From NCBI RefSeq assembly GCF_029227915.1, contig NC_079875.1:6510001-6574000 (forward strand): a stretch of 64,000 bases of DNA, in the 5' to 3' direction. A model generated the notes under the pieces. The model was not told the origin of the DNA and did no database searches. It was given only the letters and a program-made list of their open reading frames with translations. The position numbers and the translations under genes were made by a program. Positions 1 to 64,000 of this stretch are shown piece after piece; positions within the stretch are counted from its first letter, which is position 1, and each line of letters opens with the position of its first letter. This DNA comes from Hydractinia symbiolongicarpus. Its lineage: Eukaryota; Cnidaria; Hydrozoa; Anthoathecata; Hydractiniidae.

Positions 1-700
1 TGCAAACAAACGAAGGCGTTTCTTCTCGATAAATTAGCTGGCAAACTTTTAAATTCTGTACACCTTTTAGTTTCGAGGATTTTCTGCCAAATGATTTCCA
101 TGTGTGTGAGCATGGTCCGAAACTAACCTAATATATATCTTCTCTTTGTTTGTCAAATCTGACCTCTCTTTAAAACCGAGGTTTAATAAATATGTGTAAA
201 ATTATTCAAGCTTAGAGCGATAAATTTCACATTTCAAAAAACTGAAACTCGGAAAAAGTCGTCACTAGTTTCTATAATTTTGATTTTTTTATTTATTAAT
301 TTTGGATGCTTTTTTTTAATCTGAACCAACATTGTACTCAGGTGGGAATTTTTTAAATATTTAATGTGTGACCTGGGTCCAAAGTTGGTTGAAAATATAA
401 TTTGATGTGTAATATCTTGTGAAAAATAAATATTTGAAAGCAAGTACATAGTACTAATGTCCATAATAAGAAAACGTATGACTCCTGAGTTGACGTAAAC
501 TCGAACCCAATTCCTTTTACTATCGGATTTTGCAACGAATAGAAGCATAGACCTGAAAACGAGATTGTAATAAAAGCAGCGGAATAACGGATGCGATGCT
601 TCGCTACAACGTGATATTGATTTTCGGACTTCCAGTATTTCCGGATTGCCACAAATCTGGAGAACATATAGTTTTATTCGCTTGAGCAAAATTAGATATA

Positions 701-1123
701 CAGTTCACTCTCCCTATCTAGATATACAGTTCACTCTCCGCATCTCAAGGGGGATAACTTTTTATTCGGATTACAGAGAGGTTTAGTAGAAAGTCTCTCT
801 AATTCAAATTTCCAGGTTTCAAGGGTTAAAATTCGGATAAGAGAGAAAAATTTTTTTAAAAAAAAAAGTAAGGTGAGAAATAAAAAAAAATAAGTTTGAA
901 CGAAAATAAAAGGTGATTTCTCTTTGTCTTACAAAAAAAACAAAACCAGATATAGAGAGAATTTAGCCGAAGGGACCTGAAAATTAGTTCGGATTATCAA
1001 GGTTTTTGGATTACAGAGATTTGGATAGTAGAAAGTAAATTATGAGAGCTTCTTAAGGAAAATTGACGGTGACTTTTGATTTGTTCGGATTATAGAAAGG
1101 TTCGGATTAGAGAGAGTTAACTG
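701..1123. mobile_element. Tigger/pogo-like non-autonomous element
   Basis: The left end reads TA-CAGTTCACTCTCC (repeated once at 727) and the right end GAGAGAGTTAACTG-TA. They are inverted copies with TA at both borders, as in pogo/Tigger elements whose ends resemble CAGTTAACTCTCTC. The inside holds repeated GGATTA(C/T)AGAGA words and no coding frame. The first 700 bases of the window hold only unsupported open frames. Confidence 0.5.
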
Positions 1124-1523
1124 TATTATCGGATTCCGAATATTAAAAAACATTTTCTTAAAGTTGAACTTATTTTACACATTATTTACATTTCTTATTT
1201 TTTACACGTATATACATTTCGTAAAAAATTGATAAAAACATTAAAATGTTATTATTGCATTGAAGAAAATGACCCTTTAGAGGAGATATTTTGGCGATTG
1301 CCCAAAATGGTAGTTTTGGTGTGATTTAATTTGTCGCCTGGTCAAATTACTGGAGAGGTCAATTCTTTCGGAAAATTAATTGCCTTAAGATAACCTGACG
1401 TCTTTCGACAAAAATGGTATGTTTGCCAAATTTTCCCTAAAGCCTAAATTAAAAAATGTTAGCTGCGGATTTTGCGAAAGTGTTTCTTCCGCTCTTTTTG
1501 ATTTCCCATTGTAAAGTGAAATC

Positions 1524-1990
1524 AATTATTCCTTTTTTTCACCAGCTGTAAATTGTTGTCAACATCTCCAATTTCGTAAAAAAAAAAAAAAATGAAACAC
1601 GAAATTTTTAGGTTTATCTCAACAATTTCGCGAATTTCGTTTTTTATTGCTTTCCCGATTCGTAGGGAGTACATTGTCTCTTTCTTCGTACCAAGAGCAG
1701 TGGAAGATAGCTTCTTCACGTTGATAGCTACCATTTGCATTGAAACAACTCCTTGATGGAAACCTCTACGCTCTCAACACCAGATTTTTCAGTATACCGT
1801 TCCGAATCATCACATCTTTTATGTTAACCTCACGTTGCGGAATAAAATCCATCGTGCTGTCTTCTGGACGCCATTGTGACGGATGTATTAGCGGCACGTC
1901 ACGACGTGTAAATCGCCGATAGGCTGGTAAAGTGTCGGAATTTCGTACCAATTCGAGTAGAGCGACCAAAATCAAAGTATGAAATCGCAT
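1524..1990 (-). pseudogene. Possible small secreted protein, interrupted by a frameshift
   Basis: Starting at 1990, MRFHTLILVALLELVRN looks like a signal peptide. About 57 further residues follow (RRFTRRDVPLIHP...REVNIKDVM) before a TAG at 1766. Overlapping it by a few bases, a second open frame shifted by one nucleotide continues from 1773 (MQMVAINVKKLSS, KKETMYSLRIGKAI) to 1524. No GT..AG intron fits between them, so either one base is lost or gained or they are unrelated. No family is recognised. The RR and TRR sites could be processing sites of a prepropeptide. Confidence 0.3.
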
Positions 1991-1999
1991 GTTCGTCTA

Positions 2000-3260
2000 A
2001 ATGTAAAGTATTTGTTATGTTTGTTTACGAACAGGTTCATGACTTCGTGTTTCAGAATCTACCTTAGGAATTAAGTTCGTCAATTACTCGCAAAAGTTTA
2101 TAGACTTTATAGTAGCCTAACTTTTCTCGCGATTTAAAGATTCAATGCTGTGAGTTTTGCGAATTTGTCGGTTTTATTTTAAGTAAATCCACCTGCTACT
2201 ATAAAATTTTTGATATGTGAAATGCCTACAAACAATATAGTGTTTCTCTACACGGAACGTAATATCAAGAAAGCTATTAAAATAAAATAAAATTAAGGAC
2301 GATTAAAGATTAAACAAAAAATGTTAGGTAACTGACAAATTCTTTACTAAGTTACAGAACTATATCTGACTTTTTAACATGCAAAATACCTTCTAAAGTG
2401 CTGCAAAGATGATGGATTCTTAAAACGTTTGGCACTACACCTTTCTACCCAAATTTGAGAAAATTCTGAAAAATGTAGATAGAGAAAATTGAAGATTAAA
2501 AAAAATATTTAACATAAACTGAGAAGAGACTAAAATATTTGTTCAATATATGGAAACATTTCAGATAGATAGTCTTTAAGATAAAGAGAGTTCATTGTAC
2601 CTCTATTAGGACTCGGAACTAGCAATTTATAGTAAAAAGATAAAGGTTGTTGCAGGAAGCTAGAAGCCGCAGTTATGGTGAGCGGTTGTTATTAAAAACA
2701 TTCTCAAATTCGGTAATAAACATTGCTTAATGAAAAGGATCAGGCTACAAAAAAATTCCCCTTACCTTTTTATCATACAATACCGAAATGTTTTTAGAAT
2801 GTAGTCAACATTATCACTGTTGTTTGAAGAATGTAGACAGCAACGAAAATGGTTGTACTATAGTTGAAACATGCTGTCTGAGGTTGCTGCACAGTCTTCA
2901 AACATTGTAAACCAGGTCAACCGTGAAAGTAAAATATCATTTAAGCATATTTTTTAAAGTATACAGAAAAATTATTCAATAAAATTGCATTCATAGGGGT
3001 GAATTATGTTTACACATTTTATTCATCATTATTATTACTGCATATTGTATTATATAAATTAAATTCATTTGTTAATGATGCTAAGCTGTTAATCATCTTT
3101 ATGTTGAATCGAAAAATTATGCTCATATTAAATATAATGCACAATAACTTACACAATAACTAGTTATTGTGTACAGATTTATCTTAACTGATGCATTAAA
3201 CCCATTCTGTTATATTAAAAGCGAATTAAATAATCTATTTGCCACCATGGTTGTGCGGCA
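2000..3260. other. No gene seen
   Basis: AT-rich sequence without a convincing exon, signal or repeat on either strand. It ends at the 30-bp satellite. Confidence 0.5.
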
Positions 3261-3263
3261 AAA

Positions 3264-3750
3264 CTTTCTATCTTGCGAATCACACACTTAGAATGTTCTA
3301 TCTTGCAAATCACACACTTAGAATGTCCTATCTTGTAAATTACCCACTTAGAATTTCACATCATGAACATCAGAAAGTTTAATCTTGCGAATCACACACT
3401 TAGAATGTCCTATCTTGCGAATCACCCACTAAGAATGTCCTATCTTGCGAATCACACACTTAGAATGTCCTATCTTGCGAATCACCCACTTAGTATGTTC
3501 TATCTTGCAAATCGCAAATTTGGAAAGTTCTATTTTGCAAATCACACATAATGTTCTATCTTGCATATCATACACTTAAAATGTTCTCTATTGCAAATCA
3601 CATACTTAAAATGATCTGTCTTGCAAATCATACACTTAAAATGTCCAATCTTGCTTATCACACACATAGAACTTTTATCTTGAAAATCATACACTTATAA
3701 TGTTCTTTTTTGCAAATTACAAACTTAAAATGGTCTATCTTGGGAATGGC
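3264..3750. repeat. 30-bp tandem satellite
   Basis: About 16 copies of a 30-bp unit of the form TATCTTGCGAATCACACACT plus TAGAATGTCC. Middle copies (3400-3500) are nearly identical; copies to the right are more worn. The unit is a multiple of three, so it leaves an open frame repeating the same 10 residues, which is a by-product. Confidence 0.9.
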
Positions 3751-4968
3751 ACAAGTTACAGCATGCACATGAAAAAAGGAAATAATAGGCCTGAAGCCAC
3801 TAGTTGACGATAGATTGTGACTTTACTGGCCACCGTCATCTTTTGCTAAGTATGAATGTTGAAAAAAATCAGTGTCGACTTATTTATATTTTTTGCTCTA
3901 CCTTTATTGCTTTTGATCTAAAAATAACGAAAGCACTCACTTAAAAAGGGCTATCTTAGCAAGTCGTAGCTTTCTAGCCATGTACGGAAGGGGTCAGTTT
4001 AGGAATAGGTAGCTAACAACAAAAACAAAGGGATTAATCTAGAGGAAAAAAGTCTATATTTTAAAAATTTGGAAATTTGGAACCCGAATTGTTGTGATAC
4101 AGTACGAGACGTAAGTCGATTAAACTTTAAGAGATGGACTAAAACAGTTTAAAATCTTGTGTCATTTTCATAAATTAATACATTATTTGCTTATTTTTCC
4201 ATTCCGATTATTTAGTATTTCAAAATGCTGAAGGAAATAAAGCATAAAAATAGCTAAACTAAAACATAATTACACTATCCAAAATACTTTTATCAAATCT
4301 TTTGCATCATCCAATTACTAACGCAATCAATAAAATATTCCTCAATTTTTATTATTGACAAACTGACCATGGAATCATGACCATTTATCTCGTTTGCTTT
4401 GAGTTGGTTTTTTAACAAAATATTCCAATTAACAATGTCTTCATCTGTTATGTCCATCATTAATATTCATATTACTTGCCAAGGAATAAGTGAAACGAAT
4501 GTAGTCTCAATGCATTCATTTTTCTTTATTTTGCTCGGAAAAGAAGCTTGTATTCGTCTTATATAGACCAGCGCGTGTATAAATGCAAAATGTTGAAGCT
4601 GTGAGGTGATTCTGAAGTTCTATCTGAAACCACTCAAACAATAGCTTTCAAGTATTCAATCAATTTCTTTTAAACCTCAAACAATATCTTTCAAGTACTA
4701 AAGCAATATCTTTCCGCAATATCTTTTCTTAAAAATAACCATATCAGCAATATCTTTTAAATTCTTTCGTTCTCAATATACTTAAGGTTATATTCCAAAA
4801 TACTTCGGACTTCTCTTCCAATTTGACAGACAATATGTAATCCGATATACTCAAGAAATATTTGAGAAAAACTACAAAATAAAATGTGAAACAAGCTCCA
4901 CAATACCAAACAAATGAACAATTTTTGTGTTTGTCCAATCTTCTATAAAAATTTTAATTTATGCAAAT

Positions 4969-6056
4969 TTATTTGATTTCCTCATTTACGTCAATTGCAT
5001 TGTTGTTATGGTTACCATTTTCAGCGCTAGTGTTACTCATGTTATCACGTTTGAAGAAGCCCAATCGAAATCGATTATATATCGAAATTTGTCGGTTACA
5101 TTTTGGACATGAATGAATGACGTCTTTGAATACATCGAGAAAATATGGCAGACAAAAGCAACAGTACCTAAATAAATAAATAAATATATAAATAAATAAA
5201 TAACAAGTAAGTACAGCGGCGGGACAAACAAAAACTTAGACAGCCTTACATGAAGTTTAATTTCGTCTATTGTTTAAAACTCAATTCGGTATTGATTTCA
5301 TATCGATCAAAATGAATGGTATGAAATTTCATTTCGCTTTCATGAAAATCTTTATGTACACGTTTTTTTTTTTATAAAATCGCTCTTCTTGAAGGAGGCT
5401 TTAAATTTTCCTAACTTTTTCCTATTTGAACTTTAAACTGTTCTTAAATTGTTTTTAATTTTCTACCTTCTAAAATCTGTTATTACAGCTAATTCGGTGA
5501 TATTTGCTACAAAGAGTGTAGTGCATGTGAAACTTAAAAGTAAAAATGACATACCAATGATTGAGAATTTGTTTAAAGCTTAGCAGATGGACAACGCCTC
5601 TCGGGAAAAAATATGTAGTCAAGCTTTGCAAAGCCATAAAACTTTCTTATCATGCGCTTAACTTTTATGATTTTGAAGCCTTATGTTGATTATTGCAATG
5701 GGTACGAATTTGGCTATAGCGCAATGCGCAGTTTACACAACCCGGATATGAACTAAATGTAAATGTGACGAAATTCCAGTAATAACAACCTATTTTTACC
5801 AATTTTTGCGTCCACGTTTGAAATGTGTTTTCGTCACGACTTTTTGATTACAATATGGGCAGATTGTATAAACGGGCACATCCTCAAATTTTGTAGCCGT
5901 CGCAGCAGGTGCCCAAACAGATTTCCTGCGTTCCCGCTTCGATGGCGAAGGTACTTGCAAAGCATTTGTTCCAGCATCATCAGAGGATGCAACTTCTTTA
6001 AGTAAGTGTTCTCGCTCAAATTTGAGTGCTTGCTTCTTTGATCCTTTTCTTCCCAT
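4969..6056 (-). CDS. LITAF-like (zinc-binding, membrane-associated) protein
   Basis: Two exons: 5800-6056 (start ATG at 6056) and 4969-5167 (stop TAA at 4969-4971). Exon 1 holds a basic/Ser-rich N-terminus and then PVYTICPYCNQKVVTKT, the first CxxC knuckle of a LITAF domain. Exon 2 holds YCCFCLPYFLDVFKDV and HSCPKCNRQISIY, matching the C-terminal half with the second CxxC (CPNC..LGTY in human LITAF). The donor is AATTG|GTAAAA and the acceptor TATTTAG|GTAC, and joining them restores a Trp codon in frame. LITAF proteins bind zinc and insert a hydrophobic hairpin into endosomal/lysosomal membranes. The joined protein is about a dozen residues shorter than usual in that hairpin (the LxCG..LxG part is missing), so a micro-exon may lie unseen at 5168-5799. 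The Asn-rich C-terminal tail is not part of the domain. An AATAAA overlaps the stop. Confidence 0.72.
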
Positions 6057-7166
6057 ATTTTAATATTCTAAAGAAAAAAGTTGACAGTGTTATATGAATA
6101 GAAGTTATCGCACAGTACCGATTTTTATGGGTTTTTTTAATGTTTTATGTTCTTGTTTACATATTTCACGAGCTTGGGTAAGTAAAATATACGAAAAATA
6201 AAAAAAAAATAAAAAATATGACGATATTTTTTTAGAACAAGTGCGAAAACTTGTTTATATATATATAGGCATATACTTCAATTTCAGTCAGTATTCATAA
6301 AGTTGTTCAAGAACAAAGTTCAATAAAGTTATTGCAAGATAACTTTTATGACAAATTTATTAATTTGTAATTACAACATGCGCGAGTTAGATCTTATTTT
6401 TTTTATACTTGAGATATATAATTGAATTAAAGAACATAAATTTTTATTCTTTTTTTCATGCTACAAAAACACTTTAAATAGTAACACGTGGCCTAATACG
6501 CGTGTAAATTGTCACTTTTAATTTTAAGATTTATACATAGGAACGTGGGAATAGCTATTTATTGTAACGAATTTATTAAACATAATAAAAGAATTTCTGG
6601 CACGGTAGCGGTTTTTAGATTTAAAAGAAGTTAAACGAGAAAGTTTAAAAGACATAAGGAATACACAGGCCAAAAGTAACAATGACAATGTCCTACCGCC
6701 CGCTAAGTGGGTGATTATTGAGTGTTGATGCCTGCTAAGATGACAGCCCTTTGATGCAGCAATCATTGATGTTGGTCTCATAAAATACGTCTTTTACATA
6801 AGAAAATGATAGAATAAATTTAGCGACAATTTCTCGTTTTTAGGAAAACAATAACTTCCCTCAACGAAAATTTGGAAGAAAAATGAAAGGAAAAACAAAG
6901 CTTTTTTGCGCAGTAAAATTAAAAAATAATTAAAAATTAAGAATAAGTAATACGTAAACGTAGAAATGCGAGAAAAACTCAAACTGTATATTAACATCTT
7001 TATGAAGCAAAACTCATCGAAAACATCCTCTGTTCCCAAACTACTTTAACATGAATTTAAATTTAATGGTCGTCACAAGTAGTACAACGTTCACTTAAAT
7101 GCAGGTGGTCTACTAAAATATAAGTAGACTATTTTTGTTTAGAGCTTCGCACAAAATTACAATTGA
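6057..7166. other. No gene seen upstream of the LITAF-like gene
   Basis: AT-rich, with a TTCTTTAG just upstream of the LITAF start that could be the acceptor of a coding exon preceded by a 5' UTR exon, and a short TA run near 6260. No other gene is supported. Confidence 0.4.
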
Positions 7167-7302
7167 CTAGTCAGTGGTCCGTGGAAAAATCCAGGGGTTC
7201 GCGCTTTCTTTTTATACAGCATTTGCATTGCGTGCGTCTCGCTACTTGCTTGGTACCACTTTGCGTGACAGACAGACAGACGTATACGGGTATTAAATTA
7301 CT
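7167..7302 (-). mobile_element. Helitron-like short element with ACAG core, copy 1
   Basis: Read on the minus strand the element ends with a hairpin and CTAG followed by T, the 3' signature of Helitrons. The hairpin (CCGTGG...CCAGGG in plus reading) is partly worn, and a short ACAG run and GTATACGGGTATTA follow. It is related to copies at 11996, 22767, 29532 and 52158. Confidence 0.6.
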
Positions 7303-7343
7303 GATGTCATAGATAGTTGGCTAGCTCAGTGTTTACCTTCCTG

Positions 7344-8048
7344 AGAGCCTGATTATATGAGGCGAGTTGGCTCGGTGTTGGCCCCGTTGGCGGGTCAACT
7401 CGTTTGAAAAAATTACGCATTATATGGGAAAAGTCAACCCGGGTCAAGACCTACACTGGTGCCGGGTTGAAAAAAAGTGCGCATAATTTTTTAAAAATGG
7501 CGGATGTAAGATGTGAACAAACAAGCGAAATTAAATCAAAATTATCATTAAGTATTTTGGTCGCCAATAATTTGTTATTCCAAATCCAAGGTGTTCTGTA
7601 TTTGTCATTGCTTCGAATAAATCGCCTAATACAGAACATATTGATATATTTTTTAACAAAACGAAGGAAACTCTTAAAACGTTTGAAACACCAACAGGGA
7701 AATCCACGTAATTTGCTCCACAAGTTCTAAAGTTCATTTAAACTTCATGTCTGCTGCTTCGCTTGCCATTATTGTTTTTCCTCTGTCTTAGATCACAATG
7801 CGCATGCTCTTCTTATTCAACCCGGCCCTGGCTCGGCAAAGTGATATTATATGAAGCGAGTCAACCCACCTAACCAACCTGTCCCGGGTTGAAAAAACGA
7901 GCCATCTGGCCTAGGCGGTTTGACTCACCTCATATAATGTCAAATATTTTTTGTAGTGATCTGCCATTATGCCTGGCTGTTTAATTCTATCATGCTGAGC
8001 ATGTGGCGAGCCAACGCCGAGCCAACTCGTCTCATATAATCAGGCTCT
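7344..8048. mobile_element. 705-bp TIR element (MITE)
   Basis: Ends are inverted copies: AGAGCCTGATTATATGAGGC on the left and the complement of GACGAGTTGGCTCGGCGTTG with TCATATAATCAGGCTCT on the right, about 40 bp in all. Inner subterminal pieces repeat the words TTATATG and CAACCCGGG. The open frame inside (7404-7730) has no recognisable protein, so the element is non-autonomous. I saw no clear target duplication. Confidence 0.75.
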
Positions 8049-8657
8049 AAGATTCTTTAGCCGCGGCTTCAAACATGGAGATACTTGCTATAAATGGACT
8101 CTCTTCGCAACAATTCTGTTGATAACCAAACGGTTATTCATAGTAAAATATCATGCAATAAAAAATAGATGTTAAAACGGATATCTACCTTGCTTTCGAT
8201 AAGGACTATATTGCATTGTATTTCATTAGATCTTTATTGCAATGCGATCAAGTAATCAGATGAGTGTTCTGCTAACAAATAGCTACATTTTTTAACTACA
8301 ACAACAAGACCAGAGATAGAAAGAAAGATGTTCCAAAGAAAAAATTAAAAAATAAATTATATCTACTGATTCAACAACATAGGTAAAACATTTAGTTACC
8401 AGGTTTTTTGCTTAGCTCAGACTTTCTTTCGATGTTGTGTAGACTGGGCATAGGTTAGTGTGAACATAATAGCTGATCTCGACAGATTACGTTTTAATAT
8501 TCTACTTATGAAAGGCGATAAGCGATTGGTTTTCCTTAAAAAGAATTTTATAGTAAGTTTATTTATATTTGATAAATCTTCACCCACGCAATGTTTTCTC
8601 TACAGATACTTATAACTGCCAAAATGCAAAAAATATTTTGCAAAATATTTTGCAAAG

Positions 8658-8889
8658 TCGAATAGTCTGAATAAGTTTGAATTAGTCTGAACTAAGGTGA
8701 GCTAGCCTGAACGAGTTTGAACTAGTCTGAATATATTTGAACTAGTTTGAACGAGTTTGAACTAGTCTGAATGAATTTGAACTAGCCTGAACGAGTTTGA
8801 ACTAGTCTGAATGAATTTGAACTAGTCTGAATGAATTTGAACTAGTCTGAATAAGTTTGAACTAGTCTGAATGAATTTGAACTAGTCTT
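8658..8889. repeat. 20-bp tandem satellite
   Basis: About 11 copies of GAACTAGTCTGAATGAATTT with changes such as CCTGAACGAG. It lies between unique AT-rich sequences with no gene visible. Confidence 0.9.
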
Positions 8890-8899
8890 ACTCCTTATT

Positions 8900-10780
8900 T
8901 TAAAATCTCAGATAGTCGAAATGTTTTGAAAGTCTATACCCAGTTCCATACCAGATTCTCCTCCTAAAGCTGTTATCCGTCAATATCGTTATAAAGCCAA
9001 AAGGTCCTGGGAAAGAGGTTGCTTGTTTCCTTCAAACTGGCAGCGACAACTGTAGCGTCCATCATACCTCGTCGTTGAAGAATTAGAATAGTCCTCGCTC
9101 CACATTAAGTCAAAAAATTCCGACTACCTGAGACTACCTGAGATCTTCAAGTCTGCAAGCAATTTCTCATATTCTTTTCAGTATTTTTCTATAAAACCCA
9201 TATATATAAATCAAAACAGCTCAACAAAGATACGTGGCGTAGCGTTGTTATTAGGAAGAAGCACTTACATTTGTAAAATCTTAAAAGCACCGTATCAACT
9301 GCAATCACGATTCTCAACCAATCATCGGTCAAAATAGAAAGTTAAACATTATTTGTATTATTTAATGATAATTGATCATAATTGCAAAAATTATATCTGT
9401 ATCTGCAAGCTTAAACACAAATACGCCCAAACGTCCAACACGCTCAAATTCCATCCCTTCTTATTTTCCTAGAAACACCTCATAATAAGAACGCTCTTTT
9501 TCTAATACCTACTAGTTATCAAACCACCTACTTTAGTTGAACTTTTGAAGTGCAAAGCATATATCACATCTATATCAGATGAAGAATTCAAGAGAATGAA
9601 GAACAGACAACATCAACGGCATTACCAATAATAACATCGAAAACAATAACAACAACAACAGAATTAACAATAATAACATCGAAAACAATAAAAAGTTTAA
9701 CTCGTTGACTTACCTGCTTAACAAAGAACAGGGATGTTCACTTTTTAGAAAAATGAAAAATTAACTTGAATATCTCGTGCCAATATTGTTGTTAATACTA
9801 TTAGTGCTTTAGTATACATGATATAATATCTCAGTTAGAAAACAAAGAGATGTAATTATAACACACAGCGCGAGTTTTCCTTTCCTCAATTTTACCAAGT
9901 TAACTAAAATAACAAACTTTAGAAATCTTACCCCCTGAAAAAACACATAGAATATAGAGACGAGTTTCCGTGTGATGTAATGTTGTGATTTTGAGAACAA
10001 TGGACATGCGCGCGCATATACAGGGACAAAAAATGTAAACAACACACCGCTGTGATCAAGGAAACTTTCGCTGAGCTTCTTGTAACTTGTTCTTGTGAAG
10101 AGAAAAGAATAGCTAAGAAAATTAATTTCGGTGCCTTTTTTGTATTTTGAATCTCCGGAAAAATTGTTAAATTAATGTTATCCTATGTGGTCACGCTTTC
10201 ACCACCCCTGCGAATGCGCTTACATTAAGGTATTTTTTAAAATGTTGACAACTCGTCTAAGTACATCCTACTAATGTGTTGAAGAATTTTCTCACAAAAC
10301 CGGTAACCTCAAGTGAAGTCTTCTTTGACCCAGCTAAAACGACGCTGAAATTGTATTTTTATATCCTTAAAATATGACATAAAAAAATAGTTTCACGTGA
10401 AAATTTATCGAGACTTTTTCTGTGTACAGCATACATAAGAATATCTGCTCGAGGGAAAAACTACAGAGCTGAAATAAAAATAGCGTACAGGAAAGATCAG
10501 GGGGTAAAATAGATTAGCTCACTGATTAGTAGGCTATTTTGTTTCTATATTGTTGTTTTTTAAGTAGTTTTTCGTTATTTATGCAGAAAAAAAAACAAAG
10601 AGAGAAAAAATCAGTACATTAATATTTTACTGTTCATGCCAGCTGTTTCCCACCTATGCACCAATCTCTTTTCGCAATAGCTTTCTTATGATTTAATAAA
10701 AATATGCGCGTAAGGTTGGTACAGGGAAATAGACACTAAGTCTGTAATGACGTCAGTAAATATTTATAGTGTAAGATTCG
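8900..10780. other. No gene seen; short AAC/AAT-rich tract
   Basis: Contains an AACAACAACA-rich tract near 9635-9690 and otherwise unique AT-rich sequence without a supported exon. Confidence 0.4.
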
Positions 10781-10781
10781 C

Positions 10782-10837
10782 ATCCTCGTCACCAGATCTT
10801 TTCGAGATTTTATCTCAAAGGGCTCTGGGAAGGGGAA
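10782..10837. mobile_element. Fold-back mini-element (CCTCGTC/CCAG family), worn copy
   Basis: Arms TCCTCGTCACCAGATCTTTT and ATCTCAAAGGGCTCTGGGAA are imperfect inverted copies around a short loop. Same family as those at 60692, 63138 and 63361. Confidence 0.4.
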
Positions 10838-11446
10838 TTTAAGGTCCAGAATAAAATTTCTCAAATTAGCATTACTAGAAACGTATTAATCGTTCGCTCA
10901 AATGAAATATCGGTTAAATAAACGTTTACTATTATATAGTCGCCGCCCTCCTCCTATATCATAGAAATTCACTTTCTTATTTCGTTATAAAATTAGAAAG
11001 GCCCTGGGTTCGAGGTTGGTAGGTTATAAGGGCTTCGGGTGCAGCAATTTCACACATGTCGTGAATAAGGATAAGTTTCTTATAGTAGTAATTTTTATTT
11101 ATTTATTTGTTAATTTATCTATAAGTTTTTATTATTTAATTAACATTGATTATCTATCAATAAAAGTTCATCCAGTGAAATCAACAATATCAAACAGAAA
11201 TTAAAAATTCTTTTTTGAAAGTCGAAAGTAAAACTATATAATATTGTTGGAATCATATCTTGGATAATTTCATTAAGTACTCCCCAGTTTCATTTTTTCT
11301 TATTTTGTATTAAATTTCTTTCTGCACAGGGCATCTTTAGTTTTGTCCTAACTGCTGTAGCCGCCTCATTCTCGATGTATAGTAACACAAAAACACAAGA
11401 GGTCCACGGGACCCCTTGTGCTAATATTTTTGTTGATTGATAAAAA

Positions 11447-11680
11447 TTACAGAAAATTGGCGTTGTCTAAATAATTTCGACTTTTAAGAGTTTCAACTTG
11501 ATCATATTTATCGAAATCTAAAAACCAAGTCTTTATCTGGCGAACAATCTCAGAACCTCTTACCTTGTTTTGCGTCGTCCCAATATAAAAAAACACACAA
11601 GCAGCTGAAGGTTGATGGTCAAGATATGGTATTGAAGAACTTTTAAAGAATTTCTGTGTTAATTCTGACTTTTGCAACAT
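11447..11680 (-). other. Possible coding remnant or isolated exon
   Basis: A 77-residue open frame of ordinary composition (SSIPYLDHQPSAACVFF, IVRQIKTWFLDFDKYDQ). A strong donor AAG|GTAAGAGG lies in its middle and an AG at about 11699 could serve as acceptor. I recognise no family, and no neighbouring exon joins it. It could be a worn transposon protein. Confidence 0.2.
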
Positions 11681-11995
11681 TCTTTCGTCAGTTCTACATA
11701 TAATACTATCCTCTTCCTAATCTGTTTCAAAAAAACGCCCTACCTAAACAGTTAAATTATTTATAAGGACCTTCCTTTTTTTAGCAGCCCCTCCCAACTA
11801 GACAAAGGTGATCCAAAGATAAGCATGTCTAATGTTATTTTCCAGTTAGAAATGAAAATGAATCCATAAGATGACTCATCAATCTTTTTCTTTTTTTCTC
11901 ACGAATACTTTCTTTTATAAGAAACATGATTTCATAACACGTGAGGCAACGATTATGCGTGGTAACTCACGAATATGATAAAGGTAAGGCTAAGA

Positions 11996-12141
11996 CTAGA
12001 CCCGTGGAAAATCCACGGGTTCGCCCGTCCTTTTTTTATACCGCATTGCATGCGTCCCGTTACTTGCGCAGCGAAACTACTATTTTGTGTGACAGACAGA
12101 CAGACAGACAGACAGACGTATACGAGTATTACAATATAGAT
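11996..12141 (-). mobile_element. Helitron-like short element with ACAG core, copy 2
   Basis: Plus-strand reading: CTAG, then the hairpin CCCGTGGAAAATCCACGGG, the body ending CCGTCCTTTTTTTATACC, about seven ACAG units, GTATACGAGTATTACAATA. On the minus strand this is a 5' TC-like start, hairpin, and CTAG-T end. The hairpin is perfect. Confidence 0.7.
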
Positions 12142-12369
12142 GAGCTCATTCGCAAAAAAAAAAAAAAATCATGCTTTTCAAGATCGGAATTTCGAGAAAA
12201 ATTAGTCCACGCGAAAATTAATCCATGTAAGGTATGTGCAGCTGACATGTTTGGGGATGAAAAAATTAGATAGCTACTTACTGCGTTTATCATTTAATAA
12301 CCTACTCAAGAATTACTACTAAGCACACTGGAGCCTACTTAGAGATTCTTTGTATTGTTAATATGGATT

Positions 12370-12475
12370 TACTAGTTTAAAAATACACGGGAATTCGCCC
12401 GTAGATACAAAGTAGACCGAAATATGTCACATTTGCTATTTCGTTTTTTTTTTCTCGCAGACAGACAGAAGATCG
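12370..12475 (-). mobile_element. Diverged Helitron-like fragment
   Basis: Starts ACTAG, has CACGGGAATTCGCCCGT and a short CAGACAGACAG run, but the body differs from the main family. It lies just downstream of the receptor stop codon. Confidence 0.35.
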
Positions 12476-12991
12476 TGCTTTCTTAACACAAGGTAGCGAT
12501 TCGCCTACCATTTTGAACAGACTGCGGAAATAAAGAAAAATATAACAGCTGGCAAAAAAAGTAAGGATTGATGAACACATTTTAAAATTATCTCTCAACT
12601 TTTCTAATCTTCGCAAAAAAGGAGTATTCCACTTTATGTACAATTTATCACATGACAGATACAATTTATATTACAATACATAAACTTAAATTCTCACCGA
12701 AAGAACGCGGTATATTTAATCTTAAAAATTTAGGGGTTAGCTCTTTTAAGGGAGAGATATTGTCCGAGACGAGTACTGAATAGCAGTCTGGGACATAGAA
12801 TTAGCATGTACCTGAATCCGTCCTTAACGGCGTTAAAGTTATAAAGCGTTGGTGCCATCAGATGCACATTATATTCTTGAACTAAAAAGGTTAATTCTCG
12901 TCGGTTTATAATAAATAAACATAGATAAAGAATAGTATGCTACAATAACAGTTTGTTTTTTAACACTCCGGTTTTAGTCTTGATGGGAGAT

Positions 12992-15900
12992 TTACCACGA
13001 ATTGTCATCTATTTCAGATATAGTAATATCGTTTGCGTCAAAATTACTACACTGTGGCAAATCACCGCAACTCGTGTCAGGCGTAAAAGGAGTTTTTAAA
13101 CGGTTACACATCTCTGTGGAAATGTTTTCTGATTTATTCCCGTTTTTGGAAGCTGGCTTTTCTGTCTTTCTACTGCTGTCCGTGTCGGTGTCTAAAAATC
13201 GAAATTCTGCTAGTTCCAATGCTTTGTTTTGTTTAGACATGTACAGTTTGTAGGAGTGGTTCGCTCGAAGGCTACTTGCACCTCGATCCAGGCGTAGTTT
13301 CACTCGCTCTGTTTGCATTCTACTAAATAGGGTATCAATTTTATGACGGAAAGTTTGGTAGAAGTTGTGTGTTATTTGATCAAGATGTTGTAACATTTCT
13401 TTCTCACGTTTGAGATGTTCTAAAAAAAAAAGATTTTAAAGTTTAAAAGCTTTGTAGTGTGAAGAACTGCCATGATGCCAGCATAATGCTAAGGGTAATT
13501 TATGCGCGACAATAGACACTTTTTTAACACTGTTTTTTGTAAGGCCAATTGTGAGCAGAACGTTTTTTTTGTACAAATAAATTCTTTATTTGTTTAGTTG
13601 TAGTAAGACACAGATGTAGGTCATATTGTCAGCATAATCGAATGTGACAACACTACCAATAATTGCGAAAGAGTTTCTCTGCCAAGAGTAGAATCAACGG
13701 CAACGAAAACGACAACAATACAACGAGAACAACAACACAAGAAGACAACAACAACCCAACTAGAAGAAACATAAGTACAACAACACAACAAACATGGCAA
13801 CAACAACAGCGGCGACAAAAGCAGCGACAACAGCAGCGACAAAGTAAGATAAAAATCATTTAATTACCGCTTAAATTTTGAGGATAAACCGTGCGTAGTC
13901 TTCTTCTCTTCACTACAAACCACCATCCAGAGTAACCAATTACAATAAAGACAACCAGTGTTATAACTAACGCCAGTAAAAATCTATGTAGAAACTTTGA
14001 ACGGGGGTCAAAAATTGATTTTTCTTTAATTTTCTTTTGCAACTAAAATGAAGAAAAAGCATCAGTAAAGATATTCAAAGTTTTGTTACATCATCAAACT
14101 TTAACGTTTTGTTTATATACCACATAAGTTTTCTTAAAACCGGTCATTCTAAGTCTTAGAAGTTGTCCGGTCTGCGTTGCAAAAAGGACCGGATTCAAAT
14201 TAGGGACCGGATTCAAATTTACTAAAAGATGTTATAATGCCTTACCACAATATTTTCTGTAAAATCATCCACCACAGCTAGTATTTCTGTTTGGTGAGCC
14301 GCAACATAATCAACAGCCAGTCGCTCTACATTCGCTAACGTGCCGCTAAAAACAACTCCATACGTTCTTGGGAATTTGAGAAGGTTAACAGCTCGATATT
14401 CTTCGTTGTTTAGAATGTCTTTATTGCTAGCAGCTGTATATACATCCAGAAGGATGCCTGAAACGTGACCAGAGTTTAACGCAGATAAAAGATCATGGAC
14501 TGTTGAGTATCTTGCACCTAAAATGGAACCAAGAAAGTAAATAAAGAAATAAAAAAATGACGCAAGACGTTTAACTCGATTTTTCAAAGATTCTTCCTTA
14601 AGTTTAGAAGTTGAATAAATGAGAACAAAACGATGTTAAATTCTGTAGTTGTGTTCTTACTGTTAAGAAAAAATAAGAAAAAAATAAGCTGGCTTGAAAA
14701 ATAAGAACAGCTAAACTCAGGTTCATACTTTACTGATGCTTATATAAAGTGCGCATTAATTTCTGCATACAACCATTCTTTACTACATATTTTTCTGTAG
14801 TTTATTTCATAGAATAGTCTTTCAGCTGATAGCGTCAAAAAACAAATACTCGAAGACTCAGAATTTCCAGTCAAGGTATACCAAAAAAATAAGTACATAG
14901 TTTTCATTGCGTCTAGAGTTGACACTCTACGAGAAAATTTAGTCTTTTCTGGACATTATTTAGGACTGTATATACAGCTCTCGTTTTCCAAGATAAAGTG
15001 AAACTTACTTTTATCCACTTTACCATTTCGTAATAATGCAAGTCTTTCTTCAAAACTTCCAGAAAGTGCTGCCACCTATGTATGAAAAAAAATATATTCT
15101 TCCAGTCGAATGTTACGTGGTACTTTCAGTTTTGGGAAACATAACTTTTCCTGGTTAAACTCTCACAGAAGAAGCTTTGATTAAACAAGGACTACAAATG
15201 CATTAAAAAGCACAAATTGGTCCAAAGTAACCAAGGTCCCCCAAAAACTCACACTATATCCGGTTTAAAGTCAAAAAACAATGATTTTATGAAAAACTCA
15301 GACAAGATTTATTAAGAGTTTACTGTGTCATGAACCATAAAGGCTAGGGTGATTGGTTTAAAAATAGCACGTGACATTTGCCGACCGGGAGAATTTAATC
15401 AACATGATTCTTCTGTTTCTTTTGGTTTTTTTTGTTACAACAAAACAAATCGAAACCTCCACGAAATCTTTGAAAAGATTCATATTAAAAATCAGGTTAT
15501 ACCTGCCTTAACATGTTTTAAGCTAAATTACTACAGTGAAGTCTCCGAATGCGCCCCTTCGCCCCTCTCTGTCACTTCCAAACCATTTTTTTCTCGTTAA
15601 TTCGTGATTTTTAAAACCTGATCAAAGTTTTGGACCCTTGCAAGTTCAAAATAGAGAACGTTTTACTTAAGCATTCAACTTAACTTATTTCATAAGGTTA
15701 AGGGTAGAAAATTTGCATTTTATATCTCAATTCTACTAGAATCAGGACAGCCCGGGGAATAGATTTTGTAGCCAATCATAACACTTACTTTTAAACCATA
15801 TACAGATGTTGATTTGGTGGTCTGAACAGCAGTGAAGGTGGAAGTGAGTGCGCCGAGTAGTAATGACGTCATCACAAGGCTTAATGTGATCCAACAGATA

Positions 15901-17199
15901 GCTAGCACACGAGATGAAACCTTTCTGGGTGTGATATCACCGTAACTGAAAGATGAAGTTTCAACAAGGGACTTACTGAGGAGCGCACATCCTATTTGGG
16001 GTGCGCAGCCACGCTAAGGTGACAAAATTGCGCGTTGCTCGCTATTTTTTTCTTGTGAATACATACTCTCTTAAGGGGAGCTTATTTGATGGGTAGGGGC
16101 GGTCTATACCATAAAAACAAATATGTACACTGGCTTTAAATTACACGCTATTTCGTGTGCCTGTTGCACGACACTTTTCTGGCGGACAGATAGATAAAAT
16201 CGGCTGTTATAAAAAATACAACTCACCCAAGTGTCGTCTGAGTAACATACGCCCAGTACAAACCTTGACACATCCCTTTTATTATGTTAGTAGAAAAGTC
16301 GTTGTCGGCTGACCTATAATTTTCCTGAAATATAAAATCTCTTCTAAAGATCGTCCATAAAAAACACAGAAAAGAAACTAATAGTATTAGATGGAACTTA
16401 ACAACAAGGGGTCTGTGACGTCAAACAGATACGCGCACTCGATCACGCAACAACAGGGCATATAAAGGAAGGGTTAAGAGCAACCATTCTCTCAAACATC
16501 GAAAAAGAAAGAAGTTTTTAGATAATGTTCACGTGAGCAAATCACTATTTCGACAGCAGAAAATTCGTGTGCCACTTTATAATTTTTTCCATTGCAAAAG
16601 ATAGGGAGTCATGTTTTTGGCAAAGTTTGTTAATTTAGCCCTAAATTTTAGCAGTGTCATAAAAATGTAAAGGAAAACGGGACAAAGAAAAATGGAAAAA
16701 CGAAGAGAAAGGTATCTTACCAGCGCCCAAATCAATATTCCCGAGATCAGAATTAGTATGATATTCAACAAAAATATCGGCCATACTTTGAAGATATCTG
16801 CCACAATTTTCGTCACATAAGACGCCATACCATCATCTCTCAGAATCAAAACTGCTCCAGGATATTTTAACAATGGCACGTAAACCGAGCTGATGTTTCC
16901 ATTGTCGTCAGGTATTGGATTTGATGAAAGCGGGAAAGAAATTTCAGTGAAATCATCAATATCTTCGACCACGCGATTGATATTCGGCTTGCAAGAAAAT
17001 CCGAATTTTCCGTTGGATACAAAATCCACTGTTGTTCTTTTATTACCCGCGCGTGCGCAGAATCCACATACATTGTGTATTAAGTTGTTGATCACAACAG
17101 GAACGATGCCAGATAACTGTTCAGTTTTGGCTGTTTGAAAAACATATGGTGGCTTGAAAAAATAGTTGGCTTCTACATATTCTCGACATCTGCATGTTT
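12992..17199 (-). CDS. Receptor exons 40-46: iGluR-like ligand-binding domain, K+-type pore and tail
   Basis: Exons: 16721-17199, 16227-16324, 15789-15945, 15009-15075, 14246-14517, 13868-14042, 12992-13419. The topology is that of an ionotropic glutamate receptor: lobe S1 (residues 2386-2520, with EISFPLSSN), TM1 (VWPIFLLNIILILISGIL), re-entrant P loop (GLYWAYVTQTTLGYGD), inner helix (VLAICWITLSLVMTSLLLG), lobe S2 (2631-2760, with SGILLDVY), TM4 (FLLALVITLVVFIVIGY), basic stop KRRR, and a 156-residue cytoplasmic tail. The filter TTLGYGD is the potassium-channel signature (T-x-G-Y-G-D), known in bacterial GluR0 and the rotifer receptor AvGluR1 but not in ordinary animal iGluRs, and inferred here to make the pore K+-selective. 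The ligand is unknown; the Asp in LLDVY sits where iGluRs hold the ligand amino group. Confidence 0.85.
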
Positions 17200-20100
17200 C
17201 TAAGGATATAATATTTTCTCTTTAATGGCTACCAAGCGAAAGGTAGTACGGATAAGGCAGCTTATATTTGTACACGTTTATTATAAGCAACAGATTTGAT
17301 TGAGGCTGATATCTAGGCAAAACTTAAGCAACAGCTTATTTATAAAATTTAAACTTGAATAATCTAACAGGAAATCTACAAAACAGGTCTTTAAATCAAT
17401 GAACAATATTTTAAAAGAATCGTTTTGTAGATAAATAATAACAAAGCAGCAATATCTCACATTTTGTCAAATGTGAATATCACGAATACAGTGAGAACTC
17501 AGTATCTAATTTTACGCCATGTCATTTGTTATCAAAAAAACATCTACCTAGTGTGGAAAAGTCGTGTAGTAAATAAGTTATGGCGGTGTAAAAAAAGGTA
17601 ATTCAAAAAATTTCAAGTTAATTAAGTTAATTTTGTATTTATTGGGTAAGGTCTTTTACAAACTTTTACTTCTCCACTCGCAATACAACTTATATTTCCT
17701 GAAAACACAAGTTGATATAAATAACTTCAGTTCCAGTACCTACCCATGGTAAGACTGGCAGGTCTTCCGCTTCCTACCGCATTATATGCAAACAACAATA
17801 CCAAATATTTCGAATTAGATTTTAAAAAATTAATTGTGTATGATGTCATCGAAGGTGCGAGATGTATTTCAACTGTTTCTGAGTTTCTAACAACTTCATT
17901 ATTTCGCTCAATCAACTGATATTGCAATTTATAGCCATCAAAATCATATGTTGTTGCTTGCGTCCATTTTAAAGTGGCTACATCATGATCTCTGTGTGTC
18001 AAGGTTAACCCAGTTGGAATGGTAGTTGGTACTGTAAACGAAATATATAAAATCTACATCGTAGGGGCACAAGTACATTCTACTCAACTAAGTCAACAAA
18101 CAGGCTCTCAGTAAAATTTTGTCTAGAATTTCCTGATATTTTATCATTCAACATGTTTATCTACGCTTGTGATAAAAAATTGGAACACGGCAGTTTTTTG
18201 GACAGTTTTCAAAGTTGGCAAAAAACATCAACTCGCCAATACTCTGCAACCGTGAAACTGTGAAAATACAACTTCTGTATATGCGTAGGTATACTAAGCA
18301 GCATTTCGAATAGGCCACTCGCAATTTCTAACATTCCGGAATTTCGAAGTAATTCACACCAGGTCCCACGAAGTGCCAAAGTGTGGGGAAAAATAATAAT
18401 TAGCGCAGCATAAGTGTTTGGATTTAACCAAATAAGTCCAGGTTTTTCTATAAACATTGACAAGTGACCTGTGACAATTTCAAATTTTGTAAATCTAATA
18501 TACTGATAGCCTAAATTACTGCTTGTGGGAATGGACTTCAGAATTTCTGAATATGTGCCAACATTTTTTTCACTGACTGTACATAACATGTTATCATATC
18601 ATGTGATCATATTATGTGATCATATCATGTGATCATATCATGTGATCATAAAACAACCTTAAATCTATCGGTTTTTTCTGAAGCTTTTTGCTAGCAACAA
18701 CTATTTATATAGGTGAATATTTATCATAGCACATCCGTATTTCATTCTCAACAGAGAATGCTTCACCCCGATCAGACCTCTAATCATGACGGGCGAGTAT
18801 AATGCGTGTAAGTCATTGAAGAAGAACTACTTTCTTCATCACTAACATCCGGATAAACTATCTGAGTTCATCACTAACATATTGCCGCACGTAGTGTAGT
18901 GGGTTCGTCTGCGGCTCCCAGTTCTGGGGACCGCGGATCGAATCCCGCTCACTGCTTGGCAGTATGTTAGTGATGAACAAAGTAGTTCTTCTTCAATATG
19001 ACTTACACGAATTATACTCGCCTGTCTTGATCAGAGGTCTGATCGGTGCGAAGCATTCTCTGTTGAGAATGAAATACGGATGTGCTATGAGAAATATTCA
19101 CCTATATGTATACACACCATCCGGTTAAACTATCTGAGTTCATCACTAACATATTGCCGCACGTAGTGCAGTGGGTTCGTCTGCTGCTCCCAGTTCTGGG
19201 GACCGCGGATCGAATCCCGCTCACTGCTTGGCAGTATGTTAGTGATGAACAAAGTAGTTCTTCTTCAATATGACAACTATTTATGTTGGACACCAAGAAA
19301 AAGCTTAACACACCCTTTTGGATTCCAGTACATACCATCGTATTACCCCTGGAATCCCAATATAAAATTTTAGTAGCATCAAATCCTCAGTAGATCCATG
19401 TCTGTCCAGTATATTCCGGTATTAGTGCACACACTGCCACACATAGCTTGAGAAAAACGTTCCGGCATAAGGAATTAGCCAATCAGATATAGTTAATGTG
19501 TTGCCTAAGTGAAATAGCTTCTCGATAAAAAAAAACACTCAAAAATTAAAATGTTTTGACCGCAGCCCGTAACATTCAGACATTGGCGGTTAATATTCCC
19601 AATCCTCATGAAACTATAGAAGTTAGCGAAACTTTTGATTGGTTGTGAAAACAAGATATCCATGCAAATCACCTGGAAGTTGACTCCTCTTATTCTCAAG
19701 GCTGCCATAACGAGGGAAACCTGACAAACACACGCTTATATGGAAACTAGTCCATATTCACTATTAAAACTACTATTACACTGTGATTAGAAGTTGTAGT
19801 AGTACAAACAGTTATGGTATTCCTAAGAGAATTATTTCTACCTGATGAGGCTGTTGTAATCTCTGTTGAATCGCACGGCCCATCACCTACTTTGTTACAC
19901 GCACACACTGTAAAAATATACTGAGTTGATGCATGTAGTCCAACAATTACCATGTTAGGAGTGTTGAAATCTTGTGTCATGTTGAAAACCATGCCATCTT
20001 GCTCATAAAAGACGAGATAACCCACTGGGATTCCACTAATATGTTCGACTGGAACACCCATCCACTCAAGAAAGACAGCTGTTGAGTTAATTGCAAACCC

Positions 20101-22863
20101 GTTAATCTTAGTGGGAGGCTGGGATGGCGCTAGAGAAAAAAAGGTAAAGTTTTGAAGCGTTTAGACTCTTCAGCTTTCATTTTCTGGCTGACAATCAGAA
20201 AATTAACGAAGTTCAATTGAACACTGTGAAATTCGAACTTTTAGGAGTAAAATAAATTTGCTCAAAGCACATCAATCTTTGTAGGAGTCCCATTTTTGGA
20301 CTTAAAGAGTTTTTTTTTTAATCTTTTGTACAGTGGTTTAATGTGTATGCATAAAAAAACATTGCCCTACACAAAAACAATCCATTATCAGTGCTGTATG
20401 TATGACTAACTCCAAGAAGCTTTATATTTTAAATCATTTGTTTTATATATTTATTTATTTTCATCATAAATAAATCCATCTCTGGCATTAAACAAACATA
20501 ACATACTTGTTTCCATGGTTACAGCAGTTAGTAAATCCGATGCGACGCCATTTCCTGCCGAAGTATACGCCAATAACCGCATCACATATTTTGTGAATGG
20601 TTTCAATCCAGTAATCTCTTGGTGCATGTCCCTTGTCGAGAAGACTTGATAGGTTTCTGATAAATAGAGTTTTTCACGATAAAACAATAAATATCCTTTG
20701 ACGTCGCCATTTTGTTGTGATGTGGGAAGTCTTTTCCATGTAACATTTAATGATGTTGGAGTGTTGGACGTGATTGTGATGTTCGGAGGAGCACTACTAG
20801 GGACTAGAATGGAAAAAATGCAACAAATAAAAAATGGAAACAAATTGAGTAAATAATCTGCAAATTGTTCTTTACTTCCACGATGCTTGCTGTGTCTTAT
20901 TTTTGAACTCAAAATTGATAATATTTAAATTATTTATCAGAGTAGTCAGTATGAAAAAAAGACAAATCCACTCTTTTTATTTATCCTAATTTTATCATCT
21001 TTTTAAAGCCGTAGACAATATTGTTTTCCTGGTTGCAAAACTGCGTTGCATAGACTCATAAATGCAAATCTATGTCCTTTACTAAATCTTAAACATAAAA
21101 TTTAACGAAAAAGGATTAAGGAAAAGAAATAGCTTTTCACCCTTTCCAATCCTACACAGCCCTGCCAAATGCTGTTCCAAAGATATGGTCATAAGATACA
21201 CAAAACGCACAGTTAATTCAAGTATTAACATATTCCCTTTGTTATGATAAAAAACTTACGACTATTGACGAATATATTGATAAATTGACGAATAATTTGA
21301 CCTACCAATATTACTGACATAATTCCAACTGCTACCTGAAACAATGGCCATTTTACCAATACCTAGATCACTTTCGATACTATCTTGTAGATAGATCAGT
21401 TGATAGGAGTCAATGCTGGTATAATTGATAGTGAATCCAGCCTCAATGCTACCAGGTCTAACAACATATAAGAGAACAACCAGCTAAATTCCATGTTTCC
21501 CTTTATCACTCCAGGTTATTCTTATAAAACTTTAGAGAAAGTGGAAATCTGAAAATCTGAAAGGAAACATAAAGAAAAACTATCTTTTTTTTATTAGGGT
21601 TGCCACATAAAATTTGTAACAAAATTTCTTCCCTTTTCCTTGACGATTCCATAAAAAGTGTCTGACCTTAAAAAATGTTTTGAGAATACCTCAGGAATGG
21701 GGATATATAAAACACAACCTATGAAACTATCATCTCCAGTTCTTATTTATACCAACCTAGCAGAGAATAGATGTATTCCAATAATCGAGTTTGTAAATCT
21801 GAACTCGTAGGACTCTTTCATCTAAAAAATGAAATAGAAAATGTCATGTTATACGAGATACGTAAACAAAATATGTGCAAAAAATCTTTAATTCTTCATA
21901 TCTTTTTATCTAGATCTTTAGGTAATCTTACATTCACTCCCAAACTAGCTCTCTGTTAAATAAAAAGACTAGGTTAAAGTTAAAAAAAACTCCATGATCT
22001 TTTAAATTATATTTTGCTTTTTGCACACAAGAAACATTAACTTACTTCGTGTAATATGCCAGCCTCCAAACTTTTCCAAGAACTCCCTTCAACAGTACGT
22101 AATCCAGCGTCGAAATGCATATCAAACGTACATGTTGTATTGATATATGCAGCTGAAATAATCAAACTCACAGTTACAGAAAAATAAAATACATACGAGC
22201 AACGTCCTAAAAATTTACAACTGGCGTAGTAGCAGCTAAGGTGGTTTACCAGAAACAACTGTAACCTTTTTTTCATTAAGTAGGGTGCTAGAATTAGATG
22301 CAACAGTTGCTGGTAGGAGCTATATACGATCTAATCTAATTAGAAAAGGGAAGTTTAAAAAGCAAGTAGCATCTTAAAAAGTTAAGAAATCATGGCTTTT
22401 TATACAACGCAGAAGGTAGTCAAGATAGAATTTCTTTGTCTAAATTAAAAAATTGCAATACATTGCATTAACAAATTTTAATAATACACCACACATTTTT
22501 TCTGCACAAAAAATATTTGACTTAAAAAATATTTGATTTCACATAAAAATCTAAAAAATAATGCATAAAACTTAGACAGCATTTCTGAAGTATTTGTAAG
22601 ACTTGAAGCTTTCAATTTTGTGTTTTTCGAACTAAAATTTGTTTTTATTTAATCGAATTAAACTTTCAATACTAATAATATTCAAAGAGAGCTAATTTTT
22701 TATACAGAAATTTTAAAATAATCCACCTAAAAATACAAAGGTTTAGTTACACGAATACAAGATAAACTAGTCGTTAACCCGTGGAAAAACCACGGGTTCT
22801 CCCGTCCTTTTTATACCACATTGCGTGCATCTCGCTATTGCGCATCTATCTACCATTTTGCGT

Positions 22864-22918
<55 letters not shown>

Positions 22919-25900
22919 GTATGCGGGTATTATAATAGAGATAAGTAATATTAGATCAGTATCATTTACAGCACTTACGTGAACACGGTTGGGTATTACA
23001 TAAGGAAGTTTCATTCCAAGCTCCTACACAATACTTGCCACCATACAAAGGACTGGGGTTATTGCAATATCTCCTCCTTATAAGCACTCAACCATTGCAA
23101 GGTTTCGTGCAAGCTGAAAGTTTGGACCACGAAGACCATTGTCCATTAACTGCAAAGAAAAATTTCAACAGTCACTAAATATTTTGAGAATTTCAAAAAA
23201 TAATAGGAAGAACCCTTATACCATACTACATATGCTTTTGAATCTTAATTCGACAATAGTATGTTTTTCATATTATGTTATTGAGCTCAAACACGTACAG
23301 ACCTCCATTCAACTCTTGCATGCTATTTTAACCTTGATTCGACTACCACATTATTGTTTTAACCTCCAACTGACCACTATATACAATTTTTCAACCTTGA
23401 TTCGACTACCACATTTTTTTAACCTCCAACTAACCCCTACGTACGCTTTTTTAACCTTGATTCGACTACCACATTTTTTTAACCTTCAACAGACCAATTT
23501 GTACACTTTTTTAACCTTGATTCAACTACAACCCTTTTTTTAACCTCCAACTGACCAACGCTTTTTTAACCTTGATTCGACTACAACAAATTTTTTTAAC
23601 ATCCAACAGACCAATTTGTACACTTTTTTAACCTTGATTTGACTACAACATTTTTTTTAACCTCCAACTGACCACTACGTACGCTTTTTTAACCTTGATT
23701 CGACTACAACATTTTTTTTAACCTCCAACTGACCACTACGTACGCTTTTTTAACCTTGTTTCGACTACCAAATTATTGTTTCAACCTCCAACTGACCACT
23801 ACATACAATTTTTCAACCTTAATTCGACTACAACATTTTTTTAAACTCCAACTGACCACTTTGTACACTTTTTTAACCTTAGTTCGACTACTACATTATT
23901 GTTTCAACCTCCTACTGACAATTACATACGCCTTTTTAACCTTGATTCGACTACCACAGTATCTTATTAATCTCCAACTGACCACTACATGTGCTCTTTT
24001 AACCTTAATTCGACTACTACGTTATATACAACCTTAGCAACTTTAAAATCTACTAAAACAAGGTTTTCAAAAATTAAATTTTAAGTAAAGAAAATAATTT
24101 CCAGATCTTTAAGAATGTAAAAATATCAGCTCACTAGGACAGCGTTTAGTACCACAAGCTTGAGCTTCTTTTTTTACACCATGACAGTCATATCCGCCAT
24201 TTTGTGGAGAAGGGTTTGCACATTGACGTGTTCGTATACGCTCTCCTTTATTACAAGATTTTGAACAGTTGGACCACACTGACCATTCTGTGAAACCTCC
24301 ATGAACTATAATAATTAAGTAGTGTTAGTTTTAGCTGCACTGGATTGAAATGGTTAATTTATACTGTAGAAAATGATTATTAAAATATGATAAAATGATT
24401 GCTATTAAGGGTTTAGAGCTAAATCGTAAATGCAGAAACAATGGCCACTGTCTGTCTCTGTTTATCTGCAATAAAACTAAAAGTTGTACCATTCATAACA
24501 TGCACTGTTTTTTTTATATACCAGTAACAACATTTTATCACAGTATTTTAAATTAAAGTGAAATTTATGTATCAATTATATGTTCTATTAAACTTTAAAC
24601 GTAAAAGAAAAAAGATACAAACCTGGGCAGGGGATGTGTTCATTGCATTCACTTTGATGTGTTTTATTTCTGGAGCAAGTATCTCCTCCACTCACTGCAC
24701 AGGAGCGATGCCTAACATGGTACCCCTTGCAAGTGGCTGAACAGCTGCTCCATGGGGACCACTCTGTCATGCCAATGTCGTCTAATTGAAAAATTATTCA
24801 AAGATATACTTAACTAGCCGAAATGTATTGTAGGGTATAGTTATTTAAATAGTGTATTATTTCTTCTACTAACTATGGGTTTAACCTTTTTAAAACAAGA
24901 ATGATTTGACAGTTGCTTGTCTTGACAGCCATGCCTGGGGAATTGTATGTCAAATTAATAACATTTTTAAAATAGAAATCCAATACTGAATTTTTATGAT
25001 AAAAAAATCCCTGCACTATTAATACCCAATAGTCATTTACAAAACTGGCTTGCTTTTTACAGCATATATACGTCATCTCATTGAGATGACCTATCCTAAT
25101 ATCAGCTAATTATAAAAATTATGTTTTTTCACATTGTTTTACATTTAACTGATGCATTAACGAAATTCATATCACACAAAACTAAGACTCTAGTAATGTA
25201 TAAATACAAAAAATTACCTTGTAAAATACACTTGCAAAGTCTAATAATCCTATTTGAAGGTGGTTTTGCATCACAATTTATATTTTCTGGAAGACCTTTA
25301 TAACCAGAACACATTTTTGTGTCTTTATGGAAATATGGCGCGTAGTCTTCCTTCCATTCGCTTTGAGATGAATTGTCTGAGCAGGAGAATCCCAAAATTT
25401 TAAATAAGCTGATACTTTCTCCCATATGCATTAGCGGATCACATATTTGCCCTAAATATCATTATAAATCTTGTTCATTTAATTTATATTTACATAAAAT
25501 AGTAACAGACTAGTCAGTTGGTCGTGGTATCACATGGTTGACTGGACAGGTCAGGACATAATGTAAAAACCCAAATGAATGACCGCACAAGATTGGAATT
25601 TCATTTACTCTTTTTTTGTGTAAAATGTTAATTATCTGTGACATCTTCCACAGTACTTACTTTTAATGAAAAGCTTTATAAGCTTCAAAACAATAGTGCT
25701 TTTTGATAAGATTTTAACATAATCAGATGTTTAATGGCTATTTTGTGTTTAAGAGATTTTGAAAAAAGAAAACAGAAAATGTTTCTGTAGCAGATAATAA
25801 TTTCGCCCTAAACGAGCAGAAAAATGGGCGTCATGTATGCATACTTGCTACTTAGTTCATTTATTTAGTGTTCCATCAAGGTTTATTTATCAAAAATAAA

Positions 25901-28900
25901 CTACAATCGTGGACGAAATGTAATAAATGATCTTAAAAAAATATTGACATTTTGTCAAAAATTGCTAATATCACCAGAAAGGGGAATTTTGGCAGGTGTT
26001 TTATTCATTTTTTCCACCATTGTAGCTTTCACATTGTCGAATATATTTTGGGCATCGCATGACCCAGGTCCGTGCTACAAAGAAACAAAATATGGCTGTT
26101 ATAAGAGACAAGTTGCCAAGGAAATGTATGACAGGTAAACTGTCATACATTTCCTTGGCATGGATTTTTACCATTACGAGTACCAATTCGACTAAGGGTT
26201 TGAACCAAATATGACTATTATCATAGAGTAACAAAAAATGTTTAATTGATCTTCTTTTTTTTATATCAAATGTACTATGTAAAATAACCTGGAAAAATAT
26301 TTTCTACATATAGGAGGAATTCCAGAATTTTATGAGCATGTCTACTAGTACACTGGTGTTTACTCTGCTTTATTTCATGTAACTTGAGAGAGACAGTTCG
26401 AATACATATAAAAAATTAATAAATACTATATTTACTCTAGTAATTGACTTTATACCTATATCTCCTGCCATGGCATAGTATTGTGAGCGTGCTTTCTGGA
26501 ACAATTTTAAGGAATTCAGTCACGCTCACAAAACATCAGACACATCACACATAGTACATCAAGCAAAAGTTCCAGTATTTGCATTTTTTAAATTGACAGA
26601 GAAGGTTTGTGCTAAATTTAGTTGAGTGTTTATGGTTCTTATGAATCACAACTCCTTTGACCTTTTTAAAAACACAAAATGCCCAAAATACATTTGTCGA
26701 AAATAATGATAATAATAATAATCTGATTTTCATGCATTGAAAAAACTTTGATATTCCCCTATAGCAAACTGGCCTTTCCTTTCTTAGGTTAAAATACTAT
26801 TCATCCCATGGTCGGAATAACAGAGTTAATAAGGTTATCACAGTTTTCTTGTTTTATTATGAACAATTGAGGGAAATTTTTTTGTCACTTTTCTTACAAA
26901 ATTTATGTGATAACTTGCTAAATTAAACAAACCTTAAATTATTCAAAATAAAAAATCCACCTGTTTCAGCACAAAATTCTGTACAGCTACTTCTACGCAT
27001 AGTGTAGGCATACTTCGAGCAATCTCCAATCCCTTGACAGCTTTCATACATGGTGGAACTTCCAAAACATTGGCTACTTTCCACTGCATTTATACATTTT
27101 CTTTTGCGAGTCCGGTTACCCGTTTCACATACAACATTACAAGGTAACCATTCTGACCATGCAGCCCAGTGAGCTGAAAAGAGTAAAATCTTACTACCAT
27201 AGAGGTGTTAATTAGTACAATAAGGCTTGTATAAAACACACAAACATCTTTTATGGTAAAGTGGCTCCATGCAAGTGCGATTTTAAATTTAAAGAGAGGT
27301 TATTTTAAAAATTATGTAACAATGTTAGGTTTATTTCCAATTAATAAGTCTGCCATGATTAAATTTTATTCTATTATTGTGTTAGCGAATTTATAAAAAT
27401 AAGAAAATAAACAAAAAAACAAACAAACAAAAATACCTGAATCTTGTGTTGTTGAATGTGTAGGAGTAGATGTGGCGAGTGTAGAAGTTTTTGTGTTAAG
27501 AGTGGTAAACTTTGAACTTGTTGCGAAAAGTTCAGTGCTGTAAATTGTTGCTTGAATTGATTCTGTCGATGTGAGCGGAGATGTCGATACATACAGTGTA
27601 GATGGTATTGTAAAGAATGACGACGCTATGCTGGTGAAAATAATACTTGAGGTTATATTGCGATCTAAAAGTAAGCAGGACCCTATAGGATAGACTGGCT
27701 ATGAATAATAAAACTATCTGTATTCCCGTGAAAGAATCCCCTGTATTTCTCTTTTATTCCATGCAACAGGCATGTTGTATGGATTAGGGTTAAAAAACAA
27801 AAATCAAAAAACAAACAACACAGACTGCTGTGTTGTTTGTTTTTTGATTTTTTGTGAATTTGACAATCCGCCTTATATAATAATTACAGCCTAAGCATGC
27901 GCATTGAAAGAATAACAACTCAATACTGTGCAATAAAAGTTAAAGTGTCCAACAACTGCAGTATATTTCTGACATTTAAAAAGAACATTCATATTTTTTT
28001 AGAAACACAAAATCCAAAACGCACTGAAATTTAAAATTTTTACCTATACTGTTTTTTGTTGTTGTTTATATTTTCTACTTACCACAATGTGCATTTTCAA
28101 AATCAAAACATGACACCACACCCAAAGTCATCTAAACCTTTTTTTTTACTAGCCACAAGGTTAAGTACATAATTTCAATAAGTAAATAAGTACATAATTG
28201 CAACACAATACGACAATACAGACTATAATTTGACTCGAATGGCGTCAAAAATTCAAAGAAATTATTAACCTTTAATCTGCGCTGGATATATACATTCCAA
28301 AGTGAAATATAGCTCGTCATTTGAAAATTGCAAGCAGTAACCATAATATTCAAATATAGCTGGTCGAAAAAACCCATCCACAAAATGAAATACAATGCAA
28401 TCAATGGCATCGTCGTTCATGATTCCTAACACAAGAACATATAGAATCATATTATACTCATATACATATTATGCCAACCATAAAGTTTCTTGGTAAAGGT
28501 ATTGCTAATATTTATATTCATAGGCAACTTGACTTTTAAGTTAGTATTTGAGTTGCTAAAAAATTAAATTGAAGTTGTTTAATAGTGGCTTAGAAAAAAA
28601 TCGAACAGTTTACAAATTATCAAAAACATTGCTAGGAATTCACTTAATTGTTGTTTTTTAACAACTAAATACTAAGAACTAGACACTAAATAAAGGAAAA
28701 GCAAAATAAGTGTTCACTTTACCCTTAATTTTGTATTTTTTTTAATATCTTTAGTTCAAAACACTCTACCAAAGCTGCTTATCAATTTTACAGAATTTAC
28801 AGAATTACTTATAAGAATTTTTTTTAACTTTTATTTAGCTGTAATTTTAGGGAAAATATTATGCCGAAGTGTTGCCATTGCAACCAATTTTGAAAGTTTT

Positions 28901-29977
28901 AAAGAATTTTAGTTTTTTTTTTATGAAAAATTTTGAAAATTGTTCTTTAAGATTTAGGAGATTTCTTATTATATAGCTAATCATTTTATGTTTGTCACAT
29001 TAATGTGACTAAATATAAAGCAAATGTGATACTTAAGTAAAATTAAAAAAAATCTTCTTATAATAACAAAGAGCACAAAATGTGCTTATACTTACCTATT
29101 TTCACTGGGCTTTTTATGTCAAACTGAGTGAGATATAAGCAATAAATGACGTCATTGCTGGAATCATTTACAGTAAGGTAACCCTTGAAGTTTAACAGTA
29201 ATTTGTAACCCACGTTTTTTATGATCTCTCCTGGTGCTAGCATGTCTGTACTCCATACATAGTCAACTCCAGCTATTTGGTAAAATATTTCTTTTGCTGT
29301 GAAATTTTCACCTAAAAACAATGATAGCAAAGTTATCTAAAAGTTATCTACAAATGCAAATATTATTTTTTCATCAAGGTTTTGCAAACACAGGGTGTGA
29401 ACAATTTCTGTTTCAGAATAAAATCGTGAATTTAATAGTTGAAAAAAATAGGGAAACTTAAGAAGGTTGATTCTAACTTTTACAACAATAACAAAGTATT
29501 TTCAATGTTCTTCTAACGAGTTTATGAGGAACTAGTCTTTAGCCCATGGAAAAATCCACTGGTTCGCCCGTCGCAGCTAATGTACCATTTTCCGTGACAG
29601 ACAGACAGACAGACGGACGGACAGACGTATTTTCAATGTTCTTCTAACGAGTTTATGAAAAATGAGCGCAAGAAGGTATAATAAAGTATATATAAGATAT
29701 AATACATACAATATATACATTAATTTTCTGTAAAAATAATTGGTGTTATACAAACATTAATTTTGGATAGCATGAAATAAAAGTCAAAAATGGTGTATGC
29801 ATGGTGTATGAATTCATCTGACTTCATCTAACAACGAGTATTAGCATGGTAAATGCGTGTGAAACAGTTGTGCAATTAACAATTCAACATCTATTTAAAA
29901 TACTTTACAACATGTATTTTACCCAACTAATTGTATAACAAATCATTTGCACCTATAGTATAGAATTTTAAAAAATT

Positions 29978-30009
<32 letters not shown>

Positions 30010-33000
30010 TCTCGACTTAACGTCCGTTTTCCGTGCTAGCATGGGTTGGACGGGGTATATTACTGACCCTCTTCCAATCTGATCTAGACTGTGTTAGATC
30101 TAAACTCAACTTGCTCTGTATCAAGTCTGTCCTTATAACTTGCCAAGTCCTTCTCGGTCTGCCTCTGGGCTTTGCCCCAGGAAATATGAAGTCTCTACAC
30201 TTTCTTACCAAATTATCCCCCTCCTCCCAAAATAATACAAATAATAGTTACCTTGGAATGAAAGCAGCTCTAAGAAAAAAAAAAGTAATTTTATATAACA
30301 TTTTATCGCACATGATACAGTTGGGAATATTTGTGTCTGATACTTGTGTTTTATATGCAATCATATATTCCTTTTTCAAACAAAAGGATTTTTTTTTACG
30401 TAAGCAGTGACCATGTTGACAGCTCTTAATAGTCATACTGGTTGGAAAAATATGTCAGCCAAAATTTTTAAAGTAAATGTCACTCAATTTTAACTGCAAT
30501 TTTTGAACCAGTGTTTACTTCAGATTGTTGCTACCACGTGCTTTAAAAACATTGGGACAGTATATTGACCCAAAATAATATTTACAAAATCCCCACAATT
30601 TTCCTAACGTACTTTTTAATATTTTTGTAAAGTAAATATCCAATTTGTTACTCAAAAATAAAATAGAAACACTGTAAATACCTAGATTGGTGGATACATT
30701 TGTAAAGCCAACTTCGTAAACACATGAATCTGTAAATGTTAGTTGGGAGTCAACATACTGTAAGCAAAGAATGGTATGGTTGACATCCACAAATATGAAG
30801 AATCTGTTTTCAAATTTAAAGGATATACAGGATTTTGACGTTGTAGCGTTATACTCTAAAAAAAAAATATATTCAGCCATTCTAATTTACATCGGCATTC
30901 CGCAACTGGGAACACAATTAAAACATGTAAACAAACTAGGCAGGCACATAATATATCACGTCAGCATTTTTTTGGTGGTGTGAAATTAGAGAGATTATGG
31001 TAATACAACATTGAATAGATCAACAGAAATATTATAGATATTGGTATGGTGAGATGTAAAAGAAAAAGTCTATGTTAAGATACCTGCAATATGAGGTGAG
31101 CTTCCATTAACAACGTCTGCTGAACCATGTGAAAGACAAAAGTTTCCAGCACCGTGAAGCTGTTGATGAACAATAATGAAACCATTTTGACCAAGAAAGG
31201 AGAACTTTGGTTCATAATAATTGTTCTCATTGATGTATACTCCTTCACGAATGATTTCCGCTTTCCAGTATGTCATTGGTGTGTCGTGAAAATAGAAATG
31301 CTTCCTCTGAATGCTTGCAGGAGTTTCAAAATCTTAAAGAAAAAAATAATAATAATTATGACATACCGAAAGGTGGTAACCCTGTTACAAGGTTTTAAAC
31401 TTTTTTTGACCAAAAAATTTTAAACGGCCTTGTTAACTTTGCTCTTTTGACCAATACGGGTAGTAAACTGATTCAGTTGAGTCCATACATATATAAGTCT
31501 AATTAGACTGGCTGGTAGCCTAGTGGTAGAGCGTACGCTTTCAGGGCGGGAGCTTAAGTCCAAAAAAGTGTAAATTTATTTTTTCTGCTTAGCGTCCAGC
31601 ATGAGAGTAGGATTGCTATATTAGGTTGTTGTCTAGTTGAGCAATTGCTATGTTCGCATGACTTTCGTAGCTTAAATTGGAGCTTTAAAAGCACTAGGAC
31701 CCCCTTCTCAGGACCCTAGTTGATAGCAGTACACATAGGACATGAAGAGGCTATCCTGGATAAACAATTTTAATAAGTACATTTGAAATTTGAAAACACA
31801 TAATGTTAGAAAATTTGAAATACTTACAAGCATAATAAATTAAAATAAAAAACAAACATATTTCTTGAATAACATGGTTTGCAAAAACAGATTGGCAATT
31901 TGGGAAGGAACAACTACTAATTTAAACCCTGGAAAATGATTTTTTTCTAACAAGACCAATAAATGCAGTGCAAGACCTTAAAGAAAAAACTTACCCCCGT
32001 TTTTTTGACAAATAAAATGAAATTTGGAATTGCATTTCATATCCACCCAACCATCAGATTGCAGAATAACACAATTTTTTACACCATCATTGTCATCGGG
32101 TTTACCAGATGCCCAACTTTGATATCCACCACCAGGTCCTTTTGCAGCCCAAACAAACTTTCCTTCAGATTCAATATCGTTATAGCCTGCAAAAATTTGT
32201 TATCTCGTTCCGATTATCAAAGTTTGAATCAAGACCTAAGTTCAGGTACTTTTGACTTGATCATTTTTATGCTTTGTTGACAAAAAAATTGGAGTTGCAT
32301 GATAATTTATTAACACTTTAACAGTATGATTTTACTTCATCATTCAGTTACTAAGAGTAAGATCTAAAGTTAAAGAAGCAAAGTCTGACTGCAATGCTTC
32401 CCTGAAGCTGACATAGAAACAAAATATTGATAAATGAAAAGCGGTTTTAAAGTATTTCCTATTTTACGAGGTGATGTCCAGTTGTTTTTGGAGATCATCC
32501 TTGTAGCTATTTCACTACCCTATGATTTTATGTGTTTGGATGCTTTTTGAGTTGTGTTACCTTGTTTTCTATTTATCACATCATATACATATTTACTGGA
32601 ATATAAGACACCACGGACACATATCTAGGTTTAGAATTTTGAGGAAGGGCAACCCTTTTTTTGGAGAAAAGTGTGCATAAAGATATTTAAAAGACCCTGA
32701 AATATTTTATTTTTATGCAAATTGGAGAATACAAAGCAAAAGATAAACAAATTAATTTGGAAACTTTAAGTTTGTCTAAAAGCCATGGAGGACTATTTAC
32801 AAAATCACAATTAGCCCTACAAACTTTTATAAAGACAAAGTTGTATTAAATGAGCTTTATATCCAAATCATGTTATAGCAAGTACCATTATTGTAATAAA
32901 AACAGGGTGGTCTTTCTAATTCACATCAACATTCAGCAATTGCGAAGGTGGATGCTGTGTTGGCAAAAATTCCTGATTCAAATCAGCATTTTTTTGACAA

Positions 33001-36000
33001 CATAGTTTTTCTTTAGTTGTATGTAACTTAAACTTAAAAACATTGTACTCTTCTTTTCTCTGTAAATTAAACTATAATTTGTGTATAGGAGCATATGATT
33101 ACAAAAAAAATATAATTACTGACGTGAAATACAAGTTTGCCAATGTAAGCAGGCAAATGACATTTTACGTTGGCAAAAAATTGCTGAAATATAATAAATT
33201 GAATTAAAAAAGCTGTAGAGTTTAAATCACTTATTAGGAAGTTCAAGCCTATCCAAAGAAAAATATGTTGGATGGATAATAAAGAATTTGAATTAAAAGT
33301 ATAAAGCAATACACTCCATAAACTTACTTGTCCAGTATCCACCAACTGTATCAAATTGTGCATTGTTTATCAAAAATTGATGCTGATCATTGTCTAATAT
33401 GGCTACCAAAAATGCATTATAACCTCGACATATTGAATGTGCTCCTTTCCATGTAGCTTTTTTGTTTGAAAAAAGGTAGCAAGTGGAGTTGCCATTTAAA
33501 ATCCAGGGTGTGTTGCAAAACAAAGATGTGTCCTGTACAACATCTACACAGAATAAATTCATAGATTTTAGTTGAGACAAATTCACTACAGCCATAAAAA
33601 AATATAATGTTGTTGATATTGTCCCTCTTGCATTAGAAAAATGGTTTTATTTATAAACAACAGCCTTGTACAATTTTTTTATAAACAAAAACACTCAACG
33701 TAATAAAAGTTATTGAAACAAACTCACTTTTATTTCTCTGACAAACAAAAGGTAAATTTTCTGAGCAAAATGAGTACGATAAATTTAAATGATAAAATTT
33801 GACACAACTGCTTTCACTTGCTCCAAATGTATTAAGATATGGTTGGCCATTTATCCAATGCAAGTTCTTTGCTCCAACCCAAAATCTAAAAAAGGATAAA
33901 CTGTCAGGTCACTTTTTTATCAAGAAAAACTTACTAAAAAATTTCAGAGAAAGTGCTTCTATTTATAAAGTTTACAGGCCCAAAGTTCATGATTATAATT
34001 TAGTTACAACATCAATAAAGTACAAAACACGATTCTTCTTTAGTCCCTTCAAACTTCTTATCCTTATTCAGAAATTTGACAATGAAAAAAAAGATGACAT
34101 TAAACATTTACCAGTATAAATTAGTTCTAGGAATACTGATATTAGGGACATTACAAAACAAGAACAGTGAATATATCTGAATGATTTAGATCACCATTCG
34201 TACTGAAATAATCAAAGTGTTCCAGGAGCTGATACAACAATCAAAGGTAAGATGGATAAAAGTAATCTGAAGTCAATAATACAAATACAAAAAGTATCTT
34301 GTAAAGTGACGAGACCCAAAATTTACCTATATGTTAAACACTTAGAAACAGGTGAAAATAAATAGTGTGTCTTCCTGTGCGGGTAAACTAAGGACATCCT
34401 GGGACCAAATTTGGGCCATTTCCCCCAAATTACGTTATCACACCCACAGGTTGATGATATCATCAAAAAGCCTTTAAACCTTAATACTTCTGGAACTGTA
34501 ACAGACCATCCTATAATTTTTTTTGATCAGTGTTCCAAGCTCTACACAACTAGACATGGGTTATTAAATTTAGAATAAAATACTTTTTGTATTTGGCAGC
34601 TCATTGCTGACATCAACAAAACCTATTTCTAATATTTGTCTCCCTCATCATGTTTACATTTTTAGGCCAACTAACTAATTTTATTATAAATTTGATGCTG
34701 GCTTACATTTGGTTACCAGTCATGTTTCCAAGGAAATAACTCTCGTCAGTTGAGTTCAAAACAACCAAGTCAGCTTGGAAGGAATGACAATAAGCTTGTG
34801 CATCATCCCAAGTTACATTTTCATTGATATTTAGATAGCATTTGTTTTCTAATTGTTTCCATGGACAACCACCACAATGATTTGTGTTATTTATAAACAG
34901 AGATGCTAAAGGGTTAAAAAAATTTATAGTGTATAGTTTTTACAAGGAAAATACTCAAGTATCATGCAACAATAAAAATACATTTAAAAACCATAGCCAA
35001 ATAAATAAATTATGTTTGAACAAACCTGAAAGCTCACTTACATATGGTAGCTCTTTTACATGCAAATCTGTAGCGACTGTCACAAGTAACCATTTCCCAA
35101 ATCCTTTTCTGGTTAACTACAACACAATTCCCAGTCTGAAAAAGACCCACTACAGGCCAATGATTTATAAAACTCGTCTCGTTTAAAGATGTTGTTTCCC
35201 ATTCAAAATTATCAGTGATATTTGAATAACGAAGTCCAATATAATAAGGCTGTGCTGACAAAGGAATATCTGTTGGTAAACATTCATCGGTAAATTCCAG
35301 TATACTTCCATTTACAGCATGGCATATTTTTTTGGCAGTATTATAGTCCACTTTCACTTCTGATAAATAAAAACTAATCCCATCTTGTTGTATCCAATTT
35401 GTTTTGTAGATAACTGATGCTAAAAAAAAATCACAGTGTTTACAAAACTTTCCAAACTGGTCAAATTGTTTCCTGACATCGATGAAAATGAATTCTTCAA
35501 TGAAATAATCAATAATCACTATTAAGTCATAAACTAAAAATGAAATAGACTTGAAAACAATTATTTTAACAAAAGTAAATTAAAATGTAGTTTACTTCTT
35601 CTCTAACTTTAAAAAAACGAAAACTATATTAAGAAAAATAACATGGGTATCCATTTTATAATTTTTTTATTTAACTTACATGTCTTTTGACAAATCACCG
35701 GTCTCCTATTCTGACAATTAATAAGCTGTATTCCACATGAATTTAAAACACCACAAAGATTTGAAGCAGACTTTTTTGTTGATATCCAAGGTGAAGATTC
35801 CGAAACATATCCAGTGTTCCAATTAAATATTGAATTGTTAACATCTCTCAACCCAACCCAGAAATCTTTCCTGCCAAAAGTAAGTTGATTTGAGATGAAA
35901 TCCATTTCATCAGTATACTCTGTATAGCTTTCCATTGTGAATTCTACCAAACTTGCATTCATGTCATTGCATAATCTTTTAGCTTCACTCCATGTTAATC

Positions 36001-39000
36001 CAACATTTACATAAAGGTAATGCTGATTTTTTGGACTGATCTTCCACTCAAATGCAGCAGTGTCTAAATTATAATATGATGATATATTTTCTCTTCTATT
36101 AAAAGCTGTATTTTGTTTATAGCTCAGGGTGCTGTTTAATAAATGTCACATTTCGAAAGATATAAAGAGCTTCACCTAACTGTGATTTCGGAAATTGAAC
36201 TTATATATTTATTATAGACTTATTATGATTCACCTAACAATCGGAGAGTGTTTGGCTGTTAAATATACATACTGCTTTCTTCTTAGCATAAAATATTACC
36301 TGACGAGTTCGGTAGACTTGCAAGAGAATCAGATACTGTTCGATTTGAACCTATTTAAAAATGAATAAAACTACGCACAAAACATACTGATTTATTTCTC
36401 CTAAGATTTATGTGTTTGTCTATCTAAAGTTTTGTCATTGACTGAAAAGTTTATGTACTGCATCGTTTTAATAGATACTTCTCTCATAATATTATACTCT
36501 GTCAAGATACGCTTTAAGTTTGGTTCGTAGTACGGTCTTGTATTTGCTCAAACCAGTAACCAGTGTGATTAACATAGAAATTAAAGTTATTGTAAGTTAG
36601 CAACCTAAAGAAAAAAAATTATCATTTTGTTTTGCACTTCTAAGTAATTTTAAGCTTCATATATATATAATAAGTGCAATTGCAAAAAGTTTAGTTGATC
36701 ATACTAGAGTATTGCAAATGAGACTTGCATTCATGTCATTGCATAATCTTTTAGCTTCACTCCATGTTAATCCAACATTTACATAAAGGTAATGCTGATT
36801 TTTTGGACTGATCTTCCACTCAAATGCAGCAGTGTCTAAATTATAATATGATGATATATTTTCTCTTCTATTAAAAGCTGTATTTTGTTTATAGCTCAGG
36901 GTGCTGTTTAATAAATGTCACATTTCGAAAGATATAAAGAGCTTCACCTAACTGTGATTTCGGAAATTGAACTTATATATTTATTATAGACTTATTATGA
37001 TTCACCTAACAATCGGAGAGTGTTTGGCTGTTAAATATACATACTGCTTTCTTCTTAGCATAAAATATTACCTGACGAGTTCGGTAGACTTGCAAGAGAA
37101 TCAGATACTGTTCGATTTGAACCTATTTAAAAATGAATAAAACTACGCACAAAACATACTGATTTATTTCTCCTAAGATTTATGTGTTTGTCTATCTAAA
37201 GTTTTGTCATTGACTGAAAAGTTTATGTACTGCATCGTTTTAATAGATACTTCTCTCATAATATTATACTCTGTCAAGATACGCTTTAAGTTTGGTTCCA
37301 AATAAGGTTTACAATCGTTGTGCAAAGTGGAAAATCACTGAAAGATATGTTGTGCAACCTTTGATGATTATTTTTTATATAAAAATTGTAAGTAGCCGGA
37401 TGTAGTGACATGCACCTGTAATCTAGCTAAACTTGTGGATGGTATCATATGTTTGTATTAAAGCTGCACCCATAGCTCGTATTTCTTTAAAAAAAATAAA
37501 GATTAAAGGGAGTTTTTAGCAAAAAAAAACTAAAATAATTTAATTACTCACAAAAATCTTTACTGCTATTTGATGGATAAAAGAGATTTATAAAAAGTTA
37601 TTGAAGGAAGATTAACAATTTGTAGAAGTTATCTAAAATTTTCCTGTTTTTTTAAATTCAGAAATTTTGGTTGGATGTGTTTTAGATGCAGCTAAATCAA
37701 TCCTAATTGAAACTGAAACAGGATTTTTCATTGTTTTAAAAAAAACCACTAACATTTTTGACCTGGCTCTACTAAAAGGATGAAATCCTAATTTTTTTCC
37801 TAATTAACTTGACTAAAATGTCTCCTTGGTTAGAAACTCCTGATTTTATTAAATATTAAAATGATCATATTTCACATATATACATGACATATTCCACAGT
37901 TTAAAATCTTAATCCGTGTCTTGGAAAAACTTCAGTGGAAAAAAAAAACTTAGTGAAAAGTTTTGAAAGTATTATGCCTGTTTTTTTAAGCTTGAGAAAT
38001 TCTACTTAAGTGTTTATATTTTTTATTCTGAACATTTCAGTAAAAATCTGCTGTATCCTGTTAGCCAAAATAATGTCGAAAATCCAGTAAAACTGTTGTT
38101 GTAATGTCGTCTGAGAAACCCAAAAATAATTTTTTTTTATGTACTTAGTACCCTTGTCAACTTACAAAAGTCTAGAGAAAAATTGAGATCACTGAATTAA
38201 AAAGAATGTTGCGCATTCTTTATAAAACAAATACATACCATAACCACCAGCTGCACATATAAAAGGAGCTTTTTGACTACATACTTCTGTACGCCATCTA
38301 CTAACACTTCTTACATATAATACACAACGTGGAGTATATGAAGATTTAAAATACCAATTCTCGTAAGTCATGTTTTTTCCTGAAAAAGTTAAGATTATAT
38401 TTAAAACTTCAACTGTGTCATTGTAATTTAAACAAACCTTAGTGTGGTGTAACAAATTGTCAGCAATATTAGAAAATTTACACCACATTCTGTACTTGAT
38501 ATTGCATTTCTTACTTGTCTCAATAAATACTGCAATCTGATAAGGAAACATATGTTCGATTTTTCAAGATTTTAAAGTAAATCATCATGGAAAAACAACA
38601 CGAAACAACAATATTCTACTTGTTGTGCCTAAGGTCAGACAGGAGTTTGCGAAGACAGCTTTTTAGACATGTGAGCAAAGCTTTATAACTTGTTACCTAG
38701 AGAAATTTGATTGGCCCAAAATAGAATTCAACAAGAAACTTGAATATTTTGAAATCTAAAGATCTTTTTAATTATTAATATTTTATAATGTGTATATTTA
38801 ATATTTTAACTATATCTATATATTTTAGGTTTTCATTTTTATTTAAAAGACATGATTGATAGCAGTTTTTAACTGATTTGTACATCCTTTTAAAATAGAA
38901 CTTTGTCAATTATGAAGAACTTATTAAGAACATACTTAGCCTGAATTCCTTCATAGGTTTTAAGAACTAAGTAGTTAAAGTCTAGAAAACAATTACTTTA

Positions 39001-42000
39001 AAACAGTCTTTCCTGTTTTTAAGAATATCTTTTTTAATAAGGACCTATTTTAATTCTTAACACTGTCTATTTAAAATATAGTCTCAACTTTTGTAAAAAA
39101 CAAAAATAAGAAAATTTGACGCTAAAAAAAGCAAAAAAATAAGCACATTCAATCTTTAGCTAAATTTCAGACATTCTTATAAAAATATGTACTGTATCTA
39201 TTCATGAAACATTTTAATACACCTTATCTATTAAAACTATAATCTGTATTTAATAACATTGTATTTTCCACAATAATCACAACCCTTTAATAAGCACTGC
39301 AATCTAACATACCCTGAATCTGTTTTTAAAACATCTACTTGCTAAAAAAAACCAGCAAAAAATGTATTAAAAATGTTTTTTATGTAGAGTTTTTTATTAA
39401 AAAACAGAAAGGTAAGTTTGTGACAAAGTGGAAATGCAGTTGCATTCACGAATAGTGGATCTTTTTCATAATGTAAGATAAAGAGTCAAATTTCTATATT
39501 TTTTTTCAAAATGGTAGGTGAATCTGTAGTTTGTTCAAAGTATGTACAAAATGTACAACAGGCGAAATTCGGAAGACAGGAATTTATGTACAATGGTCAT
39601 ACCCACTAACCACTCTTAAATACAAAATGTTCCTAATTGTATAGAAACACTATAAAATAATTTAAGATATCAAGAAAAATTATCAGTTCATGTTTTAGAA
39701 TAGAGATTTAAGAGGGATTTTCAATGCATGGGAGATTTACAGAGGCTTTGAGTATTTTTTTATTTTTCAGTTAATTGTGTCAATTAGGGTTAAAAAATTG
39801 CTTTTGTTAGTTGCCTATACCCTTCTTTCTGAAAATAGCACTCTCTGCTAAAATGCCCTAGAAACTAATTTTTAAAAAATATGGTATCTTCTCAAGTGTT
39901 TACCAATTTAAGTGGACCTTTTCTCTGGAACTTATAAAGATAATCTCAATAAGGTGACAAAATTATCATTTAAATTGAACCTACCATTAAGCCAAGTATA
40001 TTCCTCTGCACTACTTTGTCTAAATCCTCCAGTCCAGAAAAAATTACTATCATAGCCTGCAGTAAGACGGTGAATAAAAAGATTTTCATCTGCATTTAAG
40101 ATAGATATTAGGTGACTGTCATGTCTTTCGCAAGTTGCTTTTGCTTGATCCCATGTTGATGGAGTTGTATATAACTTGTAATCTAAAGAGTTCAAAGTAT
40201 TATTGGGGAATGCTTCAGATTTCTTAATACATTAATATGTTTAACACAGTTTTCATGTACCTAATTTTTTAGCTCGAGTGTTTTAAGATTATTAGCAAAT
40301 ATTAATTATTGTTATGTTATAGCTAATAAAGTGAAATACATCAATAAATGACGATTGTCCTTTGAACATGAAAAATAATCATAAGGCTTGGAGTGAGATG
40401 TTGAGTATTACAAGTTTTTTTATTCCAATACTGTTGTATGCTTAAAGACTCTATAACACCTGGGAATGTTAGCTTGTTAAGTTTTGGGGGAAACTTGTTA
40501 GAAGGTTATACACCTCAAAATTGAAAATTATAAAAAAAACATACGGGGAATTGTTTTTTGACAAACAAATGATTTTTTCGTAGTACGGTCTTGTATTTGC
40601 TCAAACCAGTAACCAGTGTGATTAACATAGAAATTAAAGTTATTGTAAGTTAGCAACCTAAAGAAAAAAAATTATCATTTTGTTTTGCACTTCTAAGTAA
40701 TTTTAAGCTTCATATATATATAATAAGTGCAATTGCAAAAAGTTTAGTTGATCATACTAGAGTATTGCAAATGAGACTTGTTAAAAAGCTTTAATTATTG
40801 TTTTTGTTGTCATTACAAAACACATTTACAGGGGGAGCTGGATGTGATAAAATAGCATTACAGTAAAACGTCTAACTCAACACGCTCTCTAATTAATGTG
40901 CAGGGACCGTTTTTGGAAAAAAATGTAATTTATTTTCATTTAATTTTACTTGCGTGCCCTATCCTTAATAATTAATGTGCAGCCTGTAAAAAATGTTGTT
41001 ATTTTCCCCTAATTAATAACGCACATTCATGCTGTATAATTTTTATAATTGATTTTCTTCCAATTTTCTATGTGTGTCTGTCCAAATAATTATTTTTACC
41101 TGCGTGTTAAATTACAAGTTTATTGTATATACATACTGAACATAACAGAAGTGACCATAAACTGACAAAAGTGAAATTCACTATATAACTCCCTTGATGG
41201 ATTTTTGTTAAATTTTTTAAGGGGCAATTTACCTGTACTAAAAAATTAAAATTGAGATTAAATAAAATGATTAAACTTTAAAAAAATTGAAAATAAAAGT
41301 TAATTACTTTTAACAAGTTAGATTGACATGATTTAATATTTTGGGAGAAAATAATTACAAATACCACTATTTTAATAAGAATAAGTATCTTTAAAAAGTG
41401 ACAATAAGTACCATCCATTCTTTTTATTGATTCACAAAAACTAATCTTTGCCAAAAATCATTTTCGTACTCGTTTGGAAAAATAAGTCTTGCAAAATCCT
41501 TGAAATTTCCTTGTTGTTGTAATAATGAAGTTAAATAATTTTAGTAAAACTAACAACTGATACCTTTTTGGAACAGCAAAATTAGAGTAGCTGATATTTG
41601 TTCCATCCACCCAAGTTGTTAAATAACCACCGTCTGTAAAGTTTTTCGACAACCCAATCCAATACTCTTTAGATGAGTTAAGCATCGTGTTTATAAATTC
41701 ATCCTCGCATGCATTTTTTATAACAACCAAACTACCTCCTATCATTTCACAAATCATTTGAGAATCACTCCAGGTCAAGAGTTCTTTCATTTCTTTATAA
41801 CAGTGATTGTTAAATTGCTTCCAGCCTTGTGCCTCATTACAAGAATTAAAATCATGGTAAAAAGTGCCTGAAAAAAACCAACTGCTTTGAAACCAGAATA
41901 TAACAACAAAAAAGTGCAGACAGAGGGTGAGATACCTTGTTGCTACAAGAAATTACAAGTTTAACTTTGTCAATGTTTACAGCAAGCTTTGGTTCAGTAC

Positions 42001-45000
42001 CTTTAACCTACTGTTAGTATCGTTATTTAGTGACATCTATCTGTAAGGATTATTATACATAAGTACTCTTTTCTCTCAGTTTTAGGGCTTCACAGGCCTT
42101 GCTGTTAATACTTTGGCTAATAATAATTTGTTCTAAGAGTATTGACAATGAGAAATAATAATAGAGTTTAACAAGACAATACATACTTCCACTCTTCTTA
42201 CATATGAAAGGCAAATTTAAATCACAGTTTTTTGATATAAAACTGTCTCCAGGAGTTTCGTATGCTCCACAGGAACCAAATGAACCCACAGGCAAATATT
42301 CAGTGATCAATAGTGATGAATCTGTCCAAGACCACGTTGCACTAATATTTAGTTCTAGTCCAACCCAGTATACAAAATTGTTAGCCTTGATCACTTGATT
42401 TATTTTGTTGAACTCTAGAAAATGCTCAACACTTGCGAGCTCTGCATCTAGCATCTGACACATAGATCTAGCATCTTGCCACTTGTGTGGTTCATATATC
42501 GTTGTATACCAGCTTGTGGTGGAAACATACCATGTTGATATACTTGGGTATAAAACTGAAAATAATATTTTAATTGATGGAATTTTTTTAGGATTATCTA
42601 AAATTACAGAAATGTATAATAACATAGTTTTAGATACCTTCTGGTTCACATGATTGAAATTTTAAAGAATTCTGACATGCTTTCAAAACTTGAACTTTTT
42701 CGGATGTTGAATTATATTCCAAGCAAAATGGCAACTGATGAGGCTTAACATCACCCTTGGAACTGATGAAAAAATAGTTTTTCACTTCTTCTTCACTGTT
42801 TTCTAGTGCGTTTGTTTTTTCTAACAACAAAAAAAACATGATAGCTGGTCCTTGTATTTTTATAAAAAAAGTTAATCTAAAAAAAAGTTACCTGTGAAAC
42901 ACCCTTAAGAAATTAGTAAAAAACACCATCATTTCCACTTATATACTAAAAATATTATATAATATTACAAATATTACCACTTTCTTGGTAGTGTTAAGAA
43001 GCCCCTTACTTATTTGCATCAACGAATTGCAATGGAAAGATTTTATATGCAAGAAATGTTCATAATGTCCAAATTTTAAAATCTTTAATAACAATTACCT
43101 GGCTAAATCTCTTTTAGCTTACTTCATTAGGAAGACATATAATATTAAAATTTAATTCACTTAGCAGTTATATTTACTCTGGCACCATGCATTGATGACA
43201 GTAAATAACAATGACATTAATAAGAACTAAAGTATTTACATTGCTTTAAAACAGAAACAGAGACTCCAATTTAGATTATTCAGGCCAACTTATGAAATCG
43301 CTAGAAATTATTATTTCAGTGGATGTAATTATGTAATATTTTAATAATAATAAAATACAAAGTGACAAATTTTTTTGCTTAAATCATTTTAAAATTGGAG
43401 GCACTTACGAAAGTGCAAATTACCTTCAATAAATGGCTTATCAATAAAATAATATAGGTTTACCTATATTCTCTATAGTCCATGGCATATTTTGAAAATT
43501 GATACCCAAAAAAGCTTCCGTTCTTAAAGACTTAAACGTCATGTAATTATCATATGTAAGTATATTTGTTGTGTATGCGCAACATTGCTCTGGCAGATGT
43601 TCTTGTTTGGTATTGACAACACCATTTAAATCAAATGATAGACAGTTTACACCATCACTTGTAGGAAGATTAGAATAAATAGCAGAGATACCAAGATTTT
43701 CTAAAAATATTATTGAATTTCTGTAAATGCAACGCATTATGTGAACATGCATAAAATTAAAACAAGATAATAAAAAATAATATCATTGATAATATCTGAA
43801 ACAGAATTAAATGTCATGTAAATGTGATAATTGTTCTGTCATTACAATTTTTCTTTATTCTTTAGTCCCGCTTGAGCAAAATTTGTTGAAAAGAACAGTG
43901 TATTCTTCAATTTATTTTGTTGAGTTTGTTAAATTTTTTTAGTATCAAGTGCATTTTCTAAAACTACTTCTAGGTTTAGTCGCCATATATTTTTCAAAAT
44001 GGCTTCCAATTCTATGGATGTTCGCAAAAATGATGTCCAAACTATATACATGGGTGAATTTTAACGTATTTTCCATGCCATAAGGAGTTGTTTGTATAAT
44101 ATGCTCTTTTCTTGTGGCTACTTTTGACAAGCAAAGTTGTTGTGTTATATTTCCTTGGGAAACAGCTTCAGTAACATGTGGTATTTGCTAAACTATTTTT
44201 TTAATTCTGCCTTTTGTATGCGGATGTCTTTGTTTAATTTCAAAATATATTACACAAAATATGCAAACATTCAACTTTACGCACATCAAACCAAAAAGAT
44301 AGTGTTGTCTATTTCATTGCAGTGTTTTGACTGGAATCAACAAATCCATTTATAAGTTATTTATAAACTTATTTCTTGAATGTTTTTTTCACCTTTTACT
44401 AGTAAATAACATAATCTAGAATTCAAAATTCTTTCTTATACATAATTTTTTGGTAAAATACAAAATACACAGTGCTAACCCTATAAACACCTTCAAAGTT
44501 ATGGGGCTATCTATAAGAAACAAAATAGTGATACTTACTGGAGGTTTGTGCAACATAGGTAGAAAAAGAATGTGAAAAACAGTCCTCTAAAAAGACAAAA
44601 AAAACATTACATAAAAAACTTTCAAACAACAATTTTCAAAAAATAGAATTTCCTACATAATCTTTAGACTTATTTTTCTTTGGTGATCAATAACATTTTA
44701 TTCATTAATTACTTAGACTGTGATGTTTGTACAAAGATTTCATAAGGTTTAGTAAAACGATTTAAATATTTTAAGACCATTTTATTTACGACAAAATAAT
44801 TTCACCATGATACTTCATAATGGCAGAAAATGGCAGTATTGTCGGGTAGCTGTGTTTTGTTTTTTATACACAGTTGCTGTTCTGTGCTTTTTTTTAACTT
44901 TAGATCTGCTATGTCTAATATGTAATTCCCAACTGTGTCTTATCTTATGCTTTAGCTAAGACATATTTTATAGAAACCAATTTTTACAGGAATTAAAAGC

Positions 45001-48000
45001 ATATTTTTCGCATATTTAATTTAATGAATAGGAAATTTTGCTGATTTTTGTGGGAATTTAATTTCAGAGATTTGTTTGAGAGATAAAAAAATTTATATTT
45101 ATTCCTTTGTTTCCTTATTTATTGGTGCTTTCATTTGTTGAAGGTTTGTTTTTAAAAAAGTTCTCTTTATGTACTTTTCCACTATAACAGAAAAAAATAA
45201 TCATTAAATTTTGAAGAAGTTTGATCTTGCAAAATTTTGTAATAAACCCTGTAACATACATTAAAATAAATTCAGAACATGAAAGACAAAATAGGTTTTA
45301 CAGACAATAAAGATAAAAAAGGTTCTTCATCGTAAAATTTAAACATAATTACCAAGGAGAATATTAGCAGAATCACATTGCACAAGTGTGAAGTTGGTAT
45401 CCATATGTAAACAGAAATTTGTATTATACCATTTCAGTTTCTTGTTTAAATTACTCAAAACTACAAAAGTGTGCATACTCCATCCTTAAATACATAAAGG
45501 TTTAAAAGGATTAAATTTAACAAATTTATTTATTTATTATTTGTCATTAAGTTTGTTATTGTCAATAGAACTAATATATGCGTTTTTAATGCAAGTTAAA
45601 ATTTCTAAATCGTGATGTTTGCTATCACCACCTTTTTTATACAATTCTAACAGGGACACTTTTAGTTATATCAGTAGTTTCGAATTTAACGATATTTAAG
45701 GACTTTTAAGAAAATCATTATATTTCTTAAAAAAAGTTAAGTGGATATGAGGAGATTTTTTTGTTCATATAAAAAATTTTTTTTTGAAAAAACAAAAATC
45801 AAATTTTTGGAGACTTTTGGAGTTTTAAGGTGTCGTAAAAGTTCACTGACAATGACAACAAAACATATACATATACTTGCAACACACATTTATAAATATT
45901 CCTCTGTGCCATCTACCATACTTTAAGTGTCTACATAACACTTTTAAATATTTATTTTTTAGTAGTAATAAAACTGATTTATATAGCTCATAACTACAAA
46001 AAAATAAAAAATAAAGAGATAAATAAAACTACCTTTCCATTCAAGCTTTTCTCGATATCCGTTAACATCAAGATATTTTCCCATATCATTCTTTAATTTA
46101 AACCCAGCGTAGTAGAAGAGCACATTAGTACCGTTGGCATGACAACAACTACCATTTATACTAGGTGCAGTGTGGAAAGTAGCATCATTATCTCCAACAC
46201 AATTCCCATCTAACGTCTTTAAACTCACTAACAGAGATTTATATAAATATTAAATTCTATCAGATGTTTTTTACAGCCAGATTAGGTATAGATTAGAAAC
46301 TATGTAGTAATACAATAGGAAGGAATAAACAGGGGGTTGGAAAATGTATAGAGAATTTGACTTGAACATATATCTTCCAACGTAGGCGGATCTCTTCTCT
46401 ACATTGGCTTCAAATGTAAAAGTTATTTTTCTAATTTCTTCAAGAAAGCTTCAAAAAGTTTTTTTTAAGATTCACTTTTTACTTAATTATATTGAATTTT
46501 TACTTTCATATACCAGTAGTCCTGAAGTCTATGCCTTAGTGTTAGTGTTAAATAAATTGTGATATTTATGTTTAAAAATACTCACCTAAATAGCTACAGA
46601 ATCCTAAAAAAAAGGATGAAAATATAAACATATCAACAAGATTATCGTTTGACATAAAAGAGTACCAAAAGCATCTTATTAAAGGGTACCTCTAAAGGTT
46701 AAGAATATATCAACAACCTCTCCCGACCAAAAAAAAAATATTTTACCAGCTAAAGTATGTTAAAAATTCCAAAAAAGGAATAAGCACTGATGCATGCATT
46801 GTAGCTCAGAGAGGAAGCTTGAGGGCCTAACTTTAACTTTGTTTTGATCAGTATTCCAATAATGTAATTATATATATATTTTTGATAAAACAATATTCTT
46901 GCTCAGGTAACCTTTAAAGCAAGTTTTTTAAGAATAACAATAATGAGAGAGCCAGTACCAAGTACTGTTTCTCTAAATTTTCTTCTTTTACAGCAGCACT
47001 TTTATTTGTCAATGTGAATAACTATTTCATTCACACCTGTGCAGATTAATTTTATCAATTTTTGTTTTCTTGTTTCAACATTTTATCTATTTCGACGACA
47101 AATTAAAAATAAATACTTACTTCTGTGAATAAGCATTTCTCCCACAGTTCCATTCTTGGGCCATATGTAAATATTGTTTCCAACGACATTAACATATTTA
47201 TCCAGAATCGAAACACTGCATACTAAATTTTTGAAAAGACAAATTGATTATGTTTTTCAAAAAAGTCTGATAATGCCAATGTTTACTAAGAAACTAAACC
47301 AGAGTAGGAACAAAACATGAACGAACATTTTCATGGAGTTTGAAAATTAATATATATCTATCCAAATGTTAGACACTGTAGTTTATATCTACAATAATTA
47401 AAGACCTTTTTATGATACGAAAATAGAACAAATAAGACTTAATTTTTAGAACACCTTAACTAGATGCAAACTACCAAACAATTAAATTTGATTGCAAGAT
47501 CCCACAGAAATTAGTTTTCAAAACACCATGGCCTAAATTGATAAAGATGGAAAATTAAGAACTAAATTATATAAAAAGGTAACTGGTAGACAAAACTTCC
47601 TCCAAATGAATCTAAACACCCACTCACACTAAATAAAGGTATTCCTTACAGCGAAAAATTTGTTATGATAAACATAAACTGAAAGGGAACTGCAATAACC
47701 CCATTGTAACTCATACAATGAAGATATATAAAAGATAAAGTTGAAAATCAAGTATCAAAAGCAATTTGACTACTTAGTTACAAAAGCAGACCTAAATCAA
47801 ATTGCACACCCTTTTTAATTATCCTACAACCACACTTTATCAACTAATTCTATTAGAGCACTAAGACATCTTGCAAACTTAACAATATTTTAAATGATCC
47901 ACCTAACCTTATAAACAAGGAAAAAAGAAACCTAAGAGTAGTCTGTAGTAACAAATTTGTTAGCAGAAATAAAATTTGTAACAATAAAGAAAAATCATCT

Positions 48001-51000
48001 GCAACATTTTCACACCATTGTTTAGGAAAAGCTGCAAACTTCAGCTGCAAACTAGTGGATGCTAGTGGACAATGAACCATAAAAAAGCCATAGAATCTCT
48101 CACAGAAACAGAGTTTAGCGTTTAAAAAACGTTTTTTTTCTATAACTAAACAAACAAAAACAAATAAATAAATGTCTTTGATAGAAAGATATATCTTAGT
48201 AACACATCATTGGCATAATTAATGTGATGCAATCCCTTCTCACATGGCAGAATAAGGAGGCAATTGTTGTTCTTTTCACAAACCTCACACTCATGTTGCA
48301 ATTATAGGAGGAAAAATTGGGATTAAACATGGAAAATATAGGAGAAATTTCAATATTATAGGAGAATATATAAAAAAGAATTACTGTAGAAAATCTAAGT
48401 ATCTTAGCAATGTATGCAAACATAGAACTCTTTGCATACATTGCAATCCACAAACTTATAGTACATTCATTTTATAACAGATTAAGAAAAGTAAAATGAT
48501 TTTAAAACTATTTTGAAACAATTTGGAAACAGTTCTGAAACAATGTAATACGATTGTCAAAATATCATGGTGATACAATGTACAGGTGATAATAACGTAT
48601 TATGTTGTGGCGCAAGGCCTTGTGGTTATGGAGTTCGCTTCGTAATCACAAGGTCTGTGGTTTGGTCCACAGCGCAGGCATGTTTAGCAAGCGTCTTTAC
48701 TACAGCTACGGGTCAACCCATGCCATGTGAGGGAAATTGGGTAGTTAACGCCGGTGTATACTTAAGATATACATTCCAAACACAGGACCCACCTTGATAA
48801 CAGTGTTTCAAACACTGAAGTTGCTATACCCTGTATAAATATTCAGAATAATAGTAATAATAATAATTAAAACGAATTTTGAAATAATGTTGAACCAATT
48901 AAAAACCAATTAAACTTGTTAAAACAAAAACATTTCGTAAAAGTCAACGTATTTCATTGGTCACCTTCCTTCAAAGCTTAAATATAATTGTATTTTGTTC
49001 TATAAGTTCGAAAACATTAGGCTGCGAAACTTAATGTCACCGTAATTCATTCTATAATGACTAGAAAACATCCCTAAAAGCTTAAATATTGTTGTAATTC
49101 CTTCTAAAATGATGAGAAAACGTCCCTACTATTCTTAACGCCCTGAAATGATTTTAAAACAATATCAAATGCTAAAACGAATTATGCTGTGTGAAACGAT
49201 TGTACATAATCATAATGAAACGATTTGGAAACTAATTTTGTTTTATAATAAAACAATTTCAAACAAACCAGAAAATAATAAAACAATTTTCATGTGAATT
49301 AAAAACAATTTTATTACAAAAATGTTCTTTTAAAACCGTTTCAAATTCGTATGGCAAGTCATGTTATCAAAAAAATAAAACGATTTGAAACGATTTTTTT
49401 TAAAATGATCTTGGAGACGACCCCTAAAAAGAAAGCTTCAACATAACACAAAATAATAAGCGCCCACCCTAAAAGTGAAATTTTAAAACTAAAATTTTAA
49501 TAAAACATTCACAGTGGGCACGGAAATCAAACATTTCAGAATGTAATGTTGTGAAAATGACTAAGTTAATACGAACACAAGTGTGATAAAAAACATCAAG
49601 ATAGGTAAGACAAGCAGGCTAAATATTCATAGCTTTAAAGTTGCTATCCAGCTCGACAGTTTGTGGTGGGTGGAGCACTTGCAGACGATGGGGAATACTT
49701 GAGTAAGTACAGAGTTCCTGAAGAAGACAAGCTAAAAGTACAGATTGGAGAAAGACATTATTACAACCCTGTCAAACTCAAGCAATCATGGAAAACAGAC
49801 GTCAACCCAAGATTAATGGTGGTGATAAATACAATGACAATAATGATGATGATCAGGCTGTCAAATCCGACGCAAATCCGCGAATCTGATTCGTGTTGAC
49901 TCTCGTGACCTCTGACAGCGGAAATTAAATCACATTCGCGCAATTAATAATATTAGCCACCATACTTCTACTCTATCTCTACTCTTCCAATATTGGTGAA
50001 TCTACGATAAATACTTCGTTCGCTGCCAAGGTCCACCATTCGCTGCTGATGATTACCATTTTATTTTTCCCTTTATTGAAGTTAAATACTTTGCAGATTG
50101 GTTATTGATCATCAAGCATCAGGCCCTTGTGCGCAGATCATCAGGAACCTAATTATCGGTACGAATCTGGTTATCGACTTTAACTTCTTTTTCTTTTCTT
50201 TTTGTATGTGATTTTTTTTTCAAAAGTTTATTAAATGAACGACGTCTTGTGTCAATGATATATTTACTATGTCTCTTCCAGCACCCGTATTCAAAGGGTA
50301 TTTCTGTAAGGTATAGTTTCCCCACGTGGATTCGGTACTTTCCCTTTAATATTAAAGCACAAATTATCAAAATGGCGCTTTTTTTAGAGCGATTTTCGGC
50401 CAGCCAGTCAGCTGTGATGATGATCTTTCACTCACATAAAATAAAATAAAGTGTTTCATATCATAATAATATTAGAGAAAGAAACTATAAAAATTGAATT
50501 CCTGTATTGAATTTATGAGAATATAAAATAGATTCGTGAGAGGTAAGAATCGCAAGAATCAAACTAGGTGGATTCACGAAGTGGTAATTGGAAAAAACCA
50601 AATCGATTCGCGATAGCTAAGGTCAGATTTGACAGCCTGATAATGTGTTTAATTGTTTTAGTTAGATCTTCTCGTTCTTTCTTGTGTAATAAATTTCTGA
50701 TTGAATCAATTTGCACTTAATATATTCTTCACATGGCCAACCTTTAGTGATGCAGTTAATCTTTATATTTTAGCTATTTTTTAGAGAATCTCTTCAAATC
50801 CTAAAGTGAGTTTTTTTCATGTGTCTATATTTTAACAAGTGTGGAGATACAAAAAAGCAGCAGCTAGTCATTCAATTAATTAGTTACTAAACATCAGTTG
50901 ATGTTTTATGCAAGGAGAAACACTAGTTCTAAAGCATAACTAAACAACGTTTTAAATACACACATCTGGACCTGACACAACAACCTGGGATTTACAATTA

Positions 51001-54000
51001 ATTATACTCAATGCACAAATTGCTTTAAAAATTATTATCAAATAAAAGAAGTATGTAAACAGTAAGACAAAAAAATATTTTGAGAAAAATTAATTTTTCT
51101 GAAAATAGATAAATGGGGGTTTAAGAACTATTCAGAAGAATTTAGGCTTAATAACAGAGACAACCCACATAGAAAAGTGAAAATAGTTTACTTGCTTATT
51201 TTCCTTAAAAAGTATACCAAATAGTGCAAATAACGCAATAAAGGATGGAAGAAGTTGGATTAATTGAGATTTAAACCAGATTTTGGAACATATTAATGAA
51301 ATATTTTTATCGAACCACAGAAAAATAATTATTACCTTCAGAGTTTTCCAATCTTTTAACAAAGGTTTGGCCATCAGGATGGTACTCTATACAACTAGCA
51401 GCTGTTTCATTCTCAAAAAGGGCATATTTATTATATTCCAAATAACGTAAGTAAGATGGATACAAGATACAGCAATCCAGACCATTTGTAATGGAATGTA
51501 ATTTTAGCACACCATTCTCAACATATAAGCAGAAAGCAGCATTAGCGTTGTTTTTAACAAATAGTCCATAAGGAGCTAAAAGAGAAGGTGGAAGAATTAT
51601 GAATATTTATTTCATATTAAATATGAATTCCAAGTCAGTTCACTAAATATATAATTAAGTGGCAATAGTCGGTGTACAAAAATGTAGTCACATAGAATTT
51701 AAAGTCATGTTTTGTTACCATTATAAAAATAAAATAAAATTTTGAACGTTTTTAGTTATTGGAATCCTGAGGCATAACTATACCTAACAAGCCAAGGTGT
51801 TTCAAACAAGCCAAAACGTTTAATGTGATGTGTTAGTTAAAAAAGGCCTTACAAATTCTACTTTAATCGGAAAATATTTTCTGTTTATATTTCACATGCA
51901 GCTTAAAAATGATCAAAAACGTTTTTTATACCATAAAAAAACAGAGATAAAAACTCTCAGCCTTCGGCTAGAGGGTTGTAATTTGTCATCCAATATGGCA
52001 CCATTTTTGTTTTGTGAGAATTTCTTAGTTTTGCCACCATTAATTTGAAAACATCTGTGTCATCACAATGGCAAACCACTGTTTTTTACCCACAAAGGAT
52101 TACATTACAGTTTCTCGTCCACTGCTTGCATATACTTGAGGTTAATTATTTAAAAAACTAGTCGATAAGGCTCGTGGAGAAATCCACTTAGGCAGGAGGA
52201 CAATGTAAAAATTGGTTTGCCTGTTACAAAAAGACACAGTCCCTGTATTATTATAAGAGATATGAGCTCATCATCAGTGGGAATGAGGCTTTAGAGTAAG
52301 GTGAGCTTTACAAATATATGGTGTCAGATCCCTATACAAATAGGTTTTTCAGTCAGTTGTTGAATAAGAGTTTAAAACGTTGAAAAAATTGTGTCCAACT
52401 ATCCCGCCATAATGCAGACCATTAAAAACCATAATAATAATTATTAATAAATTGCATGCCTTGTTTAATTGAAGCTTTTGTGCAAACTTGCTTTTTTTTA
52501 ACTTGCCTGTAGGACCCTTGGCATTCACAGTCAGGATTTTAAAACGAAGCACCTTCATGGTGAAATAATTGTGGGTAATGGCTGTGTGGGAAGACAATAA
52601 GGATACAATATTATTTTGTCGCTCTAGCTCTTCTGACTCTGTATGTGGAAAATTGCAATAAAAAAATAAGGTCAGTCACCATATATTTGTGATGTTTTCT
52701 ACGAAAAGCTGAAAGCAAGGATTTTTACTCCAAATACATCACCGAATTTAAATGACAAAATTTTTCATGTTTTTCCCAGCAGAAACACGTGATTGTTCCT
52801 TTTGTACAGTTTATTCTTGCTTTACAAAGACGCAGTAACAGAGTACTGTTCTGCCCGGATAATGAACATTGGCCTGATTAAGTACGGCAGCTTGCACCGG
52901 TTAAGAACAGGCCAGAAAATACATAATCAGGGCAACATAATCAGGACAGGCCGGCTTATTACTCAAAAAATATTATTTGGCACTTATAAAAGGGACATAC
53001 AATCAGGGCAGGCCAGTTTATATACGACAGTGTAATATTATTTCTCATTTATTATAGAACGAACATAATCGGGGAAGGCCGGCTTATGTATGACAGTCAA
53101 ATATTATTCCAGACTTATAGAACAAATATAATCGGGGCCGACCGCTTTTATATCATTCGTCATCACTTCTGACAAGCGAATAGCCCTGGTGGCAAAGTTG
53201 TTGTTGCTCTCAAATGAAACGAAATTTCGCGGCAAATACTAAATTTTGGGATTCGCAAGTTTAATAACTTTTCACCAAACTTAATTCCCTCAAAAAGAAT
53301 AATTTAGGTTCCGTGAAATTTTGTTACTTCAAAGTATATTATGCTGAAATGTATTTACTACAAGATTAGTTTTAAACTAAGAATTACGTCGAGACTTTTT
53401 CTTCCGCCATCTCTAGTTTTTAGGGGTGTTCTATCTTCCAGAGAATGTTTAATTCACAAAAGTTCGAAGAAAATGCCAATCACAGCCTGCCTGGCCAGCC
53501 ATTATATCAGCGTTCATAATCCGGTCACCACTACATAACCAGTGCAAAAAAACATAATCGGATCATGTGTACATAATCCGGCTGTCCCGGTTGTAAACAG
53601 GCCGTTTTCGCAATCTGGGCAGAACAGTACCGCCAACAGTGTGCTTCGCCGCGCCATGATACTTTCAGTTTCGATTTTAAGTTTTATGGAGTGGAACATG
53701 GAATACGCAGCAGCCCCTCGGCCCTCAGGCATAAATCATCACAAAAACCGCGTTATGCGCTGCGAAAAATTTGATTTGCCAGATGCACTTACTGCGATGA
53801 AAAAATCCACGCGACGAGCCGCTAGGGTCAAAAAATTGAGAGATGCTATGGTGCATCGCCCTAAGTCTCCTGTAAATATTGGCAGGTGAATTTTGAGAAG
53901 TTTTGAGTGCGCGTGGCTTGGCTATCAAAATAGGATATATAATTACATTATTTTTATGAAACGAGCTTCAAAATGTGGTCTTTGTTGCAGTATTTTACGC

Positions 54001-55486
54001 CCTGAGTCGTAGTAAAACGCATTAAGGGGGATTTTTACGAAGCAAATTGAACGGCGATTTCGCTTTTTAATTTCCACGACAAAATAAATTAGGCGCCAAA
54101 TTCATTGTTTACATTAGTTAACTGCGTTCTGATTGGTCAAAAACTAACAGCGAAACTTATGGCCGCGAAAAAGTAGGAACTGTTTCTACTTTTCAGCGAA
54201 GCGAATATTTCGATGCAAAATCAAAAAACAAAACTGCGCATGCTCAGATACAATTCGCCGTCAAATTCGCCGTTCAATTCGCTCCGTGAAAATCCACCTT
54301 AAGAAAAACGTGGGAAATCGCGTTAACAGAGGACGCGTAATTCTTAACATTTTCGTACTACAAGAGTAATCGTTAAATTCGAAGGGAACATGTAATGTCG
54401 AAGTGCAGTATTATATTGAGAATAAAGTAAAATGTTAAAGTAATATTTCAGAGCTAATTTTTTCTATTTTTTAATTTCATCTGACAAGTTCAGAGGCTTA
54501 TATCAATATTTTCAACAAAAATATCAAATATGATTTTATCTAACGAAAGGAATAAAAACAAAGGCTAGTACTTTTCGTATAATACTTACGGATTGACGCT
54601 ATGACAATTCGGGAATAATATACGCATATAATCACGACTATATCAATCTAAAAGAGACAGAGAAAACATAGTTAACATAATACGCTATTTATTGCTCATA
54701 CCGCAAGATTTTTTACTGGGTAAAAAATTTTCAGAGGAATTACAATTATGATAAATCAAAGTGACTCTACTTTTGATTGAAATCTCGATGTTTTAAGTTT
54801 GTTAATCTTGTCCCCTGCTCTGGCTAGCGCGCCTTAGCACTCATATCAAAGAGCACAAAAGAATCTGTGGAAATAGGATTGGCACATAGCTACGTGTTTA
54901 ATAGCAGGGTTTTCCAGGTTTTTCTCTCTCTTTGACATCGCAAGCAAAGAAAACAAAAAAAACCTCTGGAAAGAGTTTGGTTTTCATAAAGGAAATACAA
55001 CGTGCTTATATATGTCACATGAAACTTTTAAACCATTTAGAAGTTATTTTTGTTAGGCAGCCATTATAATTTGGAGAAAAATGCTGTTTACGCGGTCTTA
55101 ATTTTTCAGAAAATATACTCTTTCTAACTTTAAATCCACCATATTGCTTAGTACCAAGCGCCTTCCTGCGAATTTAGTGTATTTTCTCTCAATTAAAAGT
55201 GGTACCACATGACATTCCGACCGAAAAAGATTGCACTGTTCACTAAAAAAACAAGGAAGGTTTTTTTTTAACGCCTAAAAGTTAAAAATCATTTGTTGTG
55301 GATAGAAGTTTATAAAACCCTGATAAAAACTAGGAACTAAACTCTGATCCTTTTTCGAAGGGTTGATTGAGTTTGCTGTGCCCATGAAACAAAGACAGGA
55401 AGATTAATTAAGATGAATTAATTAATTAACGCTCTTGCTATTAAATAAATGAAAAAGATGTCAAAAAAATTTACCTTTTTTGCCAT
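12992..55486 (-). CDS. Giant lectin/TSP1/SEA/FN3 receptor with K+-type ligand-gated pore (46-exon model)
   Basis: Predicted 2943-residue type I-start, multipass surface receptor. Coding exons were read on the minus strand, each bounded by AG acceptor and GT donor. Splice phase matches at all 45 junctions, mostly phase 1, and the summed length of 8832 nt is a multiple of three. Order: signal peptide (residues 1-22), Cys modules (23-408), seven CTLDs (409-1323), Cys modules (1324-1594), Ser/Thr stalk (1595-1670), TSP1 repeats plus Cys-rich insert (1671-1986), SEA-like (1987-2094), FN3 x3 (2095-2385), split ligand-binding domain and pore (2386-2787), cytoplasmic tail (2788-2943). The start ATG at 55486-55484 has an A at -3 and G at +4. 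The stop follows DDNSW at 12992. Oddities are an in-frame TGA at 23088-23090 and a duplicated exon segment at 35951-37298. Phase continuity argues for one gene, but most junctions are phase 1, so two adjacent genes cannot be fully excluded without transcripts. Block entries list the exons. Confidence 0.72.
13663..13855. repeat. Degenerate AAC-rich simple repeat in the last receptor intron
   Basis: CAACAACA- and GCGACAACAGCAGC-type low-complexity sequence between exon 45 (13868) and exon 46 (13419). The Gln/Asn- and Cys/Val-rich open frames through it are products of the repeat. Confidence 0.75.
17744..20803 (-). CDS. Receptor exons 37-39: three fibronectin type III domains
   Basis: Three single-exon FN3 domains of 96-99 residues, phase 1 on both sides: 20507-20803, 19842-20129 and 17744-18031. 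Each has the core Trp of strand B (NVTWKRL, FLEWMGV, LKWTQAT), a strand C tyrosine (GYLLFY, GYLVFY, GYKLQY) and the Y..R/V.A.N..G end motif (KYVMRLLAY, YIFTVCACN, LFAYNAVGSG). They form the membrane-proximal stalk right before the ligand-binding domain. Ionotropic glutamate receptors normally carry an ATD (LIVBP-like) domain at this place, so FN3 here is unusual. Confidence 0.92.
18593..18649. repeat. 13-bp palindromic repeat
   Basis: Four copies of TCATATCATGTGA in the intron between exons 38 and 39. Each unit contains ATCATGTGAT-like symmetry, so the tract can fold on itself. Confidence 0.8.
18697..19284. mobile_element. Composite tRNA-derived SINE with fold-back and 12-bp target duplication
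   Basis: The 12-bp direct repeats ACAACTATTTAT at 18697-18708 and 19273-19284 flank a 564-bp insert. Inside, 18709-18780 and 19036-19109 are inverted copies (CACATCCGTATTTCATTCTC and complement). A tRNA-like block with A-box (GTAGTGTAGTGGGTTCGTC) and B-box (GGATCGAATCCCGCTC) occurs twice in direct orientation (about 18847-19008 and 19118-19279, offset 271). The tRNA-like parts are SINE heads, not working tRNA genes. Confidence 0.7.
21306..22152 (-). CDS. Receptor exons 34-36: SEA-like domain
   Basis: Exons 22046-22152, 21757-21821 and 21306-21457 join with phases 1-0-2-1 and encode about 108 residues. The N-terminal strand (TCTFDMHF), a Ser-Trp-Lys helix start, and the later PGSIEAGFTINY resemble a SEA domain, where a G-S-[VI] motif at the turn of the last strands is the known self-cleavage site. 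Here the motif is GSIEA, so self-cleavage is possible but not certain. SEA domains often sit near the membrane in mucins and adhesion receptors, which fits the position between TSP1 and FN3. The assignment rests on the pattern only. Confidence 0.6.
22767..22941 (-). mobile_element. Helitron-like short element with ACAG core, best copy
   Basis: Minus-strand reading starts A|TCTCTATTATAATACCCGCA, has a (GTCT)n core of about 14 units, then GACGGGAGAACCCGTGG, the hairpin, and ends TTAACGACTAG|T. The TC start, 3' hairpin about 10 bases before CTAG, and insertion between A and T match the Helitron termini. It sits in the receptor intron next to exon 33. Confidence 0.8.
22979..27173 (-). CDS. Receptor exons 29-33: four TSP1 repeats and a Cys-rich insert
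   Basis: TSP1-a is 26961-27173 (WAAWSEWLPC then RTRKRKC). A Cys-rich exon of 78 residues follows (25218-25451; CDPLMHMG, LCKCILQG). TSP1-b is 24623-24781 (WSPWSSCSATC), TSP1-c 24135-24305 (WSVWSNCSKSC, RIRTRQC) and TSP1-d 22979-23149 (WSSWSKLSAC, IRRRYC). All show the WxxWxxC...C...R.R.C pattern of thrombospondin type 1 repeats, known for glycan and protein binding. TSP1-d carries an in-frame TGA at 23088-23090, right after KPCNG, where the family usually has Gly; one base change from GGA would explain it. Exon 33 is 171 nt with phase 1 on both sides, so skipping it keeps the reading frame. Confidence 0.88.
23088..23090 (-). other. In-frame TGA inside TSP1-d exon
   Basis: Read on the minus strand, codon 1950 of the model is TGA between AATGGT and GTGCTT. 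The flanking frame is unambiguous because it encodes the conserved W, C and R residues of a TSP1 repeat on both sides. If translated, the product ends as a secreted protein of about 1949 residues without channel. If the symmetric exon is skipped, the full receptor of about 2886 residues results. A sequencing error or a null allele is equally compatible. Confidence 0.85.
23325..24030. repeat. About 60-bp satellite inside a receptor intron
   Basis: Roughly 12 copies of a unit with ACCTTGATTCGACTACCACA and AACCTCCAACTGACCACTAC joined by T-runs, in the intron between TSP1-d and TSP1-c. The near multiple-of-three period gives long open frames rich in LTLIRLPHFF repeats; these are not exons. Confidence 0.9.
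26114..26160. repeat. Perfect 21-bp hairpin in an intron
   Basis: Arms TGCCAAGGAAATGTATGACA(G) and their exact complement are separated by the 5-base loop GTAAA, in the intron between exons 29 and 30. Confidence 0.9.
27437..27664 (-). CDS. Receptor exon 28: Ser/Thr-rich mucin-like stalk
   Basis: One 76-residue phase-1 exon made mostly of Ser, Thr, Pro and Ala (for example STSPLTSTES and TSTLATSTPTHSTT). It is probably O-glycosylated and extended, acting as a spacer between the lectin part and the TSP1 part. It joins exon 27 and exon 29 in frame, which is the main argument that the lectin and channel halves belong to one transcript. Confidence 0.7.
27799..27852. repeat. Perfect 25-bp hairpin in an intron
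   Basis: Left arm 27799-27823 (AAAAATCAAAAAACAAACAA then CACAG), loop ACTG, right arm 27828-27852 its exact complement. It lies between exons 27 and 28. Confidence 0.9.
28270..31332 (-). CDS. Receptor exons 23-27: second block of Cys modules
   Basis: Exons: 31084-31332, 30682-30855, 30252-30269 (another 18-nt micro-exon), 29096-29311, 28270-28425; all phase 1. Repeated motifs match the N-terminal block: NFCLSHGS (exon 23), LCLQYVDSQLTFTDSC (exon 24), YCLYLTQF (exon 26), YCLQFSNDELYFTLEC (exon 27). The order long exon, 18-nt exon, long exon is seen in both blocks, which suggests block duplication. Exon 27 uses a weaker GTTAAT donor. Function is unknown; the modules are presumably extracellular ligand- or matrix-binding units. 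Confidence 0.68.
29496..29654 (-). mobile_element. Helitron-like copy flanked by 32-bp direct repeats
   Basis: The element (29532-29622) has CTAG, hairpin CCATGGAAAAATCCACTGG, the word CGCCCGTCGC, and a short ACAG/ACGG core, but stops at GACGTA. The 32 bases 29496-29527 (GTATTTTCAATGTTCTTCTA...) are repeated at 29623-29654 immediately after it. It lies in the intron between exons 26 and 25. Confidence 0.7.
29981..30211 (-). mobile_element. 3' end of a non-LTR retrotransposon
   Basis: The minus-strand open frame 30211-30017 contains GAKPRGRPRRTWQVIRTDL, a run typical of the C-terminus of non-LTR reverse transcriptase ORFs, then PTHASTENGR and stop. It is followed by a (GAT)10 tail at 30010-29981. 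The rest of the element is missing (5' truncated). Its inner border lies about 40 bases from receptor micro-exon 25. Confidence 0.65.
31511..31775 (+). mobile_element. tRNA-derived SINE-like element
   Basis: The head GCTGGTAGCCTAGTGGTAGA has an A-box. A worn B-box (GAGCTTAAGTCC) follows, and the body has CACTAGGACCCCCTTCTCAG and AAGAGGCTATCCTGGATAAA. Intron between exons 23 and 22. Confidence 0.5.
31995..33885 (-). CDS. Receptor exons 20-22: rest of C-type lectin domain 6 and domain 7
   Basis: Exon 20 (33728-33885) completes CTLD6 with FWVGAKN and PFVCQR. CTLD7 is split over 33328-33543 (WKGAHSIC, GGYWTS) and 31995-32186 (KPDD, WVDMKC, HFICQK). CTLD7 is the only domain with residues resembling both functional motifs of calcium-dependent lectins: KPD where EPN/QPD sits, and W-V-D where WND sits. 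It may therefore still bind calcium, while the other six look like protein- or scaffold-type folds. For exon 21 I chose the acceptor after TTTATTCTGTGTAG because it has the pyrimidine tract; an upstream AG would add about a dozen residues in frame. Confidence 0.85.
34707..36350 (-). CDS. Receptor exons 16-19: linker exon and C-type lectin domains 4, 5 and first half of 6
   Basis: Exon 16 (36300-36350, 51 nt) is a polar, Ser-rich linker. A second copy of it lies at 37072-37122 inside the duplicated segment, so either or both could be used. CTLD4 is a single exon (35680-36105): WSEAKRLC, DFWVGLRD, PVICQK. CTLD5 is a single exon (35042-35419): YNTAKKIC, YYIGLRYS, RFACKR. The first half of CTLD6 is 34707-34905 (WDDAQAYC), ending in phase 2 at a GTAAGC donor. 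A closer GTAACC site at the same exon end was not used because only phase 2 keeps the next exon open. CTLD4 and CTLD5 lack the Ca/sugar triplets. Confidence 0.85.
35951..37298. repeat. Duplicated exon/intron block with a templated insert
   Basis: Segment A (35951-36526) and segment B (36723-37298) match at a constant offset of 772. Between them lies X (36524-36727), a copy of 40577-40780 at offset 4053. The junctions overlap by TTC and ACTTG. A holds linker exon 16 and the first part of CTLD4. B repeats these but breaks off in mid-domain. X carries the acceptor and part of exon 13 (CTLD2). All copies are in direct orientation. In B the CTLD4 exon would run into a stop soon after entering X. 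Confidence 0.9.
38239..42555 (-). CDS. Receptor exons 11-15: C-type lectin domains 1-3
   Basis: CTLD1 is one exon (42187-42555). CTLD2 is split over 41564-41867 and 40545-40657 with a phase-2 intron. CTLD3 is split over 39985-40182 and 38239-38379. Each shows the fold's landmarks: a WxxAxxxC helix (WQDARSMC, WSDSQMIC, WDQAKATC), the central WVGL-type motif (YWVGLELN, YWIGLSKN, degenerate FFWTGGF), and a closing F-[IV]-C motif (PFICKK, SFVCQK, PFICAA). CTLD1 and CTLD2 lack the EPN/QPD and WND calcium-sugar motifs, and I see none in CTLD3, so classic Ca-dependent sugar binding is not expected here. Part of exon 13 and its upstream intron has a second copy at 36524-36727. Confidence 0.88.
42638..51575 (-). 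CDS. Receptor exons 3-10: N-terminal repeated Cys modules
   Basis: Exons: 51336-51575, 47121-47222, 46586-46603 (18-nt micro-exon), 46033-46227, 45353-45484, 44539-44586, 43464-43700, 42638-42820. All have phase-1 borders. They encode residues 24-408 and look like degenerate repeats of a secreted module. Exons 3, 6 and 9 carry an adjacent cysteine pair (LDCCILY, GSCCHAN, EQCCAYT). Exons 3, 7 and 10 carry an FCL motif (FCLYVENG, FCLHMDTN, FCLEYNST), followed in exons 7 and 10 by a Cys about 10 residues on. Strand-rich spacing and motifs like KYLDV and KLEW suggest a small beta fold such as a beta-trefoil lectin, but I recognise no named family. The same kind of module returns in exons 23-27, after the lectin domains. 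Confidence 0.65.
48598..48868 (+). mobile_element. tRNA-derived SINE
   Basis: The head GTGGCGCAAGGCCTTGTGGT with TATGGAGTTCGC and GGTTTGGTCCACAGCGC shows A- and B-box spacing of a tRNA-like promoter. The body ends TTGCTATACCCTGTATAAA and a short AAT tail. Intron between exons 4 and 3. Confidence 0.65.
49854..50639. mobile_element. 786-bp TIR element
   Basis: Ends CAGGCTGTCAAATCCGAC and complement of GTCAGATTTGACAGCCTG are inverted copies of about 18 bp. Weaker similarity continues inward (CGCGAATC). No coding frame inside. Receptor intron 3. Confidence 0.6.
52158..52260 (-). mobile_element. Helitron-like short element lacking the ACAG core
   Basis: Has CTAG, hairpin CGTGGAGAAATCCAC, and the right end TATTATTATAAGAGA before T, the same borders as the copy at 22767. 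The microsatellite core is reduced to GACACAG. Confidence 0.55.
52843..53630. mobile_element. 788-bp TIR element with internal repeats
   Basis: Ends GTACTGTTCTGCCCGGAT and the complement of ATCTGGGCAGAACAGTAC are inverted copies. Inside, about four copies of a 70-75 bp unit (ATAATCAGGACAGGCCGGCT, then TATTATT.., then CTTATA) run from 52925 to 53150. No transposase frame. Receptor intron 2. Confidence 0.65.
54022..54302. mobile_element. 273-bp MITE flanked by TTAA
   Basis: TTAA at 54022-54025 and 54299-54302 flank inverted ends GGGGGATTTTTACGAAGCAA and the complement of TTCGCTCCGTGAAAATCCACC, about 40 bp long. TTAA duplication is typical of piggyBac-type transposition. Confidence 0.7.
54590..55486 (-). 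CDS. Receptor exons 1-2: start codon and signal peptide
   Basis: Exon 1 (55475-55486) encodes MAKK and is followed by a GTAAAT donor. Exon 2 (54590-54647) follows a TTTTAG acceptor and ends at a GTAAGT donor. Together they give a short basic start followed by a mostly hydrophobic stretch (IDIVVIICVYYSRIVIAS), which reads as a signal peptide, although an Asp and an Arg inside it make it imperfect. The other two frames of exon 2 hit stops at once. Exon 2 ends in phase 1, which fits exon 3. The 12-nt coding part of exon 1 is the weakest element of the model; another first exon is possible. Confidence 0.55.
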
Positions 55487-56537
55487 TTCAAAAAAAGAAG
55501 AAAAATGATATCTTCATACGACGCAGCCTCAAAGATGTAAGTTGCAACACAAAAAGTATATAAATATATTGAAAAAATATAAATAATAATGTTTGAATAT
55601 AAATATTGGATTCAGGATAAAACACCTACAAAAAATAAGTGTGGTAACACTTCTATCAATATTAAGTCATTATCATTTATTAAAATTAATTTGGTTTCAT
55701 TTCACTCACAGACTAAAAAAGTTCACGTACTTAAATTGCTGTAAAGTCGTCCCCAGGGCTTGGTAGCTAGGTTGCTGTCTTGTTCGACAACGAATAATTT
55801 AATCTAATTTTCAGGCACAGGATTTTGTGTCTGCTGAGAATATGATAAAAAAGTATAAAAATTAAAAACTGCATAGATTTGCGAGTATAATATTTAAAAA
55901 AATTTGGGGCATAAATCTAAAAAAAGCATATCGTAACATAACTCATTATTCGGGTTTCAATTCTTAGTTTAAAAATGATTACGCTTTATTACCCAACCTC
56001 ATCCCTAGAGCTATTCTATACTTTCAATGATATTCTGAGGTTAGACAATATTCCAAAAAAGATTGCGGGAAGGGCTCTTTTAGCCTCCTTCTCCCCGGTT
56101 TTTTAGAGCTTCTTCAAAGCTCCGTCTGAATAGGGTTCATCATTACTGTATGACCGTGCGCATTCTGATAGATAATACAATTTGATAGATCATATTCTCT
56201 ATTAACGTGAAACACAAGATATAAAAATGAATATATATATAAACTTAAAAAGTAATACCGAATAAACACTAGTGTTAAATATGGTCGAGAATTAATAATT
56301 GACGCGCTTTACTAATCATAAATTTGCAGCTGGGTACAAAAAGGTGCGCAAAAACGACACCGCCAAGAATACTGACGAAAACAATGACATGAAATGACAA
56401 CAACAGCAACGGAAAAAATAGAAACAAGCATATGAAATCCAAACAACAAAACATAAAGTTGATTACGACAACAACGATAGGTGTAACATCAGCAAAACTA
56501 TGATATATATAACGAATACGTTATCACAACAAAAATA

Positions 56538-57413
56538 AATGGTTTGATGTTCGCACTAATAATTGCAAACGACTTTTAAATGGTTTGATACCTGCACTAA
56601 TAACTGCAAACGACTTTTAAATGATTTGATACCTGCACTAATAATTGCAAACGACTTTCAAATGGTTTGATACCTGCACTAATAACTGCAAACGACTTTT
56701 AAATGATTTGATACATGCACTAATAATTACAGACGACTTTTAAATGATTTGACACCTGTACTAATAACTGGAAACGACTTTTAAATGATTTGATACCTGC
56801 ACTAATAATTGCAAACGACTTTTAAATGATTTGATACCTGCACTAGTAATTACAGACGACTTTTAAATGATTTGACACCTGTACTAATAACTGGAAACGA
56901 CTTTTAAATGATTTGATACCTGTACTAATAATTGCAAACGACTTTTAAATGATTTGATACCTGCACTAATAATTGCAAACGACTTTTAAATGATTTGATA
57001 CCTGCACTAGTAATTACAGACGACTTTTAAATGATTTGATACCTGCACTAATAACTGGAAACGACTTTTAAATGATTTGATACCTGCACTAATAATTGCA
57101 AACGACTTTTAAATGATTTGATACCTTCACTAATAATTGCAAACGACTTTTAAATGGTTTGATACCTGCACTAATAATTACAGACGACTTTTAAATGATT
57201 TGATACCTGTACTAATAACTGGAAACGACTTTTAAATGATTTGATACATGCACTATTAATTACAGACGACTTTTAAATGATTTGATACCTGCACTAATAA
57301 CTGGAAACGACTTTTAAATGATTTGATACCTTCACTAATAATTGCAAACGACTTTTAAATGATTTGATACCTGCACTATTAATTGCAAACGACTTTTAAA
57401 TGATTTGATACCT
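56538..57413. repeat. 41-bp tandem satellite
   Basis: About 21 copies of a 41-bp unit containing AAATGATTTGATACCTGCAC and TAATAATTGCAAACGACTTT. Two subtypes alternate (ATTGCAAAC versus ACTGGAAAC or ATTACAGAC), a sign of higher-order spread. It lies about 1 kb upstream of the receptor start. Confidence 0.95.
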
Positions 57414-57973
57414 ACATAGTGTTTCTCAGCCGGTGTTAAAGGTTTGTATTTTTAAACGCCCTATCTATAAATCACATTGTGTTGCATGCACTAAATAGAA
57501 AAAAAAAACGATACAGTAAACGCTTTAACAAAAGACCTCTGCATTAATTTGAAATCTAGTTTGTTAGGGGGATAGAAAACACTGGGGGTTAATAAAAAAC
57601 TGAGAAAATGTCATATTCATCTTTTTTTCTCTGTAAATTTCTTGGATAAAGAAGACTCTGACAAACTCACTTCTTTGACTGAAAAAAAAGTGTTTATTAG
57701 AGACAGGCGTTAATTTGAGACTGGGTATCTATTAGATTAGTTGAAATTTAACAGCGCGTTTATGGGAGACCACCGTAACTATCAATTGGGAGGTCCACTA
57801 ATTATTACAGTAGATTGATTACAATGTTTTTCTCGATATTTCCAATCTTATTTTATAATAAGTGCTGTATTTGATTTATTAAAAGATATCTCGTTAGCAA
57901 AATATTCTGCTTTTTGAAGGTAAGCGTTATGATTGGCTAAAATTTTTATCCGATGAGCTAAATCGAATCTACT

Positions 57974-58085
57974 GTTGTTGGTGTTGTTGTTGCTTTTATT
58001 GTTGTTGTTGTTGTTGCTGTTGTTGCTGCTGTTTTTGTTTTTTTTGTTTTGTTTGTTGTTGTTGTTGCTGCTGTTGATGTTGGTT
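57974..58085. repeat. GTT/GCT simple repeat
   Basis: Impure trinucleotide run of GTT with GCT and TTT. The Leu-rich open frame over it is a by-product. Confidence 0.9.
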
Positions 58086-59593
58086 GTGGTTGCTAGAGAT
58101 TTTACACTCTACCTTACCCTCTTGGGAAATATCGTTTTTACGCTTGTCATGCTTGACGCAACAAAACTTTAGATACGGATGTGGTTACACTTCCATCTAT
58201 CTGCAATTAGTGCTCTGGTTTTTTATCTGTATTTTATGATTTTGTATCACCTTCGTCTCCAGAGCTTTTAAAGAAACAAAAAGAGCCGGAGGAAGAGATT
58301 TGTTACAGTTGACTATTTTTGTGAACGCTATTTGGATTATTGTGATGCGTATAAATTATAATCAAAAATGTATTGATTTCAGCGAGATTTTTTTAGCCAG
58401 GCGAGAAATAGAGATTACATAAAACAATAAGAGATAATCGAGTACAAAAATTTTTTACATTCCACACGATAGATTTTTTAAGATTACGATTTAATTCTAT
58501 TTAAACAACAACTTAAACCATTACAAAATCTTAGCAACCAAATTATAAATCTGTAACGCTAGATAAAGCATCGTTATCTCTCCTTTGTTTTCGTTACAAT
58601 TAGGTAAACTTCTTTCTTTACAGCCATCCGTAGCCAACTGCTTAGGCAAGAACATGTACATTTCTTGTCAGGATTTTCTTTATTAATACAGAGCTGCTGG
58701 AAGTTGAGATTAAAGTGACTAGCAAATATGCTTTCATATATGTTGATATATTTATATTAGCTTTCCTTTTTTTCCGTAACCTTACAAGTGAAGCATCCTT
58801 TGTGATGAATTTGTGAGAGGAAAGGGATGGGAGAGGGAGTGTCTGCTCTCTATTCCTTCAGCCCCCGTTCCCTACAAAACTACGAAATATGTTTTGTGGT
58901 TGAGTAAGTGTGTATCAAGAATTATGGTGTGTTAATATACCAAATGGCGATTTTTGTCAATAGCTTGAAATAGCTAAATTTATTCTTAATTTTTATGTCA
59001 TCTACCATATGTGAAAATAGCAAAACAGCATTTAATCTAAGAAGACAGTATGTTTAAAAGTTTAAATACAGGTCTTTTGAAGTGCACTATGGATATTTTA
59101 ATGCTTTTACAAAAAAAACAGAGCTGGGAGGAATTTGAAAGCTAGATGAATTATTCTAGTTTATATAAAAATCAAAGCGAATTATATCCTTTTGAATTGT
59201 GTGCGATTATTTTAAATTACTTGGGTGATGCACAAGAAATCAATATTTAATTCGGCTTAATCGCTCTCCATCGTTGATACTTATTATGTCATCGCTTATT
59301 ACTGGTGTCATGACTAGATATTCTACGACTGTTCACTTAGACGGCTTTTATTTATTTTTTTACTTTCTTTGTAAGCTAACAAATTCATCGCTTCCTGTAT
59401 TTGAATTCTACCTCCGTTTCCGTTTGAGTGAAGTATTTACAAAAAACAACAAAGTTATTCAAACAACGGAGAGTGTTTGTGAAAGGTTTGAGATGTTTCT
59501 TCTCCGTTGATCAATAAGATTTTGATTTCCTTACGGTGTTGCCATGCACTAGAAAGACTGTATTCTTATTCATGATGCATTCATAACAACAAA

Positions 59594-59600
59594 TATAAAA
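59594..59600 (+). promoter_or_regulatory. TATA box of the plus-strand gene
   Basis: TATAAAAGGGG, a strong TATA consensus, lies 33 bases before the first ATG of a signal-peptide exon. Transcription would be expected to start near 59620-59626. No comparable TATA element stands out at the start of the giant receptor gene. Confidence 0.5.
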
Positions 59601-59626
59601 GGGGCGAGCTTGCAAATAAGTTGAGA

Positions 59627-62600
59627 ATGATGGCGTGTGTATTCCTTACACGATTGACTACTGTTAGTTTAATTTTATCTCAATCCATCATTTTTCAACG
59701 TAACGGTAAGTTTTAGAATTTATTTATTTATTTTGATTTAAGTTGTTTACCTGGTATTAATTTTCATGTGTATTTTTAAACTGAGTCCCGTTAGCGCTAA
59801 CGTTGCCGCGCTTACGGGTGTGGAAAGAGTGACGCCATTTTTAAATAACGTAAATATTTATTTATTTATTCATGTTTTTCTCATTGTATGTAAAAAAAAA
59901 CTTACTTTTGTATGTGTGTTTTTTTATTATTCGCAGTTACGACACGGTGTTAACGATTTTCAAAATACATTAGCAGTTGGGGTCAGGGAAGGATTTTCTA
60001 CCTCTCTGGACACAATCTCGTATCTAAAAATTTTCAAAATACAAAACCTTTACAAGTTAAAGTTGCATTTGTGATCATTTTCTTAATTGCTAATATAACA
60101 TACAATATATCTTTATTGGTCTTTTTTCACCCTCGTTTCCAGAATTTTTTTTGCCCTTTTGGTAGCAGAGACGACGGTGCAATAATTTTCAAAAACGTCA
60201 AATTTCTTGGGAACTAGGGAGGGTCTTTATAGTTATCTACTTTTATAAAAAAAATACAAGCACATTCGTCCCGGGCTAGTAAGAACCTCTCAAAATAACT
60301 TTTGGCATAGATAAAAGTTTTGAATTCAACTTCGTTCTCATGATATGACGATATTATTCTAATTTCGTATATAAAAGGTCTAAAATCAAGGTTGCTGATG
60401 CTGACGTAGAAATACAAGCTGTGGTTATCGTCAAGAACGCGGATGTTTTCTACTTTAAGTTTTTCTTTTGTTCATGTCTCGTGTACTTGTTTATCTGAAT
60501 TCTACTGTCTCCTCTTTTTAGCTCGCCTGTAGAAAATTTTTATCTTCCCCAAGATAAATTGATTATACCTCCACGTATTATTTTAAGCGATTTTTCCGAT
60601 GATGTAAATCTTAATACGTGTAAATAGGCCTTGTGTTCACATCCTTATTGATAACAGTGCTAACATTGTTGGTATACAACTAAATTCAATCTAGTCCCCA
60701 GAGTTCTTTGAGATTAAAAGCTGAGGTTTATCTCAAAGAGCTCTAGGGTCGAGAATGCATTTAGGGAGTTTTTATAACACTGAACAGTCAGGTAAACGAT
60801 ATCGGCTATGACATCTTCACAAAAATTAGTAGAAAAAAATTCTTTTCTTGGTCGACCAGTGGCTTAACCGAAAACCTTTTTTTATCATCGACAAATTTAC
60901 TCGTTCAGAAAAACGATAAAATACTTATAAAAATAGATATACGATCTGGCAAAAAGAAAGCGAGATTTTGTCATCGTTAGGAAAAAGCCTATGAAAATAC
61001 AGGTGGTGCTACCTGTCTTGCCGAGAACTGGCTTGATTTTTACCGAGATCTCGGTCAGGTGGAAAAAAATTTTTCTACATTTACGCAGCCGAAATTAGAA
61101 TTTAACCGGTTTAGGGGTAGCAACCCGTTGGATTATATATTAGTCAAACATATTGGGTTAATTCACCTTATTATAAGAAAATAATGACAATATAAGAACC
61201 AAAGAAAATAATAAAATCTTGTTACTTGCAATTGTCTAGAACTGAGATATCCGTCAAACGGAACAATAATAACAAACTACTATTTGATTTGCTATACTGC
61301 TAATTATTCTGTGGTTTTAGTAAATTTATCCCTTCCTGTTATCTTGCTTTCTTTTCCTGTTAAAAATCTATTGAAGTGGAATCCAAGGCGATTGCGCCAC
61401 CAATTATTTTAAAAAGTAAATTTATTTATGACAACCAACAATGCGATTTTATAATACATCAATTACATCGTTTTCGAAATTCTAAAAATTCCATTTTGCA
61501 AATTTCCTGTCCTTGCTACCCCTTAAGGTAGATACTACCCCCGGTCCCCACATACACAACCGGTTCCGAAGTGATTCTGATTCATAAATGGTACTCACAT
61601 GGATACCTTAATTTATCATAATTAATTAATATATGATTAATCTCTTTCGCCGAGTGTAAATGATTGTTTGTTTGTGGGTAGTTTGTCATCCATTCGGCAA
61701 TATAAAACTTTGTGCTAAAAATGAATGAGCTTTTTACCATATTCACTCTTTTCTATGGAAAATGTCCACAGAGATTTCTGAAAAAGTATTTGTGATTTAC
61801 TTTTAAATGTTTTTTTAATGATTAGTCTAATTTATGTTAAGAACTTTATACAACAGAAAAAATAAATCGCTCTTAGAAACAATAGCTTTTGAAAAAAAAA
61901 CTTTTTTCAGGAATAAGGAGCACCGGAAATTCGTCTTACACGGCCTAAGAAATAGTTCAAGAGAAAACATTGATGTGACCCTCCATCCTCGCTTGTTCTG
62001 AATATCAGTTGCGTGTGAAGGGCGCTTAAACTGGCACCTCAAATCATATATACAAGCCAATAAATCTCATAGAAATGATTTTTTAGGTCGTTAAAAAAGC
62101 TCCATACGTTGAATAACAATAATAAAGGCAGGTCGTGGTTTTGTGTAGCATTCTGAAATAAAATTAGTCTTAATTTAAAGCAAACTGCAAGGACACTTTC
62201 CGCATAACAAGTCAGCATTAGAATCGCCTTCCTCGTGACAGGGCCTTTCTGCAGAACAATGGCAACCATAATTTTAAAGGATTTGGTTTTAAGAGAAATA
62301 TATTTAACTATTAAAGGAACTCAATTTGGAAGACTGCCAGTGTCAGATCTTTCTTTTCAAAGTTAGGGGAAAATTTTTGTGTCCTGGTTACAAGAGCGAT
62401 AATATTTCTTAGGATTGAAACAAACCTGATAAATTCTGTAAATGTTAACCTAATACCCATTGAGGCAGCAACCTTCTTTACTATTTGTAACAGTTGATCT
62501 GGCACTTCATATCATTAGTATTATCAATGACGGTCATAACAAGAGGTTGCAGCGCTTCTCAGGCTCATATTCAAGATAAGACATCCTGCAGCTCTGATAC

Positions 62601-63884
62601 CTGCTAGAACTGCAACCCCATGGTAGGTCAGCATCAGAGGTTGATATATTACCCGAAATAATTTTCAATCACTTGTGTGGAAACCCTTTTTTAGGAGTAT
62701 TATGCAATCGTTACAACCTGGTTTTTAGTGTCTCGTGGACCTGAAAAAATTCTGCCGCTATCAAATCTATGAAAAGGCAAAATGGCCTGAGAACGAGGTT
62801 GCAATCTTGCAGATCTTAACAGATGAGCTTGGGTATAACAGCTCTGGAACGACGAGGAAAAAGAGGCCCTGGGGACAAAAAGGCCTTAGATGCACACGGC
62901 CACTATATTCTAATGAATGTCACGTTTATTAATAGGATATTTATAATGTTGTTTTATTGTTCAATATAAGAGCGTCTGAGTGAGTACTTATGAAACTTCC
63001 TACGTCTGCGAAGAGTACTTATATGACGGAATGTTTATTTATAAACTTTCTGTTATAACAAAACTTTACTCACACAAACAAAAACATTTTACCACATTCG
63101 TAAACATTGTGTTCAATCAAAAGTATCGGTTAACATCATCCTTGTCCCAATGTTTTTTTGCCTCCTTGATATTTTTCGCCGTCTTCTCCCATATCAAAAA
63201 GGCAAAAAAAACACTGGAGACGAGGAAGGATTAACATCGGAATATTATCATATCAACTTGCTGAACCACATTACGGGAAAATATCCGCAAGTAAAAAAAC
63301 ACTCAAATTTTTTAAACTTTTAAACTTTAACGTTGGTTCTAGCATCATTTGTTAAATTGTCATCCTCGTCTCAAGTGTCTTTTGTCTTTTTGATATGAGA
63401 GACTAATTTCAAGAAGGCAAAAAACCCTGGGGACGAGGGTGTAACATTGTAATATTTAAAATCCTACAGAAAACACCTGCCAGCCTTTTTGCAGACCTGT
63501 TGTCTTTTATAAATTGGTTCCCGTGGCCTAATAACCAAGTTTAAAAGGCACAAGACCACTGAGGCCACTCTCTAACACAAGTAAAAAAAAATGTTTGACA
63601 AAAGGTCGTTTTTGATACCGCTTGATTTTTAGGGCGTATTTTTGGCCGTGCGAATTTATCTGCCATGTTTATGAGTTTAATTTTTTCTGCAAAACTAAAA
63701 CAGAGCACTCTCTTTATAATACACTGAAGTAGTAGACGTACCTTGAATAAACGTCAAACTAACCACTCATTAAACGCCAAGGCTAAATATACTGGATGTT
63801 TGTTTTAAATAATGTAGTTTGTTATTTCAAAAAATCTTATTCGTTTTTTAGGTAAAGTAGAAGCTGTAATCACAGAAGAAAGTG
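59627..63884 (+). CDS. Start of a plus-strand secreted or membrane protein (first two exons, gene runs off the window)
   Basis: Exon 1 (59627-59705) begins ATGATG and encodes a signal-peptide-like start (MMACVFLTRLTTVSLILS, then QSIIFQRN). It ends in phase 1 at a GTAAGT donor. Exon 2 (63852-63884) follows TTTTTTAG, encodes GKVEAVITEES in the matching phase, and ends at another GTAAGT donor. A TATA box lies 33 bases upstream of the ATG, so the 5' UTR would be very short. The first intron is about 4.1 kb and full of fold-back repeats. The rest of the gene is outside the window, so no function can be given. It is divergent to the giant receptor. Confidence 0.5.
60692..60752. mobile_element. Fold-back mini-element
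   Basis: TCCCCAGAGTTCTTTGAGAT and ATCTCAAAGAGCTCTAGGG form near-perfect arms around a short loop, in intron 1 of the plus-strand gene. Confidence 0.6.
63138..63230. mobile_element. Fold-back mini-element (CCTCGTC family)
   Basis: Left arm ATCCTTGTCCCAATGTTTTT then TTGCCTCCTTGATAT; right arm the complement, ending CACTGGAGACGAGGA. Loop TTTTCGCCGTCTTCTCCC. About 93 bp with no coding content. Confidence 0.65.
63361..63440. mobile_element. Fold-back mini-element (CCTCGTC family)
   Basis: CATCCTCGTCTCAAGTGTCT ... AAAAACCCTGGGGACGAGGG, arms inverted with the word TTTTTGATATGAGAGACT in the middle. Further single arms of this family are at 60130-60178 and at the window end near 63953. Confidence 0.6.
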
Positions 63885-64000
63885 GTAAGTGATAAAAAAC
63901 GTTGTAATTTGATAAAAATTTAATGGTAAACAATTTTTCACCGTCAAATTTTCAGGACCCTTTTTTTGCTTTTTGATATCGTAGACGGCACTGTCTTCGA

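Follow-up and report, generated by a model that had tools for sequence, protein, structure and literature searches.

A Hydractinia locus for a giant lectin-adhesion protein joined to a putative K+-filter, iGluR-like channel and interrupted by one in-frame stop codon

Gene model and domain order

The window, by which we mean the whole 64,000-nucleotide stretch of Hydractinia symbiolongicarpus DNA that was analysed (contig NC_079875.1, positions 6,510,001 to 6,574,000), contains on its minus strand a 40-exon gene model extending from 51575 to 12992, with the stop codon at 12992-12994. The encoded domains follow the order Cys modules, seven CTLDs, further modules, a Ser/Thr stalk, four TSP1 repeats with a Cys module, a SEA-like domain, three FN3 domains, a channel part S1-M1-pore(TTLGYGD)-M3-S2-M4 and a tail. 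This is the order given by the sequence-only reading, which named no strand; a plus-strand alternative was discarded, tblastn having yielded no family match above 35 bits on that strand.

Exons were delineated with a small splice-and-codon model trained on the window itself and were then curated by hand. The 39 junctions include no phase conflict and phase 1 is used at 30 of them, figures which provide no independent proof of the model because the gene finder itself imposed matching phases. Of the 46 exons counted in the sequence-only reading, 40 are supported. Its start at 55486 was not recovered, no signal-peptide exon being present there at the thresholds used, and a weak candidate lies instead at 53657-53540, an exon also picked by the gene finder from a Met further upstream. 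Four H. symbiolongicarpus RefSeq proteins, each named 'uncharacterized', are referred to throughout as P0001 (LOC130633709), P0002 (LOC130633755), P0003 (LOC130642791) and P0011 (LOC130634855 isoform X2, the window gene). The features are listed below in window coordinates.

53540-53657, minus: candidate first exon with signal-peptide-like start (MARRSTLLAVLF...); sole phase-1 candidate printed in a relaxed scan of 51.6-60 kb; donor -0.4
51336-51575, minus: first Cys-module exon; gene finder; resembles N-terminal modules of P0003 by eye
42638-46227, minus: further N-terminal Cys-module exons (46227-46033, 45484-45353, 43700-43464, 42820-42638); gene finder, 45484-45353 in one of two runs
42187-42555, minus: CTLD1; Lectin_C 8.1e-15; tblastn with P0001 and P0003
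40545-41867, minus: CTLD2 (41867-41564 + 40657-40545); Pfam, gene model; first exon also tblastn
38239-40182, minus: CTLD3 (40182-39985 + 38379-38239); Pfam, gene model; first exon also tblastn
35680-36063, minus: CTLD4; Pfam, gene model, tblastn
35042-35419, minus: CTLD5; Pfam, gene model; part matched by P0003
33728-34905, minus: CTLD6 (34905-34707 + 33885-33728); Pfam, gene model
31995-33543, minus: CTLD7 (33543-33328 + 32186-31995); Pfam, gene model; first exon also tblastn; sole CTLD with KPD and WVD
28270-31332, minus: two two-exon modules with no Pfam name (31332-31084 + 30855-30682; 29311-29096 + 28425-28270); gene finder
27437-27664, minus: Ser/Thr-rich stalk, 49% S+T; gene model, composition
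26961-27173, minus: TSP1-1 and start of Cys module; Pfam; tblastn 41% to P0001
25218-25451, minus: Cys module separating TSP1-1 from TSP1-2, unnamed in Pfam at E ≤ 1; 50% to P0001 over 80 residues
24623-24781, minus: TSP1-2; Pfam, tblastn
24135-24305, minus: TSP1-3; Pfam, tblastn
22979-23149, minus: TSP1-4 exon, interrupted in frame by TGA at 23090-23088; 171 nt long with phase 1 at both ends; 59% to P0001; acceptor 4.5, donor 1.2
21306-22152, minus: SEA-like domain (22152-22046, mini-exon 21952-21932, 21821-21757, 21457-21306); in P0011 except for the mini-exon; named SEA from motif and position
20507-20803, minus: FN3-1; fn3 3.4e-34 (three FN3 jointly); RefSeq P0011
19842-20129, minus: FN3-2; Pfam; RefSeq P0011
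17744-18031, minus: FN3-3; Pfam; RefSeq P0011
16721-17199, minus: S1 half of binding domain and M1; tblastn, hydropathy, predicted structure; RefSeq P0011
16227-16324, minus: M1-pore linker and beginning of pore loop, with a filter codon divided at the exon end; gene model; RefSeq P0011
15789-15945, minus: rest of filter (YGD), M3, start of S2; gene finder, tblastn; RefSeq P0011
15009-15075, minus: S2, SGSFEER exon; gene finder, tblastn; RefSeq P0011
14246-14517, minus: S2, main part; gene finder, tblastn; RefSeq P0011
13868-14042, minus: M4; hydropathy 2.69; tblastn; RefSeq P0011
12992-13419, minus: cytosolic tail and stop codon; tail motif ER.KL..DRG.SSLR common to P0001-P0003; RefSeq P0011

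P0011, which was retrieved by a profile of the channel part, corresponds to the 3' part of the model: all 946 of its 946 residues are identical, from a Met in exon 22152-22046 to the end, with mini-exon 21952-21932 omitted. This protein backs 13 of the 40 exons and tblastn with P0001 or P0003 backs 21, in a chain of kept matches whose collinearity was imposed by script, the two together accounting for 24. The remaining 16 comprise five exons of N-terminal modules, five CTLD halves, four pre-stalk module exons, the stalk and the mini-exon; they derive from the gene finder, with Pfam in addition for the CTLD halves. The seven-codon mini-exon (21932-21952), absent from isoform X2, is perhaps an alternative exon that separates isoforms.

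Several gene-finder proposals were rejected. Exon 26074-25975 misfits in phase, and P0001 passes directly from TSP1-1 to the Cys module; also discarded were micro-exons and, at 19.3-18.8 kb, a pair of exons derived from repeats; and a chimaeric CTLD assembled from duplicated pieces near 36.5-36.9 kb has splice phases that do not fit. The finder, although free to close one gene and open another, drew a single gene (67 or 54 exons in two runs), an answer given no weight because it overran the real stop to 11447 and evaded the TGA through a poor donor at 23093 (-2.0). None of ten ORFs outside the model gave a Pfam match above cut-off. As to repeats, a 41-bp tandem array of 21 copies (56553-57413) lies upstream of the gene; a 157-bp repeat in the FN3-2/FN3-3 intron (18846-19002 and 19118-19274, 98% identical) is open in frame and was mistaken for exons; and a short repeat, perhaps a SINE, occurs three times (7166-7281, 12000-12117, 22766-22890; 75-86% alike), twice adjoining GACA runs.

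Pfam recognised the adhesive domains with Lectin_C in seven stretches across four scanned pieces (E 8.1e-15 to 1.5e-28), fn3 in three (3.4e-34) and TSP_1 in three (5.6e-24), the query in this last case holding just 19 residues of the fourth repeat and ending at the stop. The SEA-like domain gave no Pfam match at E ≤ 1 and is so labelled from an RPGSI-type motif and its position. No Pfam match was found for the ORF around 42820-42638 at E 0.05, nor for the last three of the four pre-stalk module exons at E ≤ 1. By eye, a similar module adjoins TSP1-1 in P0001, where the stalk precedes it; in the window the stalk follows.

A pattern search for EPN/QPD and WND, the motifs of Ca2+-dependent sugar-binding C-type lectins, matched neither in CTLD1-6 and found a degenerate pair, KPD and WVD, in CTLD7. 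The glycan recognition suggested by the sequence-only reading is correspondingly weakened: because CTLD1-6 matched neither motif, sugar binding by the classical Ca2+ route appears doubtful for most CTLDs, and protein or matrix partners are as likely as sugar. Near CTLD4, a 576-bp repeat with 100% identity (35951-36526 and 36723-37298) includes part of the CTLD4 exon, and between its copies 36524-36727 is an exact 204-bp copy of the CTLD2 second-exon region (40577-40780). The arrangement represents either a complex duplication of very recent date or a chimaera of the assembly.

The protein family and its channel part

In the family search the full model set the length while the channel served for scoring, a design that could return long proteins only. 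Among 4960 candidates, eight proteins matched at E ≤ 0.001. Three of these, P0001, P0002 and P0003, are from H. symbiolongicarpus (2014-2389 aa) and share 46-49% identity with the query across 94-97% of the region; the remaining five align over 12-21% and bear cNMP-binding and K+-channel-type domains. P0001, P0002 and P0003 contain six, three and four Lectin_C stretches, respectively, with four TSP_1 and three fn3 stretches each, plus Ion_trans_2. Since three RefSeq paralogues, predictions from one genome, carry the fusion, the fused lectin-channel architecture is, as judged from sequence, a gene-family property in H. symbiolongicarpus, with a loosely kept lectin part. The proposal that a lectin/adhesion ectodomain is joined to a channel having a K+ filter and a split binding domain is thus supported. 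Two TCONS (Clytia-type) proteins, P0009 and P0010, begin within the FN3 region, so that the fusion is known from Hydractinia alone.

The lectin part is the least conserved, with 24-34% identity in nine kept CTLD matches by tblastn, compared with 27-75% in the rest of the gene, where 21 of 26 matches exceed 40%. P0002 starts inside a CTLD. In P0003 a chitin-binding CBM_14 (residues 19-65) directly follows a signal-like start, so the N-terminal modules differ between members. PF23376 is listed by the database for P0001, P0002 and P0011 and is absent from our own Pfam scans. In a tree of the six channels none of the three inner branches was starred, the best fork being P0001+P0002 at 92/95; with such support, no claim is made as to duplication before or after the split from the TCONS species.

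Three hydropathy peaks above 1.6 occur in the whole model, all of them inside the channel part. Hydropathy, secondary structure and structural alignments (model residues 79-479 and 394-794) agree on the order S1-M1-re-entrant pore-M3-S2-M4. In the window piece Pfam gave Ion_trans_2 at 3.2e-11 and Lig_chan at 2.6e-5, the latter below its curated cut-off. Against that cut-off of 30.8 bits, Lig_chan scored 24.5 in the window piece, 26.6 in P0011, 18.2 in P0001, 17.7 in P0009 and 23.5 in P0010, and it was not listed for P0002 or P0003 at E 0.1. We therefore call the channel 'iGluR-like' and do not file it as a member of the iGluR superfamily.

AlphaFold, run on P0009 (679 aa) with no templates and a five-row alignment, gave a mean pLDDT of 57.8 and a pTM of 0.40. 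All of the best 50 Foldseek matches listed for this model were iGluR chains (E from 2.2e-11), with low whole-chain TM-scores of 0.21-0.46 among the matches listed, and all 50 VIA matches listed were iGluR or plant GLR over residues 79-479, VIA re-aligning only what Foldseek had found. For the P0011 model (mean pLDDT 66.3, pTM 0.40) iGluR or GLR made up 47 of the 50 VIA matches listed, the other three being FN3 pairs, and the best 50 of plain Foldseek were FN3-type chains only. The iGluR rmsd values among the structural matches listed were 6-14 Å. Some 400 membrane-side residues are accordingly predicted to adopt the ionotropic-glutamate-receptor fold, with a clamshell ligand-binding domain and a pore. 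A profile of S1S2 alone against the PDB yielded 12 sequences up to E 10, none significant: the best was Far1 (E 0.13), the best match of the right fold was AncQR (E 0.21), and three were weak binding-protein rows. With the pore included, the sequence matches were K+ channels. A viral structure library was uninformative, its named rows being mostly phage tail and FN3 proteins with one ABC-type amino acid transporter.

The filter TTLGYGD, split between exons 16324-16227 and 15945-15789, conforms to T-x-G-Y-G, and T[LIV]GYGD is present in five of the six members. P0010 has SQGFGD, which suggests that K+ selectivity has been lost or changed in part of the family. In M3 the SYTANLAAF motif of iGluRs is absent, and there is in its place a sequence of LLGALTxxF type. 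No LIVBP-like ATD before S1 was matched by Pfam in P0001-P0003 (E 0.1) or P0011 (E 1), and FN3 directly precedes S1. The window and P0001 are 47% identical in S1, 55% in S2 and 55% in the pore part.

Ligand-site residues were compared in a hand alignment of the six members, which included no iGluR sequence. The position five after the S of PLS, where we take iGluRs to have the Arg holding the ligand alpha-carboxylate, is Arg in none of the six and Lys in P0001 and P0002. In S2, SGSFEE is found in five members and an Asp in all six, the latter standing at what we take to be the place of the ligand Glu of iGluRs. S1 has four invariant Cys. Because the carboxylate-holding residue seems to be missing, the clamshell's own ligand is probably something other than glutamate bound in the conventional manner.

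Proposed mechanism and alternative readings

The reading that we favour, and consider somewhat probable, is that the locus belongs to a Hydractinia family of giant receptor channels in which a tetrameric iGluR-type K+ channel bears an adhesive arm. Four subunits would come together around a K+-type pore, and an arm of lectin, TSP1, SEA and FN3 domains, some 2270 residues long, would take the place of the N-terminal domain of animal iGluRs. This arm may grip cells, mucus or matrix, and would either tether the channel at contacts or relay binding or pull to the clamshell; in the latter event a K+ conductance could open and the cell hyperpolarise. A wider conjecture, unlikely as a whole, is that such proteins are hydrozoan contact-gated K+ channels in which fast-changing lectin arms and an iGluR-type pore turn touch by a cell, prey or surface into hyperpolarisation, and in which allelic loss, exon skipping or alternative starts vary the arms, suiting them to self/non-self or prey recognition.

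The reference allele presents a complication on which the sequence-only reading was silent. Its proposed unbroken frame of 2943 residues is cut, within exon 23149-22979, by a TGA at 23090-23088 (minus), the sole stop inside the 40 exons, at a position occupied by Gly in all three relatives (P0001, P0002 and P0003). In its present state the window encodes the full protein only if the TSP1-4 exon is skipped. Because that exon is symmetric (171 nt, in phase 1 at either end), its omission would keep the frame and yield a receptor carrying three TSP1 repeats. The most likely explanation seems to be a nonsense or pseudogene copy, rescue by skipping being less likely; a base error is possible, though not our first guess because the published assembly was built, according to its description, from PacBio HiFi reads (PMC10411563). 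We judge the chances evenly balanced that the copy in the window represents a pseudogene or null allele, yielding at most a secreted lectin-TSP1 fragment and a non-exportable channel fragment, with the paralogues as the working receptors. The TGA lies inside a well conserved exon (59% identity to P0001), the 946-aa P0011 has no signal peptide by eye, and the exact 576-bp duplication, with its inserted copy of another exon region, lies near CTLD4; set against these are the lack of any further stop, the usable look of the stop-exon splice sites (acceptor 4.5, donor 1.2), the frame-restoring symmetry of the exon and the name 'isoform X2', which suggests RNA evidence. A minisatellite of 63-bp period and 11.4 copies (23322-24017) occupies the intron just before the stop exon.

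The point at which P0011 begins, in the exon next after the stop exon and thus at the SEA-like domain, might also be taken to indicate two adjacent genes or two promoters, with a secreted multi-lectin upstream and a TSP1/FN3-channel downstream. P0009 and P0010 likewise begin in the FN3 region, and a scan for signal-peptide exons printed ten candidates in 32.0-22.2 kb, four of which (ATGs 28450 and 28420, each with two donors) share the reading frame of module exon 28425-28270. The product of ATG 28450 begins MILYVLVLG (hydropathy 3.0), so that a lectin-free start just before the stalk, and a corresponding product, are possible. Yet that start lies inside the model's acceptor region, where stretches rich in pyrimidines encode hydrophobic residues by chance, its donor scores are at most 1.4, and such starts are common, the same scan giving 40 rows over 51.3-13.0 kb. 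Moreover, a P0011 lacking a signal peptide could not put S1 outside, and the three paralogues are annotated as single fused proteins. We consequently hold two genes to be distinctly improbable and read the P0011 start site as the annotation's answer to the stop, not as evidence of a separate gene; the two-gene question is answered at the family level, while the sole RefSeq protein seen for the window locus is the downstream part alone. A different departure from the favoured receptor channel, and one that we find rather doubtful, supposes a clamshell that binds no ligand, gating being mechanical through the long tethered arm. It would account for the missing Arg in all six members, the four invariant S1 Cys could lock S1 to FN3-3, and SEA and FN3 are frequent in force-bearing proteins; it sits poorly with the retention in S2, by hand alignment, of SGSFEE in five members and of the invariant Asp at the ligand-Glu place, and with S1 and S2 being nearly as conserved as the pore part.

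Related receptors and context

To our knowledge the iGluR clamshell-pore unit is either preceded by an ATD or free of any domain before it. If the favoured receptor-channel reading is true, this unit can bear a wholly different ectodomain, K+-filter iGluR-like channels persist in cnidarians, and one molecule unites an adhesion receptor with a ligand-gated K+ channel, allowing recognition to act on voltage without second messengers. Knockouts and grafting assays are feasible, since Hydractinia is kept in the laboratory and its allorecognition genes are known.

GluR0 is not known to have an adhesion arm, and plant GLRs (AtGLR3.4), unlike the Hydractinia family, have a LIVBP-type amino-terminal domain and are not known to have a lectin arm. 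The polycystin-1 family, as here, places a C-type lectin domain on a channel-linked membrane protein; polycystins have a TRP-like channel, PKD repeats and GAIN/GPS, and Pfam matched no PKD, GAIN/GPS or polycystin channel domain in P0001-P0003 at E 0.1. The GluD delta receptors, with cerebellin and neurexin, offer an example of an iGluR whose outer part works in a contact, but the bridge is there a separate partner of the ATD, whereas the Hydractinia arm is in the same chain. Glutamate receptors with K+ filters are described from a bacterium and a rotifer (PMC12332018, PMC12226733). AvGluR1, of the rotifer Adineta vaga, resembles the Hydractinia channel in combining iGluR architecture with a K+-channel filter signature (PMC12332018, PMC12226733); it is activated by amino acids (PMC12226733), whereas in the Hydractinia family the carboxylate Arg seems to be absent and an arm precedes S1. 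GluR0 of Synechocystis, glutamate-activated and K+-selective, has a TXVGYG pore loop, likewise a K+-type filter, but with two membrane segments it lacks the M4 of the Hydractinia channel (PMC12332018).

In the literature searched, a limited body with few subscription journals, there was no description of lectin, TSP1 and glutamate receptor features combined in Hydractinia or cnidarians, and the four LOC gene numbers were not mentioned. The main texts of the Hydractinia cell atlas and genome papers contain none of the terms lectin, glutamate and thrombospondin. According to passages of PMC12464821, a neuron cluster is enriched for iGluR-signalling terms and one gene with TSP_1 repeats serves as a cnidocyte marker, neither being tied in those passages to genes of the LOC130634855 family. 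The numbers LOC130634855, LOC130633709 and LOC130633755 are not far from that of LOC130635943, an Alr1 gene. The allorecognition complex is placed on chromosome 3 (PMC11876637), and P0001-P0003 and P0011 are listed on a contig of 42,572,105 bp, which corresponds to the largest scaffold as given for the assembly (PMC10411563).
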